Assembly (NCBI GenBank): GCA_030765065.1
Contig: CM060990.1
Coordinates: 11,903,501-11,967,500, forward strand
Length of the DNA stretch: 64,000 nt
Direction: 5' to 3'
Source: Deroplatys truncata
Lineage: Eukaryota > Arthropoda > Insecta > Mantodea > Mantidae
Both the position numbers and the translations under genes were made by a program. Below, piece after piece: positions 1 through 64,000 of this stretch (within the stretch, counting starts at the first letter, position 1; every line of letters begins with the position of its first letter). The notes below the pieces were generated by a model, which saw only the letters and a program-made list of their open reading frames with translations, was not told where the DNA came from and searched no databases.

Positions 1-2086
1 AGTGTAAGTGTACGTAGTGTAAGCAGATTTGCAAAACTATATTTTTAATATTACAATAAATTATTTTCGGACCTAGGTTAGCTTATAAACTTTGCAAGGC
101 CTCCTTTTAATGTTCTATATTATACAGAAATAACTGGTGCTCGGCATGCTACACAAACTCTCAGTCCAGTTGTGGCTATCTAATGTTCATATTTGTGTTA
201 CGTTCCAAATTAATTTTTCTCACTTCTTTCATTTGGGACTGTCTGATGCGCTTTGCTATTTTGAGGATTATTCATATTCTGTAGCCTCTGAAAGTCCTTC
301 ATAGTTAGTTCTTACGATTCGCTTCCAACGAATATGTTAGCCACATCACATAAGTTTAATTTTAGGTACATTAGTCCTATACCGAGGATTAACTTCTCGA
401 CGGGTTGCTACAGATGAACCACGTGATTTTGAATTTCTTTTTCCAAAATACATACATAATATATTATTTAACTAGGTATTGGCTTAAAAAACTGTTTCAG
501 ACTCTCTTTGGCAAATATAAAAGCTATGTCATCTCCCTGCGCTGGTATATACTTCCTCATAACAAATAATGTTGTGAGTTACATACATTTAAAATGCGAT
601 GGCAAATAACAGACCTGCTTTACCATTTATTTCTGCCCTATTTCGCGTATATATCTCTGTTTTCCAATCAACAAATGCGCTCTGATTTTTAACACTGGAC
701 GAAGTGCGGAAATACATTTCCAATCAGACAGCTGCTTCTGGATGAATCCTTGGCCAATAATCACCATGACGGAATTAACCGCCGGGAAAAGCTTTCAGAA
801 ATGGTATCAACGAAGGTATAATTAAATCTAGCGCATGTGCACTACTGTTGTTTATTGAGGCATGGCAACTGCGGCGTTTTCTTGCAACACTGTTTCACAA
901 TACATTCTCCCTCTCTCTTTTCAAAACCTCATTAGCGGCATTACGCAGTATATTTGTCATTTTAGTGTTTATTGCTTTATCCCTACATTTGCTGACTTTG
1001 CAGAGAACTTTTGCCAAAAAAACTGTTGAACTCTTGAGTCCATCTGCACTTTAAATTATCTGTTATTTGCAGAGGACAGAAACAGTAGCAAACAAGTGCA
1101 TCAGAGGAAAATAACTACGTCCGGAATATACTGACTAAACACTACGTAGCACTCTCCTATACCTACACTTCACGACTAATGGCATTTACTTTCCCTCATA
1201 ATATCAAGCAACTTTTATTAAACACATTTCTTTCCACAACGTTTAGATTTGGAGATATTGTACAGTCTCAACTTAAATGGTCCACCCTGTATAGTAGGCA
1301 TTGTTACCTAATAATTAAACTTAACCGAGCGAAACATCGATTAGGTGAATGTAACGAAGGCCCTGGCCATACCATCGGCTCATCAGCTGAAGATATGTGT
1401 TCAGCAATTGTAGTGCATTCTTCTGGTAGAAAGCTACATACCATGAATTACAATCACTGCAAGACCGGTGTCAAAGATGAACCATTCCTGGACTGTTATA
1501 CTTTCTAAATTCAAGAAGTTACTGAAATAAGCAATACTGCGAATAGTTTACTTTTTCTTAGAAACGAAATTATAAAAGCATTCACAAAAGAAATGAATGA
1601 CTCTTGTCGATGCACTTAACTAAAATATTCCTCTTCTATCCTATTCAAACTTCGCGCATTGGATTGCTGGAACTGGAAACATTTTGGATCAAAAAGACAC
1701 CTTGAAGTTCTTTGAGTGCCAGTGGATGTCTTAACCAATACCGGATACTGGACCCTGTTTAGGAATTATCATCCATACATCCAAAGGATGTTTACATTCT
1801 ACAGTTTCCTGCAGTTAAAAAGGGCCTGAGCCTTTAATGGCATCTCCTCTCACATTATTCATGAATTGAAGAAAGAAACAGAAGAAAACTAGCAATTTGG
1901 TTAATGACAACAACCACATAGATGAAGGATATTCTTTTTGTATGGTTTAAAATGTCAACCTTTCCCTTGTAATAAAGTTCTGAAGCAAACTTCAAATGTA
2001 ACAAACGCAAATTCCATCGTCAGGTTTCAGAAAACACAAGCAATCAACCTCTGCCTTTGTTTCTAGACGGTATTATCATCATAATC

Positions 2087-2087
<1 letters not shown>
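1..2087. other. Unassigned non-coding stretch
   Basis: No gene, transposon or repeat was recognised. Two short open frames on + (848-1054 and 1179-1508) have no recognisable domain, no splice-site context that I could support and the look of chance ORFs in AT-rich DNA. It may be an intron or intergenic sequence. Confidence 0.5.

Positions 2088-2138
<51 letters not shown>
2088..2138 (+). repeat. (TTA)17 microsatellite
   Basis: This is an uninterrupted run of TTA triplets, 51 bp long. It is preceded by a few imperfect ATC/ATT triplets, which suggests expansion from a degenerate A/T-rich seed. Confidence 0.95.
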
Positions 2139-3270
2139 GCATCAATAACTTCAATTGCTTTGCATTTATTGCTGTCACCTAAACCATAGAAACCTATTAG
2201 GAATATTTCAATAATTTTATAAAACTTTTCAGCCCTTGAAAATCTCTAAGAATAGAAAGCATTTTCTCAACAGTTTCCGTCGTCTGTACTTGTGTAGATG
2301 TTAAGAACGTTTAAGTAGGGCGGATTGCGTAATGAATATAATACCATTTCAGGACTGTGGTACATTTTGCATTCAATGAGACAGCCTTTGCAGAACTGAT
2401 GGAAAGCAGAGAGAGGTCCTGGGAGGTCACGTTTTTGCAGGAGAGTGTTACCGGTTCCAAACGGTGCTGTATATTTGTGTACAGTGAGAATTCGCTCACA
2501 GCTCAAGGTCCACGACCAGCTGAAGAAGTGCTGCGTAAAGAGGAGACGTGGTTGTTTGAACTTTATGTATCTCTGTTGCAGCAACATTGTAGGTACACGT
2601 GTGTCTATTTCTGTTTCTTGTTGGAAAGAAATGCATGAAGTGGTATTCGCACTTTGTCTTCCTATGTAGTAGAACACGTGTCTAGAAAGTGGCGGACCTC
2701 TTTGCTTTCCCATCCAACCTAAGAGCCAAGAGTTCGATACGTTTTCTCTGTATGAAGTCATCGCCAGAGTTGGTTACAGAAGAAAGTTAACAGTACAGAG
2801 AGTTCAGAAAATACGGACTGGCTCTGCACGACAAAGGCACATATCCTACAATTACCTTACGGATCCGAGATCGTTAAGTGTGAAAATAAGCTGCTTATAG
2901 AATATGCTTTCTCAGCAGTTACTTTCAACGTCTGTATAACCCAAAATAATCTGCGACTTATTCCACAGTTACGCGGGGATACCTCGAACGGAAATTACCT
3001 AATACGTGTGTGTCGTAACTAGAGACCGGATTCTTAGGTTTTTACCTTTTCGTTTCCTTACTACCAAAACCAGACACGTTCATACACCTTCTCGATTCAT
3101 GTCCATAAGCTTCACACACATTAATTCTGTTGTGCCTAAAAACACCTAAAGGGGATCTAAGAACCAAAAGTACGTAAATTACTGTTAACAGGATTTTTTG
3201 TCATCTTAAATCATTGCCATTTTTTACTTGACAAATCCATATTTTACAGAGAGGGACAAAACTCGCATTG
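2139..3270. other. Unassigned stretch with overlapping orphan ORFs
   Basis: Open frames of 164 codons (minus, 2267-2761) and 93 codons (plus, 2357-2638) overlap here. Neither resembles a family I recognise. They are antisense to each other and at least one must be a chance frame. No further feature is seen. Confidence 0.4.
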
Positions 3271-3277
3271 CCGTGGT

Positions 3278-3585
3278 GAAAGTAACAATGCCAGGGTATT
3301 TCTTTCAAATATCGTTCAACAGATTGTTGTATGGAGTGGACAAGACATAAGAGGAGGGGTGAAAGTAGACTACCAGCATATTTCTTTCAGATATCGTTCA
3401 ACATATTGAAGATATAAGAGGAGGAGTGAAAGTAACACTATCGGCGTATTTCTTTCAGATATCGTTCAACACATGGTAGTCTGGAATGATAAGACATGAG
3501 AGGAGGATTGAAATAACAGTATTGGCGCTGCGTATTCCTTTTAAATTTCGTTCCACCGATTATCGTAAACTCGATATGCGGACGA
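3278..3585 (+). repeat. Imperfect tandem repeat, about 4 copies of ~70-85 bp
   Basis: The segment TGAAAGTAAC...TTTCTTTCAGATATCGTTCAAC...AGAGGAGGA recurs four times, starting near 3278, 3360, 3428 and 3508. Copy 2 is shortened and copy 4 is the most diverged (TTTTAAATTTCGTTCC replaces TTTCAGATATCGTTC). No SINE-like head precedes it, unlike the larger arrays. Confidence 0.75.
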
Positions 3586-3689
3586 ATTGTTTTCTTTATC
3601 GGTTTCTGTGTATTCGAGTAGTTGTTTGCTCTCAGAGTTGCCCTGTTATTTATAGTGAGTGATCATACTGTTAGTGTTTAAGAGCGCTG

Positions 3690-5300
3690 ATTATGCCGAA
3701 ACAAGTGAAATAGCATTTATTACGACAGCGGATTGGCAACGACTTGCATTTTCTTGCAGATGGCAAAGAGATTTGTGAAACTTCCAGAAACCAGTATTAT
3801 TTACGTTTCAGCAAACAGGGAGCACGTCTTAAGATTAAACACTTTTGTTTTCGTCTCTGGTTGATCTAATGTGAGATTAGCATGCTAACAACTAAAGAAA
3901 GAAAGAAAGAAACTTAAAAATCAATGTCATTTTGTCCAGATACAACCATAAACGTTTTTTTCATCCAATTAGAAACACTGGACTGGAATGCCGAAAAGGC
4001 TGGTGTCCATGGACAGAGTATTATCTTATTTTGGCCTCTTCCGCTTAACTTCTCCACTTATTTGTGGTTTACTCTTATTCTACAGGTGAAGCGCGAGCAG
4101 AAATCTCATTGCGGCTGCACAATGAACCTCTCACACCGGCATTGCCGGTAGACAGAGGAAAGTTCAGCCGTTATTTCTGTCGTTATTGGAAACGAAGAAG
4201 ATAATTGCAACGTCCGTTTGTGCGAGGCGCTTGTTTCTGCTTAGGTTCCGTTTCATGTTCTGAATTGCAACACATTTAAATCCTTCGTGGAAGATATCAG
4301 CGGCAGGAAGGTTTCTGATGAATCAGCTTTGCGTAAAAATTATCTGGACCTAATATTTCAGGAGAATATTGAAGAAATGAGGGAGGATCCAGCCGACAGC
4401 TACATTTGGCTCTAAGCGAGTGAGACTACTGATAGTTGCAGCCGTTTCATCGCCAATGTTGTTGTGGAGAATTGGACCTTGGTGCACTAGGAAACCCCGT
4501 TTCATTTTAGGCAAGTGTTTAGACAAAACCACCCATAGTACTATAGCTTGTATAGTTAAGGACGCATTACGGGTACTGTGACCTGGGTAGGACCGATATG
4601 ACAAGCTCTTGCAGTTATTAACAGACAGTGCTGCATACAGGCTTAAGACGGGGAGGTACTGACAGCGAAGTATCTCAAGAGGCTTTATGCCACGTGTCTG
4701 GGGCACGTTCTTCAGTGGCGGAAGAGATTAGAGGACTTTTCCAAGATTCAGTATACGTATTTCCTGTGTGAATATATTTTAAATTCAAAAGTTTAAGGAA
4801 ATGTTGCAAGGAATGTCGCTTCCACTAGAGCCAGTGCTGACATACTGGGGAACCTGGTTGTGTGCAGCTCTGTATTATGCACAGAGTTTAGTGACATTAA
4901 AGGACTTGTGGATGCTTTCTTCATGAAAGATGTCGCATAAATCGCAAAAAGGCAAAGTCGGCATTAGACAAGATCAGTGGTGCCCATTTCTCTGACCTTC
5001 CAGAAGCAATTAATCGTTACCGAACCATTTCATCGGTGCCATGGATTCACTTCTCAAAAAGCAGGTACCAGGACCCAGGGTGAAGCCGTCACATTGAAAC
5101 TGACAACACTACTACAAAGGAATTCAGGCTTTCAAAACATTAAAAATGTGTGCTCCATTCTTCTCCGGAAAACAACAATACAGTGTTCAATTGACCTAGG
5201 AGCCTGCCACAATGGCATAGTCAGGTTCAAAAGTCATTTTCTGCCTGCAAATCCATTCGTAAACGAATCTTTAGAGTTGAAAATCTTGAAAAATCTTTAG
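3690..5300 (+). pseudogene. hAT-superfamily transposase relic
   Basis: The plus strand reads as pieces of a hAT transposase of the CGBP1-like type that is common in arthropod genomes. In order I see an N-terminal zinc-finger-like start near 3693 (MPKQVK), the stretch ALRKNYLDLIFQENIEEMR near 4335, a following catalytic-core block with ETTD (ASETTDSCSRFIANVVVEN, about 4420-4480), a C-x-x-H block near 4690 (TCLGHVL), and WGTWLCAALYYAQSL near 4846. The matches sit in different frames and are broken by many stops, so this is an old fragment. Terminal inverted repeats were not found, and the interval 3880-4140 does not match and may be an insertion. In a live element the protein would cut and join transposon ends in the nucleus. 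Family assignment rests on remembered block patterns, not on alignment. Confidence 0.65.
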
Positions 5301-5721
5301 TAATTTACTATAATCACAAAACGTGTGACTGAATGTTTTTACTGCTTCTTATAATTGTTTACAGTTTGTTTTTCTTCCCTTCTATATTAGTGCCTTAAAA
5401 CAAGTTTCCTCAAATTTAAGTAAATGATTCAGCTAAATTTTATGTGTTGAATTCTATGCATTACATTCAAAGTTCATTAACACCCCTATTTTAGACTAAA
5501 ACGAAATTTTGGCCCTAAAAGTGTAAAAAAAAAACTATTTCACTTAATGAAAAATCTAAAATAGTGTTTTTAAAAACGAAAGAATTCGGTGCCTAGTCAT
5601 AACCGCTATTCGGCCTATGCACAGTGTTGAAGAATGAGTTAACCACGAGCAACACACGTACCTAAGCAACCAAATGCAAACTGTGGTTATCTTTTCAACA
5701 ATGCAGTTTCCTCTTCTTACA
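5301..5721. other. Unassigned AT-rich stretch
   Basis: No open frame or recognisable repeat is seen between the hAT relic and the SINE head. It could contain the 3' end of the hAT element. Confidence 0.4.
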
Positions 5722-6165
5722 GAACGAGGTGCCTCGTGGTAATGCGCGAGCTTCGCATTTGGGAGGTCCCGAGCTCGATTCCGGTCAGGTTGCCCACTAT
5801 GACACTATGTAGTTTTTCGCGATATCGCTGGGTCGGTAGGCGAATGCTGGGGTGGTTCATGTCCCACCAAGGATTTCCTTTCCCTGTCGTTACCTTTCAT
5901 CTGTTTCAGGGTTAAAGGACTAGGCGAAGGCGTTCCGTTTTGTTGTGAAAGGCGGCTGATTGTGCTCTTTACAAAGGTTTCTCGCTGGCGTTTGTTTGGT
6001 CAGCTCGGATTCCACCTCCCTGGAGCATGCCTCAGGTCCACGGGATCTCAGGCGGGTGTGAGGGTGAAGCCGCTTCATTATGTGCTCCATCTGAGCCTGT
6101 CATTGCTTGCACACATCGTCGTCCGCACCTGGTAGCCCTTCGAGACAACACCTCATCTCTGCCTC
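5722..6165 (+). mobile_element. SINE-B copy 1 (tRNA-headed), head of satellite 1
   Basis: A tRNA-like pol III head is visible at about 5725-5790: an A-box-like GTGGTAATGCGCG and a B-box-like GAGCTCGATTCC. It is followed by the family body, including GGTAGGCGAATGCTGGGGTGG, a pyrimidine-rich CCTTTCCCTGTCGTTACC block and TGTTTCAGGG near 5905. The body ends in GCTTGCACACATCGTCG (about 6112), a sequence also present at 45.7 kb (minus) and 47.98 kb just before satellite monomers. The first satellite monomer follows without a gap. It is not a functional tRNA gene because no complete cloverleaf can be drawn. Confidence 0.7.
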
Positions 6166-7135
6166 ACAGCGGTCACGTTAGAAGCAAAAAGGGCCGTTGC
6201 GGCCTGCTTTTGGTGCTCTGCTTCAGGTTCTACAGGTCCCTCCCTCCCTGTGGACATCCCTGCCTCCCAGGGCCAGGTTAGAAGAAAAAAGGCTCATTGC
6301 AGCCTACTTGAGGTAATCTGTTTCAAGTTCTAGAGGTCCCTCCCTCCCTGTGGACATCCCTGCCTCCCAGGGCCAGGTTAGAAGAAAAAAGGCTCATTGC
6401 AGCCTACTTGAGGTAATCTGTTTCAGGTTCTAGAGGTCCCTCCCTCCCTGTGGACATCCCTGCCTCCCAGGGCCAGGTTAGAAGAAAAAAGGCTCATTGC
6501 AGCCTACTTGAGGCAATCTGTTTCAGGTTCGAGAGGTCCCTCCCTCCCTGTGGACATCCCTGCCTCCTAGGGCCAGGTTGGAAGAAAAAAGGCTCATTGC
6601 AGCCTACTTGAGGTAATCTGTTTCAGGTTCGAGAGGTCCCTCTCTCCCTGTGGACATCCCTGGCTCCTAGGGCCAGGTTAGAAGAAAAAGGGCTCATTGC
6701 AGCCTACTTGAGGTAATCTGTTTCAGGTTCTAGAGGTCCCTCCCTCCCTGTGGACATCCCTACCTCCAAGGGCCAGGTTAGAAGAAAAAAGGCTCATTGC
6801 AGCCTACTTGAGGTGCTCTGTTTCAGGTTCTAGAGATCCCTCCCTCCCTGTGGACATCCCTGCCTCCAAGGACCAGGTTAGAAGAATAAAGGCTCATTGC
6901 AGCCTACTTGAGGTGCTCTGCTTCAGGTTCTAGAGGTCCCTCCCTCCCTGTGGACATCCCTGCCTCCCAGGGCCAGGTTAGAAGAAAAAAGGGCTCATTG
7001 CAGCCTACTTGAGGTAATCTGTTTCAGGTTCGAGAGGTCCCTCCCTCCCTGTGGACATCCCTGCCTCCCAGGGCCAGGTTAGAAGAAAAAAGGCTCATTG
7101 CAGCCTACTTGAGGTGCTCTGTTTCAGGTTCTAGA
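6166..7135 (+). repeat. Satellite 1, 100 bp monomer sub-array
   Basis: About nine monomers repeat at exactly 100 bp: AGCCTACTTG falls at 6301, 6401, 6501 and so on. Monomers differ by a few bases, such as GGTAATCTG versus GGTGCTCTG. Compared with the 116 bp form further on, this form lacks the segment reading CTGTACTGCTACTCC. Short distances between copies argue for recent local amplification. Confidence 0.9.
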
Positions 7136-10100
7136 GGCTCCGCCGTCTCTGTACTCATGCGCTACCCCTTATCTCTCTCTCCCAGAATCACTTAGAGGAA
7201 AAAGGGCCATTGTGGCCTATTTACGATACTATTTGCTCGATTCTGGAAGACACTCTGTCTCTGTACTGATACTCTTCCCCTCATCCCTCCCTCACTCCCA
7301 CTCTGCAGGGTCACCTTGGAAGAAATAGGGTAGTTGCGGCCTGCTTGCCGTGCTCTGCTGCAAGTTTTGGGGGCCCCTCCGTCTCTGTACTGCTATTTAT
7401 CGCCTGTTCCCTCCTTCCCAGGGTTTCGTTACAAACAAAAAGGGCCATTGCGGCCTATTTCCGGTGCTCTGCTCCAGGTTCTGGAGCACCCTCCGTCTCT
7501 GCGCTGCCACTACTCCCCCAGTTCCCTGTCTCCCAGACTCACGTTAGAAGAAAAAGTGGCCGTAGCGGCCTACCTGTGCAACTCTCCTCCAGGTTCTAGA
7601 GGCCCATCCGTCACAGTATTCCTACTGCTCCCCTTCATACCTGCCTCGCAGATTCACGTTAGAAGTACAAAGAGCCGTTGCGACCTGCTTGCGGTGCCCT
7701 TCTCCAGGATCTAGAGTCCTTTCGTCTCTGTAACGCTACTACTCCCCTTTATTACTGCCTTCCAGGGTAACGTTACAAGCAGAAAGGATCATTGCGGCCC
7801 ACTTAATGTGCTCTGCTCCAGTTTCTGGCCCCCTCCGATTCGCTGATGCTAAAATTCCTCTATCCCTCGCTTCCAGGGGTCACGTTAGAAGCAAAAACGG
7901 TCCACTTGGAGTAGTTTGCTCCAGGTTCTTTGGCCCCTCCGTCCCGGTACTCCTACATTTCGCCTCATTCCTCGCTTTCATGGGTCACGTCAGAAGTAAA
8001 AGGGGCCGTTGCGGCCTACTTGCAATTCTGTACCAGGTCTCTGTACTCCTACTGCTCCAATTCATCCCTCCCTATCAAGAGTCACGTTAGCAGCAAACAG
8101 GACCGTTGCGGCCTACTTGCAGTGTCCTGCTCCAGGCTCTGGAGACCCTCCGTCCGTGTACTGCTATACGTTCCCTCATCCTTCCTTCTCAGGGGTCACG
8201 TTAGCATCAAGCAAGGCCATTCCGCCTACTTTTGGGGCTTTGCTCCAGGGTCTAGAGGCCCCGCCGTTCTCTACTGGTACTTCCTTCCCTCATCCCTCCC
8301 TCCAAGAGGTCACGTTAGAAGCAAAACATGCCGTTCGGGCAACTTATGGTGCTATGCTCCAGGTCCTAGAGGCCCCTCCGTCTCTGTACTACCGCTCCGC
8401 TCATCCCTGCCTCCCAGGGCCACGTTAGTAGCAAAAGGCGCCACTGCGTCTTACTTACAGTCCTCTGATCCGGTATCTGGAGGCCCCTTCGCTGCACTCC
8501 TACTCTTCCCTTATTGCTCCCTCATATGGGTCACGTCAGAAGCAAAAAGGACAGTTGCGGCTTACCTGCAGTGTTCTGCTCCAAGTTCTGGAGGCCCCAC
8601 CGTCTCTGTACTCCTACTACTGTTCCTCCAACCTCCCATACAGGGGTCATATTAGTCTCATACATGACCATTATGGCCTACTTGCTGTGTTCTGCTCCAG
8701 GTTCTGGAGGCCCCTCCGTCTCTACTACTACTGCTCCCCTCATCCCTACCTTCCATGGGTCACGTTAGTTGCAAGCAGGGCCATTGAGACCTACCTGCGG
8801 TGCTCTGCTGCAGACTCTAGAGGCACCCCCGTCTCTTTACGCATACTGCTATCATGCCCGCTTCCCAGGGTCAAGTTAGAAGCATAAAGGGCCGTTGCAG
8901 CCCACTTGATGTGCCCTGCTCCAACTTCTGGATGTGCTGCCATCTCTGTACTCATACACCTCATCTTCATCCCTCCCTCCCTCCCTCCCAGTGTCACGTA
9001 GATGCAAAAAGGGTTATTTCGGCCTATTTGCAGTACTCTGCTCCAGGTTATGAAAGCCCTTGCATCCCTGTACTGCTACTCCTCTGGTCACCCCTGCCTC
9101 CCAGGGGAACGTTAAAAACAAGAAACAACATAACGGAATATTTGCGGTCCTCTGCTCCAGTTTCTGGAAACCTCACCGGCTCTGTACAGCTGCTCTCCCC
9201 CATATCCCTGTCTCCCAGGGTCACATCAGAAACAAAAGGGCCGTTGCGATCTACATGCGGTGCTCTACTCCAGGTTCTAGAGCCCATCCGTCCCTATACA
9301 GCTATGCTACCCTATATCCTGCCTTCCAGGATAACTTTGGAAGAAAAAAGCACCATTGCTGCCTACTTGCGGTAGACTCCTCCAGGATTTGGGGGCATCT
9401 CCGTCTATGTACTGCCTCTCCTCCCCATCATCCCACTCTCTCAGGGACATGTTAGAAGCAAAACGGCCATAACGGCAGAGTTGAGGTGCTCTGCTCCAGG
9501 TACTGAAGACCGCACCATTTCTATACTACTACTCCTCCCCCATATCCCTACCTCCCAATGATCATGTTAGAAGCAAAAGGGGCCATTGCGGCTTACGTGC
9601 TGTGCTCTGCCTCAGGTTCTGTAGCCCAGCAGTCTCTGTAATGCTAGCCACGACCTTCATCCTTCCCACCATCCCAAAGATCACATTGCAAGAAAAAGGG
9701 CCGTTACGTTCTGCCTGCGGTGCTCCACTGCAGGTTCTAGAGAACCATCCATTTCTGTTCTGCTGCTCCTTCCCCACATCCTTGCCTGACTATTTTCCCG
9801 TTAGAAGCAATTGGGGGCCGTTGTTGCCTATTTTCTGTGCTCTTATAAAGATTATGCATGCCCCTACCTCTACAATACCAACCTTCCACCTCATCCCGCT
9901 TCCCTCCTTCCCTACTGTCACGATGGAAGCAACATGGGCCATTGCCGCCTATCTGCGATGCTCTACTCTAGGCTTTGGAGGCCGCTCCACCCTGTACTCC
10001 TGGTCCCGCTCATCCTTTCATCCCAGGGTCACATAAGAAGCAAATAGGATCCTTGCGGCATAATTGCAACAGTATGCTTCAGGTTAACGAGGTCACCCGT

Positions 10101-12637
10101 TTCTGGATTCCTACACCTTCCCCTCATCCCACCGTCCCACGGGTCACGTTGGTAGCAAAACGGACCATTGCAGCCTATTTCCGGTGCTCTGTTCCACGTC
10201 CTGGAGGCCCCTCTATCTTTCTACTGCTACTCCTCCCCCAAAGGTGTGCCTCCAAATGGTCACCTTAGAAGCAAAAGGGGCCGTTGCGTTCTATTTGCGG
10301 TGCTCTGCTCCAGGTTCTGGAGACACCTCCTTTTCTTTGCTGCCACACATCTCCCTTATCCCCATCTCCCAAGGCAACGTAGAAGCAAAAACGACCAATG
10401 CAGCCTGTGCTCCAGTTGCTTGAGGTCCCTCCATCTCTGTACTGCTGCTACTCCCCTCATCCCTCCTAGAGACACATTAGAAGAAAAAGGGGCAGTTGCA
10501 ATCTACTTCCGTGCTCTGCCCCAGGTTCCAGATGCCCGTTCGTCTCGGTACTCCCACTGCACCCCTTCATCCCTACCTCCAAGTTCATACTATAAGCAAA
10601 AAGGCCCACTCTGTACTACCTTGCTCCTGGTTCTGGAGGTCCCTCCGTCTCTGTAGTACTAATACTCCCTCTCATCGTTGCCTCCTAAGAGTCACATTAG
10701 AAGAAAAATGGACGATGCTGCCTAATCGTGGTGCTCTACTCCAGATTCTGGAGGTCCTTCCATCCCTGTACTGCTACTTTTCCCCCTCATCCCTCCCGCG
10801 CCGGAGTTACGTTAGCAGCAAACAGGGCCATTGCAGCACACTTGCTGTGCCTTGCTCCGGGTTGTGGAGCTCCTCCGTTCTGTAGTGCTACTCCTCCCTT
10901 CATCCTACCGTAACGTCCCACTTGCGGTGCTCTTTTCCGAGTTTAGAGGCTTTTCCCTCTCTGTACTCGTACTGCTACCCTTCCTCCCTTCCTCCCAGGG
11001 GACACGTTAGAAGCAAAAACTGCCGTTGCGGCCAACTTGCAGTGCTTTCCTCCAGTTTCTGGGGGCCCTCCGTCTCTGGACTGTACTCGTCCCTCCTCAT
11101 CTCTGTCTACCCAGAGTCACGTCAGAAGCAAAAAGGGCCGTTGCTGCCTACTTGCGGTGCCCTTCTCTAGGATCTAGAGTCCTTTCGTCTCTGTAACGCT
11201 ACTACTCACCTTTATCCCTGCCTTCCGGGGTAACGTTGCAAGCAGAAAGGACCATTGCGGCCCACTTACTATGCTCTGCTCCAGTTTCTGGGCGCTCCTC
11301 CGTCTCTATGATGCTACCATACCACCCTCCCAAAAGTCACATTGGAAGCAAAAAGGACAATTGTGGCTTACTTGCGGTGAACTGCTCCAGGTACTGGTGG
11401 CACGTCCACTTCTGAACCGCTACTCCATCCCACATCCTTGCCTCCCGGTGGTCCCGTCAGAAGCAAATGTGGCCGTTACGCCTACTTGCGGTGTTCTAAA
11501 ATAAATTCTGTAGGCTCCTCCATCTCTGTAATGCTACCTGGCCCCTCGTTCCTCCTTCCCTCTTTCCCTAAGGTCGTGATGGAAGCAACAAGGCCATTAC
11601 AATCTACATGCACTGCTGTGCTCCAGGTTCTTGAAAACCCTCCATCTCTGTACCGCTACTCCTCCCCCTCATCCCTCCATCCCAGGATCACATTAGAAGC
11701 AAAAAGGGTCATTGCAGCCTATTTGGGGTGCCCTGCTCCAGGTTCTGGAGGCCTATCCATTTCTGTGTTGCTACTCCTCTTCCACCTCCCAATGGTCACG
11801 TTAGAAGCAAAAGGGCCGTTGCGGCCTATTTGCGGTGTTCTGTTCCAGGATCTAGACGTTCCTCCTTCTGTGTACTTCGACAACTCCACCTCATGCTTCC
11901 CTCCCAGGCGTCACGTTAAAGCACAAAGAACCGAACGGACTACTTGCAGCGATTTGCTGCAGGTTCTGATGGGCCCTTTGTCACTCTATTCCTAATGTTT
12001 TCCCTTATTCCTCCCTCAAATGAGTCAACTCAGAGGTTATGGCCGTTGTGGCCTACCTGCCAAGTTGTGCTCCATGTTCTGTAGGCCCCTCTATATGTAC
12101 TCCTACTGCTCCCCGTCATATCTCCCACCCGTGGGTCACGTTAGTAGCAAACAGGGCCGTCAGGGCCTACTTGCAGTGTTATACTCCGGGTTCAGGTGAA
12201 CCTTCCGTCTCTAGACTGCTACACCTCCACCTCATCCCTCCCTCCCAGACGTTACGTTAGTAGCAAGCAGGGTCGTTATGGTCTACGTGCAGTGCTGTGC
12301 TCCAGGGTCAAGAGGTCCTTCCGTCTCTGTACTTCTACTCCTCTCCCTCATTCCTCCCTCACAGGGGTTGCGTTAGTAGCAAGCAGGATCACTGCCGACT
12401 ACTTGCGGTGTTCTGCTCCAGGTACTGGGAGCCCCTCAGCCTTTGTACTACTCCTCCTTCCCCTCATCCCTCCTTCCCAGAGGTGACGTTAGAAGCAACG
12501 AGGACCATTGCCACCTACCTTCCGTGTTTTGCTCCAGCTTCTGGAAGCCCCTCCATCTCCGTACTGCTGCTCTTTTCGTCATCCCTCCTTCCCAGTGGCC
12601 ACGTTAGTACCAAAAAGGTCATTGCGACCTACTTGTA
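7136..12637 (+). repeat. Satellite 1, diverged ~110-120 bp monomers
   Basis: Around 47 monomers of one family, strongly diverged from one another, share anchors such as GTCACGTTAGAAGCAAAAAGG, GTGCTCTGCTCCAGG and a pyrimidine-rich CCCTCATCCCTCCCTCCCAG. Many open frames of 60-240 codons on + are by-products: the monomer is poor in stops, and 116 bp is not a multiple of three, so frames rotate. No coding role is supported. Confidence 0.9.
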
Positions 12638-14775
12638 GTGCTATGCTCCAGCTTCTGGAGACAGCTCCGTCGTTGTAGCACTACTCCTCCCCTTCATCCC
12701 TCCCTCTCAGGGGTCGCGTTAGTAGCAAAAAGGGGCATTGCCATCTACCTGCAGTGTTCTGCCCCAGTTTTTGGAGGCACCTCCGTCTCTGTAGAGCTAC
12801 TTCTCCCCTTCATCCCTCCCTCTCGGAAGTCACGTTAGCAGCAAAAAGGGCATTGCAATCTACCTGCAGTGTTCTGCTCCAGCTTCTGGAGGCACGTCCG
12901 ACTCTGTAGAGCTACTCCTCCCCTTCATCCCTCCCTCTCAGGGGTCACGTTAGTAGCAAAAAGGGGCATTGCAACCTACCTGCAGTGTTCTGCTCCAGCT
13001 TCTGGAGGCACCTCCGTCTCTGTAGAGCTACTCCTCCCCCTCATCCCTCCCTCTCAGGGGTCACGTTAGTAGCAAAAAGGGGCATTGCCACCTACCTGCA
13101 GTGTTCTGCTCCAGCTTCTGGAGACACCTCCGTCTCTGTAGAGCTACTCCTCCCCCTTAGCCCTCCCTCTCCGAAGTCACGTTAGTAGCAAAAAGGACAT
13201 TGCCTCCTACCTGCAGTGTTCTGCTCCAGCTTCTGGAGGCACCTCCGTATCTGTAGAGCTACTCCTCCCCCCTCATCCCTCCCTCTCAGGGGTCTCGGTT
13301 GTAGCAAAAAGGGCATTGCCTCCTACCTGCAGTGTTCTGCTCCAGCTTCTGGAGGCACCTCCGTATCTGTAGAGCTACTCCTCCCCCTCATCCCTCCCTC
13401 TCAGAGGTCACGTGAGTAGCAAAAAGGGCATTGCCTCCTACCTGCAGTGTTCTGCTCCAGCTTCTGGAGGCAGCTCCGTCTCTGTAGTGGTACTCCTCCC
13501 CTTCATCCCTCCCTCTCAGAGGTCACGTGAGTAGCAAAAAGGGCATTGCCTCCTACCTGCAGTGTTCTGCTCCAGCTTCTGGAGGCAGCTCCGTCTCTGT
13601 AGTGGTACTCCTCCCCTTCATCCCTCCCTCTCAGAGGTCACGTGAGTAGCAAAAAGGGCATTGCCATCTACCTGCAGTGTTCTGCTCCAGCTTCTGGAGG
13701 CACCTCCGTCTCTGTATCACTACTCCTCCCCCTTATCCCTCCCTCTCAGGGGTCATGTTAGTAGCAAAAAGGGGCATTGCCATCTACCTGCAGTGTTCTG
13801 CTCCAGCTTCTGGAGGCACCTCCGTCTCTGTATCACTACTCCTCCCCCTTATCCCTCCCTCTCAGAGGTCATGTTAGTAGCAAAAAGGGGCATTGCCATC
13901 TACCTGCAGTGTTCTGCTCCAGCTTCTGGAGGCACCTCCGTCTCTGTATCACTACTCCTCCCCCTTATCCCTCCCTCTCAGGGGTCATGTTAGTAGCAAA
14001 AAGGGGCATTGCCATCTACCTGCAGTGTTCTGCTCCAGCTTCTGGAGACACCTCCGTCTCGGTAGCGCTACTCCTCCCCCTCATCCCTCCCTCTCAGGGG
14101 TCATGTTAGTAGCAAAAAGGGGCATTGCCACCTACCTGCAGTGTTCTGCTCCAGCTTCTGTAGGCACCTCCGTCTCTGTATCACTACTCCTCCCCCTTAG
14201 CCCTCCCTCTCAGAGGTCATGTTAGTAGCAAAAAGGGGCATTGCCATCTACCTGCAGTGTTCTGCTCCAGCTTCTGGAGGCACCTCCGTCTCTGTATCAC
14301 TACTCCTCCCCCTTATCCCTCCCTCTCAGAGGTCATGTTAGTAGCAAAAAGGGGCATTGCCATCTACCTGCAGTGTTCTGCTCCAGCTTCTGGAGGCACC
14401 TCCGTCTCTGTATCACTACTCCTCCCCCTTATCCCTCCCTCTCAGAGGTCATGTTAGTAGCAAAAAGGGGCATTGCCTCCTATCTGCAATGTTGTGCTCC
14501 AGCTACTGGAGGCACCTCCGTCTCTGTAGCGCTACTCCTCCCCCTTAGCCCTCCCTCTCAGAGGTCATGTTAGTAGCAAAAAGGGGCATTGCCTCCTATC
14601 TGCAGTGTTGTGCTCCAGCTTCTGGAGGCACCTCCGTCTCTGTATCACTACTCCTCCCCCTTAGCCCTCCCTCTCAGAGGTCATGTTAGTAGCAAAAAGG
14701 GGCATTGCCTCCTATCTGCAATGTTGTGCTCCAGCTACTGGAGGCACCTCCGTCTCTGTAGCGCTACTGCTACCT
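12638..14775 (+). repeat. Satellite 1, homogenised 116 bp monomers
   Basis: About 18 monomers repeat at 116 bp with high identity (for example equivalent positions 13661, 13777 and 13893). A dimeric 232 bp pattern is visible near the distal end: the variant CTGCAATGTTGTGCTCC recurs at about 14485 and 14717. The array ends abruptly near 14770 in unrelated AT-rich sequence. The homogenised block lies at the end furthest from the SINE head. Confidence 0.92.
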
Positions 14776-16645
14776 GCACTTCTGCTAGTAGATCAGTTTA
14801 AAGGAAAAATATCCTGTTGCAAGTGAAATATTCCCTTTAGATGATACATTGCAAAATCTTCCAAAATTGCTAACAGCACACAGAGAGTTTAATGTTAAAG
14901 TGTTAATTTTACGTGCAAATGGAGACTTATTGAATGTTTTATAGCGACTTTATGTCAGTGGTAGAAGGATCAAATAATGGAGCATAATTAAAAGCATAAT
15001 ATCAGAATTAAATCTAAAAGACCAGGTTTTAGATGTAGGCGGTTGTTTGGCACAAAATAATTTGTGGCAGTATGTATAAAGTAATATTTATATTTGGAAA
15101 ATCAAGGAAGTAATAGGAATAGTTATGCTACTAAGCTCACAATAAGCGAGTAGGATTTTTTGGAAACACTCTCTTCTGCGCTTGGAAAATGGTTAATATT
15201 TTTTTGCCTACCGAGAGATGTTTCTTTCGTTCGTCATTTGTAATATTTAAACATATAGGTGATATTCTGATATTTCTATTTGATTTTGCGTAAATTGCGC
15301 AGTAGTGTGAGGAAATGCACGAACAAAGAAAACTAATTTCTCAACGTTTAGCTCAGAAATACTGCTTTTAATTACTTGTGATGACGATTTGTTTACCAGA
15401 AATATAATTATTATAGTTTTAGATGTGTAAAATAATTTCCCTTTTTTCCTTTAAATACCTATGTTGTAAAAATACAGTAAATTACAGTTAATTCGTAGTT
15501 CAGAAATAGAGTATAAGCGCATTTAAATAAGAATGCTTTAACTTACCTGTTGGCGCAAAATCTTGATACAGCAGGGATTCGTTTTTGTAATAAAGGTTTA
15601 GACTTCAACAATAAGCGATATGCGTAAAGTAAGCAATTTTCCTGGAGTGTACACCTACACCATGGAAATTACTAAGTGTTACAGACCAATAACTTACATG
15701 AATGAAGCGTATGCGAAACTAAGGAACTCGCTCAATTTTCTAACGTTCATTATCTGACAACTGTAAAATCTCAGAAATATCCCATTCGAGAACTCCATAT
15801 GTCTTCCTTATTACCACCTAAGGCAAGTTGAAAGCCCAATTTTGGAAATAATGTCCCATTAGAAAGCAATACGTTGACTCCCGCTTATTCACGTGCTAAA
15901 ATCGATTTCTTGTCCTTTAGCATATAAATCATAAATGTTACAAAAAGCATTCTAATAAATTCATTGTTAACCATACAACCCTTCAATTCGGAGAATATTT
16001 CTCAGTTCTTTATAAAATTGTACATCAGCTACTCTTCAGTTGCGATGTGCTTGAAGTAATTTTGCCATCAAGCCAAAATGTTTAAAATGGCATTATTGAC
16101 AAATGTGCTTATTCCTCCCGTGCGCTCTGTTGAATTACCGACGTTGCGCATGTGCCTATGAGGGCTTGGCACAAAGAGTCAGTTGGCACAGGTTTTCTAA
16201 AGAGAGGAAAAGTTCTGAAGAAGAAACGTCACAATATGTGCCGGTTCTACAGAGGCGGAATTAAAAAATTAGAACTTAGGGGACAATAATGACATTACTT
16301 AATCTCACCGCAAGTGTTCTGAGAATGCACAAAAAGGTTGATCAGTAGCGCCTTTAGTTGCTGGCATACGCAGTGTGACTGCATAGTCGGCTCGATGACA
16401 CGGAATCGGCTGGCACAATTTCAAATCAAGATACGCTTCTGTGTTTTCCTTTCATTTGGATAGTTCATGTAAAGTGGCCTTCATTCGTGAACCAAAATGA
16501 CGCATTCTGAGACATTTGGAACATCTTCAAATCGTTTGCTGCCCAGTAGCTTTAGGTCAACAATGTTGGTCCAAAAGCACCTAGAATATGAGCTGCTGAA
16601 AACGGCCTACTAATTTCTAAGTGCGCATTCTGCCATATTGGTATT
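14776..16645. other. Unassigned AT-rich stretch
   Basis: No open frame of note, repeat or transposon signature is recognised. It is AT-rich and unique at the level I can read. Confidence 0.5.
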
Positions 16646-16845
16646 CAATATACATGCATACGTACATAAATATTATATACGCATATAAATACATACGTAT
16701 GCATGTACAGACGTAAATACGTACATAAATGCATACGTGCATAATTACATAGTGCATAAATGCGTACATACATAGGGCATACGTACGTACATATATAAAT
16801 TAATACGTATGTACATGCTAATATGCCTGTCTACATAAGCATCTA
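16646..16845. repeat. Degenerate TACG/TACA simple repeat
   Basis: Interspersed TACGTACATAAAT and GCATACGTATG words give a purine-pyrimidine-alternating, partly palindromic low-complexity tract of about 200 bp. It ends about 70 bp before the MITE. Confidence 0.8.
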
Positions 16846-16916
16846 CAGCACGTGATTCGCGCCTCGTCTAAATTATGACACGAATGACTAAAAATTAATT
16901 TAAATATGTCGACAAG

Positions 16917-17182
16917 TACAGCTTGTGTAAAACGTGGTGACAGTCCCCCACTCCTGAAGCACAGATGCGCAATAGCACTGACCAGTCCACTGACCAGGTG
17001 GGGGTCAGTGTTCCACGTGCTGTGAGCTCAAATGCATGGTAACCTCACACATTTGTTTACAATGCGTTGTGTATGACTGCCTCCGAGTTGTGACATCACT
17101 TGCTCCCCACCACTCTCACCACTTCTCCTCATGTCTCCTCTCTTACGCATATGGAGTGTCACGACATTTTACACAAGCTGTA
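16917..17182. mobile_element. 266 bp MITE with TA target duplication
   Basis: Near-perfect terminal inverted repeats of about 26 bp face each other: TACAGCTTGTGTAAAACG...GTGACA at 16917 and its complement ending at 17182, with a few mismatches inside. Both ends carry TA, consistent with Tc1/mariner-type integration (TA duplication). The interior has no transposase, so it would be a non-autonomous passenger. The assignment to Tc1/mariner is inferred from the TA and the CAG start of the repeat. Confidence 0.75.
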
Positions 17183-18330
17183 TGTGTTTCAAAAGAAAGT
17201 GTTACGTTGTCTAACAGGGCCGCGGCACGTCCGCCACTATGTCTTATAGTCTACAATGCATCAATTTATTTACAAAATTAGTCACTTAAACAGTAAGCAA
17301 GGTTATACTTGAAATGGTAACCCCCTTAATAATCACTGCGCCCCCTCGCCACACCAAGTTTACACATCACTGCCGTCTCAGCTCAGTGCACATTAAAATG
17401 TGTATTACCATGCTCACTGTTACCTTTTATCTGCAGGCATTTATCGTCATTAACATAAAGTGGATAGAAAATGGCGCTTCTTATGAAAAGTTTGTTCAAC
17501 GCTACGAAATAGCGAAGGAAAGAAACAAATTCGTGTCCGTCAGCAGAACACATTTTATTTCATTATACAGTATGTTACAGGACTTCATCAAGAAACAATG
17601 AGGCACGATAGGTAACGCAGAGTATTTTTGTGACTATTTAATAATAGGAAACATACACACCACAATACTTTTACAGATATTCGTCGACGCCATCGAGAGA
17701 ACTTCAAATCGTTGGTGTTACGACACTGGATTTTGAGACGCCTTTCCGTTTGGAGCGTATTGCAGGAGCACAACTCACACGTGCACCACCTTCGAAAGCT
17801 GCAAGCACAGGGATCACACAATTTCACACCTCGTGGTGAATTTTCACAGTGATATTAACCTACGTTCGCCACGCACATGTGCCTGTAACACTAACAAGAG
17901 AAATAGTCGCTTCTCGGTCTTTAGGAATACACATATGGTAGCTTTTAGGGCGCAGCGTCTAAGCGTTACGTAAACATTTGAGCTGGAATCGCTGGTTGTC
18001 AACTGCTAGGCCCTGTGTTCTGCCAGCAGGATTAACTGGAGCAGCTTACTTCAGCTTCTACAGACCACAGTTCCAGAACTACTGGGAAATGTATCGTTTG
18101 CTGCTCTGGTTCCAGCAATATGCAGCCCCAGCACACTGTAGTAATTATATGTGAGCACAGCTAACCGTCATCTTTGGGGAACATTGATTTGGACGAACAG
18201 TAGCTGTTGCGTGGTCAGCGCGTTCGCCTAATGTAATTCCTCTGGATTGTTTTTCATTCGGGGGCATATCAAGACTATTCTGTCCGTTTGAACTCCAAGT
18301 GCCCTCAGAGGTGAACTGATTGCCCAGTGT
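17183..18330. other. Unassigned stretch
   Basis: Only short open frames (for example 17314-17601 on +) without recognisable domains. No repeat signature was noticed. Confidence 0.4.
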
Positions 18331-18620
18331 GTCCTCCTCCGTGGTGAGGTGGTTACCATGCTAGCCTGTAGTTCCCGAGGTCGCGAGTTCAAACCCGGCG
18401 GAGGGCGTTTCTTTTTCGGGCTTAAAAATCCTTAGCATGGCTTCCTTCGGAAGGAAAGTAAAGCCGGTGGTCCGGTGTCGTAGATTTACGGCACGTAAAA
18501 GAACCTCAAGCCTGATAAGGAGGCCTCTGAGCAAAATCACCGGTCTTTTAAGCCCAATATAGAGTGGGACGCCAAGCATAACAGGAGTTAAAGAACGTCC
18601 ATAAATAAAACTCGATTTTT
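18331..18620 (+). mobile_element. SINE-A copy 1 (tRNA-headed)
   Basis: Family A head: CCTCCGTGGTGAGGTGGTT (A box region), TTCCCGAGGTCGCGAGTTCAAACCC (B box and T-loop-like) and a closing GGAGG. The body has TCCTTAGCATGGCTTCCTTCGG, then TCGTAGATTTACGGCACGTAAAAGAACCTCAAGCC, and ends in AACGTCCATAAATAAAACTC. Four other copies lie in this window (35.7, 37.0, 47.6 and 60.3 kb), so the family is well supported. It would be copied by a partner LINE; which one is not visible. Confidence 0.85.
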
Positions 18621-21429
18621 CTGCCCAATGTGTTTCATTAATCAAGCGGAATGCTGCCATGCGTGACAGAATTAGGCAGTCATTGCTGCAAAGGCATTGG
18701 ACAAGTAATGAGACACAGGGTAAACTATTCTGAACAGTTATTTTAAGTTGTCAGTACATGTATGTAACAAAACGTTGTTGGTGTGCAAATGTTTCAATTC
18801 TTTGCTAGAACGTTACGGACGTGTTTAGGGTTGACTTAATGAAAAACGTTCCTCTTTGTATGTCCTATGCAACTGATGTTTTTCGATGAGGTTCTACAAC
18901 ACTATCTTGTTAATCTTTATTAATCTTAATTAATCTTTGCATCTTTTAAAAGCAAACTTCCTATATCTATCAAACGTGTTTTAGGAGCATTAAAATAGCT
19001 GATATTCACACCGTCGAGTACGGAAATATCCGGGCTACAGGGCACACACATTTAGTAGCGGATCTAGAGATGAGTGACATACCAATCAGTAAACATTTAT
19101 TAGCCAGATACGAAATGTGTAATGTTCGGTTTTGCGTAAAGTCTCAAGCCAACGACACCTACAGAACTATAGTAATGAAGAAGTGTATTAGCATAGTGAT
19201 GTAGAGGAAACGATGCTGTAGGCAACGATTATTAGATATATTACCTTTCGTTTAATGTTTACATAAATAGCCTCAGCATTAGGACATGAGATACAAGTCT
19301 TACCATTAAAATAAGGCCGATTTGGCGAAAGATCAACAAGATATAGTTCGTGCAGATAGAAGCCTAATTTCACACCCCTAAAATAAAACCCGAAATTACC
19401 AAATTTCATCTCGAATTGGGAGCTCTCGAATCTGACGTAGCGGAGTTCATTTCTGACTTCTTAAGCCACCCTATCTCACTATCTTCATTCAAGGGCTTAA
19501 AACAGGTTTTGGTTAAAGAGTTTGAGGAGGCAGAAGGACGGAAGGTTATTCAATAAATTAATTGAACTAGAAAATGGAAAAAATAAAGCTTCTCAGCTAC
19601 TGAGGAAAATGCATAATCTTTGGTACATAAATAGAGCATGCCTTTTTAAGAACTATTTTCAGTGCCTGCCAGTCGCCGTATACTTGATGTAACATTCAGT
19701 GATGACTATTTGGATAAGTCGGCTGTGATGGCTGATAAAATAGTACACCTTTGTTCATTGCAGGAATTTATCCTTGTGGTTCACAAAGTGATGAGCCTAA
19801 CTTCAGAGAACAGCAACCTCAAAGTACAAAGTTTTGATAAAGTGTAGCACTTAGGCGCTCGAACCTCACAATTAACATCCATCAACTAAATAAGAGCAAC
19901 AATTCGTTCGAGATCACGAAGTCCAAGCTCACATCCAAAACAACGAAGCTAAAGATCACGCTCCAGCACACCGAGTAGATATAATCCTAAATGATCATTT
20001 TTATGGTACCACTTTAAACTTGGCGACATGACCAAGAAATATTCAGAAATCTATTCATGCCGACCTCAACGAACCGGAAAACTAGTTCGCTGGTCGCGGG
20101 AAATCCTAGCTTGATGTCTCGCCGCCTCAAAGATTCCGTGGTCGATGTTTTACTGAATCTTGCTCTATCAAGGAACACAAGCCAGCGACAAAAAGGGTAA
20201 CACTATGCGGACGTTGGCAACGCTATTAACACGCATGGCGACGGGTTTTTCAAGATTTTATTAAATTTAATCAAAGCAGATGTACACGCACCAATTATTT
20301 ATTTCCTTTTTTTATAGGACAGATGCGGATTTAAACCTTTTACGTTTTCCAAATTTCCCTCAAAACTTCCTTCGATGTCTTTAAGTTTAAAATGTAGTTT
20401 TGTCATCTTTAGGACTGGAGAGCAAACCCCGTAAATCACAGATATGGTTACACGTGTTCGTTGGTACAAATTGGCTTTGTTTTCGTTTACGTGGTACCCT
20501 AACTCCTGTGAGGCCTACCTGCACTCATTACGTCTAAAGCTTTTGTTAAGCTGTCAAATTCGAAAGTGATTGGCGTTGTTACACATCATTGAACCGCGGA
20601 CGTATTTCACCTGAGCAAATTGATAGAACGCGTTACACAACCGGATACACGCCATCCTCGGTTAACGCGAGCTTCATACCACTGACCTCTGTAAGTGCCA
20701 GTACCTTCAGTTCTTCATCCTATACTATGGCGTGCTGTTTTGCTCACTTTTTCTTAAATGTATTTGAATTCGTTGTAGCATTCACAAATAATAGTTGTAA
20801 TAACATAAAATTGATTTACGTGTATTAAATATAGAGTTTTCTTTTTCTATTTATGTACATATGAAAATGTCAACTCCTTCCCTCCCAATAAAGATCCAGC
20901 TGGATTTTCCTCCCATTCATAAGCTTTCTTCTGCAATCCTGAAATATATACGAGAGGGTTTCAACTGTATCTACATTTCATCGTTTCACCCAAGATATTC
21001 CTTAAATGTATTTCAAGACAGCACCTTCAATTTCCATTAACGCTGTTAATATGAAATACATTGACAAACTCCTCCTTCATGGCACGTTAGGCAACACCTT
21101 TTATTTCTTGTTGCAGTAGTAATCTGCAACTGTATTTAACTACAATGATATTACTTGTGATTTTGCTCAACGATTTTTACAAATTTTATTTAAGAGCTTA
21201 AGAACAATATTTTTAAAAACTTTACGGGTCCCTAGTGGTAAATATGAAGAAGTTGTCATTTGGTTCATGCTGTAGATGTGTTGTATTTCTCACTCAGAAT
21301 CCCTCAGCATCTGAGGAATAAAAATTGCGTTACACTCTAGCTGTTTAGTCATTTGTGTACCGCATTCATTTGCTGAACTCGAGTAACCCTTCTCATTCAA
21401 CTGATTACCTCCACTTTGTAGGATCTACA
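18621..21429. other. Unassigned stretch
   Basis: 2.8 kb of AT-rich sequence with no recognisable gene or transposon; short open frames only (for example 20589-20828). No evidence of exons could be established. Confidence 0.45.
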
Positions 21430-24400
21430 AACCAAAGCCTTTGGTCAGTAGCTTGTCGAGGAGCAAGCAAATTCACAGCATATCCATGATGGGTGGTCAG
21501 CCCAATGCCTTGGGTCAGTAGCTTTTCGAGGAGCAAGCAAATTCACAGCATATCCATGTTGGGTGGTCAGCCCAATGCCTTGGGTCAGTAGCTTTTCGAG
21601 GACCAAGCAAACTCTTGATCACAACATATCCAGGATGGATGATCAGTCCAATGTCTTGGGTCAGTAGCTTGTCGAGGAGCAAGCAAACTCTAGATCACAA
21701 CATATCCAGGATGGGTGATCAGTCCAATGTCTTGGGTCAGTAGCTTGTCGAGGAGCAAGCAAACTCACAACATATCCAGGATGGATGATCAGTCCAATGT
21801 CTTGGGTCAGTAGCTTGTCGAGGAGCAAGCAAACTCACAACATATCCAGGATGGATGATCAGTCCAATGTCTTGGGTCAGTAGCTTGTCGAGGAGCAAGC
21901 AAACTCACAACATATCCAGGATGGGTGATCAGTCCAATGTCTTGGGTCAGTAGCCTGTCGAGCAGCTGAAATTTTAGATCACAGCATATCCAGGAGAGGT
22001 GATCAGTCAAATGCGTTGGGTCAGTAGCCTGTCAAACAGCTGAAACTTTAGATCACAGCATATCCAGGATGGGTGATCAGTCCAACGTCTTGGGTTAGTA
22101 ACCTGTCGAGCAGCTGAAACTTTAGATCACAGCATATCCAGGATGGGTGTCAGTCCAATGTCTTGGGCTAGCAGCCTGTCGAGCAGCTGAAACTCTAGAT
22201 CACAGCATATCCAGGATGGGTGATCAGTCCAATGCCTTGGGACACTAACCTGTCGCGAAGCTGAAACACTAGATCACAGTATATCCATGATGGGTGATCA
22301 GTCCAAAGCCTTGGGTCAGTAGCCTGTCGGGGAGCTGAAACTCTAGTTCACAGCATATCCAAGATGGGAGATCAGTCCAATGCCATGGGTCAGTAACCTG
22401 TCGTGGAACTGAAACTCTAGATCACACCATATCCAGGATGGGTGATCAGTCCAATATCTTGGGTCAGTAACCTGTCGTGGAACTGAAACTCTAAATCACA
22501 GCATATCCGGGATGGGTGATCAGTCCATTGTCTTGGGTCAGTAGCCTGTCGTGTAACTGAAAATCTAGATCACAGCATATCCGTGATGGGTGATCAGTCC
22601 AATGTCTTGGGTCAGTAACCTGTCGTGGAACTGAAACTCTAGATCACAGCATATCCATGATGGGTGATCAGTCCAATGTCATAGGTCGGTAACCTGTCGA
22701 GCAGCTGAAAATTTAGATCACAGCATATTCAGGATGGGTGATCATTCCAAAGCCTTCAGTCAATAGCCTGTCGCGGAGATGCAACCCTAGATCACAGCAT
22801 AATTCATGATGGGTGATCAGTCCAATGTCTTGTGTCAGTAGCCTGTCGCGGAGCTGCAACCCTAGATCACAGCATATCCATGATGGGTGATCAGTCCAAT
22901 GTCTTGGGTCAGTAATCTGTCGAGGAGTTGAAACTCTAGATCACAGCATATCCAGGATTGGTGATCAGTCCAAAGCCTTGGGTCAGTAACCTGTCGAGCA
23001 GCTGAAACTCTAGATCACAGCATATCCGGGATTGGTGATCAGTCCAAAGTCTTGGATCAGTAACCGGTCGAGGAACTGAAACTCTAGATCACAGCATATT
23101 CAGGATGGGTGATCAGCCCAATGTCATGGGTCGGTAACCTGTCGAGCAGCTGAAAATTTAGATCACAGTATATTCAGGATGGGTGATCATTCCAAAGCCT
23201 TCAGTCAATAGCCTGTCGCGGAGCTGCAACCCTAGATCACAGCATATCCCGGATGTGTGATCATTTCCAATGTCTTGGGTCAGTAGCCTGTCGTGGAACT
23301 GAAACTCTAGATCACACCATATCCAGGATGGGTGATCAGTCCAATGTCTTGGGTCAGTAGCCTGTCGAGGAGCTGAAACTGTAGATAACAGCATATCTAG
23401 GATGGGTGATCAGTCCAATGTCTTGGGTTAGTAGACTGTCGAGGATCTGAAACTTTAGATCACAGCATATCCAGGATGTGTGATCAGTCCAATGTCTTGG
23501 GTCAGTAGCCTGTCGAGGAGCTGAAACTGTAGATCACAGCATATCCAGGATGTGTATCAGTCCAATGTCTTTGGTCAGTAGCCTGTCGAGGAGCCGAAAC
23601 CCTAGATCACATCATATCCATGATGGGTGTTCAGTCCAATGTGTTGGGTCAGTAACCTGTCGAGGAGCTGAAATTCTAGATCACAGCATATCATGATGGG
23701 TGATCAGTCCAATGTCTTGGGTCAGTAACCTGTCGAGGAGCTGAAACCTTAGATCACAGCATATCCATGATGGGTGATCAGTCCATTGTCTTGGCTCAGT
23801 AGCCTGTTGAGGAGCTGAAACTCTACATCACAGCATATCCATGATGAGTGATCAGCCCAATGTCTTGGGTCAGTATTCTGTCGAGGAGCTGAAACTCTAG
23901 ATTACAGCATATCCATGATGGGTGATCAGTCCAATGTCTTGGGTCAGCGACCTGTCGAGGAGCTGAAACTGTAGATCACAGCATATCCATGATGGGTGTT
24001 CAGTCCAATGTCTTGCGTCAGTAACCTGTCGAGGAGCTACAACTGTAGATCACAGCATATCCATGATGGGTGATCTGTCCAATGTCTTGCGTCAGTAACC
24101 TGTCGAGAATCTGCAACTCTAGATCACAGCATATCCATGATGGGTGATCAGTCCAATGTCTTGTGTCAGTAGCCTGTCGAGGAGCTGAAACTCTAGATCA
24201 CAGCATATCCATGATGGGTGATCAGTCCATTGTCTTGGGTCATTAACCTGTCGAGGAGCTGCAACTCTAAATCACAGCATATCCAGGATGGGTGATCAGT
24301 CCAAAGTCTTGGGTCAGTAACCTGTCCAGGAGCTGAAACTCTAGATCACAGCATATCCATGATGGGTTAAGAGTCCATTGTCTTGGGTCAGTAGCCTGTC

Positions 24401-25040
24401 GAGGAGCCGAAAGCCTAGATCACATCATATCCATGATGGGTGTTCAGTCCAATGTCTTGCGTCAGTAACCTGTCGAGGAGCTGCAACTCTAGATCACAGC
24501 ATATCCAGGATGAGTGATCAGTCCATTGTCTTGGGTCAGTGGCCTGTCGAGGAGCTGAAACTGTAGATCACAGCATATCCATGATGGGTGATCAGTCCAT
24601 TGTCTTGGGTCAGTAGCCTGTCGAGCAGCTGAAATTCTAGATCACAGCATATCGAGGATGAGTGATCAGTCCATTGTCTTGTGTCAGTAGCCTGTCGAGC
24701 AGCTGAAGCTCTAGATCACAGCATATCCATGATGGGTGATCAGTCCATTGTCTTGGGTCAGTAGCCTGTCGAGGAGCTGAAACTCTAGATCACAGCATAT
24801 CCAGGATGGGTGATCAGTCCATTGTCTTGGCTCAGTAGCCTGTCGAGCAGCTGAAACTCTAGATCACAGCATATCCATGATGGGTGATCAGTCCATTGTC
24901 TTGGCTCAGTAGCCTGTCGAGCAGCTGAAACTCTAGATCACAGCATATCCAGGATGGGTGATCAGTCCGTTGTCTTGGGTCAGTAGCCTGTCGAGGAGCT
25001 GAAACTCTAGATCACAGCATATCCAGGACAGGTGACGAGC
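21430..25040 (-). repeat. Satellite 2, 70-74 bp monomers
   Basis: Roughly 49 head-to-tail monomers with anchors GATCAGTCCAATGTCTTGGG, TCAGTAGCCTGTCGAGGAGC and AGATCACAGCATATCCA. Monomers at 21.5-21.95 kb are 70 bp (GAGCAAGCAAACTC variant); most others are 74 bp (GAGCTGAAACTCTAGATC variant). It is given minus orientation because the SINE-B head that adjoins it at 25.0 kb reads on the minus strand; the 70 bp variants are therefore at the far end from the head. Confidence 0.93.
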
Positions 25041-25255
25041 CCAAGGGTAAGGCGGAGAAGAAGGAAGTGAAATGTAGTGATGAAAGGGATCATAGGAAAG
25101 TTCGCTGATCAAATTATCCAAGCCAGCATGCGCCTAGCGACCGAGGAAATCCGCGAAATATCTTTTCGGTCAGGTGGTCAGTCCCGGGGTTTGAACTTCG
25201 GGCCTCCCGAATACGCGTCGCACGCGCTACCACGAGCCACCTGGCTCGATGAACT
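25041..25255 (-). mobile_element. SINE-B copy 2, head of satellite 2
   Basis: On the minus strand a tRNA-like head begins near 25250 (GAGCCAGGTGGCTCGTGGTAG, A-box-like TGGTAGCGCGTGCG) and has a B-box-like GAAGTTCAAACCCCGGG at 25183-25203. A body with CGCTAGGCGCATGCTGG and a pyrimidine-rich block CCCTTTCATCACTACATTTC follows, and satellite 2 begins immediately after on the same strand. The body is shorter than in copies 1, 5 and 6. Confidence 0.65.
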
Positions 25256-28105
25256 GGAGTAACACTTTAGCCGAAAATCATCACTCTACCTTGGTCGATG
25301 TGACTGTTATTTTCTTGCATAACTCTCGTTCTGCTCGCTCAACCTTGCCGCTCTGCATACATCTGGGTTACCGCAACCGTTAGAGATGTATACCTAACAC
25401 TTATATTCTGGAAACAATGGTGAGCGGTTTCTGGGCGGAAGTGACAGCCTTTGGCTATATATAGTTTATAATTTTTGGTTTCCGTCTTTGAAGCGATGGA
25501 AATAGTGACGTATGTCTAACGTTCTTTATGCAGTGGAGTTAATTATCTATTTACATGACAGTAATAATTTTCATTTCTCACATATTTTACAAAATGGGCG
25601 TTTCTAAACAATCTTTCTGGTTTACACTCATTTCATAATGGTAGGAACTCCCAGGGTTATATCAGTGTAGAATGAGCACTAGAGCTTTATCCCGTAAGGG
25701 TTCTATTACATGTGAAACTGTTGAAATGAGGCTGTCGCATTTAAGCACACGTCAGCGTAGCCCTCAAACTACTGCGTCACATAGGTCGACAAACTATTCC
25801 TCAAATAGAAATACGATAAATCATCTACCTTGCTAAGAATAACAAACCTTTCCGCACAGGAATTTTAACACCCGCCGTTATTGCTAAGTGACCTCAAGCC
25901 ACAAATGTAATTAGTAATAATTAACCATGTCTCAGATGTACGCCGAGTTCCTTGCGGCAATTAAGCTACTTCCAAGCAACCACGTTTATCAGTATTAGTA
26001 CATACCTGTAATACAGTGCGGGCGTTTTATGGTGAGGCCACGGTTCGCGCGTATGCGTGCTCCACACACTATCTGTTACACTGGGGACTTTTCGTTCCAT
26101 AAATCCTGCGTTCCTTACTCACGAGTGATAATAAATGCACTATAATGATTACTAACCCTGGTATATGTGGTGTTGGAAGTGGTGTCCATCTGCGTGAAGA
26201 TATTCCTGGCATCTTCGGATGAAATTTCCATTTCCACTCATAAGTTCTTGCGTAATGTTAATTATTTCTGTTTTATATTGTCCTTAAGTTCGTCTATGGT
26301 GTGGAGAGTGTTTCTATAAACTCTATTTTTTAGAGCTCTTCACAAATGGATGCACCAATTTCTTCAATTTTTTCCTGCGTTAGAACATTTGTTCTTGTTT
26401 CTTAGCTTCACCGTTTAGCGATCGCCTTCTCCTAAACTTATTTACCGGATGCCTGACAGTTTCTTTACCTGGAACTAGAATACGAGGAAGCTTCTCCTAC
26501 AATTGTCTACAACTATTTACATGATTTCGTTTTACGTATGTATCGTACGTAAACATCCGTTTGTCGGCAGGCATTGCTCTGGACTAATAACAAGACAAAA
26601 ACACCCTCAAGGAAATCACACACAACACCGGGGTCTTGAATAAACTTTCGCCTTAGAGATGCACAACTATCTTTACAACACGAACACAAAGCAGCGACGG
26701 AAGCACAGCTGATAAAGATAACCTTGGTCGCGTCATGCGCCGCCAGTTGCGCATCGGAAAAGTACCGAGGTCAGTACAGTACAGCGTGCTACGCATATGG
26801 GACATTCCATGTGAAATCGAAAGGCAAAAACCTCACATTTTTTGTTTCCGTTGTAATTTTTCCTATTAACAAGGAATGCTAAGGAAACCATATTTAGCAA
26901 ATATTAGCATCTGAAACCCAATGGCTATCTCATTATTGAACGATAAATGTAGCGTATTAATTCATTTTGTCCCTCTTTAGTTGCGCATAGCTCCGGGACG
27001 CTTTATGTCAGAATATTGTACCAAATCTCATTTTGTAGATAAAAGTCCCCATTTCATCACAGCATATACTAAGTATTTTTACAATATTCACAAAAACCTA
27101 TATACAGTCTTTCACTTATTTTATGCGTTTCTGGGCTTTTATAAAACTAAAATATTACAATGAGGATAGTCCATAGCGTCATTATCAGAAGTCGGCAATG
27201 TTGGTAAAGTGGTTGTGTTTGGGTGTGCATAGTTATAACACAAAAAGTGATAAACGCAGCGATTTACGTAGCTGATGCACGATGATCACTAAGCGCTCTG
27301 TGAGGAAATATTCAGAACCACATAGTGGTTAGTGAGCGTTCTCATGGTTTACCCTTACGCAGCAGCTTACTTGACTTTCAGCTCAAAACAAACGTGCGAC
27401 AGCGACCATGAGCATATTAAATAATTTTCTTCTAAAAAGACGAAAACTTATCAGCAACCATTACCGTAACATATATGTTTGATTCTGTTTAAATTACGGA
27501 ATCTTACCACATATAATAAAATTATTTTTCTTAATCCGTAACCGCCTACACTTGAAAAAATAGAAATGTCTTCACTTAAATAAATATAACAACATGTTAA
27601 CTTATCAATATGAAATTAAAGCTTAGGGAATGAAAAAAGCTGGATTTAAACAATTCGAGTTAAAGGTTTCTATTTATGTTAAGGTGATAAGTTGCGGTGC
27701 CGCGACCGAGCTGCTGTTTGTTACACTACGCCTTTAACCGTGCGGACTGTACAAGTGGTCAAACAATGCTGTCTTTAAACTCAAAGTTACATTAAAAAAA
27801 TAACTGCAATAAGCCGACAAAAAGGTAAAGTCATCAGATAATATTACAGGAGAGTTTTTACGTTAGGTTCACATCCCCCAAAAAGAATTCCAAAATAAAT
27901 ATAAGTAAACAGAGTACATTGGTTTCAACTAAAGGAATAAAAAGTGTAATTAAATTATCCGCATTTAATAAGAGTATGACTGCAGAAGTTAAAGAAAATA
28001 GGGCAAATTTCTCAAGGATGAGAACACATTTGTAATTGTTTTTATTTGGTAGAGAAAAAATGACAACGAAATTATTGCGCATTGCTCAAGTTAATCGACA
28101 AAGGA
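25256..28105. other. Unassigned stretch
   Basis: No recognisable gene or repeat. The short frames (26981-27163 on +, 27858-28082 on -) have no domain signature. A LINE 5' part could lie in the last few hundred bases but is not recognisable. Confidence 0.4.
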
Positions 28106-30475
28106 CCCACGTGCCAGTTAAGGAAGTTACTTGAACATAGATATCCAGGAACCGTACGTAGCAAAGATTGTGTTGCTCACATGCCGCTTTTCGTTAGACA
28201 AGTAATCTTTCCTGAGAACGCTATGGCAGCTAATATAGACACGTGAGCTGTGTCGAAATAACTCATAGGAACGGTAAATTTATTTTCGCAAATTATTATT
28301 TTCAGTATAGTTTACCAATTTAGCTATCTTTAGACAAAACTTAAGGACATACAAAATATTTATCAAGATAAGGAACTATACACTTGCGTGATTGTAGCGC
28401 CAAATTGAAATGGAGGTATAGTAAACATACAACTGAGAAAGCTGAAAACTTGGAAGAAGTAATATTAAATCAAAGGAACGATCCACCATCGTTTGAAAAT
28501 AGAGCTGGGGACAGTGAAAATATTAACATAACGTTATGTTCGAAAAGAAGGAACGAAAAATAACAAACTGGGGGGCAGGACAAGCATTTGTCTCCAGGGA
28601 TCACAATATAATGTCGTGGTAACAAAGATGGAGGAGATTTATTATACAGTTTCATGCAAGTAAGTTGGTTTAAGATGCGACAGGAATTTAACATATAAAG
28701 ATTATGCTGTGGACGAAGATGGAGAAAGTTTAACGGAAGCAATTATAACTGTTGTGGATAAGACAGTTCTCTCAGAAAAGGCCAAAAATTTGGTCACATA
28801 AACAGCAAAAGGCTAGACTGTTGACCAGAAAATTAAGACACATCTATCATTTATAGAGAAAAGAAATAAATTTACAGCGGTATAGAGAAACTAAACGTAA
28901 AATATAAGGACTTAATAGAAGAAATTCGGAAAAATCATTGGAAAGTATTTGTAAACAAAAAAAATGAACAAGGCAATGGATAAAATTAAGAAACCGGAAA
29001 TGATAACACTAATTAGAAAAGATGGAACCATGACGGAAAATTGGCAACAATCAACTTCTTTGCTATTAAACACCTTGCAACCTGATGATAAAATTGACAA
29101 GGATGAAGAAATACATAAATAAAAAGAATAGAATCTAGAGTACCTTACAATAGAAAACCTACATGTCCTATTGATATTTCTGAAATTATATTCATTTTCA
29201 ATAAATTAAAACCAAAAAAACGCAGCAAGACCGGATGGTATTATGAATGAGGTTTTATATAATCTGAAAGAAGAAATAATTCCCTTTTACACATGTTTTC
29301 TAACGATTGCATACGGAAAGGAAGGTCTCTTATGTTCGGAAAAATGATAGAACAGTAATACTGAAACGATAAAGACCTCAAATCCCAAAATCTTATATAT
29401 CGATATGTTTGCTTAATACAATAAGAAAAATATTTGAACAACTTGTTTTAAAATTAATTTTAGAACTTCGTGAGATGATAGGTATGAAAAAAAAAAACAA
29501 TTTGGGTATAAAAAGGATTTTCCACAGAAGACACCATTGAAAAAGTTCTGGAAACAACTAGAAAAAGTGAAAATAAACCGCATGTAATTAGAATTTTAAT
29601 TGATATTTCTAAGCATTTGACAACCTATGGTGGCCTCATCTTTTTGGCAGATTGAGAAGTAAACATTACACACAAGTATATATAAACTTTTGCAGAATTA
29701 TTGCAAAAGTAGAAAGGTTTATATACAAGGTATAAATTATACCATAAATAAAGAAACTACAAAGGGTGTTCCCAAGGCTCAGGCCTGGAGCCTCTATTTT
29801 GGGATATAGTAATTGAGACCTTAATAGAACAACTGGAGAAGGATTATTATATTTTAAGCTTCATAGCATATGCAGATGATTTGATAGTTATGACTGAAGG
29901 ACAAAGTAGATCACAACTTGAAAATAAGAAAATTTAACCTACAAGAAAATTGAATAATTGGTGTCAAGAATAATTTTGTTCAAAGAAGTCATGTTATGTA
30001 AAAGCCGTCTGAATAGAGACCTATTATTAAAATTGGTAATGAAAGTATAAGAAGAAAGAAACACTCAAAATAACTTGGAATAATGTTAGATGAAACATTG
30101 AACTTTAGGAAGCATGCAGATTATATTACAGAAAAATCCGAAAAAATAATGATGAAGTTAGGAAGGATAACACAACAAAAATTTCAAAATTTCACTAAAC
30201 GCTATAACTATTTATCATAACGCTATGTTTGCCTCCATAATTGCATATGGTGCAAGTGTGCGGGCTATTAGAAAGGACGACATTGTAATTAGGAGGTTGT
30301 TGAGAAGCACACAAAGGAAGGTTCCTTTACGATACACTAGGGCAGTTAGAATTACACCAGCAATGGCACTATTGATAACAACGGCTATATGACGTATAGA
30401 GTACTATGTAATTGGTCTAAAAGGAGCTAGATATTGGTTTAAGAACAGGAATATGGAGATGGTTGAGAATGTAAT
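28106..30475 (+). pseudogene. R1-clade-like non-LTR retrotransposon relic (endonuclease and RT)
   Basis: Fragments in order on + match an APE-type endonuclease and reverse transcriptase. The endonuclease start NIDIQEPYVAK is near 28140; a DCNAK-like block (here DCSAKLKW) is near 28396; PPSFENRAGDSENINITL is near 28484; the DHN block is near 28605. The RT start (ARPDGIMNEVLYNL, about 29228), IDIS...TTYGG (about 29600) and the catalytic AYADDLIVM at about 29868 follow. The C-terminal LLRSTQRKVPLRYTRAVRI block (about 30295) and IEYYVIGLKGARYWFKN (about 30400) are characteristic of the R1 group. Frameshifts and stops are frequent, so it is dead. Live copies nick DNA and reverse transcribe their RNA at the target site. 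No 5' end, ORF1 or poly(A) tail is visible. Confidence 0.75.
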
Positions 30476-30479
30476 CGGA

Positions 30480-30557
30480 CACAGGTTTATAAACAAGGTA
30501 TAAATCATACCATAAGTAAAGAAATTACAAACGGGTGACCCCAAGGCTCAGTCCTGG
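30480..30557 (+). repeat. Second copy of an internal LINE RT segment
   Basis: The segment TTATAAACAAGGTATAAATC...CCCCAAGGCTCAGTCCTGG repeats the LINE's own sequence at about 29715-29790 with a few substitutions. It includes the region encoding the PQGS-type RT block. It sits directly downstream of the C-terminal block, about 770 bp from its homologue, and ends close to the Bel/Pao LTR. Confidence 0.8.
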
Positions 30558-30595
30558 TTACCAAATACCTTATTTATTATTTTATTGTTGTTAGT

Positions 30596-30775
30596 TGGTT
30601 ACAATATCTCTCGGGTAGCTCACCTGAATATACTGTATCTGCCCTTTATTTACGTGCAATACAATATGATGCACTACATTGCAGTGGGTGTCTGATCCAA
30701 CTTTCATACATGTCACATTGCCAACTTTGAAATATTTAAACACTGTTTATACACAACTTTTCAGGGCAACCAACA
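30596..30775 (-). repeat. Bel/Pao 3' LTR (left in window)
   Basis: Homologous to 36651-36801: shared anchors are CCTTTATTTACGTGCAA, ACTACATTGCAG, ATCCAACTTTCATACA, and CAGGGCAACCAACA at the outer edge of the retroviral-type start. Read on the minus strand the LTR starts TGTTGGTTGCCCTGAA and ends about TTGTAACCA, giving TG...CA ends. It carries an extra segment near 30612-30640 not present in the other LTR. Confidence 0.8.
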
Positions 30776-30844
30776 TACCTCTCACCTAAATGGTAAAACA
30801 AATTAATAAATTAATTTAGTACCAGAATAAACAAATGTATATGA

Positions 30845-32050
30845 TCAACCCTTAGGAAAGGTACAGAGTTTAGCATTATGTGGTTTGTAGGTTCCCTTTG
30901 GAGTTCTCACTGTTACAACACGAACTAGTTCATCCTTCCCAGGATGCACAGATTCCACTACTCTAGTCGCCCACCGAAGAGGAGGAAGATTATCCTCCTT
31001 CATGAGCACCAATGTGCCACACTTAAGATTTGGACATTGAGCAGTCCATTTGGTGAGTTGTAGATGGCAAAGATAATCACATAACCACGTTTTCCAGACC
31101 TGCTTGGCGGCAACACTGCAGAAGTAGCCATCTGGAGAGTGTTGTTGATGAAGATGATGATGAAAGCAAGTTTGTTTCTGGGATAGATATGGAGGGTTCG
31201 CCAATTAAAAGATGTCTAGGTGTAAGAAAGGGTAATCTTCAGGAGATGATGGGAGAGGAGTGATTGGCCTCGAGTTAAGACATGCCTCAATTTGAGTTAG
31301 TAATGTGTACATTTCCTCAAATGTGAGGACTTAATTTTCTGCTGCACGTTTCCGGTGAGCCTTAACTGACTAGATTCCTGCCTCCCATAGTCCCTCAAAA
31401 TGTGGCGAGTGTGTAGGGATGAAGTGCCAATTAATCTCTTCCCTTACTGTGAATTCGTTGACTGCACTCTGGTACTCTGAAGAGTTAAACACTCATAAAC
31501 TTCCTTCAATTTGTTTCTAGTTGCTTGGAAACATGCCATTGTCGCTACATATGTGGCTAGGTCTGCCTCTTCTGACAATGAATCGTTTCACAGCTGCTAT
31601 GAAAACCTCGATGGTTAAATTGCTAACCAACTCAATGTGTACAGCTTTGGTTGCATGCACACAAAGAGTGCCATGTAATATTTGGGTCGAGTCCTGCTTC
31701 GTGGTGTGCCTGTCTTTAAGTAAAGTGGGCCACCATAATCCACACCACAATTAGAAAATGGCTTTCCGATTTGAACATAAGCTGCTTGGATGCATTCGCC
31801 CTAAATCTGAAGCATTGAAGGCACTTGTATATTTGTTTTCCGAAAGACAGATCTACCATTCGTTATCCAGAAACGTTGTCGAAGGGATGCAAGACCAACT
31901 GCGCCCTTGCATGCAACAAACGTTTACGTTCATGAATAATGAACAAATCTATCACACGTTGTGATAATGGGGGTATTAAGGGATGCTTTTGGTCAAACGA
32001 CACTTATGCATTGTCTAGTCTGCCGCCTACCCTCAGTAACCCTTGTCCAT
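30845..32050 (-). pseudogene. Bel/Pao integrase relic
   Basis: On the minus strand the block LLRVGGRL (about 32030) introduces an HHCC-type region ending in CLQCFRFRANASKQLM (about 31790). The DDE core follows with HATKAVHIELVSNLT, FIVRRGRPSHICSDNG at 31525-31680, and the C-terminal Pao-type domain at 30845-31204 (CGTLVLMKEDNLPPLRWATR, VRTPKGTYKPHNAKLCTFP). Integrase would insert the cDNA into host DNA. Stops and frame changes separate these blocks and the region between core and C terminus (31210-31510) is degenerate. Confidence 0.85.
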
Positions 32051-32054
32051 GAAT

Positions 32055-32720
32055 AAAGGGATGCAAAGAATGAAGGTTGCTATCTTTGGGAATTGGTTCC
32101 CAATTGTTAATACGTGTATGCGCCTACTTCCAGCAGACAGCCAAACCGGAGGCCCCAAGCAACCGCCGAAGGCCTCTGTCCAGCGCAACATACGCAGAAG
32201 AGTACATCAACAGGATGCAACTTCACAAGAAGTAAGTTCTACGCCAACCTACACCACACCTTCCATACAATCACCTTTCCAACTCTTACCTAAACCCTCG
32301 CTATTTTCACTAGTGTTGCAGTCAGGTTTCATGGCTGCAACCTAATAGCTACCTTTACCCGCTCCCGCCCATAGGGCGGCAGCTTCCATCTTTCACATAC
32401 TAACGCGGGTGCTATGCGGGACCGCACAAAGCCACGCCATTCCACTTTTATCCTTCTTCCATTTTTCCACCCGGTGGAGGAGTTTTTAGTGGGTATGCCG
32501 ACTATTGGTGAGTCCCACACTCTCAGTCCAGACTCCCATCGGGGCTGGGGTCAGTGATTAAATCATTTTCTCCTCCACTCGAAAAAAAACGAAAAAACAA
32601 AAGTATGCGCCTTGGATACGATATGCGCTGTATAACAGAAATGATTCTCATCAATGCCTCTGTTAGATCTTCTGTTGTAATATCACCCAATCGCCTAATG
32701 TGCCGCAATGCACATTATGA
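32055..32720. other. Unidentified insert within the Bel/Pao element
   Basis: About 650 bp separating the RNase H end from the integrase start has no similarity to Pao Pol. It contains GGAGGCCCCAAGCAACCGCC and GGCGGCAGCTTCCATC; a GC-rich stretch then ends in a TCGAAAAAAAACGAAAAAAC tract near 32580. It could be a truncated LINE tail or another SINE, but I cannot assign it. Confidence 0.4.
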
Positions 32721-32839
32721 ATAAATCGAAGTTTGAGCGCCATTACCCGCTGCAAACTTGACAATGCGGAAAATCCAATTAGCATATGTTCCAAACCTTT
32801 TGCAGTTATCAGACATGGAGGTGAAGGAATTTCAACTGC

Positions 32840-33450
32840 AGTTTATACTTTGGTTACTGGCCATGCAGTCTCTGGCTCCTGCAGCCATTGTGACCCCGCC
32901 CACCATAGGTGTACTGATGATAAAAGTTCTGGATTCAACCCTCTTGAGAGGCTATCAGCTGGATTGTCGATTGGAGGGACATGTCTCCAATTTTCTACAT
33001 TTAATGGCTCTTGTATCTCTGCAACACAGTTGCCCACAAAGGTCTTCCAAGAGGTTGGACTTTTGAAAATCTAAGCCAGACAATTGCAGAATCATTCCAG
33101 AACGTCTGTCTGTCTGTCAAACTGCATTTTCACAGCTGTTTTGACTTTGTTTATCAGTTTAACTAACAATACTGCACCACACAACTCCAGACGTGGTAAA
33201 CCGACTTGTCACAAAGGGGATAATCTGGACTTTGAGCTTAAGAGAGATACGTTTACTTTTAGCTTCCCTTTGAATTGATAGACCGTATATAAACACATGC
33301 TCCAATAATCCTTCTCTGACGCATCATAGAAGCCATGCAATTCCTTGTCAATGCACTGTGCATTATTCATCAGTTTCTTGGGAGTTTATGCTGTTCAATG
33401 AGAGCATATTATCGCTCACTTATTACCAAGTTGTTGCCAAGTCAATGGGT
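32840..33450 (-). pseudogene. Bel/Pao RNase H relic
   Basis: The minus strand reads ELHGFYDASEKDYW (about 33350, with the first catalytic Asp of RNase H in the YDASE context), then QVGLPRLELCGAVLLVKL (about 33180), typical of Pao elements. The C-terminal block WRHVPPIDNPADSLSRG lies in an open frame at 32843-33037. RNase H would degrade the RNA of RNA-DNA hybrids. The blocks are interrupted by stops. Confidence 0.85.
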
Positions 33451-33459
33451 AATGCTTCG

Positions 33460-34445
33460 TCCCATGTCAATCCTCTGGACCACAGTAGTTGAAGCCGAAT
33501 TTTTCACTTCATTATCACTGGACCTAAGAGACCAGGGGGTCAAATATGGTGGCTATGCTAGCTAACACTCTGCGTCTGGTTCGAACAGGAGAAGTTTCTT
33601 GTACTGAACATCCTGAAATTAAAACACGTCATAGGCAGGGTGCCAGAGCACTCCTAATGCTCTGATAGTTTCATCCTTTCCTTCTAGACTACAAGGGAAC
33701 TGAGATTCTCTATCTTATCCAGGTATAACCTTCAATACATTTGGATGGGTTTCACACAATTTCCTGAGTGGAAAGCCGGCACTATTTAGCACTGCTGTCA
33801 CTTCTCGATAAATCTGCTGGGCACCTTCAATATTTTCACTTCTGGTCAAGGGTCATCCACATAAAAGTCTTCCCTTATGATTTCTGCAGCACAAGGATTA
33901 GTTTGTTGATTTTCACTGGCCAGCTGTATCAGGCACCTGGTTGCAAGGAATAGAGCTGCTGTTTGACGTAGGTGGCAGTTGTCAGCTTAAAAGTTTGCAC
34001 GGGTTGATTTGAAAAGGCTCTCCAAAATACTCTTTGTAGATGCTGATCATCGGTGTGTACTAGTACCTGACAAAACATTTTATTTATATCTGCTATGATG
34101 ACATATCTGTGAAATCTAAATCTCAACACAATAGAATAAAGATCCTGATGAACCGTCCAACCGACCATCATAATGCCATTAAGGGAGATGAATGATGATG
34201 ATGATGATGACGATCATGACGATGATGATGAACTTAGCTGAAGCATTGAATACAGATCGAACTTTAGTGTTACTGCTATCTTCCTCAAAAACTGCATAAT
34301 GAGGAAGGTAGTAAGACGGCTCTTCCACTTCAATTGACAAAACAGAAACCATGTGGCCCAAAGCCAAATATTCGGTCATCAGTTTAGTGTATTCTTCCTT
34401 TAAGACTGATTGCCGAGGAAAACCTGCGTTCAGTGTAACCAAAAT
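33460..34445 (-). pseudogene. Bel/Pao reverse transcriptase relic
   Basis: On the minus strand the N-terminal RT block (YLALGHMVSV, SYYLPHYAVFEED, VRSVFNASAK) occupies 34240-34442. After a microsatellite expansion comes TVHQDLYSIVLRFRFHRYV with ADINKMFCQVLVHTDDQHLQ (33929-34171). Downstream, ALGVLWHPAYDV (about 33640) and a TRRRVLASIATIFDP-like block (about 33560) represent the connection region. The segment expected to carry the catalytic YVDD box was not recognised, so it is missing or too decayed. The original enzyme would copy element RNA into cDNA in the cytoplasm. Confidence 0.85.
34187..34232 (+). repeat. GATGAT/GACGAT microsatellite inside Bel/Pao RT
   Basis: A short run of GAT triplets with GAC and CAT interruptions. 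It lies exactly where the RT frame reads ...VFNASAK and then turns into a run of isoleucines on the minus strand, so it expanded within the coding region after inactivation. Confidence 0.85.
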
Positions 34446-34924
34446 GCTGTAGCATTACCTATAGAATTGCCAGGTTGTTCACGGGGACCCTCAAATGGCA
34501 ATCTCACAGCAAATATTCCTGGTGTATCTTTGTGTTCTTGTTGAAATTTCCTCCTTCGATCTAGGATTCAATGTGAGTTCTTCTTGCCACCAAAAGCGCT
34601 GCAATTTGGAATGAAGAGCAGCCTCTAGTGCAAGTAATGAGGTTGTTCAAGCCATCGATGATTTAACACTGTGAGCTGATACGGTACCAGCGAATACTCA
34701 TCCGAACACTGTGTTCTGAATTATAGAATGTTCTTTCTGAGTAAACCTTCCAAATTTCAATATGCTGAAGAAGATTGATGCCGCCAATAGCAATTCAATT
34801 TTTTCTGGTTGGTTAAAGTGAGGAATCAGCTAGTTGTAAACCTGATGGTCTCCCCCACTGTGAGCAATCAATGCAACTGGTAGGAAGTGATCCAGAATTG
34901 ACCAGATAACAGTTTTTTTATAAT

Positions 34925-35445
34925 TATCAATCCTTGATTGTACCTCAACTTGACAGATGTGTGAAGATTCTTCCGCGATTGTGTTGCTTATGCCGTTTAC
35001 TGGCAATGTGTGGTTTGCTAACTTTATGCCTTACTGCTTAGCAAACCCTTTCGTCATGAAATTTATCTGCGAGGCGCTGTCTAACAAAGCTCGACATCCG
35101 TGTAATTTTCCTGTGGTAACTACAATTCTTACTACTGTTGTGGACAACAGCACCTGTTGCTGTCTCTTCCTTAAGGAGCAATACGATTGAGACCTATCCG
35201 TATCACTGGCGCTTTCCTTGTGTAGCAGGTTATGATGCCTTCCATTACACGACCTGCATAACTTCGACTGGCAGTCACTGACTATGATCAGGCCTTAGGC
35301 AGTTGTAGCAGACATTGTTACTCTGCACAAACTTAATTCTATTGTTTACAGTCATATTTTTCAATTTATTACATTTATATAAAGTATGATACCTCCGACA
35401 CAGCTTACATAACGAAGTTGAAGGGTGTGGATTGTTTGCGTCCTT
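34925..35445 (-). pseudogene. Bel/Pao Gag zinc knuckles and aspartic protease relic
   Basis: The minus strand from 35445 reads a cysteine-rich nucleocapsid-like stretch: KLCRRYHTLYKC, then CYNCLRPDHS, then CQSKLCRSCNGRHHNLLH, with a stop just before the last. It is followed by a retropepsin signature CRALLDSASQINF, in which D-S-A is the family active-site triad. A stop follows after about eight residues. Upstream of the triad the frame VLLSTTVVRIVV is the usual lead-in. The protease would process the polyprotein. Confidence 0.85.
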
Positions 35446-35657
35446 CACAGTAACTAATTTAGGCTCCGAAACTTCTTGGACAGCTTGCTAGATAGCTGAT
35501 TAACTAATGATCATAATTGCTTGACAATATCATTCTGTGCATGGGGTAAGAATAACAACTCCCAGACATAGAAATCTAAGATCAGGCGAGGGTTCTTCTA
35601 GCGATTACAAGTTAATCTCCAACGTTTCAATCTTTGATTCAGTATGGAAATATAATT

Positions 35658-35945
35658 CGTCCTCCGTAGTGTAGTGGTTGCCATGCTAGCCTCTAGTTCC
35701 CGAGGTCGAGGGTTCAAACCCTGCAGAGGACGATGTGTTTTTTCAGGCGTAAAGGTCCTTAGTATGGCTTCCTTCGAAAGGGAAGTAAAGCCGGTGAACC
35801 CTGTCGTAGATTTACGGCACGTAAAAGAACCTCAAGCCTGATAAAGAGGTCTCTAATAAAATTACCGGTCTTTCACGCCCAGCATAGAATGGGACGCTAA
35901 GGACGACAGCAGTTAAAGAGTGTCCATAATTAAAACTCAATTTAA
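35658..35945 (+). mobile_element. SINE-A copy 2, inserted in Bel/Pao gag
   Basis: Full-length family A copy: CGTCCTCCGTAGTGTAGTGG head, B-box-like GGTCGAGGGTTCAAACCC, the GTAGATTTACGGCACGTAAAAG core and a GTCCATAATTAAAACTC end. It interrupts the gag frame, which resumes on its far side at 35946, so it inserted after the Bel/Pao element. Confidence 0.88.
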
Positions 35946-36144
35946 TTTCCTCAAGAGCTATTCTATCTTCATTAGGTGCACCATCCACATCACTAAGTTC
36001 CAACGGAGACTGCACTTCGTTGTATTTACCTAAACTAGCATTTAATGACCTTTGTCTTACACTGATATCATTCAAGTTCCTACTAAAGCCAACTATTCCA
36101 GTTATTCTTGCCTTAATCGTGGCACGTTTTCCTTCCAAGTCCAT
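35946..36144 (-). pseudogene. Bel/Pao Gag N-terminal relic
   Basis: A minus-strand frame starts with ATG at 36144 (MDLEGKRATIKARITGIVG). It continues for about 66 codons, rich in charged residues (VDGAPNEDRIALEEI), before running into SINE-A. Position and character match the start of Pao-type Gag (short basic start, then helical segments). The 36102-36353 minus frame upstream is more likely leader sequence. Confidence 0.6.
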
Positions 36145-36650
36145 GTTGAAAGGAAAGAAAGAGTTAAAGCAAGAGAAGGGAATGAGCCAAACAAGCTTAC
36201 CTTACGAAAACACCGCCGAATAGAGCTGCTTAGTTCAGCATGCGCGGCTAGATCGCCTAGGGTTCTGTCCGCACCGCCACTTCTTGGAGTGAAGGCAGTT
36301 GGCTGCTCTGTATTTGTGACATCACCGTGGCTTCGCAGGAACAAAATGGACACCCAGTTTACCCGCCAATTCGAAACAAATGGGTTGTTTAGTTGAAACT
36401 TCGAACATTGTGTTTGCTCATTAGCACAATATATGTTTGATTGTAGGAACTTCAGTATGTGCTAGTAACACTGCCATTGCGCCACCTTAATATATTATAC
36501 TGCACTGCGTAATGAAATTCACTTTCCCTCGAGGTCTCACCTCGTGGCCGTTACACGGTCGATGCACATTTCTACAACATGGAACACTCATCCGGTCAAG
36601 AAGGGCCAAAAATGTGCTCATCCGGCGAAGGAGAACCAAAATATATTGGC

Positions 36651-36801
36651 TGGCTACAACTTCTCTCTGTATTTACTGTAACTGTCCTTTATTTACGTGC
36701 AACACTACATTGCAGCGGGTCTCATCCAACTTTCATACACAAGTTGCTAATTTTGAAACATTAAAACAATGTTGATACACAACTGTTCAGGGCAACCAAC
36801 A
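36651..36801 (-). repeat. Bel/Pao 5' LTR (right in window)
   Basis: Partner of 30596-30775; starts TGTTGGTTGCCCTGAACAG on the minus strand and ends near TTGTAGCCA. About 500 bp lie between it and the gag ATG. A primer-binding site could not be assigned to a particular tRNA. Confidence 0.8.
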
Positions 36802-37017
36802 ATTATTATACACGTATTTCATTTAGTTTATATATTTATAAATAATTTAATTTGAATTACCTGTATTTATCATAATCTAAACATTTACCCCTCTTGTTTC
36901 TCTATTTGCATCACTATTTTCACTCAGTATACTCCTACACACTCAATATTCCAAACAGCATCTTAATCACTTCACTACACTACAGAATACGCAACTCCCA
37001 TTTTATTCCTAAAAAAT

Positions 37018-37300
37018 TAAAATTAAGTTGAGTTGTATTTATGGACGCTCTTTAACTGCTGTGGTCCTTCGCTTCCCACTCTATATTGAGCGTGAAAGAC
37101 TGGAAATTTTGCTCAGCGGCCTGCTTATCAGACTTGAGGTTCTTTTACGTGCCGTAAATCTACGATACGGGACCACCGGCTCTACTTCGCTTCCGAAGCT
37201 GAGGATTTTTCCCCCGAAAAAAACCATGGCCTTTCGCCAGGTTTGAACCCGCCACTCGGGAATTAGAGACTAGCATGGTAACCACTACACGACGGAGGTT
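37018..37300 (-). mobile_element. SINE-A copy 3
   Basis: Minus-strand copy: the CCTCCGTCGTGTAGTGGTTACC head is at the right end, GGTTTGAACC is the complement of the B box, and the ATTTATGGACGCTCTTTAACTG 3' end is at the left. It lies about 220 bp beyond the Bel/Pao element. Confidence 0.87.
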
Positions 37301-38450
37301 ATTCCCTCACATTAGCATTCATTCTCTTAACTCCAACCACAACAAAAATGTGGCACCAATCCACTCAACTCCCCGAAGGTGGATTTGTGCCACATTATGC
37401 AGGAACCGAAAGTAAGAATATAATAAATATGAATTAAATATAAATTAATATTAAATACCACGTTTAAAGTAAATTAAATTAATAGTATATAAATAAAGTA
37501 AACTATAAGAATTATTCGTCAGTAATTAAATAGTAAGAATTATAACCAAATATGATTTAAAATTAAACAAAAGAATTAAACTAACTGATTAAAATAAAAA
37601 TGAAAATAAAAGATTATTAAATAAACAAATTTTATTATAAAGTAATAATGAAATGAGATAGTATAATAATATATTTAAATGGTTAAGTATGTAAATAATT
37701 AATATACTGTGATATGCTGGGAATTTATTGAGATAATTTATGAGTTGTGTAAAAAATAGCATATACCTAACTAATAACTATGTATAATTATTGTTTAATT
37801 TTAAGCAAATAAAATTTTAAATTTTGAATTGATCGTTATAATTAAATAACTAAATGAATAATTATTAATTAAATAGTTAATCAATTGGTTGAGTAATTGT
37901 GGCATAAATAAAATGCTAGAGGTTGCTTAAATAGATACAGAGTAATAAACTTACCAAAATACTCAAGTGTAGTTAAAATGCACTGGTTACCAGTGAATGG
38001 TAGATTAGTTAAAGTGTAGGAGTAGAAGCAACTGGTTAGCAGTAATTATTAGGAATAACTTGATAGAATTATTATTTTATTTACACCTGGACTCTTAGTT
38101 TCTTTTCTAGTCCTTTCACTCCCTTTTTCTTTAGTGATTTTATTTATTTACGTTTGTAGTTATATCTGAAAAAATTAATGGTTGTAAGAACTGTATGGGT
38201 TTTTACTTTTTGAGAAATAAATTTAAGGTTTGCATATAAGTCCCAGTATGGTGACCTAGGTACCGGGTAACGGATTTTCCCTACTTGACAAAACAAACTA
38301 TTCTGATTTTCATAACGTTTAGAGCAATCCTATGCATAGTACTGAAAACCACGTTTGAATTTTTAAGTTGGTGTACCTCAATAACCTTGGGTAGCGTTTC
38401 TCTGTGTTTAAAACGAAGTTCACCACGATTGTTAGCAGTTTCGTATGACC
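37301..38450. other. Very AT-rich stretch
   Basis: 37400-38000 is almost pure A/T with repeated AATTAAAT/TAATAAT words and no open frame. The remainder holds nothing recognisable. It may be a relic of low-complexity expansion. Confidence 0.6.
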
Positions 38451-38454
38451 AGGG

Positions 38455-38822
38455 AACCTCGAGGCTGGCTAACAGAGACGCGCAGAGGTCCCTAACGATT
38501 CCAAGATTGATGACCCGGTCACACCGGCGAGCTGCTCAGGCAAGGCTGCCATCTAGCAGCACAAAGAACAACTTTCCAACGAGCAAGCATCTGCGCTATC
38601 TGTCCGACATTGACCGACACTGCCTGAAATACGAAATGAGAAGAGAAACGATAAGAAATGAGGGAAAGAAAATTCGCGGTAGAAGAGAAACCACCCCAGC
38701 ATTCCCCTTGTCAACCAGAGAAAACCACAAAAACCCACGGTCAGAATGACCATTTCAGGAATCGAACCCAGGACCTTCCGAATGCGAGTATTGCACATTA
38801 TGGCGGAGCCATCTCGCTCCGT
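38455..38822 (-). mobile_element. SINE-B copy 6, without an array
   Basis: On the minus strand: head GGAGCGAGATGGCTCCGCC, B-box-like CCTGGGTTCGATTCC, GGGGAATGCTGGGGTGGTTTC, TTTCCCTCATTTC, then GTGTCGGTCAATGTCGG...GATGCTTGCTCGTTGG and the terminal GGAATCGTTAGGGACC (38489-38503 complement). It closely parallels SINE-B copy 5 at 61.57 kb over its whole length. No tandem repeats follow, which makes it the best reference for the unexpanded element. Confidence 0.8.
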
Positions 38823-40001
38823 AGCAGATTCAGATACTCAACGCATATGTTTATGGAATATTTACCTTATTTTAGAACATTAAAACAGCTCCCTAACCTA
38901 CCTCTTATACTGTATTGCACTTGAGTGAGAATTTTCATTTGATGCGTTGAAAACAGTGGGATTTATTATTTACATGCAACTGGTAAGGAAACTTTCTGTA
39001 GGCGTAAATTCAAAATCTTAACATTATAACAGGCATAATATTAGTACATTAAAATTTCACTAAAGAACCTGTGATGCAACTTGCACAAATTTGGAAAGAA
39101 ATTGTACTGGAATTATGTGCGTTAAAATTAATGTTAGTTTGCAAACTTTTCTTTCACCTTTATTGTTTCCTTTATTCATTTATTTAATTAATTATATATT
39201 AAATACATTTTGCTTATACTTGTTGATTCACTTACTTCTTATCTTCATTTGCCATAGTATTTATTAAATCACATTAGAATAAGTTTCACTTAAACAGATT
39301 TTCTTTTACTGTTTAACTACTTTTTAAGAGACGCTAGCAGGACAGCAAATTGTTATATTCTGACTCGTTGCAGAACACTGCTTGAACGGTGTGGTTCTTT
39401 TATGTAGGAGCACCTTCCTAACAAACAAGATGTAATAAAAACAAGTTGAATTTCGAGCGCCTTTCAAAGCTTGGCCAGGAAATGCATCGGGATAGGAATA
39501 CATAATATTTTGATGCAAAATTCATTGCCTCTTTAATCTCTGCAAAAGGCTTCACAACAACCTCGGCGAACAATCGTTAAATATACAAAAACGTGTGATT
39601 CCTAAGCACTAAAAGCAAGAAGTTTTGATTCCGTAGCAATAATTGGAGTGGATGTGAAACTGCGATGTGGTCGAGTTGCACGCGAGAGACCTCGGCCAAG
39701 GTCAACGTTCTGAGCATCCTTCCCTTCCGCGTAGTGCCTTGTGTAACCGACCAGAGCTTTCACATGATGCAACCTTGAGCAAATCTGGCCGACAGTCAAC
39801 AACACCGATTAGCCTGCCGACTTCCGGCAAATGGGCATCTATACATAAACATGCTTTCTTCGACGGATTGTAAAGACAACATTGTACGCAAGTATTGCGC
39901 TTGATTTTATTAATAATGGTAATAAAGATGGTAGACAAGGGGCACGAGTAATTTACCATACACATCCTACTTTGCGGAGAAGTAGGGATGTATAGCGTCT
40001 T
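38823..40001. other. Unassigned stretch
   Basis: AT-rich, with short open frames around 39602-39965 on both strands that are mutually antisense and have no recognisable domain. Confidence 0.4.
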
Positions 40002-40004
40002 TAA

Positions 40005-40777
40005 AGCCGCTTGTACACCATCAAATTTCTGTCAAATTCAATACTTTACAAGACCTTTCAAGAGTTGTTACAACTTTACAAGTTTTCTTGTCAAATTGCT
40101 TCCAATACTTTAAACTCTTTAAAAGTCTTGAAAACAAACAAGAACATGCTCTAAACGATCAAAGATTTGACAATGATTTGATGGCTTTAGCCAGTGAAAT
40201 GCGAGTATTTACAGTGCGTCACGAAATCTGCAACATGGCGGAAAGCGAAAAGTAAACAAAAATGGCTACCCAGCCAAGGTATGTTGAATGCGAATTGATT
40301 AGGTTATACATAAACTGGTCATGTTCGTATGTCTAGTACTCTGTGGGTTACCACAAGATGAAGCAGATGAAGGCTTATGAAGAAATAATTGCCAGGCAGA
40401 TTTCCGAGCTAAGTATACATTAATGCAATGTTATATAGTGTGGTTAACCTATCAGTTGGTGTTATTTCCATTGTATTCCACACTCGTAATGTGATTTCAT
40501 TGGATATAATACATGAAAGTGCTACATAATATTGGTATAGAACAGTATTTCATTGCAAACTGTTATACCGTGACGCAAATAGTAAATTGCCTTGTGCGTG
40601 ATAAATTATTTCTTAATGTGTTCTGAAGGGTTTCAGTTTGAAAAAAGACAACCTGCAAATACACATTTAGGACATTGTGAAGTCTTGTCCAATCTTGGCA
40701 CATATTGAAAAAAAATTTGACAATTTGTCTTGTAAACTCTTGAATTGAAAAAAACGTTTGATCGTGTACAAGGGACT
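40005..40777. mobile_element. PIF/Harbinger-like element, 773 bp, TAA target duplication
   Basis: Inverted termini of about 55-60 bp match: the left reads AGCCGCTTGTACACCATCAAA and the right (complement) AGTCCCTTGTACACGATCAAA. Both continue through a TTTACAAG word. TAA lies directly outside each end (40002-40004 and 40778-40780), the TWA target typical of PIF/Harbinger. Inside, on +, a short stretch from ATG 40262 (ATQPRYVECELIRLYINW) and, after a frame change, GYHKMKQMKAYEEIIARQISEL (about 40348) resembles a MADF DNA-binding domain, as found in the accessory protein of some Harbinger elements. No transposase is present, so this is an internally deleted copy. Confidence 0.72.
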
Positions 40778-40780
40778 TAA

Positions 40781-42230
40781 GAGTCGCTTCAGACATTAAA
40801 GTGTTATAAATAGAGCAAGGATTTGTGGCAAAATTCCTTTTTTTAGAGGTGAACGTCAGAAACAATTAAGTGTACAGACATGATATACGTGATCTATCAA
40901 ACATTACAGGAAGGACACGGGATTGCTCTTTTTGTACCTTGGTGTAACTGGTAAACTATAAGAGAGACAAAAGCTTACTCCACGTAAGGTGTTCATTTCT
41001 TTAAAGCACAATTCATTTCCAATAACTTTCTTTGCGACATTTACGAGATGTCCGTTGTTACCGATTTCAATTAAGTAAAATTTAATTAATTAGCTAATTA
41101 GTAAATTAGTAATTTGAAAAACTACTGTCAACATTAAGTTGTTTCTCGCAATGTCATGGAAAAGGCATGAAATGTCAAGTTGAATAGGTAGTGACCCGAT
41201 TTTTAAACGTTTCTCTATCACTTCGATTTCCTGCATCCGGTCGTTTATCTTCATTTTATGTACCTATAACGAAATAGCTAACGAAACCATTTCTGCAAAA
41301 GTTTATCTCAGTTAACATGAAGTGGATAAAATACTAAGCTTTTGTAAAAAGAGTTGTGGATTCTATACTGTGTAGAGAAAGTCTTGTGACTGTAGCACAT
41401 CCGATTTTAAGGTCAAAACGCATCGAAAATAACGAGAGCGTGTACAGCCACGTTCAACACAAAATAAATGTTACATTCAATCTCGGCCTTTCAGTTCCTA
41501 TCGGGCAAGGTAGCTTGGCGCAGATGAAATGTGGGAGTAAAGCCAAACATTTTGCCTTATCTTCATCATTATTAATAAGTTTAGTATTAACATAGCAATT
41601 ATGGGTTGAATCAAAAGAGGTCATTATCTACCTTTAACTGAAAAGTACTGAATAATTATTAGTAGAAACATTAGCTGTAAGTAGCTCTGCCAATTAATAG
41701 TGTTGGAAATCAGACGCGCTGCTAATTGGGATCCACTATAAAGTCAGTTATACAGCAGAAAATGAACCTGATATACCTCGGCTCTACTGTACGCCAGATG
41801 AAATATCTCAACTGTACCAAAACGTCATTCACTACTGACTTTTTGTTTACGAATGCGCATTATCTGCTCTTCCCTCACGCATTTTCGAGTCTGCAAGTGG
41901 CACAGAATTATCTGCTGCAATACCACGTCAGTGGTGGATCCCAAGTATTTCATCGTCAACTATTGACAATCAACATCTAGTATGATCTAGGATTTGAGAA
42001 CAAATTAACGGGACATGTTTCATCACATTTTAATTCGCTTTCAAACAGTTGTAAGAGATTGTTAGTTTCGCTTCTTATATAGCTATCAGAACCTGCAAAA
42101 CTAACGCATATAGGAAAGAATGTCCATGAAGTGTTCCGTTATTTTCATAAAATAACACAACCTTAACTTATTTTATTAAATAAATAAAAGAAAAGAAAGG
42201 AGGAAAAAAGAAAAACCTTATACTTGAATA
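40781..42230. other. Unassigned stretch
   Basis: No recognisable gene or repeat. Short frames at 41356-41595 and 41726-41980 on + have no domain signature. Confidence 0.4.
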
Positions 42231-42231
42231 C

Positions 42232-42242
42232 AAATGTAGCAA
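42232..42242. repeat. Target-site duplication, left copy
   Basis: AAATGTAGCAA here is repeated exactly at 44750-44760, immediately outside the other end of the Penelope-like element. The last two bases are ambiguous because the element end also starts AA, so the duplication is 9-11 bp. Confidence 0.85.
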
Positions 42243-44416
42243 TTCTAAAAGAGTCTTCCGGGCTGATTTGCCGTGGTCTGATGGAGTAATTGGATCCAGA
42301 CGTTTCGTCCACTACTGCGGTGGACATCATCGGTGGCGTGGTCGAAGTCTTCTTGGTGAAGGTACAGTTGTGTGGGATGTTAGATAGAATGCTGGTGTCC
42401 TGAAACTTGATGACATGCTCCCCCTCCGCTTCTATAGCATGTTCAGCGACCGCTGACTTTTCAAATTGTCCGAGACGGCAGCATCTCTTGTGTTCGTTTA
42501 GTCTGGTGTTAATACTGCGTAGCGTCGTGCCAATATATACTGCAACACACGAGCAGGGGATCCGGTATACGCCAGCCGAGGAGAGGGCGTCCCTCGGGTC
42601 CTTGGCTGAGCGTAGTAAGCTATTGAGCTTTCTAGTAGGCTTGAAAACCGTCTTGATATTATGGTGTCGCAGGAAGCGTTCAATCCTGTCGGTGACGTTC
42701 TGAACATAGGGAAGGAATACCGTGCCTTTACTCTTAGGTGGGGTCGGCTTAGCAGAGATCGACTGACGTCTGGGTGGTCGGAAGGCTCTCTTTATTTTCT
42801 GTGCAGAATAGCCATTGGCTTGTAAGGCTTGTTCCAAATGGTGCAGCTCTTGTGGTAGTAGGTGAGGCTCACAAATGCGGGAAGCGCGGTGTAGAAGAGT
42901 TTGGATCATAGCCCGTTTATGTCTCGGATGGTGGTTGGAGGTTTTGTTGAGATAACGGTCTGTGTGAGTGGGCTTGCGATATACCGTGTGTCCAAGTTTG
43001 CCGTTGTCTTTTTTGCTGACCAGCACGTCCAGGAAGGCCAGCTGACCGTCTTTTTCTTTTTCCATGGTGAACTGGATGCGCGGATTGAGGCTGTTGAGGT
43101 GTTGGAGAAAACACAGCAGAGGCTGCTCACCGTGACTCCATACGACGTAGGTGTCATCTACGTAGCGGAACCAAGCAGACGGTTTGTGAGATGCGGTGTT
43201 CAGAGCTGTGGCTTCCAAGGATTCCATAAAGAAGTTGGCTACTACTGGTCTGAGTGGGCTGCCCATGGCCACGCCATCGATTTGTTCGCAGTAAGAATGA
43301 TTTCACTGGAAGTAGGTGGTGGTAAGAACGTGATGAAAAAGAGCTACAATGTCGTCAGGAAAAATTTGCTTCAGTTGAATGATGGCGTCGTTGACAGGGA
43401 CCATGGTGAAGAGAGAGACAACATCAAAGCTGATGAGTATGTCTTGAGGCTGCAAAGTGAGATTTTGGAGTTTCTCAATAAAATGTGAAGAGTCCTTTAT
43501 GTAGGTATCAGTGTTGCCCACATGCGGTTGCAGCAGGTTGGCTAGATATTTCGCGACGCTGTATGTAGGAGATCCAATACCGCTGACAATAGGTCTGAGT
43601 GGTACATCCGGCTTGTGGATCTTGGGTAGGCCGTACAGTCTGGGAGGCAGGGCTTCGGATTTTATGATGCGTCGTTTGTCTTCCTCTGGTAGAGATGACT
43701 TCTTGATCAGAAGGTTGGTATTACGTACTATGCGTGCTATCGGATCGCGTTGTATCTCGCGATATGTATCTGGTTTCAGAAGATCCTTGATTTTTAGCAC
43801 ATAGTCCTGCTGGTTGAGGATGACGGTAGCATTGCCTTTGTCTGCTGAACAGATGACGATGTCTGTGTTGGCGTTCAGGTTCTTAATAGCTGTTTTTTCC
43901 TGTTTTGAGAGGTTCCTGGGTGGAACCTTAGTACGTTGAAGAATCCTGGCAGTTTCACGGCGGATCTCTTCGGCTGCGGATGTGGGAAGTGTGCGGATAC
44001 CAGATTCAATATTGGAGATGATATCTTCGGCTGGTAGAGAAGATGTGGGAACTGTGTAATTGCCCCCTTTGGCAAGTAGTGAAGTCTCTGCGGGTGATAA
44101 TTGGTGATCTGACAGATTTATTACCGTCCGACTGATGTCCAAGGTAGTAGGCAGTTTGGTAGTGGATGCAAATCGTTCAAATTTCCTCTTGTGACGTGCA
44201 GTGGTGGTGTTCTGGTTGACGATCAAGGAGCTGTATGTGATCCTATCAGCGCGATCCCAATCATGTCTTTGGAGAGAGTTGGCCAGCTTGAGGTGCAAGG
44301 CTAGTAGCTCATGGTTGTTGGCGGCGAGTTCTCGGCGGCTTTGGTGAATGCGTTCTCGGAGCAGCGCACGCTCAGAGCGATTGTAGATGCAGCGGTTAAA
44401 AAGTGTCGTTTCAGTC
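42243..44416 (-). pseudogene. Penelope-like RT/GIY-YIG polyprotein, one internal stop
   Basis: Two open segments in the same frame (44298-43303 and 43302 onward) are separated only by TGA at 43305-43303, where the codon after TTYFQ is usually Trp. N-terminal segment: ICSADKGNATVIL, then YGLPKIHKPDVPLRPIVS, then SFDVVSLFT (RT motifs). C-terminal segment: GVAMGSPLRPVVANFFME, catalytic RYVDDTYVVW, then a GIY-YIG nuclease with GVYRIPC, VYIG about 12 residues on, and the Arg/Glu-His of RLNEHKR, ending in AEHAI. No start Met is evident: the frame is open back to a TAG at about 44416. Upstream matching sequence lies in other frames (RDSGITPKFLRLKR), so at least two frameshifts affect the N terminus. 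The open frame runs 80 bp past the element's left end to 42163, into host DNA; those residues are not element-derived. The protein would nick DNA and reverse transcribe the element RNA in the nucleus. Confidence 0.88.
42297..42336 (-). ncRNA. Hammerhead-ribozyme-like motif, 3' terminal repeat
   Basis: On the minus strand: CCA, then CCGATGA (canonical CUGAUGA with U4 changed to C), one extra T, GTCCAC, a 7-base loop, GTGGAC, GAAA, CGTC, TGG. Helix I (CCA:TGG) and helix II (GTCCAC:GTGGAC) can form, helix III is minimal, and cleavage would fall after GTC. Penelope-like elements are known to carry minimal hammerheads in their terminal repeats. The core substitution and extra T suggest low or absent activity. 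Confidence 0.5.
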
Positions 44417-44536
44417 TAAGGAATTTTGGAGTTATACCAGAGTCTCGGCAGCGCAGTAGGAAAGCGATGATTTCTGCTTACGCAACCCTTCCAGGTGACG
44501 GGTCAGACGATATGTCTCCTCCCCGTAGAGGCGAGT

Positions 44537-44749
44537 CATGAGTAAGCGTAGGCTTTCACGGCCGGTGTTCGTAATTCTAAAAGAGTCTTCCGGGGTGATT
44601 TGCCGTGGTCGACCACGCCACCAATGATGTCCACCGCAGTAGTGGACGAAACGTCTGGATCCAATTACTCCAGCTGACCACGGCAAATCAGCCCGGAACA
44701 CTCTTTTAGAATTACGAACACCGGCCGTGAAAGCCTACGCTTACTCATG
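44537..44749. repeat. 74 bp inverted repeat at the Penelope-like 5' end
   Basis: The arm at 44537-44610 (CATGAGTAAGCGTAGGC...TGCCGTGGTC) and its complement at 44676-44749 differ at about three positions and are separated by 65 bp. The outer end of the right arm abuts the target-site duplication. The spacer contains the antisense copy of the terminal ribozyme-like region. Confidence 0.9.
44618..44656 (+). ncRNA. Hammerhead-ribozyme-like motif, 5' hairpin copy (inverted)
   Basis: The same motif as at 42297-42336, but on the plus strand, i.e. opposite to the element: CCA, CCAATGA, T, GTCCAC, loop, GTGGAC, GAAACGTC, TGG. G5 of the core is also changed to A, which should abolish cleavage. Confidence 0.45.
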
Positions 44750-44760
44750 AAATGTAGCAA
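44750..44760. repeat. Target-site duplication, right copy
   Basis: AAATGTAGCAA, identical to 42232-42242. Confidence 0.85.
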
Positions 44761-45009
44761 TGTTAGTTATAAGAGAGTATATCGATTTCGTGTATTTTAT
44801 AATAGAGTTAATGTTATTTTATGTAAAGAAGCTCTTCGCAGATTATGTGTTACGTATACCACAATTAAAAACCAACGTCTACGTGTTCTATTACATAATT
44901 GTCTTAAACCCATTTGATGAACCAATACACCAGAAAGCCTTTACCGACATAGTGGCCGAAGTCGTTAACACACGAACTCGTGAAACGGAGGTACTAAAAG
45001 TAAAGATAT

Positions 45010-45725
45010 GATGAAGGGGGACCCCGAAACAGGGGCAGAGCACCGCACACAGGTCATCCTGCTCCTTGGGCTTCTACCGTGACTTCTTGGATGCAAGGAT
45101 GAGGGAGAGACCCGAAGGGGGAACCCGAAACAGGGGTAGAGCACCGCACGCAGGCCATCCGGTCCCTTGTGCTTCTACCGTGACCCCTGGGATGCAAGGA
45201 CGAAGGGGAGACCCGAAGAGGGACCCCGAAACAGGGGCAGAGCACCGCACGCAGGCCATCCGGTCCCTTGTGCTTCTACCATGACCCCTGGGATGCAAGG
45301 AGGAGGGGGAGACCCGAAGAGGGACGCCGAAACAGAGGCAGAGCACCGCACGCAGGCCATCCGGCTCCTTGTGCTTCTACCGTGACCCCTGGGATGCAAG
45401 GGGGAGGGGGAGACCCGAAGAGGGACGCCGAAACAGGGGCAGAGCACCGCACGCAGGCCATCCGGTCCCTTGTGCTTCTACCATGACCCCTGGGATGCAA
45501 GGAGGAGGGGGAGACCCGAAGAGGGACGCCGAAACAGAGGCAGAGCACCGCACGCAGGCCATCCGGTCCCTTGTGCTTCTACCGTGACCCCTGGGATGCA
45601 AGGACGAGGGGGAGACCCGAAGAGGGACGCCGAAACAGGGGGCAGAGCAGCGCACGCAGGCCATCCGGCTCCTTGTGCTTCTACCGTGACGCCTGGGAGG
45701 GAGGGATGAGGAGAGCGAATCGAAG
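45010..45725 (-). repeat. Satellite 3, 101 bp monomers
   Basis: Seven monomers at a strict 101 bp period (equivalent positions 45066, 45167, 45268, 45369 and 45470). Read on minus, GGTCACGGTAGAAGCACAAGG...GCGTGCGGTGCTCTGCCCCTG parallels the satellite 1 monomer (GGTCACGTTAGAAGCAAAAAGG...CTTGCGGTGCTCTGCTCCAGG), so they are one family. Open frames on both strands are repeats of one short frame and are not genes. Confidence 0.93.
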
Positions 45726-46135
45726 GGGTACCGGATCCAGATGACGACGGGCACAAGCATGTACGGGGTCCCTAATGTTTCCAGATTAAGCACATCCAAG
45801 CCCCTATCCTCCGAAGGAGCGCCTGCCCGAAATAATTCAGAGGCGAAACTTAACTGAGCTGACCCTGGAACGATGTCAGGAAGAAACCTAGTCCTACAAC
45901 CCTGAAACATGTTACAAGGAAGATGAGGGGTACAGGAAATGAGGCACAGAAATGTCGCAGAATTCACCAATCGACCCGGTCAAACCGCGAGAAACCCTGG
46001 GTTAGAATCGGGGATCGCCGGAGATGGAACTCGGGACCACGGCGCCAACTCTCCTGGTTTGAATGGGAGGTCCGCCGTTCACATCCCACCAGGGCCGTCC
46101 TCCCTGATTTTACCTTTCCAACTGCTAAGGAGTAG
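45726..46135 (-). mobile_element. SINE-B copy 3, head of satellite 3
   Basis: On minus from about 46130: a tRNA-like region with GGACCTCCCATTCAAACC and GTCCCGAGTTCCATCTCC, then CGACATTTCTGTGCCTCATTTCC, TGTTTCAGGGTTGTAGGACTAGG (as in copy 1) and ATTAGGGACCCCGTACATGC. CCGTCGTCATCTGG and TACCCCTTCG lead directly into the first monomer. The head is divergent; the downstream body matches copies 1 and 7 best. Confidence 0.65.
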
Positions 46136-47556
46136 GAAGAGCGGAAGGCAGGAATGGGTTTCTAATAAAAATGGCAGTAACTTGTAATGTTTGCTGTCAC
46201 TCTGTGGCTGGGCAGAGGCAAGGTTTTCTACTCGTGAAATCATAGCATGGTGATAAACTTTTTAATCTTTTAAAAGGTTTTGTATTAAACCCAGCAGCAA
46301 TTGTTTACTTCATAGTGATTTAGAACAGTTAAGGAATTAGTCATAATTCGCAACGCTGTTAAACCTAATGATACCAAAAATGTCAAATTCTTCGGGCGGT
46401 TTAAATACTTTTTAAATTATTTGAATATAAAAACAAATGTGTAAATCTCAATAAACATAAGATAAGCGACGTTCATGAGTTTCTAAAGCTATGCATCCTG
46501 GTATGAGAGTAAGAGATTCTGAAGGTTATTTTTGCACTTACCATTCCTGGGATAAAGGATTCAAACATTTACTGTTAGCACTCAGACATATCAGGCTATC
46601 CATTTCCCCTTTTGTTTTTCACTTACTAAAGAAAACGAGGACATTTGTTCTTTCTTGAAAAGTACTATGTAATAGTTGATTGTAGGAGAGGAATCTAAAG
46701 CGTTACCGAAAAACATTATAGGTTTACCCTCGGAAATTTGTTTAAAAAGAACATAGTTTTCTTTTGTTTGGGTTTTTTTTGGAGTCCAGCTTATAAATGA
46801 AATGGCTCTGAAATTTGTTGTTTAGTTTTCTTCTCTGAAGTTTTTGTTTTAATCACCAACCTAGTATTCCGAATAAATATATCAATATTATGTTTTATCT
46901 TGTTTTTAAAGCTGTGGTTGGGAAGTAGTAACGGAAAGTGTGTCCAATTTCACTTATTTGAACTGTATATACCTGTGCGCTGTGGGCAGATGGCAGCACC
47001 TCGGGTACAGCTTAGAACATTTGTCAGGCAACACCGACATGTGTTTCCTATCCGTGGAATGTTCACAAACACCGGTTTAAGTCTCAGTTGGCATGAGCTT
47101 GTCCTTAGCCCAGTGGTACAGGATTCCTTGAACATCACTTACCGACTCTGCAGTCCTGAATGGTTAAAACGGAGGTCAAATGCTTTAGGATAAGATAAAC
47201 AAACAAAGCTCGGAGGCTCACATTTTTATATGTCCAGTTAAATTGTTAATTGTGAACCTAAATACTGTACAGTTGAGAAATAGCGATTTCTGTTTAACGT
47301 CGGATGTGGTATTTTAATGGTTCAATGTCTGATTTCCCTCGCATGTGCTGCTTAGTGACGGGTATGACGCGTTAGATTCGGTTGCATAGCGTCATTACAG
47401 CTGTAAGTAATAACTTTCATTCAGAAGGTCTAACGTTAGTAATACGGCTTTAAAAATTACTGTTCTCAAATACAGAAGAAATCCTTATCCCTAAATCTTT
47501 GCATCGCATATCGCTATTAAGTCAGCAATTAACAAACTCACATCCTGATATTTTCC
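46136..47556. other. Unassigned stretch
   Basis: A 97-codon plus frame (46900-47193) is not recognised. No repeat or transposon signature was seen. Confidence 0.4.
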
Positions 47557-47713
47557 TAAATCTACGACAGGGGACCACCGGCCCTACGTCTCTTCGGAGG
47601 AAGACATGCTAAGAATTTTTACGCCCGAAAAAAATCCACGCCCTCAGCCAGGTTTGAACCCGCGATCTCGGGATCCAGAGTTTAGCGTAGTACCCCTAGA
47701 CCACGGAGGACGA
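47557..47713 (-). mobile_element. SINE-A copy 4, 3'-truncated
   Basis: Minus-strand family A head (CGTCCTCCGTGGTCTAGGGG, GGGTTCAAACCTGG complement) and body down to the GTAGATTTA core, then an abrupt end at 47557, so the last ~110 bp are absent. It abuts SINE-B copy 7. Confidence 0.82.
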
Positions 47714-48030
47714 CAAATACTGGCGTGGTTCCTCTTCTGTCATTAATTGCAGTCCATCATTTCCTATCATCTGTCCCAGATCTGTAGACCAGGCGACGGG
47801 TTCGGTGTGTTGTGACTGGGCGGTGGATACGCGCTTTGGAAAAGTTTAACCTGGCGTTGGTGGGATTTCTGACGGACGCGCTTTCTGGAGAGATTCCTGG
47901 TCCTTAGGGCCTTTAAGCTTGTGGGCAGGACTGTTCGGCGTCCGGATGTGTTCTATCTGGAATCGCTAGGGACCCCGTCTATGCTTGCGCACATCGTCGC
48001 CCGAATGTGGTCACCCTTCGGGTCTACCCC
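47714..48030 (+). mobile_element. SINE-B copy 7, head missing
   Basis: Starts within the body (ACTGGCGTGGTTCCTCTTCTGTC, TTTCCTATCATCTGTCCCAG) and continues through GGAATCGCTAGGGACCCCGTC and GCTTGCGCACATCGTCGCCCG, as in copies 1 and 3. The tRNA-like head is lost at the junction with SINE-A copy 4. Confidence 0.7.
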
Positions 48031-48150
48031 TATTCCCTCCCACCCAGTGGTCAAGTTTGAAGCAAAAGAGCCACTCTACCCCCTTGCGGTGCTTTGACCC
48101 GGTTTCGGGGGCTCCTTCGTCATCTGTAGTCCAACCTGCAGCTCTAGACA
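48031..48150 (+). repeat. Single satellite 1/3-type monomer
   Basis: One monomer reads CCCTCCCACCCAGTGGTCAAG, TTTGAAGCAAAAGAGCC, CTTGCGGTGCTTTGACCCGG and TTTCGGGGGCTCC, then changes to unrelated sequence. It stands where an array begins in copies 1 and 3. Confidence 0.75.
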
Positions 48151-49317
48151 CAAGACAATCCGCCAAATTCTCCCTTGGTTTGGCACGAAGGAGGAACGAT
48201 TCCTCCCTCGTAACGTTCTTCCCTAGAAACGCATTAAGTATTTTAGTTGTGAGGTAGCTCATCGCCTGTCACTTTGGCCGCTAAATATCCCATTTCATGA
48301 AGCGTCTACAGTTTTCCTCTAATTGTCATTGTCGGTTCAGAAAGTCTGGATGAGGCTTCTTTCATACTCCTTCTCATGACATTATATCAAGAATCTTGAA
48401 CTGTTCAAGTTGTTCGTCTTTGAATAAGCAACGATACGTCGCACAGGATATTAAAAGCTTTTCGAAACAATCACACTTTGTACCAGAGAAGGGCAGCATA
48501 AGACCGAACAGATATTAATTGGTATCGCTCCGCTGAACGGTATCGCACACAAATTTGTATCGATACGAACCGTTGTTTCATACACATTTGTTACTGCGAG
48601 GAATAAAGAAGCCCATGCTCATCGTCATTCCCATCATCACATGTTTACTTTCTCCACTACATACGTGCTTACAATAAGTAGAGGAAGTACAGTATTCCAC
48701 CTGAAATTTCGATACCGTGATTTCGCCAGAAATACACGTTTTCAGGCCCACTAAATCCAAAAAAAATCATTTTTTGGTAAAAGGCCCATGTGTGTGTATG
48801 TATGTGTATGTATCTGTGAATAACATAAACCGAAAACAAAGTTAGTTAAATACCAAACATGGTGTTCCAGTTCAGTATCTTCCAAGAATACAACACGAAG
48901 ATTTTTAAGAAAATCACAAACTACCCTTTACATGGCAAGTTTTTCGAAAATATTGTTTTCTCAAAAATAGCTCTAACAATTTTGATTAAAATACAAAATG
49001 TTCACGGCAAATGAAATGCGTATCATTAATTTTATGGGAACAGTCTCTTGAAGTCCTCTTTAGACTCGATGCTTTTTGCGCAACTGGTAAACCGTAACAG
49101 ATAGATAAAAATATTTCCATACAAGAATATATCTGTTTAAATCAGGCAAACTACATACCTGTTTGTGGAGACAACCTTTTCCAGGGTATTCCTTGTAATT
49201 GTTTTGGATTTTCAGACGCGAGGGATGATCAGTAACTAAGCTTACAAAACCTGCAGTGAAACTTGTGCACTTTATTTCATACAATCAATTCAGCCAAGGG
49301 GTAGTGCATACATTAGG
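48151..49317. other. Unassigned stretch with a short GT/TATG repeat
   Basis: A TGTGTGTATGTATGTGTATG tract lies at about 48788-48815. The rest is AT-rich and unassigned; its last part may be mariner 3' sequence. Confidence 0.5.
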
Positions 49318-50392
49318 TTATTTTTGGACATAGTCTCCATATCGGTTTAGGCACTTGTCGCTTCGTGGGACGAGTTTGAATATTCCCTCCTGGTAAAAAC
49401 CCTGTCCTTGCGTGTTCAGCCACGTTGTCGCGAAGTGTTTCACGTCCTCTTCTGAAGCCAATCGTCGACCTCCTAGGTGATGCTTTAAGAGAGAAAAAAG
49501 GTGAAAGTCGCTTGGAGCAAGGTCCGGGCTGTAGGGGAGTGGTCGATGATGACCCAGCGAAACTGTTTCAACAGCGTGGTGGTCTTCTGGGCTGTATGAG
49601 ATCACGCTTTTTGGTGAAGGAATGTGACGCCCTCGGTGAGAAGTCCTAGCCGTTTCCTCCTGATTGTTTCGCGCAATCCTGTCAAGATCTCGCAGTATCG
49701 GTCAGCGCTCACTGAGTGTCCTCTTTCCAAAAGCTTCACGAGTGTGACACTGGCGCTGTCCCAAAACACTGTGACTATCACCTTCCCGACAAATGTCGTC
49801 ACCTTAAACTTCTTTGTGCTTGGAAAGGAGGGGGTGTTTCCATTCCATTGACCACCGCCTCGTGCTGGAGGTGTAGTGGTGGATCCATGTTTCATCACCC
49901 TAACAGTATGGTGAAGAAAACTGCTCCGTTCCGTGGAGAATCGTTGCAAAAGATGCAGACTTTATCGCATTTGCTTCTTCTTGTGTTGGTTGGACATTTC
50001 GTGGAACCCACGGCAAACAAACTTTCCTGTAATGCAGAATGTCGTGAACAATCTGACGAACAGTTCCGAACGTCATTCCCAATTTTACGTCATATGCAGT
50101 AACGTGATCCTCCAGTTGTCCCGAATCAGCTCCTTCATGTGAACTGTGTTCAAATCTGCTGATGCCGTGTTGATCGGCCACTACGATCACCGTCGGTGAA
50201 GTTTTCCCTACCGACCGCAAACTTTCGACACCATTCTGCTGACGAGACATTACAGTACCTCCGTAAACCTCTACCAGCAACCGGTGAATTTCAGCCGAGG
50301 GTGCATGTTCGCCAACAGAAATCGAATAACGGAGCGAATTTTTACGCAAGACCAGTTCCCAAACGAGTCGCCATTTGTACTTACCTATAACT
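49318..50392 (-). pseudogene. mariner-family transposase relic
   Basis: On the minus strand the N-terminal helix-turn-helix region reads PSAEIHRLLVEVYGGTVMSRQ (about 50290), then GMTFGTVRQIVHDILHYRKVCLPWVPR (about 50010). The catalytic core includes VTVFWDSASVTLVKLLERG (about 49750) and the terminal PYSPDLAPSDFHLFSLLKHHLGG block (49470-49530). The C terminus is CLNRYGDYVQK with a stop at about 49318. Spacing covers nearly a full-length transposase of about 345 codons, starting near MATRLG at 50373, but frameshifts split it into three frames. The usual second catalytic Asp (a WDSA context here) and third Asp (SPDLAPSD) are visible. Terminal inverted repeats were not identified. Confidence 0.85.
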
Positions 50393-51084
50393 AGCGTTGT
50401 AGGTGGCGGGTGGCTAAAACTCTTTTGTCAAATGGGATTGGCTATTTTTTCGTGATGATGCAAAAAGCTACACATAGCGACACGCGCTTTAAAAATCTGA
50501 CTATACCTTTACCTAGTGCATCGTCTAACGAAATATGCAAACCTGAATTGGGCGTTTATCTGGATTAAACACAAGTAGGCAGAAGATTAAGTTTTTGTAA
50601 GGATGGTTTGCATAACAGTGAGTAGAGAAATTCGTATGAGTACACATCAGGTTTTTCTTTTATAAAATGCGCATCAGGCGTTTTCAGGATTTCTTACAAG
50701 AAAAGACCTCACTTTAAACTTCATATCTGTTGAACTATTATTGTACTTTTGTTATAGAATATAGACAATTCTGAAAACCTAATTTCATACTTAGTAATGC
50801 CATTTGTACAAAACGGTCAGCTTTAGTCCTTAAAAGGCACAACAGGAGTTGCCTTTAAACCTACACATGTCATGTAACATATTTCAAACTTTGGATGTTG
50901 TTTAGTCCACATTTTAACCTGAAAGCACCCACATTTTATTTACGAATTTTGTTGCCAACTCGAAATTCAAAAATGGTCTACTAGACATGTAAAGGAAGTA
51001 ACAAGGTAGAATGTAAAATGGTAGTTGTTGAAGGTGATTAAACATAAGTAAAATCCATTTATAAAGTGTGGCTATGATATATAG
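50393..51084. other. Unassigned stretch
   Basis: No recognisable gene or repeat; the start may include mariner 5' flank. Confidence 0.4.
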
Positions 51085-51305
51085 TAACGAGGGAGGTGGC
51101 TACGCGGCAAAGCGTGAGGCTGGCATTTGGGAGGTTCGGGGTTAGATTCCGTTTGAGCCGTCCAACCTAGCGGTTTCCCTGGTAGGCGAAAGTTGGAGTG
51201 GATCATCCAATGTCGCGATTTTCCTGCCCTTCATTTCCTTATCATGTTGCAGGGTCGAAGGATCAGAAGAGTGGACAACGGGCGAAGTATATGCCGGTGG
51301 GGCTT
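51085..51305 (+). mobile_element. SINE-B copy 4, head of satellite 4
   Basis: tRNA-like head at 51088-51152 (ACGAGGGAGGTGGCTACGCGG, B-box-like TTCGGGGTTAGATTCCG). The body follows with GGTAGGCGAAAGTTGGAGTGG, CCCTTCATTTCCTTATCATG and TTGCAGGGTCGAAGGATC. Satellite 4 starts near 51305 on the same strand. Confidence 0.72.
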
Positions 51306-53300
51306 GCTTTATGGAAATGTTTGCCCTGGCGTTCTGTGTGAGAGGAACATCAGAGATTGGTGGTTCTACGGAGGGGTCGCCAAGATTTAACGCCTGTCCC
51401 GGCGTTCGGTATCTGACGGAACAACAGAAAGACCTCCCCGTGAGCAGAGCTTGACCTGCGGAGGGAGTCGTCTAGATGTAACGTCTGTCACGACGTTCTG
51501 TATCTGACGGAATAACAGAGAGACCTCACCGCGAGAAGAGCTTGGCCTGCGGAGGGGGTCGTCAAGATGGAACGTCTGTCCTGACATTAGGTATCTGACG
51601 GAACAACAGAAAGACTTCTCCGTGAGGAGATCTAGACCTATAGACTAGATGGTCAGGATGTAATGTCTGTCCTGGAGTTCGGTATCTGACGAAACAGCAG
51701 AGAGACCTCTCCGTGAGGAGAGCTAGGTCTGTGGAGGGGCTCGTCAGGATGTAACGTCTGTCCTGGCGTTCGGTATCTGACGGAACATCAGAGAGACTTC
51801 ACCATGAGGAGAGCTAGGCTGTGGAGGGTGTCACCAGTATGTAATGTCTGTCCCGGCGTTCGGTATGTGACGGAACATCACAGAGACATCTCCGTGAGGA
51901 GAGCTAGGCCTGTGGAGGGGGTCGTCCAGATGTAATATCTGTTCTGGCGTTCAGTGTGTGACGGAGCATCAGAGACAAATCACCGTGAGGAGAGCTAGGC
52001 CTATGGAGGGATCGTCAGGATGTAATGTCTTCCCTGGTGTTCGGTGTTTCAAAGAAGAGAGATACCTCTCCGTGAGTAGAGCTATGTCTCTGGAAGGGCT
52101 GTCAGAATCAAATATCTGCCGTGACATTCGGTATGTGACGGAACTTCAGAGAAACTTCTCCGTGAGGACAGCTAAGCCTGTGGAGGGGATCGTCAGGTTG
52201 TAATCTCTGCTATGGCGTTCGGTGGGTGACAGAATAGAGACACCTCACGGTGAAAAGAGACATGACCGTGGAGAGGCTGGTCAGAATATAATGTCTTCCC
52301 TGGTGCTCGAAATCCGACAAAACAACCGATGGACCTCTCTGTGAGGACAGCTAGGACTATGAAGTCAGTCGTCAGGTTGTTACGTCTGCCCTGGCTTTCG
52401 CTATGATAGAACAACACAGAGACCTCTCCCTGAGGGAGCTAGGTTTGTGAGGGAGTTGTCAGGATGTAATGTCTGTCCTCGCATTCGGTATCTGATGCAA
52501 CATCAGAGAGACCTCCCATGAGGAGAGCTAGGACAGTGGAGGATTTCGTCAGGATGTAATGTTTGTCCTGCTTCCGTATCTCAGAGAACAACACAGAGAC
52601 CTCTCCGTGAAGAGAGCTAGGCCAATGGAGGGAATGGACAGGATGTCATGTCTGTCCTGGTTTTCGGTATCTGAAAGATAACAGAGACCTCTCTATGAGG
52701 AGATATAGGCCTGTGAAGGGGCTCGACAGGACGTAAAATGTCTGCCCCGATGTCCGGCATGTGACGGAACATCAGAGGGTTCTATCCTTGAGGAGAGCTA
52801 GGCTTATGGAGGGAGTCGTCGCGATGTAATGTTCGCGCTGGCATTCAGTGTGACACGGAAAAAGAGAGACCTCACGTGAGGAGAGCTAGCTCTGTGGAGG
52901 GGATCGTCAGGATATAATGTCTGCTCTGACCTTCGGTATGTGACGGAACATCAGAGACCTCTACGTGAGGAGAGCTAGGACTGTGGAGGGGTTCATCAAG
53001 ATGTAATGTCCGCCCTGGCCTTCAGTGTGTGACGGTACATCAGAGAGACCTCACCGTGAAGAGAGCTAGACCTAAGGAGGAAGTCCTCAGAATGTAACGT
53101 CCGACCTGGCTCTCAATGGGTGACGGAACATAAGACCCACTTCACCGTGAGAAGAGCTGGGTCTGTGGAGGGTTGTGTCAGGAGGTATAGCCTGCCCTGG
53201 CAATAGGTATCTGATGGAACTTGAGATACATTTACATGAATAGAGGGCCTGTGGAGTGGTGAGTGAGGATGTAAAGTCTTCCCTGGTTTTCGGAATCTAA
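51306..53300 (+). repeat. Satellite 4, proximal ~91 bp monomers
   Basis: Diverged monomers with anchors GTTCGGTATCTGACGGAACA, CAGAGAGACCTCTCCGTGAGG, AGAGCTAGGCCTGTGGAGGG and GTCAGGATGTAATGTCTG. The block around CTCTCCGTGAGGAGAGCTA, itself a small inverted repeat, is present here and absent from distal monomers. Confidence 0.9.
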
Positions 53301-56300
53301 CGGAAGATCAGAATGGCGGGCCTGTAGAGGGGGTGCCAGGATGTAATGCCTGCCCTGGTTTTCGGTATAGGACTAACATCAGAGACAAATGGGCCTGTGG
53401 GGGATGTCAGGAGTGATGTCTGCCCTGGCATTCGGTATGTGACAGAACATCAGGGACACCTCTACGTGAGCAGAATTGGGCCTGTGGAGGGGACAGTAAG
53501 GATGTAATGTCTGCCCTGGCGCTCAGTGTGTGACGGAACATCAAAGAGACCTCGCCGTGAGGAGTGCTAGTCCTGTGGAATGCATCGTCAGAATGTAATG
53601 CCTGCTCTTGCGTTCGGTGTGTGACGAAACATCGGTGAGAAGTGGGCCTGTGGAGGGGCTTGTCAGGATGTAATATCTGCCCTGGTTTTAGGTGTGGCGG
53701 GACACCAGAGGGACAACTCCGTGAGGAGCGCTAAGGCTGTAGAGGGGTTCGTCCGGATGTAATGACTACCCTCGCGTTCGTTATTTAACGGAACAACACA
53801 GTGGTGAAACATGAGGTTAAAGAGGGCCATCAGGATGTAATGCATGTCCTCACGTTCAGTGTGACGGAACATCTGTGAGAAGTGAGCTTGGATGGGACCC
53901 TCCGGATGTAATGTCTGCCTCAAGTTCGTTGTGTAGGAACATCAAGTAGATGTGGGCGTGTGGAGGGGGCGTCACCAAATAATGTCCGCCTTCATATTAG
54001 GTGTGACGGAACGTCAGAGGGAGGTGGGCCTGTGGAAGGAGTTTCCGGATATTACAGCTGCCCTTACGTTCGGGGTGTGACGTGAAAACAGAGAGAGGAG
54101 GGCCTGTGGAGCAGGGAGTCAGGATCTAATATCTGCCCTCACGCTGGGTGTACGTCGGAACATCAAAGAGAGGTTGCCCTGTGGAGGGGGGCGTCAGGAT
54201 GTAATGTCCGCCCTCACGTTCGTTGTGACGGAAGATCAAAGAGAGGTGGGCCTATGAAGGCGAGTATTGGGATGTAATGTCTTTCCTCACGTTCATTACG
54301 TGACTGAGGTGGGCCTGTGGAGGAGTCTTCGGAAGGTAACATCTGCCATCACTTTCGTAATGTGACGGAACGTGAGAAAGGTGGAGCAGTGGAGGGGCCG
54401 TCGGCATGTAACACCTGCCCTCATTTTCTCATCGGAGAGAGGAGGGATTGTGGATGGTTCGTCCTGATGTAGTGATCACCCTCACTTCCCTTATGTGACG
54501 GAACTTCAGAGAGTGGTGGGCCTGTGGAGGGTGACGCCAGAATGTAATATCTGCGATGGTGTTCGGTGTGTGATGGAACACCAGAGGGAGGTGGGGCTGT
54601 GGATGGGGGCCCTCAGGATCTAATGTCTGGCCAGGTGTTCGGTGTGTGCCGAAACATCAGAGAGTGGTAGGTCTTTGGGGGCCAGCGTCAGAATGTAACG
54701 TCTCCTGTCACGTTACGTATGTGACGGATCATCAGAGAGAGGTCGGCATGTGGATGGGGGTAACAAGTGCTAATGTCTGGCCAGGTGTTCGGTGTGTGCC
54801 GGAACATCAGAGAGAGGTGGGCCTTTGGAGGGTAGCGTTAGTATCTAATGCCTGCCCTCACGTTTCTTATGTGACGTAACATCAGAAAGAGGTGGGCCTG
54901 TGGATGTGAGCGTCAGGATATAATACCTGCTCTCGTGTTCGGTGTAACAGAACATCAGTAAGAGGTGCGGCTGCGGAGAGGTGCTTCAGTATGTAATGTC
55001 TGATCCCACGTTCGATGTGTGACATAACATCAGAGAGAGGTGGGCCTGCGGTAGGGTGCGTTAGGATGTAATGTCCGCCCTCAATTTCGGTGTGCGACAG
55101 AACATCGGATAATCGTGGTCCTGTGGAGGAAGCGCCAGGAAATATTATCTGCCCTGGTGTTCGGTGTGTACTAGGACAGCAGAGAGTGGTGGGCCTTTGG
55201 AGGGGAGCGTCAAAATGTAACATCTGCCTTCACGTTATTTATGTGACGGATCATCAGAGATGGGTGTGTTGTAGATGGGGCATCAGGTTGTAATGTCTGC
55301 CCACATGTTCCATATGTGAAGGAATATCAGATAGAGGTGGGTCTGTGGAGGGTGCGTCAGGATATAATGTCTGCCCACATGTTCCATATGTGAAGGAATA
55401 TCAGATAGAGGTGGGTCTGTGGAGGGTGCGTCAGGATATAATGTCTGCCCTCATGTTCCATATGTCCGGAACATCATAGAGAGTTGGGCCTGTGGAGGGT
55501 GCGTCAGAAAGTATGTCCGCCCTCATGTCCATATGTGCCGGAAGATCAGAGAGAGGTGGGCCTGTGGATGGTGCGTCAGGATGTAATGTCTGCCGTCATG
55601 TTCCATATGTGCCGGAAGATCAGAGAGAGGTGGGTCTGTGGAGGGTGCGTCAGGATATGTCTGCCCTCATGTTCCATATGTGAAGGAATATCAGAGAGAG
55701 TTGCGCTTGTGGAGGGTGCGTCAGGATGTAATGTCTGCCCTCATGTTCCATATGTACCGGAACATCAGAGAGAGTTGGGCCTGTTGTAGGGTGCGTAAGG
55801 AAGTATGTCCGCCCTCATGTCCATATGTGCCGGAAGATCAGAGAGAGGTGGGCCTGTGGATGGTGCGTCAGGATGTAATGTCTGCCCTCATGTTCCATAT
55901 GTGCCGGAAGATCAGAGAGAGGTTGGTCTGTGGACGGTGCATCAGGATGTAATATCTGCCCTCATGTTCCATATGTGAAGGAATATCAGAGAGAGGTGGG
56001 TCTGTGGAGAGTGCGTTCAGGATGTAATGTCTGCCGTCATGCTCCATATGTGAAGGAATGTCAGATAGAGGTGGGTCTGTGGAGGGTGCGTCAGGATGTA
56101 ATGTCTGCCCTCATGTTCCATATGTGCCGGAAGATCAGAGAGAGGTGGGTCTGTGGAGGGTGCGTCAGGATGTAATGTCTGCCCTCATCTTCCATATGTG
56201 CAGGAAGATCAGATAGAGGTTGGTCTGTGGACTGTGCGTCAGGATGTAATGTCTGCCCTCATGTTCCATATGTGAAGGAATATCAGAGAGAGGTGGGTCT

Positions 56301-59300
56301 GTGGAGGTTGCGTTCAGGATGTAATGTCTGCCCTCATGTTCCATATGTGAAGGAATATCAGATAGAGGTGGGTCTGTGGTGGGTGCGTCAGGATGTAATG
56401 TCTGCCCTCATGCTCCATATGTGAAGGAATATCGGATATAGTTGGGTCTGTGGAGGGTGCGTCAGGATGTAATGTCTGCCCTCATGTTCCATATGTGCCG
56501 GAAGATCAGAGAGAGGTGGGTCTGTGGAGGGTGCGTCAGGATGTAATGTCTGCCCTCATCTTCCATATGTGCCGGAAGATCAGATAGAGTTGGGCCTGTG
56601 GAGGGTGCGTCAGGATGTAATGTCTGCCCTCATGTCCATATGTGACGGAAGATCAGAGAGAGGTGGGTCTGTGGAGGGTGCGTTCAGGATGTAATGTCTG
56701 CCCTCATGTTCCATATGTGAAGGAATATCAGATAGAGGTGGGTCTGTGGAGGGTGCGTCAGGATGTAATGTCTGCCCTCATGTTCCATATGTGCCGGAAC
56801 ATCAGAGAGAGTTGGGCCTGTCGAGGGTGCGTCAGGAAGTTTGTCCGCCCTCATGTCCATATGTGCCGGAAGATCAGAGAGAGTTGCGCTTGTGGAGGGT
56901 GCGTCAGGATGTAATGTCTGCCCTCATGTTCCATATGTACCGGAACATCAGAGAGAGTTGGGCCTGTTGTAGGGTGCGTAAGGAAGTATGTCCGCCCTCA
57001 TGTCCATATGTGCCGGAAGATCAGAGAGAGGTGGGCCTGTGGATGGTGCGTCAGGATGTAATGTCTGCCCTCATGTTCCATATGTGCCGGAAGATCAGAG
57101 AGAGGTTGGTCTGTGGACGGTGCATCAGGATGTAATATCTGCCCTCATGTTCCATATGTGAAGGAATATCAGAGAGAGGTGGGTCTGTGGAGAGTGCGTT
57201 CAGGATGTAATGTCTGCCGTCATGCTCCATATGTGAAGGAATGTCAGATAGAGGTGGGTCTGTGGAGGGTGCGTCAGGATGTAATGTCTGCCCTCATGTT
57301 CCATATGTGCCGGAAGATCAGAGAGAGGTGGGTCTGTGGAGGGTGCGTCAGGATGTAATGTCTGCCCTCATCTTCCATATGTGCAGGAAGATCAGATAGA
57401 GGTTGGTCTGTGGACTGTGCGTCAGGATGTAATGTCTGCCCTCATGTTCCATATGTGAAGGAATATCAGAGAGAGGTGGGTCTGTGGAGGTTGCGTTCAG
57501 GATGTAATGTCTGCCCTCATGTTCCATATGTGAAGGAATATCAGATAGAGGTGGGTCTGTGGTGGGTGCGTCAGGATGTAATGTCTGCCCTCATGCTCCA
57601 TATGTGAAGGAATATCGGATATAGTTGGGTCTGTGGAGGGTGCGTCAGGATGTAATGTCTGCCCTCATGTTCCATATGTGCCGGAAGATCAGAGAGAGGT
57701 GGGTCTGTGGAGGGTGCGTCAGGATGTAATGTCTGCCCTCATCTTCCATATGTGCCGGAAGATCAGATAGAGTTGGGCCTGTGGAGGGTGCGTCAGGATG
57801 TAATGTCTGCCCTCATGTCCATATGTGACGGAAGATCAGAGAGAGGTGGGTCTGTGGAGGGTGCGTTCAGGATGTAATGTCTGCCCTCATGTTCCATATG
57901 TGAAGGAATATCAGATAGAGGTGGGTCTGTGGAGGGTGCGTCAGGATGTAATGTCTGCCCTCATGTTCCATATGTGCCGGAACATCAGAGAGAGTTGGGC
58001 CTGTCGAGGGTGCGTCAGGAAGTTTGTCCGCCCTCATGTCCATATGTGCCGGAAGATCAGAGAGAGGTGGGCCTGTGGATGGTGCGTCAGGATGTAATGT
58101 CTGCCCTCATGTTCCATATGTGCCGGAAGATCAGAGAGAGGTTGGTCTGTGGACGGTGCGTCAGGATGTAATGTCTGCCCTCATGTTCCATATGTGAAGG
58201 AATATCAGAGAGAGGTGGGTCTGTGGAGGGTGCGTTCAGGATGTAATGTCTGCCCTCATGCTCCATATGTAAAGGAATATCGGATATAGTTGGGTCTGTG
58301 GAGGGTGCGTCAGGATGTAATGTCTGCCCTCATGTTCCATATGTGCCGGAAGATCAGAGAGAGGTGGGTCTGTGGAGGGTGCGTCAGAATGTAATGTCTG
58401 CCCTCATCTTCCATATGTGCCGGAAGATCAGATAGAGTTTGGTCTGTGGACGGTGCGTCAGGATGTAATGTCTGCCCTCATGTTCCATATGTGAAGGAAT
58501 ATCAGAGAGAGGTGGGTCTGTGGAGGGTGCGTTGAGGATGTAATGTCTGCCCTCATGTTCCATATGTGAAGGAATATCAGAGAGAGGTGGGTCTGTGGAG
58601 GGTGCGTTGAGGATGTAATGTCTGCCCTCATGTTCCATATGTGAAGGAATATCAGATAGAGTTGGGTCTGTGGTGGGTGCGTCAGGATGTAATGTCTGCC
58701 CTCATGTTCCATATGTGCCGGAAGATCAGAGAGAGGTGGGTCTGTGGAGGGTGCGTTCAGGATGTAATGTCTGCCCTCATGCTCCATATGTAAAGGAATA
58801 TCGGATATAGTTGGGTCTGTGGAGGGTGCGTCAGGATGTAATGTCTGCCCTCATGTTCCATATGTGCCGGAAGATCAGAGAGAGGTGGGCCTGTGGAGGG
58901 TGCGTCAGGATGTAATGTCTGGCCTCATGTCCATATGTGCCGGAAGATCTGATAGAGGTGGGCCTGTGGAGGGTGCGTCAGGATGTAATGTCTGCCCTCA
59001 TGTCCATATGTGCCGGAACATCAGAGTGAGGTGGGCCTGTGGATGGTGCGTCAGGATGTAATGTCTGCCCTCATGTTCCATATGTGCCGGAAGATCAGAG
59101 AGAGGTTGGTCTGTGGACAGTGCGTCAGGATGTAATGTCTGCCCTCATGTTCCATATGGGAAGGAATATCAGATAGAGGTGGGTCTGTGGAGGGTGCGTC
59201 AGGACGTAATGTCTGCCCTCATGCCCATATGTGACGGAAGATCAGAGAGATGTGGGCCTGTGGAGGGTGCGTTCTGGATGCAATGTCTGCCCTCATGCCC

Positions 59301-60245
59301 ATATGTGCCGGAAGATCAGAGAGATGTGGGCCTGTGGAGGGTGCGTCAGGATGTAATGTCTGCCCTCATGCCCATATGTGACGGAAGATCAGAGAGATGT
59401 GGGCATGTTGATGGTGCGTCAGGATGTAATGTCTGCCCTCATGTTCCATATGTGCCGGAAGATCAGAGAGAGGTGGGCCTGTGGAGGGTGCGTCAGGATT
59501 TAATGTCTGACCTCATGTTCCATATGTGACGGAACATCAGAGAGAGGTGGGCCTGTGGAGGGTGCGTCAGGATGTAATGTCTGCCCTTATGTTCCATATG
59601 TGACGGAACATCAGAGAGAGGTGGGCCTGTGGAGGGTGCGTCAGGATGTAATGTCTGCCCTCATGTTCCATATGTGACGGAACATCAGAGAGAGGTGGGC
59701 CTGTGGAGGGTGCGTCAGGATGTAATGTCTGCCCTTATGTTCGATGTGTGAGGGAACATCAGAGAGAGGTGGGCTTATGGAGGGTGCGTCAGGATGTAAT
59801 GTTTGCCCTTATGTTCGATGTGTGAGGGAACATCAGAGAGAGGTGCGCTTGTGGAGGGTGCGTCAGGATGTAATGTTTGCCCTTATGTTCGTTGTGTGAG
59901 GAAACATCAGAGAGAGGTGCGCTTGTGGAGGGTGCGTCAGGATGTAATGTTTGACCTTATGTTCGTTGTGTGAGGGAACATCAGAGAGAGGTGCACTTGT
60001 GGAAGGTGCGTCAAGATGTAATGTCTGCCCTTATGTTCGTTGTGTGAGGAAACATCAGAGAACCGTGCAGGGGACGTGAGGATGTAATGTCTGCCTTCAC
60101 ACTTGGTGTGTGATGGAATATCAAAAAATGGAAGGGCCTGTGTTGGGAGTGTCAGGATGTAACACCTGTTCTCACGTTGGATGTCTGACGGAATATTAGA
60201 GAATGTTGGGTCTGTGGATGGGGCGTCAGGGTGTAATATCTGTAG
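53301..60245 (+). repeat. Satellite 4, distal ~74 bp monomers
   Basis: Monomers shorten to about 74 bp by loss of the CTCCGTGAGGAGAGCTA block: GAACATCAGAGAGAGGTGGG then CCTGTGGAGGGTGCGTCAGG. The change is gradual between about 53.2 and 54.3 kb. Identity between neighbours rises sharply beyond 55.3 kb, then variants with TTCGTTGTGTGAGG appear at 59.7-60.06 kb before the array ends in degenerate copies. Open frames on both strands (up to 138 codons) are repeat artefacts. Confidence 0.92.
55700..58065 (+). repeat. Higher-order repeat, 2 x 1,183 bp (16 monomers)
   Basis: 55700-56882 and 56883-58065 are the same to the eye, including idiosyncratic variants (GTTGCGCTTGTGGAGG start, GGAGGTTGCGTTCAGG, GATATAGTTGGGTC). 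Equivalent frames recur exactly 1,183 bp apart, e.g. 55930/57113, 56227/57410, 56642/57825. A third partial copy follows from about 58066, lacking its first two monomers. Confidence 0.93.
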
Positions 60246-60261
60246 ACGTTAGGGACACCAA

Positions 60262-60556
60262 AATTGAAATTAGGTTTAGTTTCATTTATGGACGCCCTTT
60301 AACTGCTGTGGTCCAGCGCTGCGTTGTATATTGGACGTGAAAGACCTGTAATTTTTCTCAGAGGCCTTTTTATTATGTTTGAGATTCTGTTACGTGGCGT
60401 AAATCTACTAGACGGGACCACCGGCTTTACTTCCCTTTCGATGCAAGCCATGCTAAGGATTTTTACGCCCAAAAAATGCATCGCCTTCCGCCGGGTTTGA
60501 ACCGCGACTTCGGGAACCAAAGTCTAGCATGTTAACCACTACACCACGGAGGACGC
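60262..60556 (-). mobile_element. SINE-A copy 5
   Basis: Minus-strand full copy; the head at the right end reads CGTCCTCCGTGGTGTAGTGG (60555 leftward) with a GGTTCAAACCCGGCGG B box, and the 3' end ATAAATGAAACTAAACC is at the left. It immediately follows the end of satellite 4. Confidence 0.88.
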
Positions 60557-61572
60557 CTTTGTCTTTCACCTTCAACCCTTGCTTCTCCTCCTGACAAGAA
60601 TAGTGATGTGCAGATCACATTGCTTTTAAAGAGGTTCAACACTTAGTGGTGCCATAAGGTGTATTGATGAACGGTCAGCTCCACTTTTTACCTCGCTTCC
60701 AATTTCAATACTAATCTCTCTTTAATACTCATACTTTTTAGAACATGTACGTTAGAATATGTTTCACGGAGTTACTTGGCTGTGGGTAATGGAGTAATAG
60801 AAATTTTTCTCTTTGCTTAATTTCCAAATATTAAGAGAATATTCGCTGTAAATTGGCCTTTTTTCACATAAAAGTTAGTAAAATTAAATTGACTACATAA
60901 CCTAGGTTTGTTCGCAACATATAACGTCAAACAGAAGTTTAATTCTCTAATACATACTTTTGAAATTGAAAACTTATAATGCTTTATCCCTCTTGCACAG
61001 GAACGTTTCTTTGGAATGAAACGGAGTGCATAGAAAGTTTGGTGATGCTATTTTATAGCCGTAATTAAGGAACACTAACGTCTTTCGAGAGATAAAGGGA
61101 TGGTGAACGGTTGATCTCTACCACGTTGCTGGAAAAGGGAAACGAACTCGTGTCTGTGGCCCCGAAAGCTAGGCCAACAGAGAAAGCTATTTACCACAAG
61201 GCAGTAATCTATGAACCGGAAGTAACATAATAACCCCTCTCCTTAAACATTTGTCTACTGTTACTTTCATTTTGAGCTTACCCTTACCTAACTTCCATCA
61301 TAATCAATCATGTATTGAATACCTAAGCCAATGTAGAACAACACAAGCGTTTCTAACGCTGACTCATCACCTCATCAAAAGAAATGAAAAATCTTAGATT
61401 TGTTACTTCACTTTGCGAGTATTTCTTCCAGACTAGCCGACTCTCCACAAATTGCTTAGTTTCCCTTGTTTATGAGAATCGTGTTTCACGTGGGCTGTCT
61501 ACTTAGTTTAGTACACTGTAAACGTGTACATGTATCTTATCCTGCATTACTAGCTTTATTAAGGACCAGAGT
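60557..61572. other. Unassigned stretch
   Basis: No recognisable gene or repeat. Confidence 0.4.
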
Positions 61573-61965
61573 TACCGAGCGAGATGTCTCCGCGGTAACG
61601 TGCCAGGCTCCTGGGGCCGGGCACTCGCATCATTCTCTGGCTAGTCTAATACTAGGGTGGTTTCTCTTCCATCACAAATTTCCTTTCCCCTCATTTACTT
61701 GCATTTCTCCTCCCCCTTCATGTCTTAGCTAGGATTAGGGGCTGTGTAGTGTCGGTCGGTGTGGAACAAATGGCGCCGATGCTCGCTCGTTCGAAAGTTC
61801 TTCTGGGGCCTGACAGATGGCAGGCTTCTCTGGGCCGACTAATGTGGGTCTAGTTCTTCTCGGTTTCGCCAGAGTAAAGCCTTCTATAAGCAGCCTGCCG
61901 GTGTGTAGGGGTCATCAAGCTTGGAATTGTTAGGGACTTTGGCGCGTCTCTGTCCTCTCTGCGGC
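61573..61965 (+). mobile_element. SINE-B copy 5, head of satellite 5
   Basis: Head TACCGAGCGAGATGTCTCCG with GGTAACGTGCCAGGCTCC, then CTAGGGTGGTTTCTCTTCC, CCTTTCCCCTCATTTAC, GTGTCGGTCGGTGTGG, GATGCTCGCTCGTTCG and GGAATTGTTAGGGACTTTGG. It matches SINE-B copy 6 along the body, but unlike copy 6 it runs into a tandem array. The B box is poorly preserved. Confidence 0.78.
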
Positions 61966-62835
61966 CTATAGCCTCCTGGCGGTGGTCAGCACAAAGGATC
62001 CGTGTTGGGTCGAGGTGCGAGGTGTTCCCTCCGTTCCTTGGTCACAGTCACACCTATAGCCTCCTGCGGTTCCTTCACCCCATCCGTTCCTCCTGGCGGT
62101 GGTCAGCACAAAGGATCCGTGTTGGGTCGAGGTGCGAGGTGTTCCCTCCGTTCCTTGGTCACAGTCACACCTATAGCCTCCTGCGGTTCCTTCACCCCAT
62201 CCGTTCCTCCTGGCGGTGGTCAGCACAAAGGATCCGTGTTGGGTCGAGGTGCGAGGTGTCCCCTCCGTTCTTTGTTCACAGTCATACCTATAGCCTCCTG
62301 CGGTTCCTTCACCCCATCCGTTCCTCCTGGTTAGTCAGCACAAAAGATACGTGTTAGGTCGAGGTGCGAGGTGCTCCCTCCGTTCCTTGGTCACAGTCAT
62401 ACCTATAGCCTCCTGTGGTTCCTCCTGGCGGTGGTCAGCACAAAGGATACGTGTTGGGTCGAGGTGCGAGGTGTTCCCTCCGTTCTTTGTTCACAGTCAT
62501 ACCTATAGCCTCCTGCGGTTCCTTCACCCCATCCGTTCCTCCTGGTTAGTCAGCACAAAGGACCCGTGTTGGGTCGAGGTGCGAGGTGTCCCCTCCGTTC
62601 CTTGGTCACAGTCACACATATAGCCTCCTGCGGTTCCTTCACCCCATCCGTTCCTCCTGGTGTGGTCAGCACAAAAGATCCGTGTTGGGTCGAGGTGCGA
62701 GGTGTCCCCTCCGTTCCTCGGTCACAGTCACACATATAGCCTCCTGCGGTTCCTTCACCCCATCCGTTCCTCCTGGTGTGGTCAGCACAAAAGATCCGAT
62801 TTGGGTCGATGTGCGAGGAGTCCCTCCGTTCCCTG
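61966..62835 (+). repeat. Satellite 5, 117 bp monomers
   Basis: About seven to eight monomers: GGTGGTCAGCACAAAGGATCC, GTGTTGGGTCGAGGTGCGAGG, TCACAGTCACACCTATAGCC, TTCACCCCATCCGTTCCTCC. The first period is 117 bp (61981, 62098, 62215); one monomer near 62400 is shortened. Because 117 is divisible by three, frames stay open on both strands (e.g. 62002-62334 on +), which is not evidence of coding. Weak parallels to the 116 bp monomer (GTCA near the start, GCGAGGTG/GCGGTG, CATCC...CCTCC at the end) hint at shared origin. Confidence 0.93.
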
Positions 62836-63516
62836 ATCATTCATTCGAGCACCGGATTTTAGCAAAAACAACGTAAAGGAGTATTTTATGACATGATACG
62901 TATAATGTTTCAGGTTAGTCCTCGATGATCTGCCAGCGGTAAGAGAAGCTATAAGTGCAGTTATAGATTATTTCTTTTAAAGCAAGCGTATGGAGCTATA
63001 ACTCTTTAAAGGGAGTTTGCCATACGCCAAAGACTACAGTTTTGCCTTGAATGCACGTATCTCACTGACTTCGTCCTGTTTAAACAAAACTCAGTTGGCA
63101 GCATTCAGTAGAGTCCTAGAAGTGTATGTACAGATTTTGTTTCATTGCTGTTCAATTCATATCAAATGAAAAAGGAAGTGATACTGTTAGTGAGATTGTA
63201 TTATTATAACCGGTATTAGAGACTAAGTAGGGAAAATCCTTGTCCTCTACAATAAAGTAAAATCCGCCCGACGCTTTCTTAATTTTTTGTTTTTCCCTTG
63301 TCTTTCTTTTCTGTTTCACATTCCATATATTTGCAGAAACCCATACGGATATAAGCACACATGTCAAAGGCGGGCCTGGAACCTGCAAACCCCTAAGCCA
63401 CGGAGCACCATAAGCCTCTTGGCGGGCGAGTCCTCTTATGCTCCTGCTACACCGGCGGGTCTTACCGCGCGCTTAACTGCGCAAACCACTTTGTATCGAG
63501 AACAACATGCCTGTGT
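62836..63516. other. Unassigned stretch, possible tRNA-like remnant
   Basis: Mostly unrecognised. About 63367-63430 could be a minus-strand tRNA-like remnant (GCTCCGTGGCTTAGGGG and GCAGGTTCCAGGCCC on minus), but the match is weak. Confidence 0.35.
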
Positions 63517-63820
63517 GTGGACTCAAGACGGTAGCTCTCACGAAGCCAAAAGCTCGGCTTGCGTCAAGTTTGCGTGCTGAAGATTTGGTTCGCACTAACT
63601 CTTAGGCGTGTGCATGTGGACTCAAGACGGTAGCTCTCACGAAGCCAAAAGCTCGGCTTGCGTCAAGTTTGCGTGCTGAAGATTTGGTTCGCACTAACTC
63701 TTAGGCGTGTGCATGTGGACTGCAAGACGGTAGCTCTCACGAAGCCAAAAGCTCGGCTTGCGTCAAGTTTGCGTGCTGAAGATTTTGTTTGCACTAACTC
63801 ATAGGCGTGTGCGTGTGGAC
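63517..63820 (+). repeat. Three direct repeats of 99 bp
   Basis: GTGGACTCAAGACGGTAGCTC starts copies at 63517, 63616 and 63715 (the third has one inserted base), with the partial start of a fourth at 63815. Copies are nearly identical and contain GAAGCCAAAAGCTCGGC. There is no SINE-B head in the same orientation just upstream, so it differs from satellites 1-5. Confidence 0.93.
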
Positions 63821-64000
63821 AGTGTACAAGCCGTGCCTTCAGCCGGAAGGGAAGTTTTGTGCAAGAGGCGTGATGTACGTTCCCATTCCAAGCAACTTAT
63901 TATCGAGCTTGTCGAATTATATAAATCCTCGTCATGTATTTGGTAGATAAAGTTTAACGAATATTGCGATCGGAATAAGAATTGTCTTACCAAAAGATGA
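63821..64000. other. Window end, unassigned
   Basis: Nothing recognised; the repeat locus may extend beyond it. Confidence 0.4.

Follow-up and report, generated by a model that had tools for sequence, protein, structure and literature searches.

The window, a stretch of 64,000 nucleotides, contains seven copies of a SINE family called SINE-B, as identified by cross-comparison and a SINE-B profile. They start at 5722 (+), 25249 (-), 38819 (-), 46040 (-), 47714 (+), 51087 (+) and 61574 (+); those at 38819 and 47714 have no array, and the other five lead straight into one. The earlier note had placed five arrays longer than 600 bp directly 3' of SINE-B copies, and TRF, cross-comparison and the profile bear this out in the window, as they do the claim that each array shares the orientation of its SINE (three on +, two on -).

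5722..6153, + strand: SINE-B copy 1 (subfamily 2), with head, body and start of the 3' module (profile match 4-185, E 6e-27)
6154..14790, + strand: array 1, the amplified 3' module of copy 1, with period 100, then ~114, then 116 (TRF, 6154-14768)
21374..21391, no strand: 3' copy of the element 2 target-site duplication (16/18 with 25250-25267)
21392..21440, - strand: unique 3' tail beyond array 2 (aligns with the post-array tails in L099 and L100)
21473..25035, - strand: array 2, a 74-bp VNTR of a dispersed composite family (TRF)
25041..25252, - strand: SINE head and body of composite element 2, class I (profile match 2-190, E 1e-13)
25250..25267, no strand: 5' copy of the element 2 target-site duplication (16/18 with 21374-21391)
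38440..38822, - strand: array-free SINE-B copy, a relative of copy 5 (profile match 4-406)
45013..45698, - strand: array 3, an amplified 3' module, period 101 (TRF)
45700..46055, - strand: SINE-B copy 3 (subfamily 2), 5' part incomplete (profile match from position 46, E 3e-9; relatives L012 and L021)
47714..48130, + strand: SINE-B copy that is truncated at its 5' end and has one 3' module (cross-comparison)
51092..51330, + strand: head and body of SINE-B copy 4 (profile match 2-200, E 2e-16; against L023, 0/400 shuffles as good)
51331..60240, + strand: array 4, an amplified inner body segment in 91- then 74-bp units, with a higher-order repeat (TRF, 51370-60242)
60225..60260, + strand: SINE-B body resuming beyond array 4, the TTAGGGAC block (against L023, 0/400 shuffles as good)
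61574..61971, + strand: SINE-B copy 5, head and body (profile match 1-425, E 3e-29)
61972..62839, + strand: array 5, the amplified SINE 3' module (consensus ~411-515), period 117 (TRF; seven units match the module, E 2e-10 to 5e-3)
63516..63820: a shorter array of 305 bp, away from SINE-B (TRF)

Copy 1 is collinear with the solo copies L022, L024 and 47714-48130, and the middle of array 1 includes stretches that are degenerate or unreported by TRF. The array-free copy at 38440..38822 has a possible target-site duplication (9/10) that was no better than chance in our test. The statement that every long array follows a SINE held within the window and failed just outside it, where the left 10-kb flank contains a 5-kb array without any SINE-B match. 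In the right flank there are two ~0.5-kb arrays, neither directly after one of that flank's SINE-B copies.

SINE-B is a very abundant and diverse SINE family of ~520-600 bp that looks LINE-dependent. The 4.29-Gb genome holds ~44,000 SINE-B body motifs: a genome search allowing up to three mismatches returned 22029 + 22442 matches, versus 4 + 4 for the control, which indicates a very high dispersed copy number. Copies end in a TATACC-like tail, and their core presumably resembles the cores of insect SINEs. Description of the family as tRNA-headed is based on motifs in the heads that we take to be like the A and B boxes of the pol III consensus. ARAGORN found no tRNA in the window, and Rfam gave no match on the SINE-B heads, its sole tRNA match, below threshold, being another element at 60483-60553. 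The solo copy L028 has a perfect target-site duplication (14/14) abutting both of its ends; none was clear in the other 10 solo copies examined. An array is not a regular part of SINE-B, since most sampled copies have none: arrays were found next to 0 of 20 body-anchored copies and at 2 of 40 module-anchored loci (excluding the pair that led to L035). One of the 20 body-anchored copies, L013, has an unrelated 193-bp repeat ~300 bp 3', which counts under the 500-bp criterion proposed in the earlier note. As controls we used sites of SINE-B 35-mers, sites with a single-copy module, the 10-kb loci anchored on the body, and both flanks of the window.

The five arrays had been read as one composite SINE-VNTR family with a layout like that of SVA. 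Two phenomena are mixed here, which we call class I (array 2) and class II (arrays 1, 3, 4 and 5), and the composite reading stands for array 2; arrays 1, 4 and 5 do not fit it, nor, probably, does array 3. Array 2 is part of a dispersed composite, made of a SINE head, a 74-76-bp VNTR and a unique 3' tail within an enclosing target-site duplication. Its unit occurs on at least seven contigs (C1, C4, C5, C7, C10, C14 and C16; best 40 of 153 candidates scored), and all three places that we fetched (L099, L100 and L101) are arrays. The order of the parts is fixed: L101, on C7, shares with element 2 the head, the linker and the head-to-array junction, hence head plus VNTR, and L099 and L100 share the unique tail after the array, hence VNTR plus tail. 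Element 2 is the only complete class I copy seen. The 16/18 duplication encloses its head, array and tail, and only 13 of 39245 random non-overlapping pairs were as good. Among L099, L100 and L101, unit identity is 0.88-0.95 within loci (0.947 in L101) and 0.88-0.92 between them; identity between these three loci is thus about that within them, and so the class I array travels with the element. The units of element 2 have drifted, with identities of 0.87 within and 0.81-0.85 between loci. The earlier note took the monomers of arrays 2 and 4 to be unrelated to those of arrays 1 and 3. No part of the array-2 unit matches the SINE-B bodies in the window.

For array 4, a lack of relation to the SINE is rejected, as its unit is a SINE-B segment that the solo copies L023 and L026 carry once. 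The unit is private, with no match outside its own locus in a genome-wide search and no significant match to the solos in the window. Neither the first unit against L023 (48/400 shuffles as good) nor the post-array stretch against L026 (32/400) gave a significant match, so the case for array 4 is carried by L023 and the later units. Beyond the array the SINE resumes, and the TTAGGGAC block there is the window's fifth best site, behind the four sites from which the matrix was built. In arrays 1 and 5 as well, and probably in array 3, segments of ordinary SINE-B copies have been amplified in place. Elsewhere the array-1 unit is mostly single, with one match listed at each of 29 places and four other tandem loci, and a late unit of array 1 is at most 86% alike to its outside matches and at most 84% to those in other tandem loci (best 40 of 84 candidates scored in each case). 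The solo at 47714 carries the array-1/3 unit once, and the last unit of array 3 matches it with z 8.7 (0/200 shuffles as good). The array-5 unit is the SINE's own 3' end. No hammerhead or other known RNA was found in the monomers of the window by Rfam at E up to 1.

Chance proximity, or insertion of SINEs beside satellites that already existed, is hardly credible, and nothing was found in its favor: the units of arrays 1, 3, 4 and 5 are SINE segments, the SINE picks up again beyond array 4, and array 2 lies together with its head inside one target-site duplication. We regard this explanation as refuted for arrays 2, 4 and 5.

In the main subfamily, the arrays have one common unit, which begins at consensus position ~413 and extends to the 3' end. 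A junction motif was used to fetch 14 loci, all of which are arrays with the unit 413-520, and in the four arrays that were selected otherwise (array 5, L035, L038 and L040) the unit likewise begins at 411-414 and finishes in the tail. L035 consists of SINE-B 1-511 followed by nine more modules with a period of 120, the ninth being truncated where the stretch stops. On a module tree of 18 arrays and 43 solos, the array and solo labels changed 16 times, versus 15.7 times when shuffled, and a single array clade was rejected (p-AU 0.028). This tree is poorly resolved (104 columns, two starred branches, which force only three changes). It comprised the 61 loci whose module match reaches consensus position 480 and 80 bases, with one of the two L020 matches and up to three units per array, and it omitted solos with shorter matches (e.g. 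L010, L012, L037, L042, L043 and L047) and both window solos. Mean unit identity in class II is 0.93 within loci, 0.82 between loci and 0.78 between solos, with low values within some arrays (L081 0.76, L076 0.81, L079 0.87). The main-subfamily arrays thus have scattered origins and mostly locus-specific units. Inheritance of the VNTR with the element was not found for array 5, by the main-subfamily tree and identities, for array 4, by its being private, or for array 1, by the limited likeness (86% and 84% at most) of its outside matches.

Could all of the arrays nevertheless be VNTRs retroposed from array-bearing source genes, as one mobile composite family? Array 2 behaves in this way, the common unit boundary of the main-subfamily arrays is as expected from a dimeric master, and solos could be explained by contraction to single units. 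We consider the idea improbable all the same, because arrays are scattered on the module tree, their units are mostly locus-specific, array 4 is private, the amplified segments differ among arrays, the 38 module-anchored loci without arrays include no direct-orientation copies with two or three units, and the sampled class II arrays are mostly terminal on their contigs and class I is not. For class II, a single array-bearing lineage is rejected by tree, identity and dispersal.

Target-site duplications spanning head and array were proposed as a check in the earlier note, and among the window's elements one was found for element 2 and none for elements 1, 3, 4 and 5. Outside the window, L035 plus L090, read by eye, have a duplication (10/11) around head and array, and the L035 units seem to include the first bases of the target site as well. 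The alternative on offer had been a Helitron or DINE-type element containing minisatellites, and the layout does recall the central repeats of DINEs, as far as these are described in the part of PMC9659126 that we draw on. This alternative is not supported and is very improbable, given the target-site duplications at L028, element 2 and L035, the SINE-type head and the variable tail.

The arrays could have been born in more than one way. First, the LINE enzyme could, on reaching position 413 during target-primed reverse transcription, jump to the 3' end of a SINE RNA again, with expansion following later. The recurrent inner boundary and the unit ending in the SINE tail speak for such jumps, and by eye the internal spacer in L040 resembles that copy's own terminal tail. 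Yet the mechanism predicts short multimers everywhere, and none occurred in 20 interior loci; L035 units appear to hold target-site bases, and arrays 3 and 4, by eye, do not end at the tail. We regard it as unlikely. Second, the birth step may be slippage at the DNA level, which we favor, although an identical inner boundary in many independent arrays (14 of 18 selected by their junction) is unlike random DNA slippage.

Most of the class II arrays sampled are close to the end of a contig, presumably a chromosome end, unlike ordinary SINE-B and class I. A distance of at most 25 Mb from a contig end applies to 9 of 12 junction arrays, 11 of 17 other array-5-like tandem loci and 4 of 5 array-1-like tandem loci, compared with 5 of 42 ordinary SINE-B copies, 1 of 29 array-1-like single places and 2 of 17 class I loci. 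In these tables, nearby matches of one search were merged by hand into loci among the matches listed, and the searches scored the best 40 of 1369 (array 5), 84 (array 1) or 153 (array 2) candidates. The three interior junction arrays are on C3 (two) and C5 (one). The 25-Mb cut was chosen after C1 had been inspected; with C1 excluded, the contigs of then known length give 7/10 versus 3/27 (p 0.001). Direct samples of C1 yielded arrays at 2 of 20 loci at 16-41 Mb versus 0 of 20 at 114-143 Mb, which is not significant (p 0.24). Single listed matches of the array-5 search are mostly terminal too (7/11), and the terminal effect may thus belong partly to the subfamily.

Chromosome ends might simply expand any sequence, with SINE-B the commonest substrate there and without any special property. 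The window flanks do contain arrays unrelated to SINE-B, and VNTR-associated polymorphism is described as extremely enriched in human subtelomeres in the portion of PMC7608644 considered. On the other hand, the main-subfamily unit is constant (413 to the 3' end), including in the four arrays not selected for it, and retention of the same unit argues that the SINE supplies a preferred one. We hold general expansion to be possible but doubtful as the whole account; it is compatible with our preferred explanation rather than exclusive of it.

That explanation, which we consider probable, is that arrays arise from the 3' part of SINE-B by two routes, in place (class II) and as mobile elements (class I). 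In class II, a segment of one SINE copy would be duplicated in tandem after insertion and grow in place to kilobases, while the units of the locus become alike. The duplicated segment in the main subfamily would extend from a fixed inner point (consensus ~413) to the SINE 3' end, and in copies 3 and 4 another stretch would have been duplicated. The setting would be mainly the outer ~25-35 Mb of chromosome-sized contigs, the simplest cause being recombination or break repair there that favors unequal exchange. In class I, one branch would keep the VNTR as a heritable part and retropose as head-VNTR-tail in the manner of SVA; mobilization of SINE-B would be by a LINE.

VNTR composite retrotransposons (SVA, LAVA, PVA and FVA) are described as specific to hominoid primates in the sections of PMC4432496 used here. 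As in that group, class I elements are non-autonomous and combine a SINE part, a heritable internal VNTR, a unique 3' part and a target-site duplication, and class II VNTRs would change at the DNA level, as reported there with microhomology. Unlike in that group, units are 74-76 bp here versus 30-50 bp there, most arrays here are made anew at each locus rather than inherited, and the host is apparently not a primate. We liken class I to SVA by layout and do not claim membership in SVA proper. Among the matches listed in the open-licence literature, as excerpted, we found no SINE-VNTR composite outside primates; if the host is not a primate, as its sequence suggests, class I would be an independent case of a VNTR composite. 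A more speculative reading, which we put forward tentatively, is that the SINE-B 3' module (from ~413 onward) serves as a cassette for amplification that would repeatedly give private satellites with the same breakpoint in terminal recombining zones. An occasional amplified copy would become a retroposition source and so found an SVA-like family, of which class I is an example. The genome would then display a full cycle in which a SINE gives a satellite in place and the satellite a mobile SINE-VNTR; SVA-like elements would arise again and again as SINEs evolve and would not be peculiar to primates.

Reconstructions of how satellites are born and how SVA-like composites originate usually draw on a single old case or a handful of them. 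The SINE-B family offers single-unit copies, many independent arrays of the same unit, a derived array-carrying branch and a contrast between ends and interior, and with all of these in one assembly the order of events is testable. Satellites are known to arise from tandem repeats in the 3' regions of retrotransposons (PMC7004042, in part), and pea PisTR-A derives from the Ogre 3'UTR, as retold in a passage of PMC9659126. Satellites of this type resemble ours as long arrays from a 3' non-coding part of a retroelement; they differ in that our source is a short SINE, and many loci close to contig ends have each amplified the same unit on their own. That passage also lists SINE-derived satellites and minisatellites, namely Hy/Pol III of Hydromantes, satellite 1 of Xenopus and Alu minisatellites, in which tRNA-SINE or Alu sequence has likewise become tandem. 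The repeated part there is tRNA-related, a tail or another, unlike the 3' module here, where the head stays single at the array start. Among insects, the Sbg families of the German cockroach are tRNA-derived SINEs, one of them dimeric; the portions of PMC9191728 concerned do not mention kilobase arrays, unlike for SINE-B here, and they describe a similar head-body-tail layout with a microsatellite tail.

Blast with the five array heads, together with a SINE-B profile (522 positions, built from 10 solo copies, meaning copies without an array), identified seven SINE-B copies in the window. Five of the seven run directly into the five tandem arrays longer than 600 bp, with agreeing orientation, as an earlier note had described, and TRF placed the arrays close to the ends it gave. 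The remaining copies are solos:

38819-38467, minus strand, solo SINE-B (Blast and profile)
47714-48130, plus strand, solo SINE-B holding a single copy of the array 1/array 3 unit

Neither ARAGORN nor Rfam bore out the tRNA nature of the heads, also proposed there. A different tRNA-like interspersed element occurs at 60380-60560 (minus), where it contains a sub-threshold Rfam tRNA match, and at 47575-47715 (minus), where it adjoins the truncated SINE-B at 47714; the two copies are alike by eye. At 63516-63820, TRF detected three near-identical 99-bp tandem copies that are not SINE-B and that, by eye, adjoin a tRNA-like stretch on the opposite strand.

SINE-B is abundant across this eukaryotic genome (4.29 Gb in 818 contigs, the large contigs C1-C16 summing to 4.18 Gb): its body motif GGTAGGCGAATGCTGGGGTGG, allowing up to 3 mismatches, has 22029 + 22442 matches, and a reversed-pattern control has 4 + 4. 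The tails are (TATACC)n-like. In one solo (L028), a target-site duplication of 14 bp without mismatch directly borders the head and the tail, and a clear duplication was seen in 0 of the other 10 copies examined. The idea that arrays lie 3' of SINE-B was checked on the first 20 exact GGTAGGCGAATGCTGGGGTGG matches, fetched at 10 kb each: 0/20 had an array within the SINE or immediately following it. L013 has a repeat ~300 bp 3' of the SINE (193 bp, period 65 bp, unrelated to it). Arrays of 36-bp period, ~2 kb each, lie some kilobases from the SINE in L012 and L013, as do ~0.5-kb repeats in L009 and L019. The units of the 36-bp-period arrays (L012:1-1894 and L013:3597-5833, C1 26-32 Mb) are unrelated to each other, and the L012 array stops ~0.5 kb ahead of a SINE-B-body-like stretch. 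The broader statement that every long array follows SINE-B holds for the five arrays within the window but fails in its flanks. The 10 kb to the left (L033) contains a 5-kb array at 2200-7195, made of GATGGT-rich and 177-bp repeats, with no SINE-B match in the whole 10-kb stretch, and the right flank (L034) has two ~0.5-kb arrays, neither directly after one of its SINE-B copies. Thus, the statement is only locally true.

The proposal of a composite SINE-VNTR element, similar in layout to primate SVA, fits array 2, with its shared head junction, tail and dispersal, but not array 4, whose unit is private to its locus. The array-2 unit has 156 matches on C1, C4, C5, C7, C10, C14 and C16 (best 40 of 153 candidates), and all three places fetched (L099, L100 and L101) are arrays of 76-bp units. 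Head, body and linker join the array in L101 as they do in window element 2, and a AGTCCTACAAAG-like tail after the array is common to L099, L100 and element 2. Units of L099 are 0.880 identical among themselves, 0.883 to L100 and 0.893 to L101; the L100-L101 value is 0.917, compared with 0.917 within L100 and 0.947 within L101, while the units of element 2 have drifted (0.87 within, 0.81-0.845 between loci). In a test covering seven elements, the anticipated target-site duplication spanning head and array was present for element 2, where 16/18 bases match and abut head and tail (random non-overlapping pairs as good, 13/39245). Dispersal, shared head and tail, between-locus identity about equal to that within loci, and the duplication together indicate that arrays of this type (class I) travel with the element. 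The class I VNTR unit is matched many times within 130 kb at G000:C14:4658609-4790581, suggesting that the composite element underwent segmental expansion locally. In excerpts of published work, the VNTR composites SVA, LAVA, PVA and FVA are given as hominoid-primate-specific, with VNTR change at the DNA level driven by microhomology (PMC4432496), and SINEs as well as retrotransposon 3' regions are already known to give rise to satellites (PMC9659126; PMC7004042). Among the titles and abstract openings listed from open-licence literature, none described a SINE-VNTR composite outside primates.

Arrays 1, 4, 5 and probably 3 form class II, read as amplified in place. In array 5, the profile match of each of seven units covers positions 411-515 or close to that; the unit is the SINE's own 3' end, or module. 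The module start has 3139 exact genome matches (1637 + 1502; control 0). One adjacent pair among the first 100 led to L035 on C1, where SINE-B (1-511) is followed by nine more modules of period 120, the last incomplete at the stretch end. Excluding this pair, arrays occur in 2/20 module-anchored loci at C1 16-41 Mb (L038, L040) and 0/20 at C1 114-143 Mb, which is not a significant difference (p 0.24); the remaining 38 have a single module in direct orientation, and in L036 a second match is weak and inverted. A motif bridging the end of one unit and the start of the next has 1140 genome matches (control 0), and a rarer form of it has 34, spread over 12 loci and 8 contigs. All 14 fetched junction loci are arrays with a unit of about 413-520, as expected given their selection by this motif; the arrays not so selected (array 5, L035, L038 and L040) have the same unit start. 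Among the best 40 of 1369 candidates, array-5 units are 91-100% alike inside the window, while those elsewhere reach 91% at most, and the matches listed outside the window are mostly tandem.

Arrays 1 and 3 are built from the 3' module of a second SINE-B subfamily, a module present once each in 47714-48130, L012, L022 and L024. Among the best 40 of 84 candidates, a late array-1 unit forms tandem runs on C16 at 11.92 (window), 12.49, 695.71 and 702.74 Mb and on C10 at 34.4 Mb, with 29 further places having one listed match. Array-1 and array-3 units resemble each other about as closely as they resemble some solos. The array-4 unit runs from CCTGGCGTT to ATGTCTGT, occurring singly in L023 and L026, and the SINE body picks up again past the array with a TTAGGGAC block. 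Among 400 shuffles, 0 to 1 scored as well as the second and later units did; for the first unit, 1/400 did against L026 and 48/400 against L023, and for the stretch after the array 0/400 against L023 and 32/400 against L026. Similarity of a late unit to the in-window solos was not significant, and all 76 genome matches to the unit fall at the window locus.

A tree built on a short alignment of modules, 18 from arrays and 43 from solos, required 16 changes of array label, compared with 15.7 for shuffled labels. A single clade of arrays was rejected (p-AU 0.028), well-supported branches force just 3 changes, and array 5 grouped, with support, with six solos. Units of one locus averaged 0.93 identity; the mean was 0.82 between different array loci, 0.80 for array to solo and 0.78 for solo to solo (at most 3 units per locus; solo comparisons are a sample). 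Tree and identities point to independent origins of the arrays. A single 10/11 target-site duplication surrounds head and array in L035 taken together with L090 (random pairs as good, 67/39188). By eye, the L035 unit spacers seem to start with target-site bases, in which case tandem duplication would come after insertion. Also by eye, the L040 spacer resembles the same copy's own tail, and a duplication-like repeat flanks head and array.

The window, at G000:C16:11903501-11967500, lies 11.9 Mb from one end of C16 (707 Mb); we assume that the ends of C1-C16 are chromosome ends. The first 100 of the 1140 junction-motif matches are all on C1, in five clusters each less than 25 Mb from its ends, compared with 3/78 exact body matches on C1 (Fisher 2e-6). 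With this 25-Mb cut-off, which the C1 data prompted, 9/12 junction arrays (Fisher 6e-5) and 11/17 other array-5-like tandem loci (Fisher 1e-4; 17/17 within 35 Mb) lie near a contig end; control sites of a 35-base SINE-B motif gave 5/42, and 10/42 within 35 Mb. Array-1-like tandem loci gave 4/5, window counted, versus 1/29 array-1-like single places (Fisher 5e-4), and class I loci 2/17 (Fisher 0.66). Leaving out C1, in a subset of contigs, the counts were 7/10 versus 3/27 (p 0.001). Single matches listed from the array-5 search were also near ends in 7/11 cases. Human subtelomeres are described, in an excerpt, as enriched for VNTR-associated polymorphism (PMC7608644).

Elsewhere in the window, 42163-44740 (minus) holds two adjacent open frames, with a fold-back repeat beside them at 44540-44740. 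The first shows weak reverse-transcriptase likeness (RVT_1, E 2.6e-4, below cut-off), and the second had no Pfam match. By their look, these frames may belong to a Penelope-like element.
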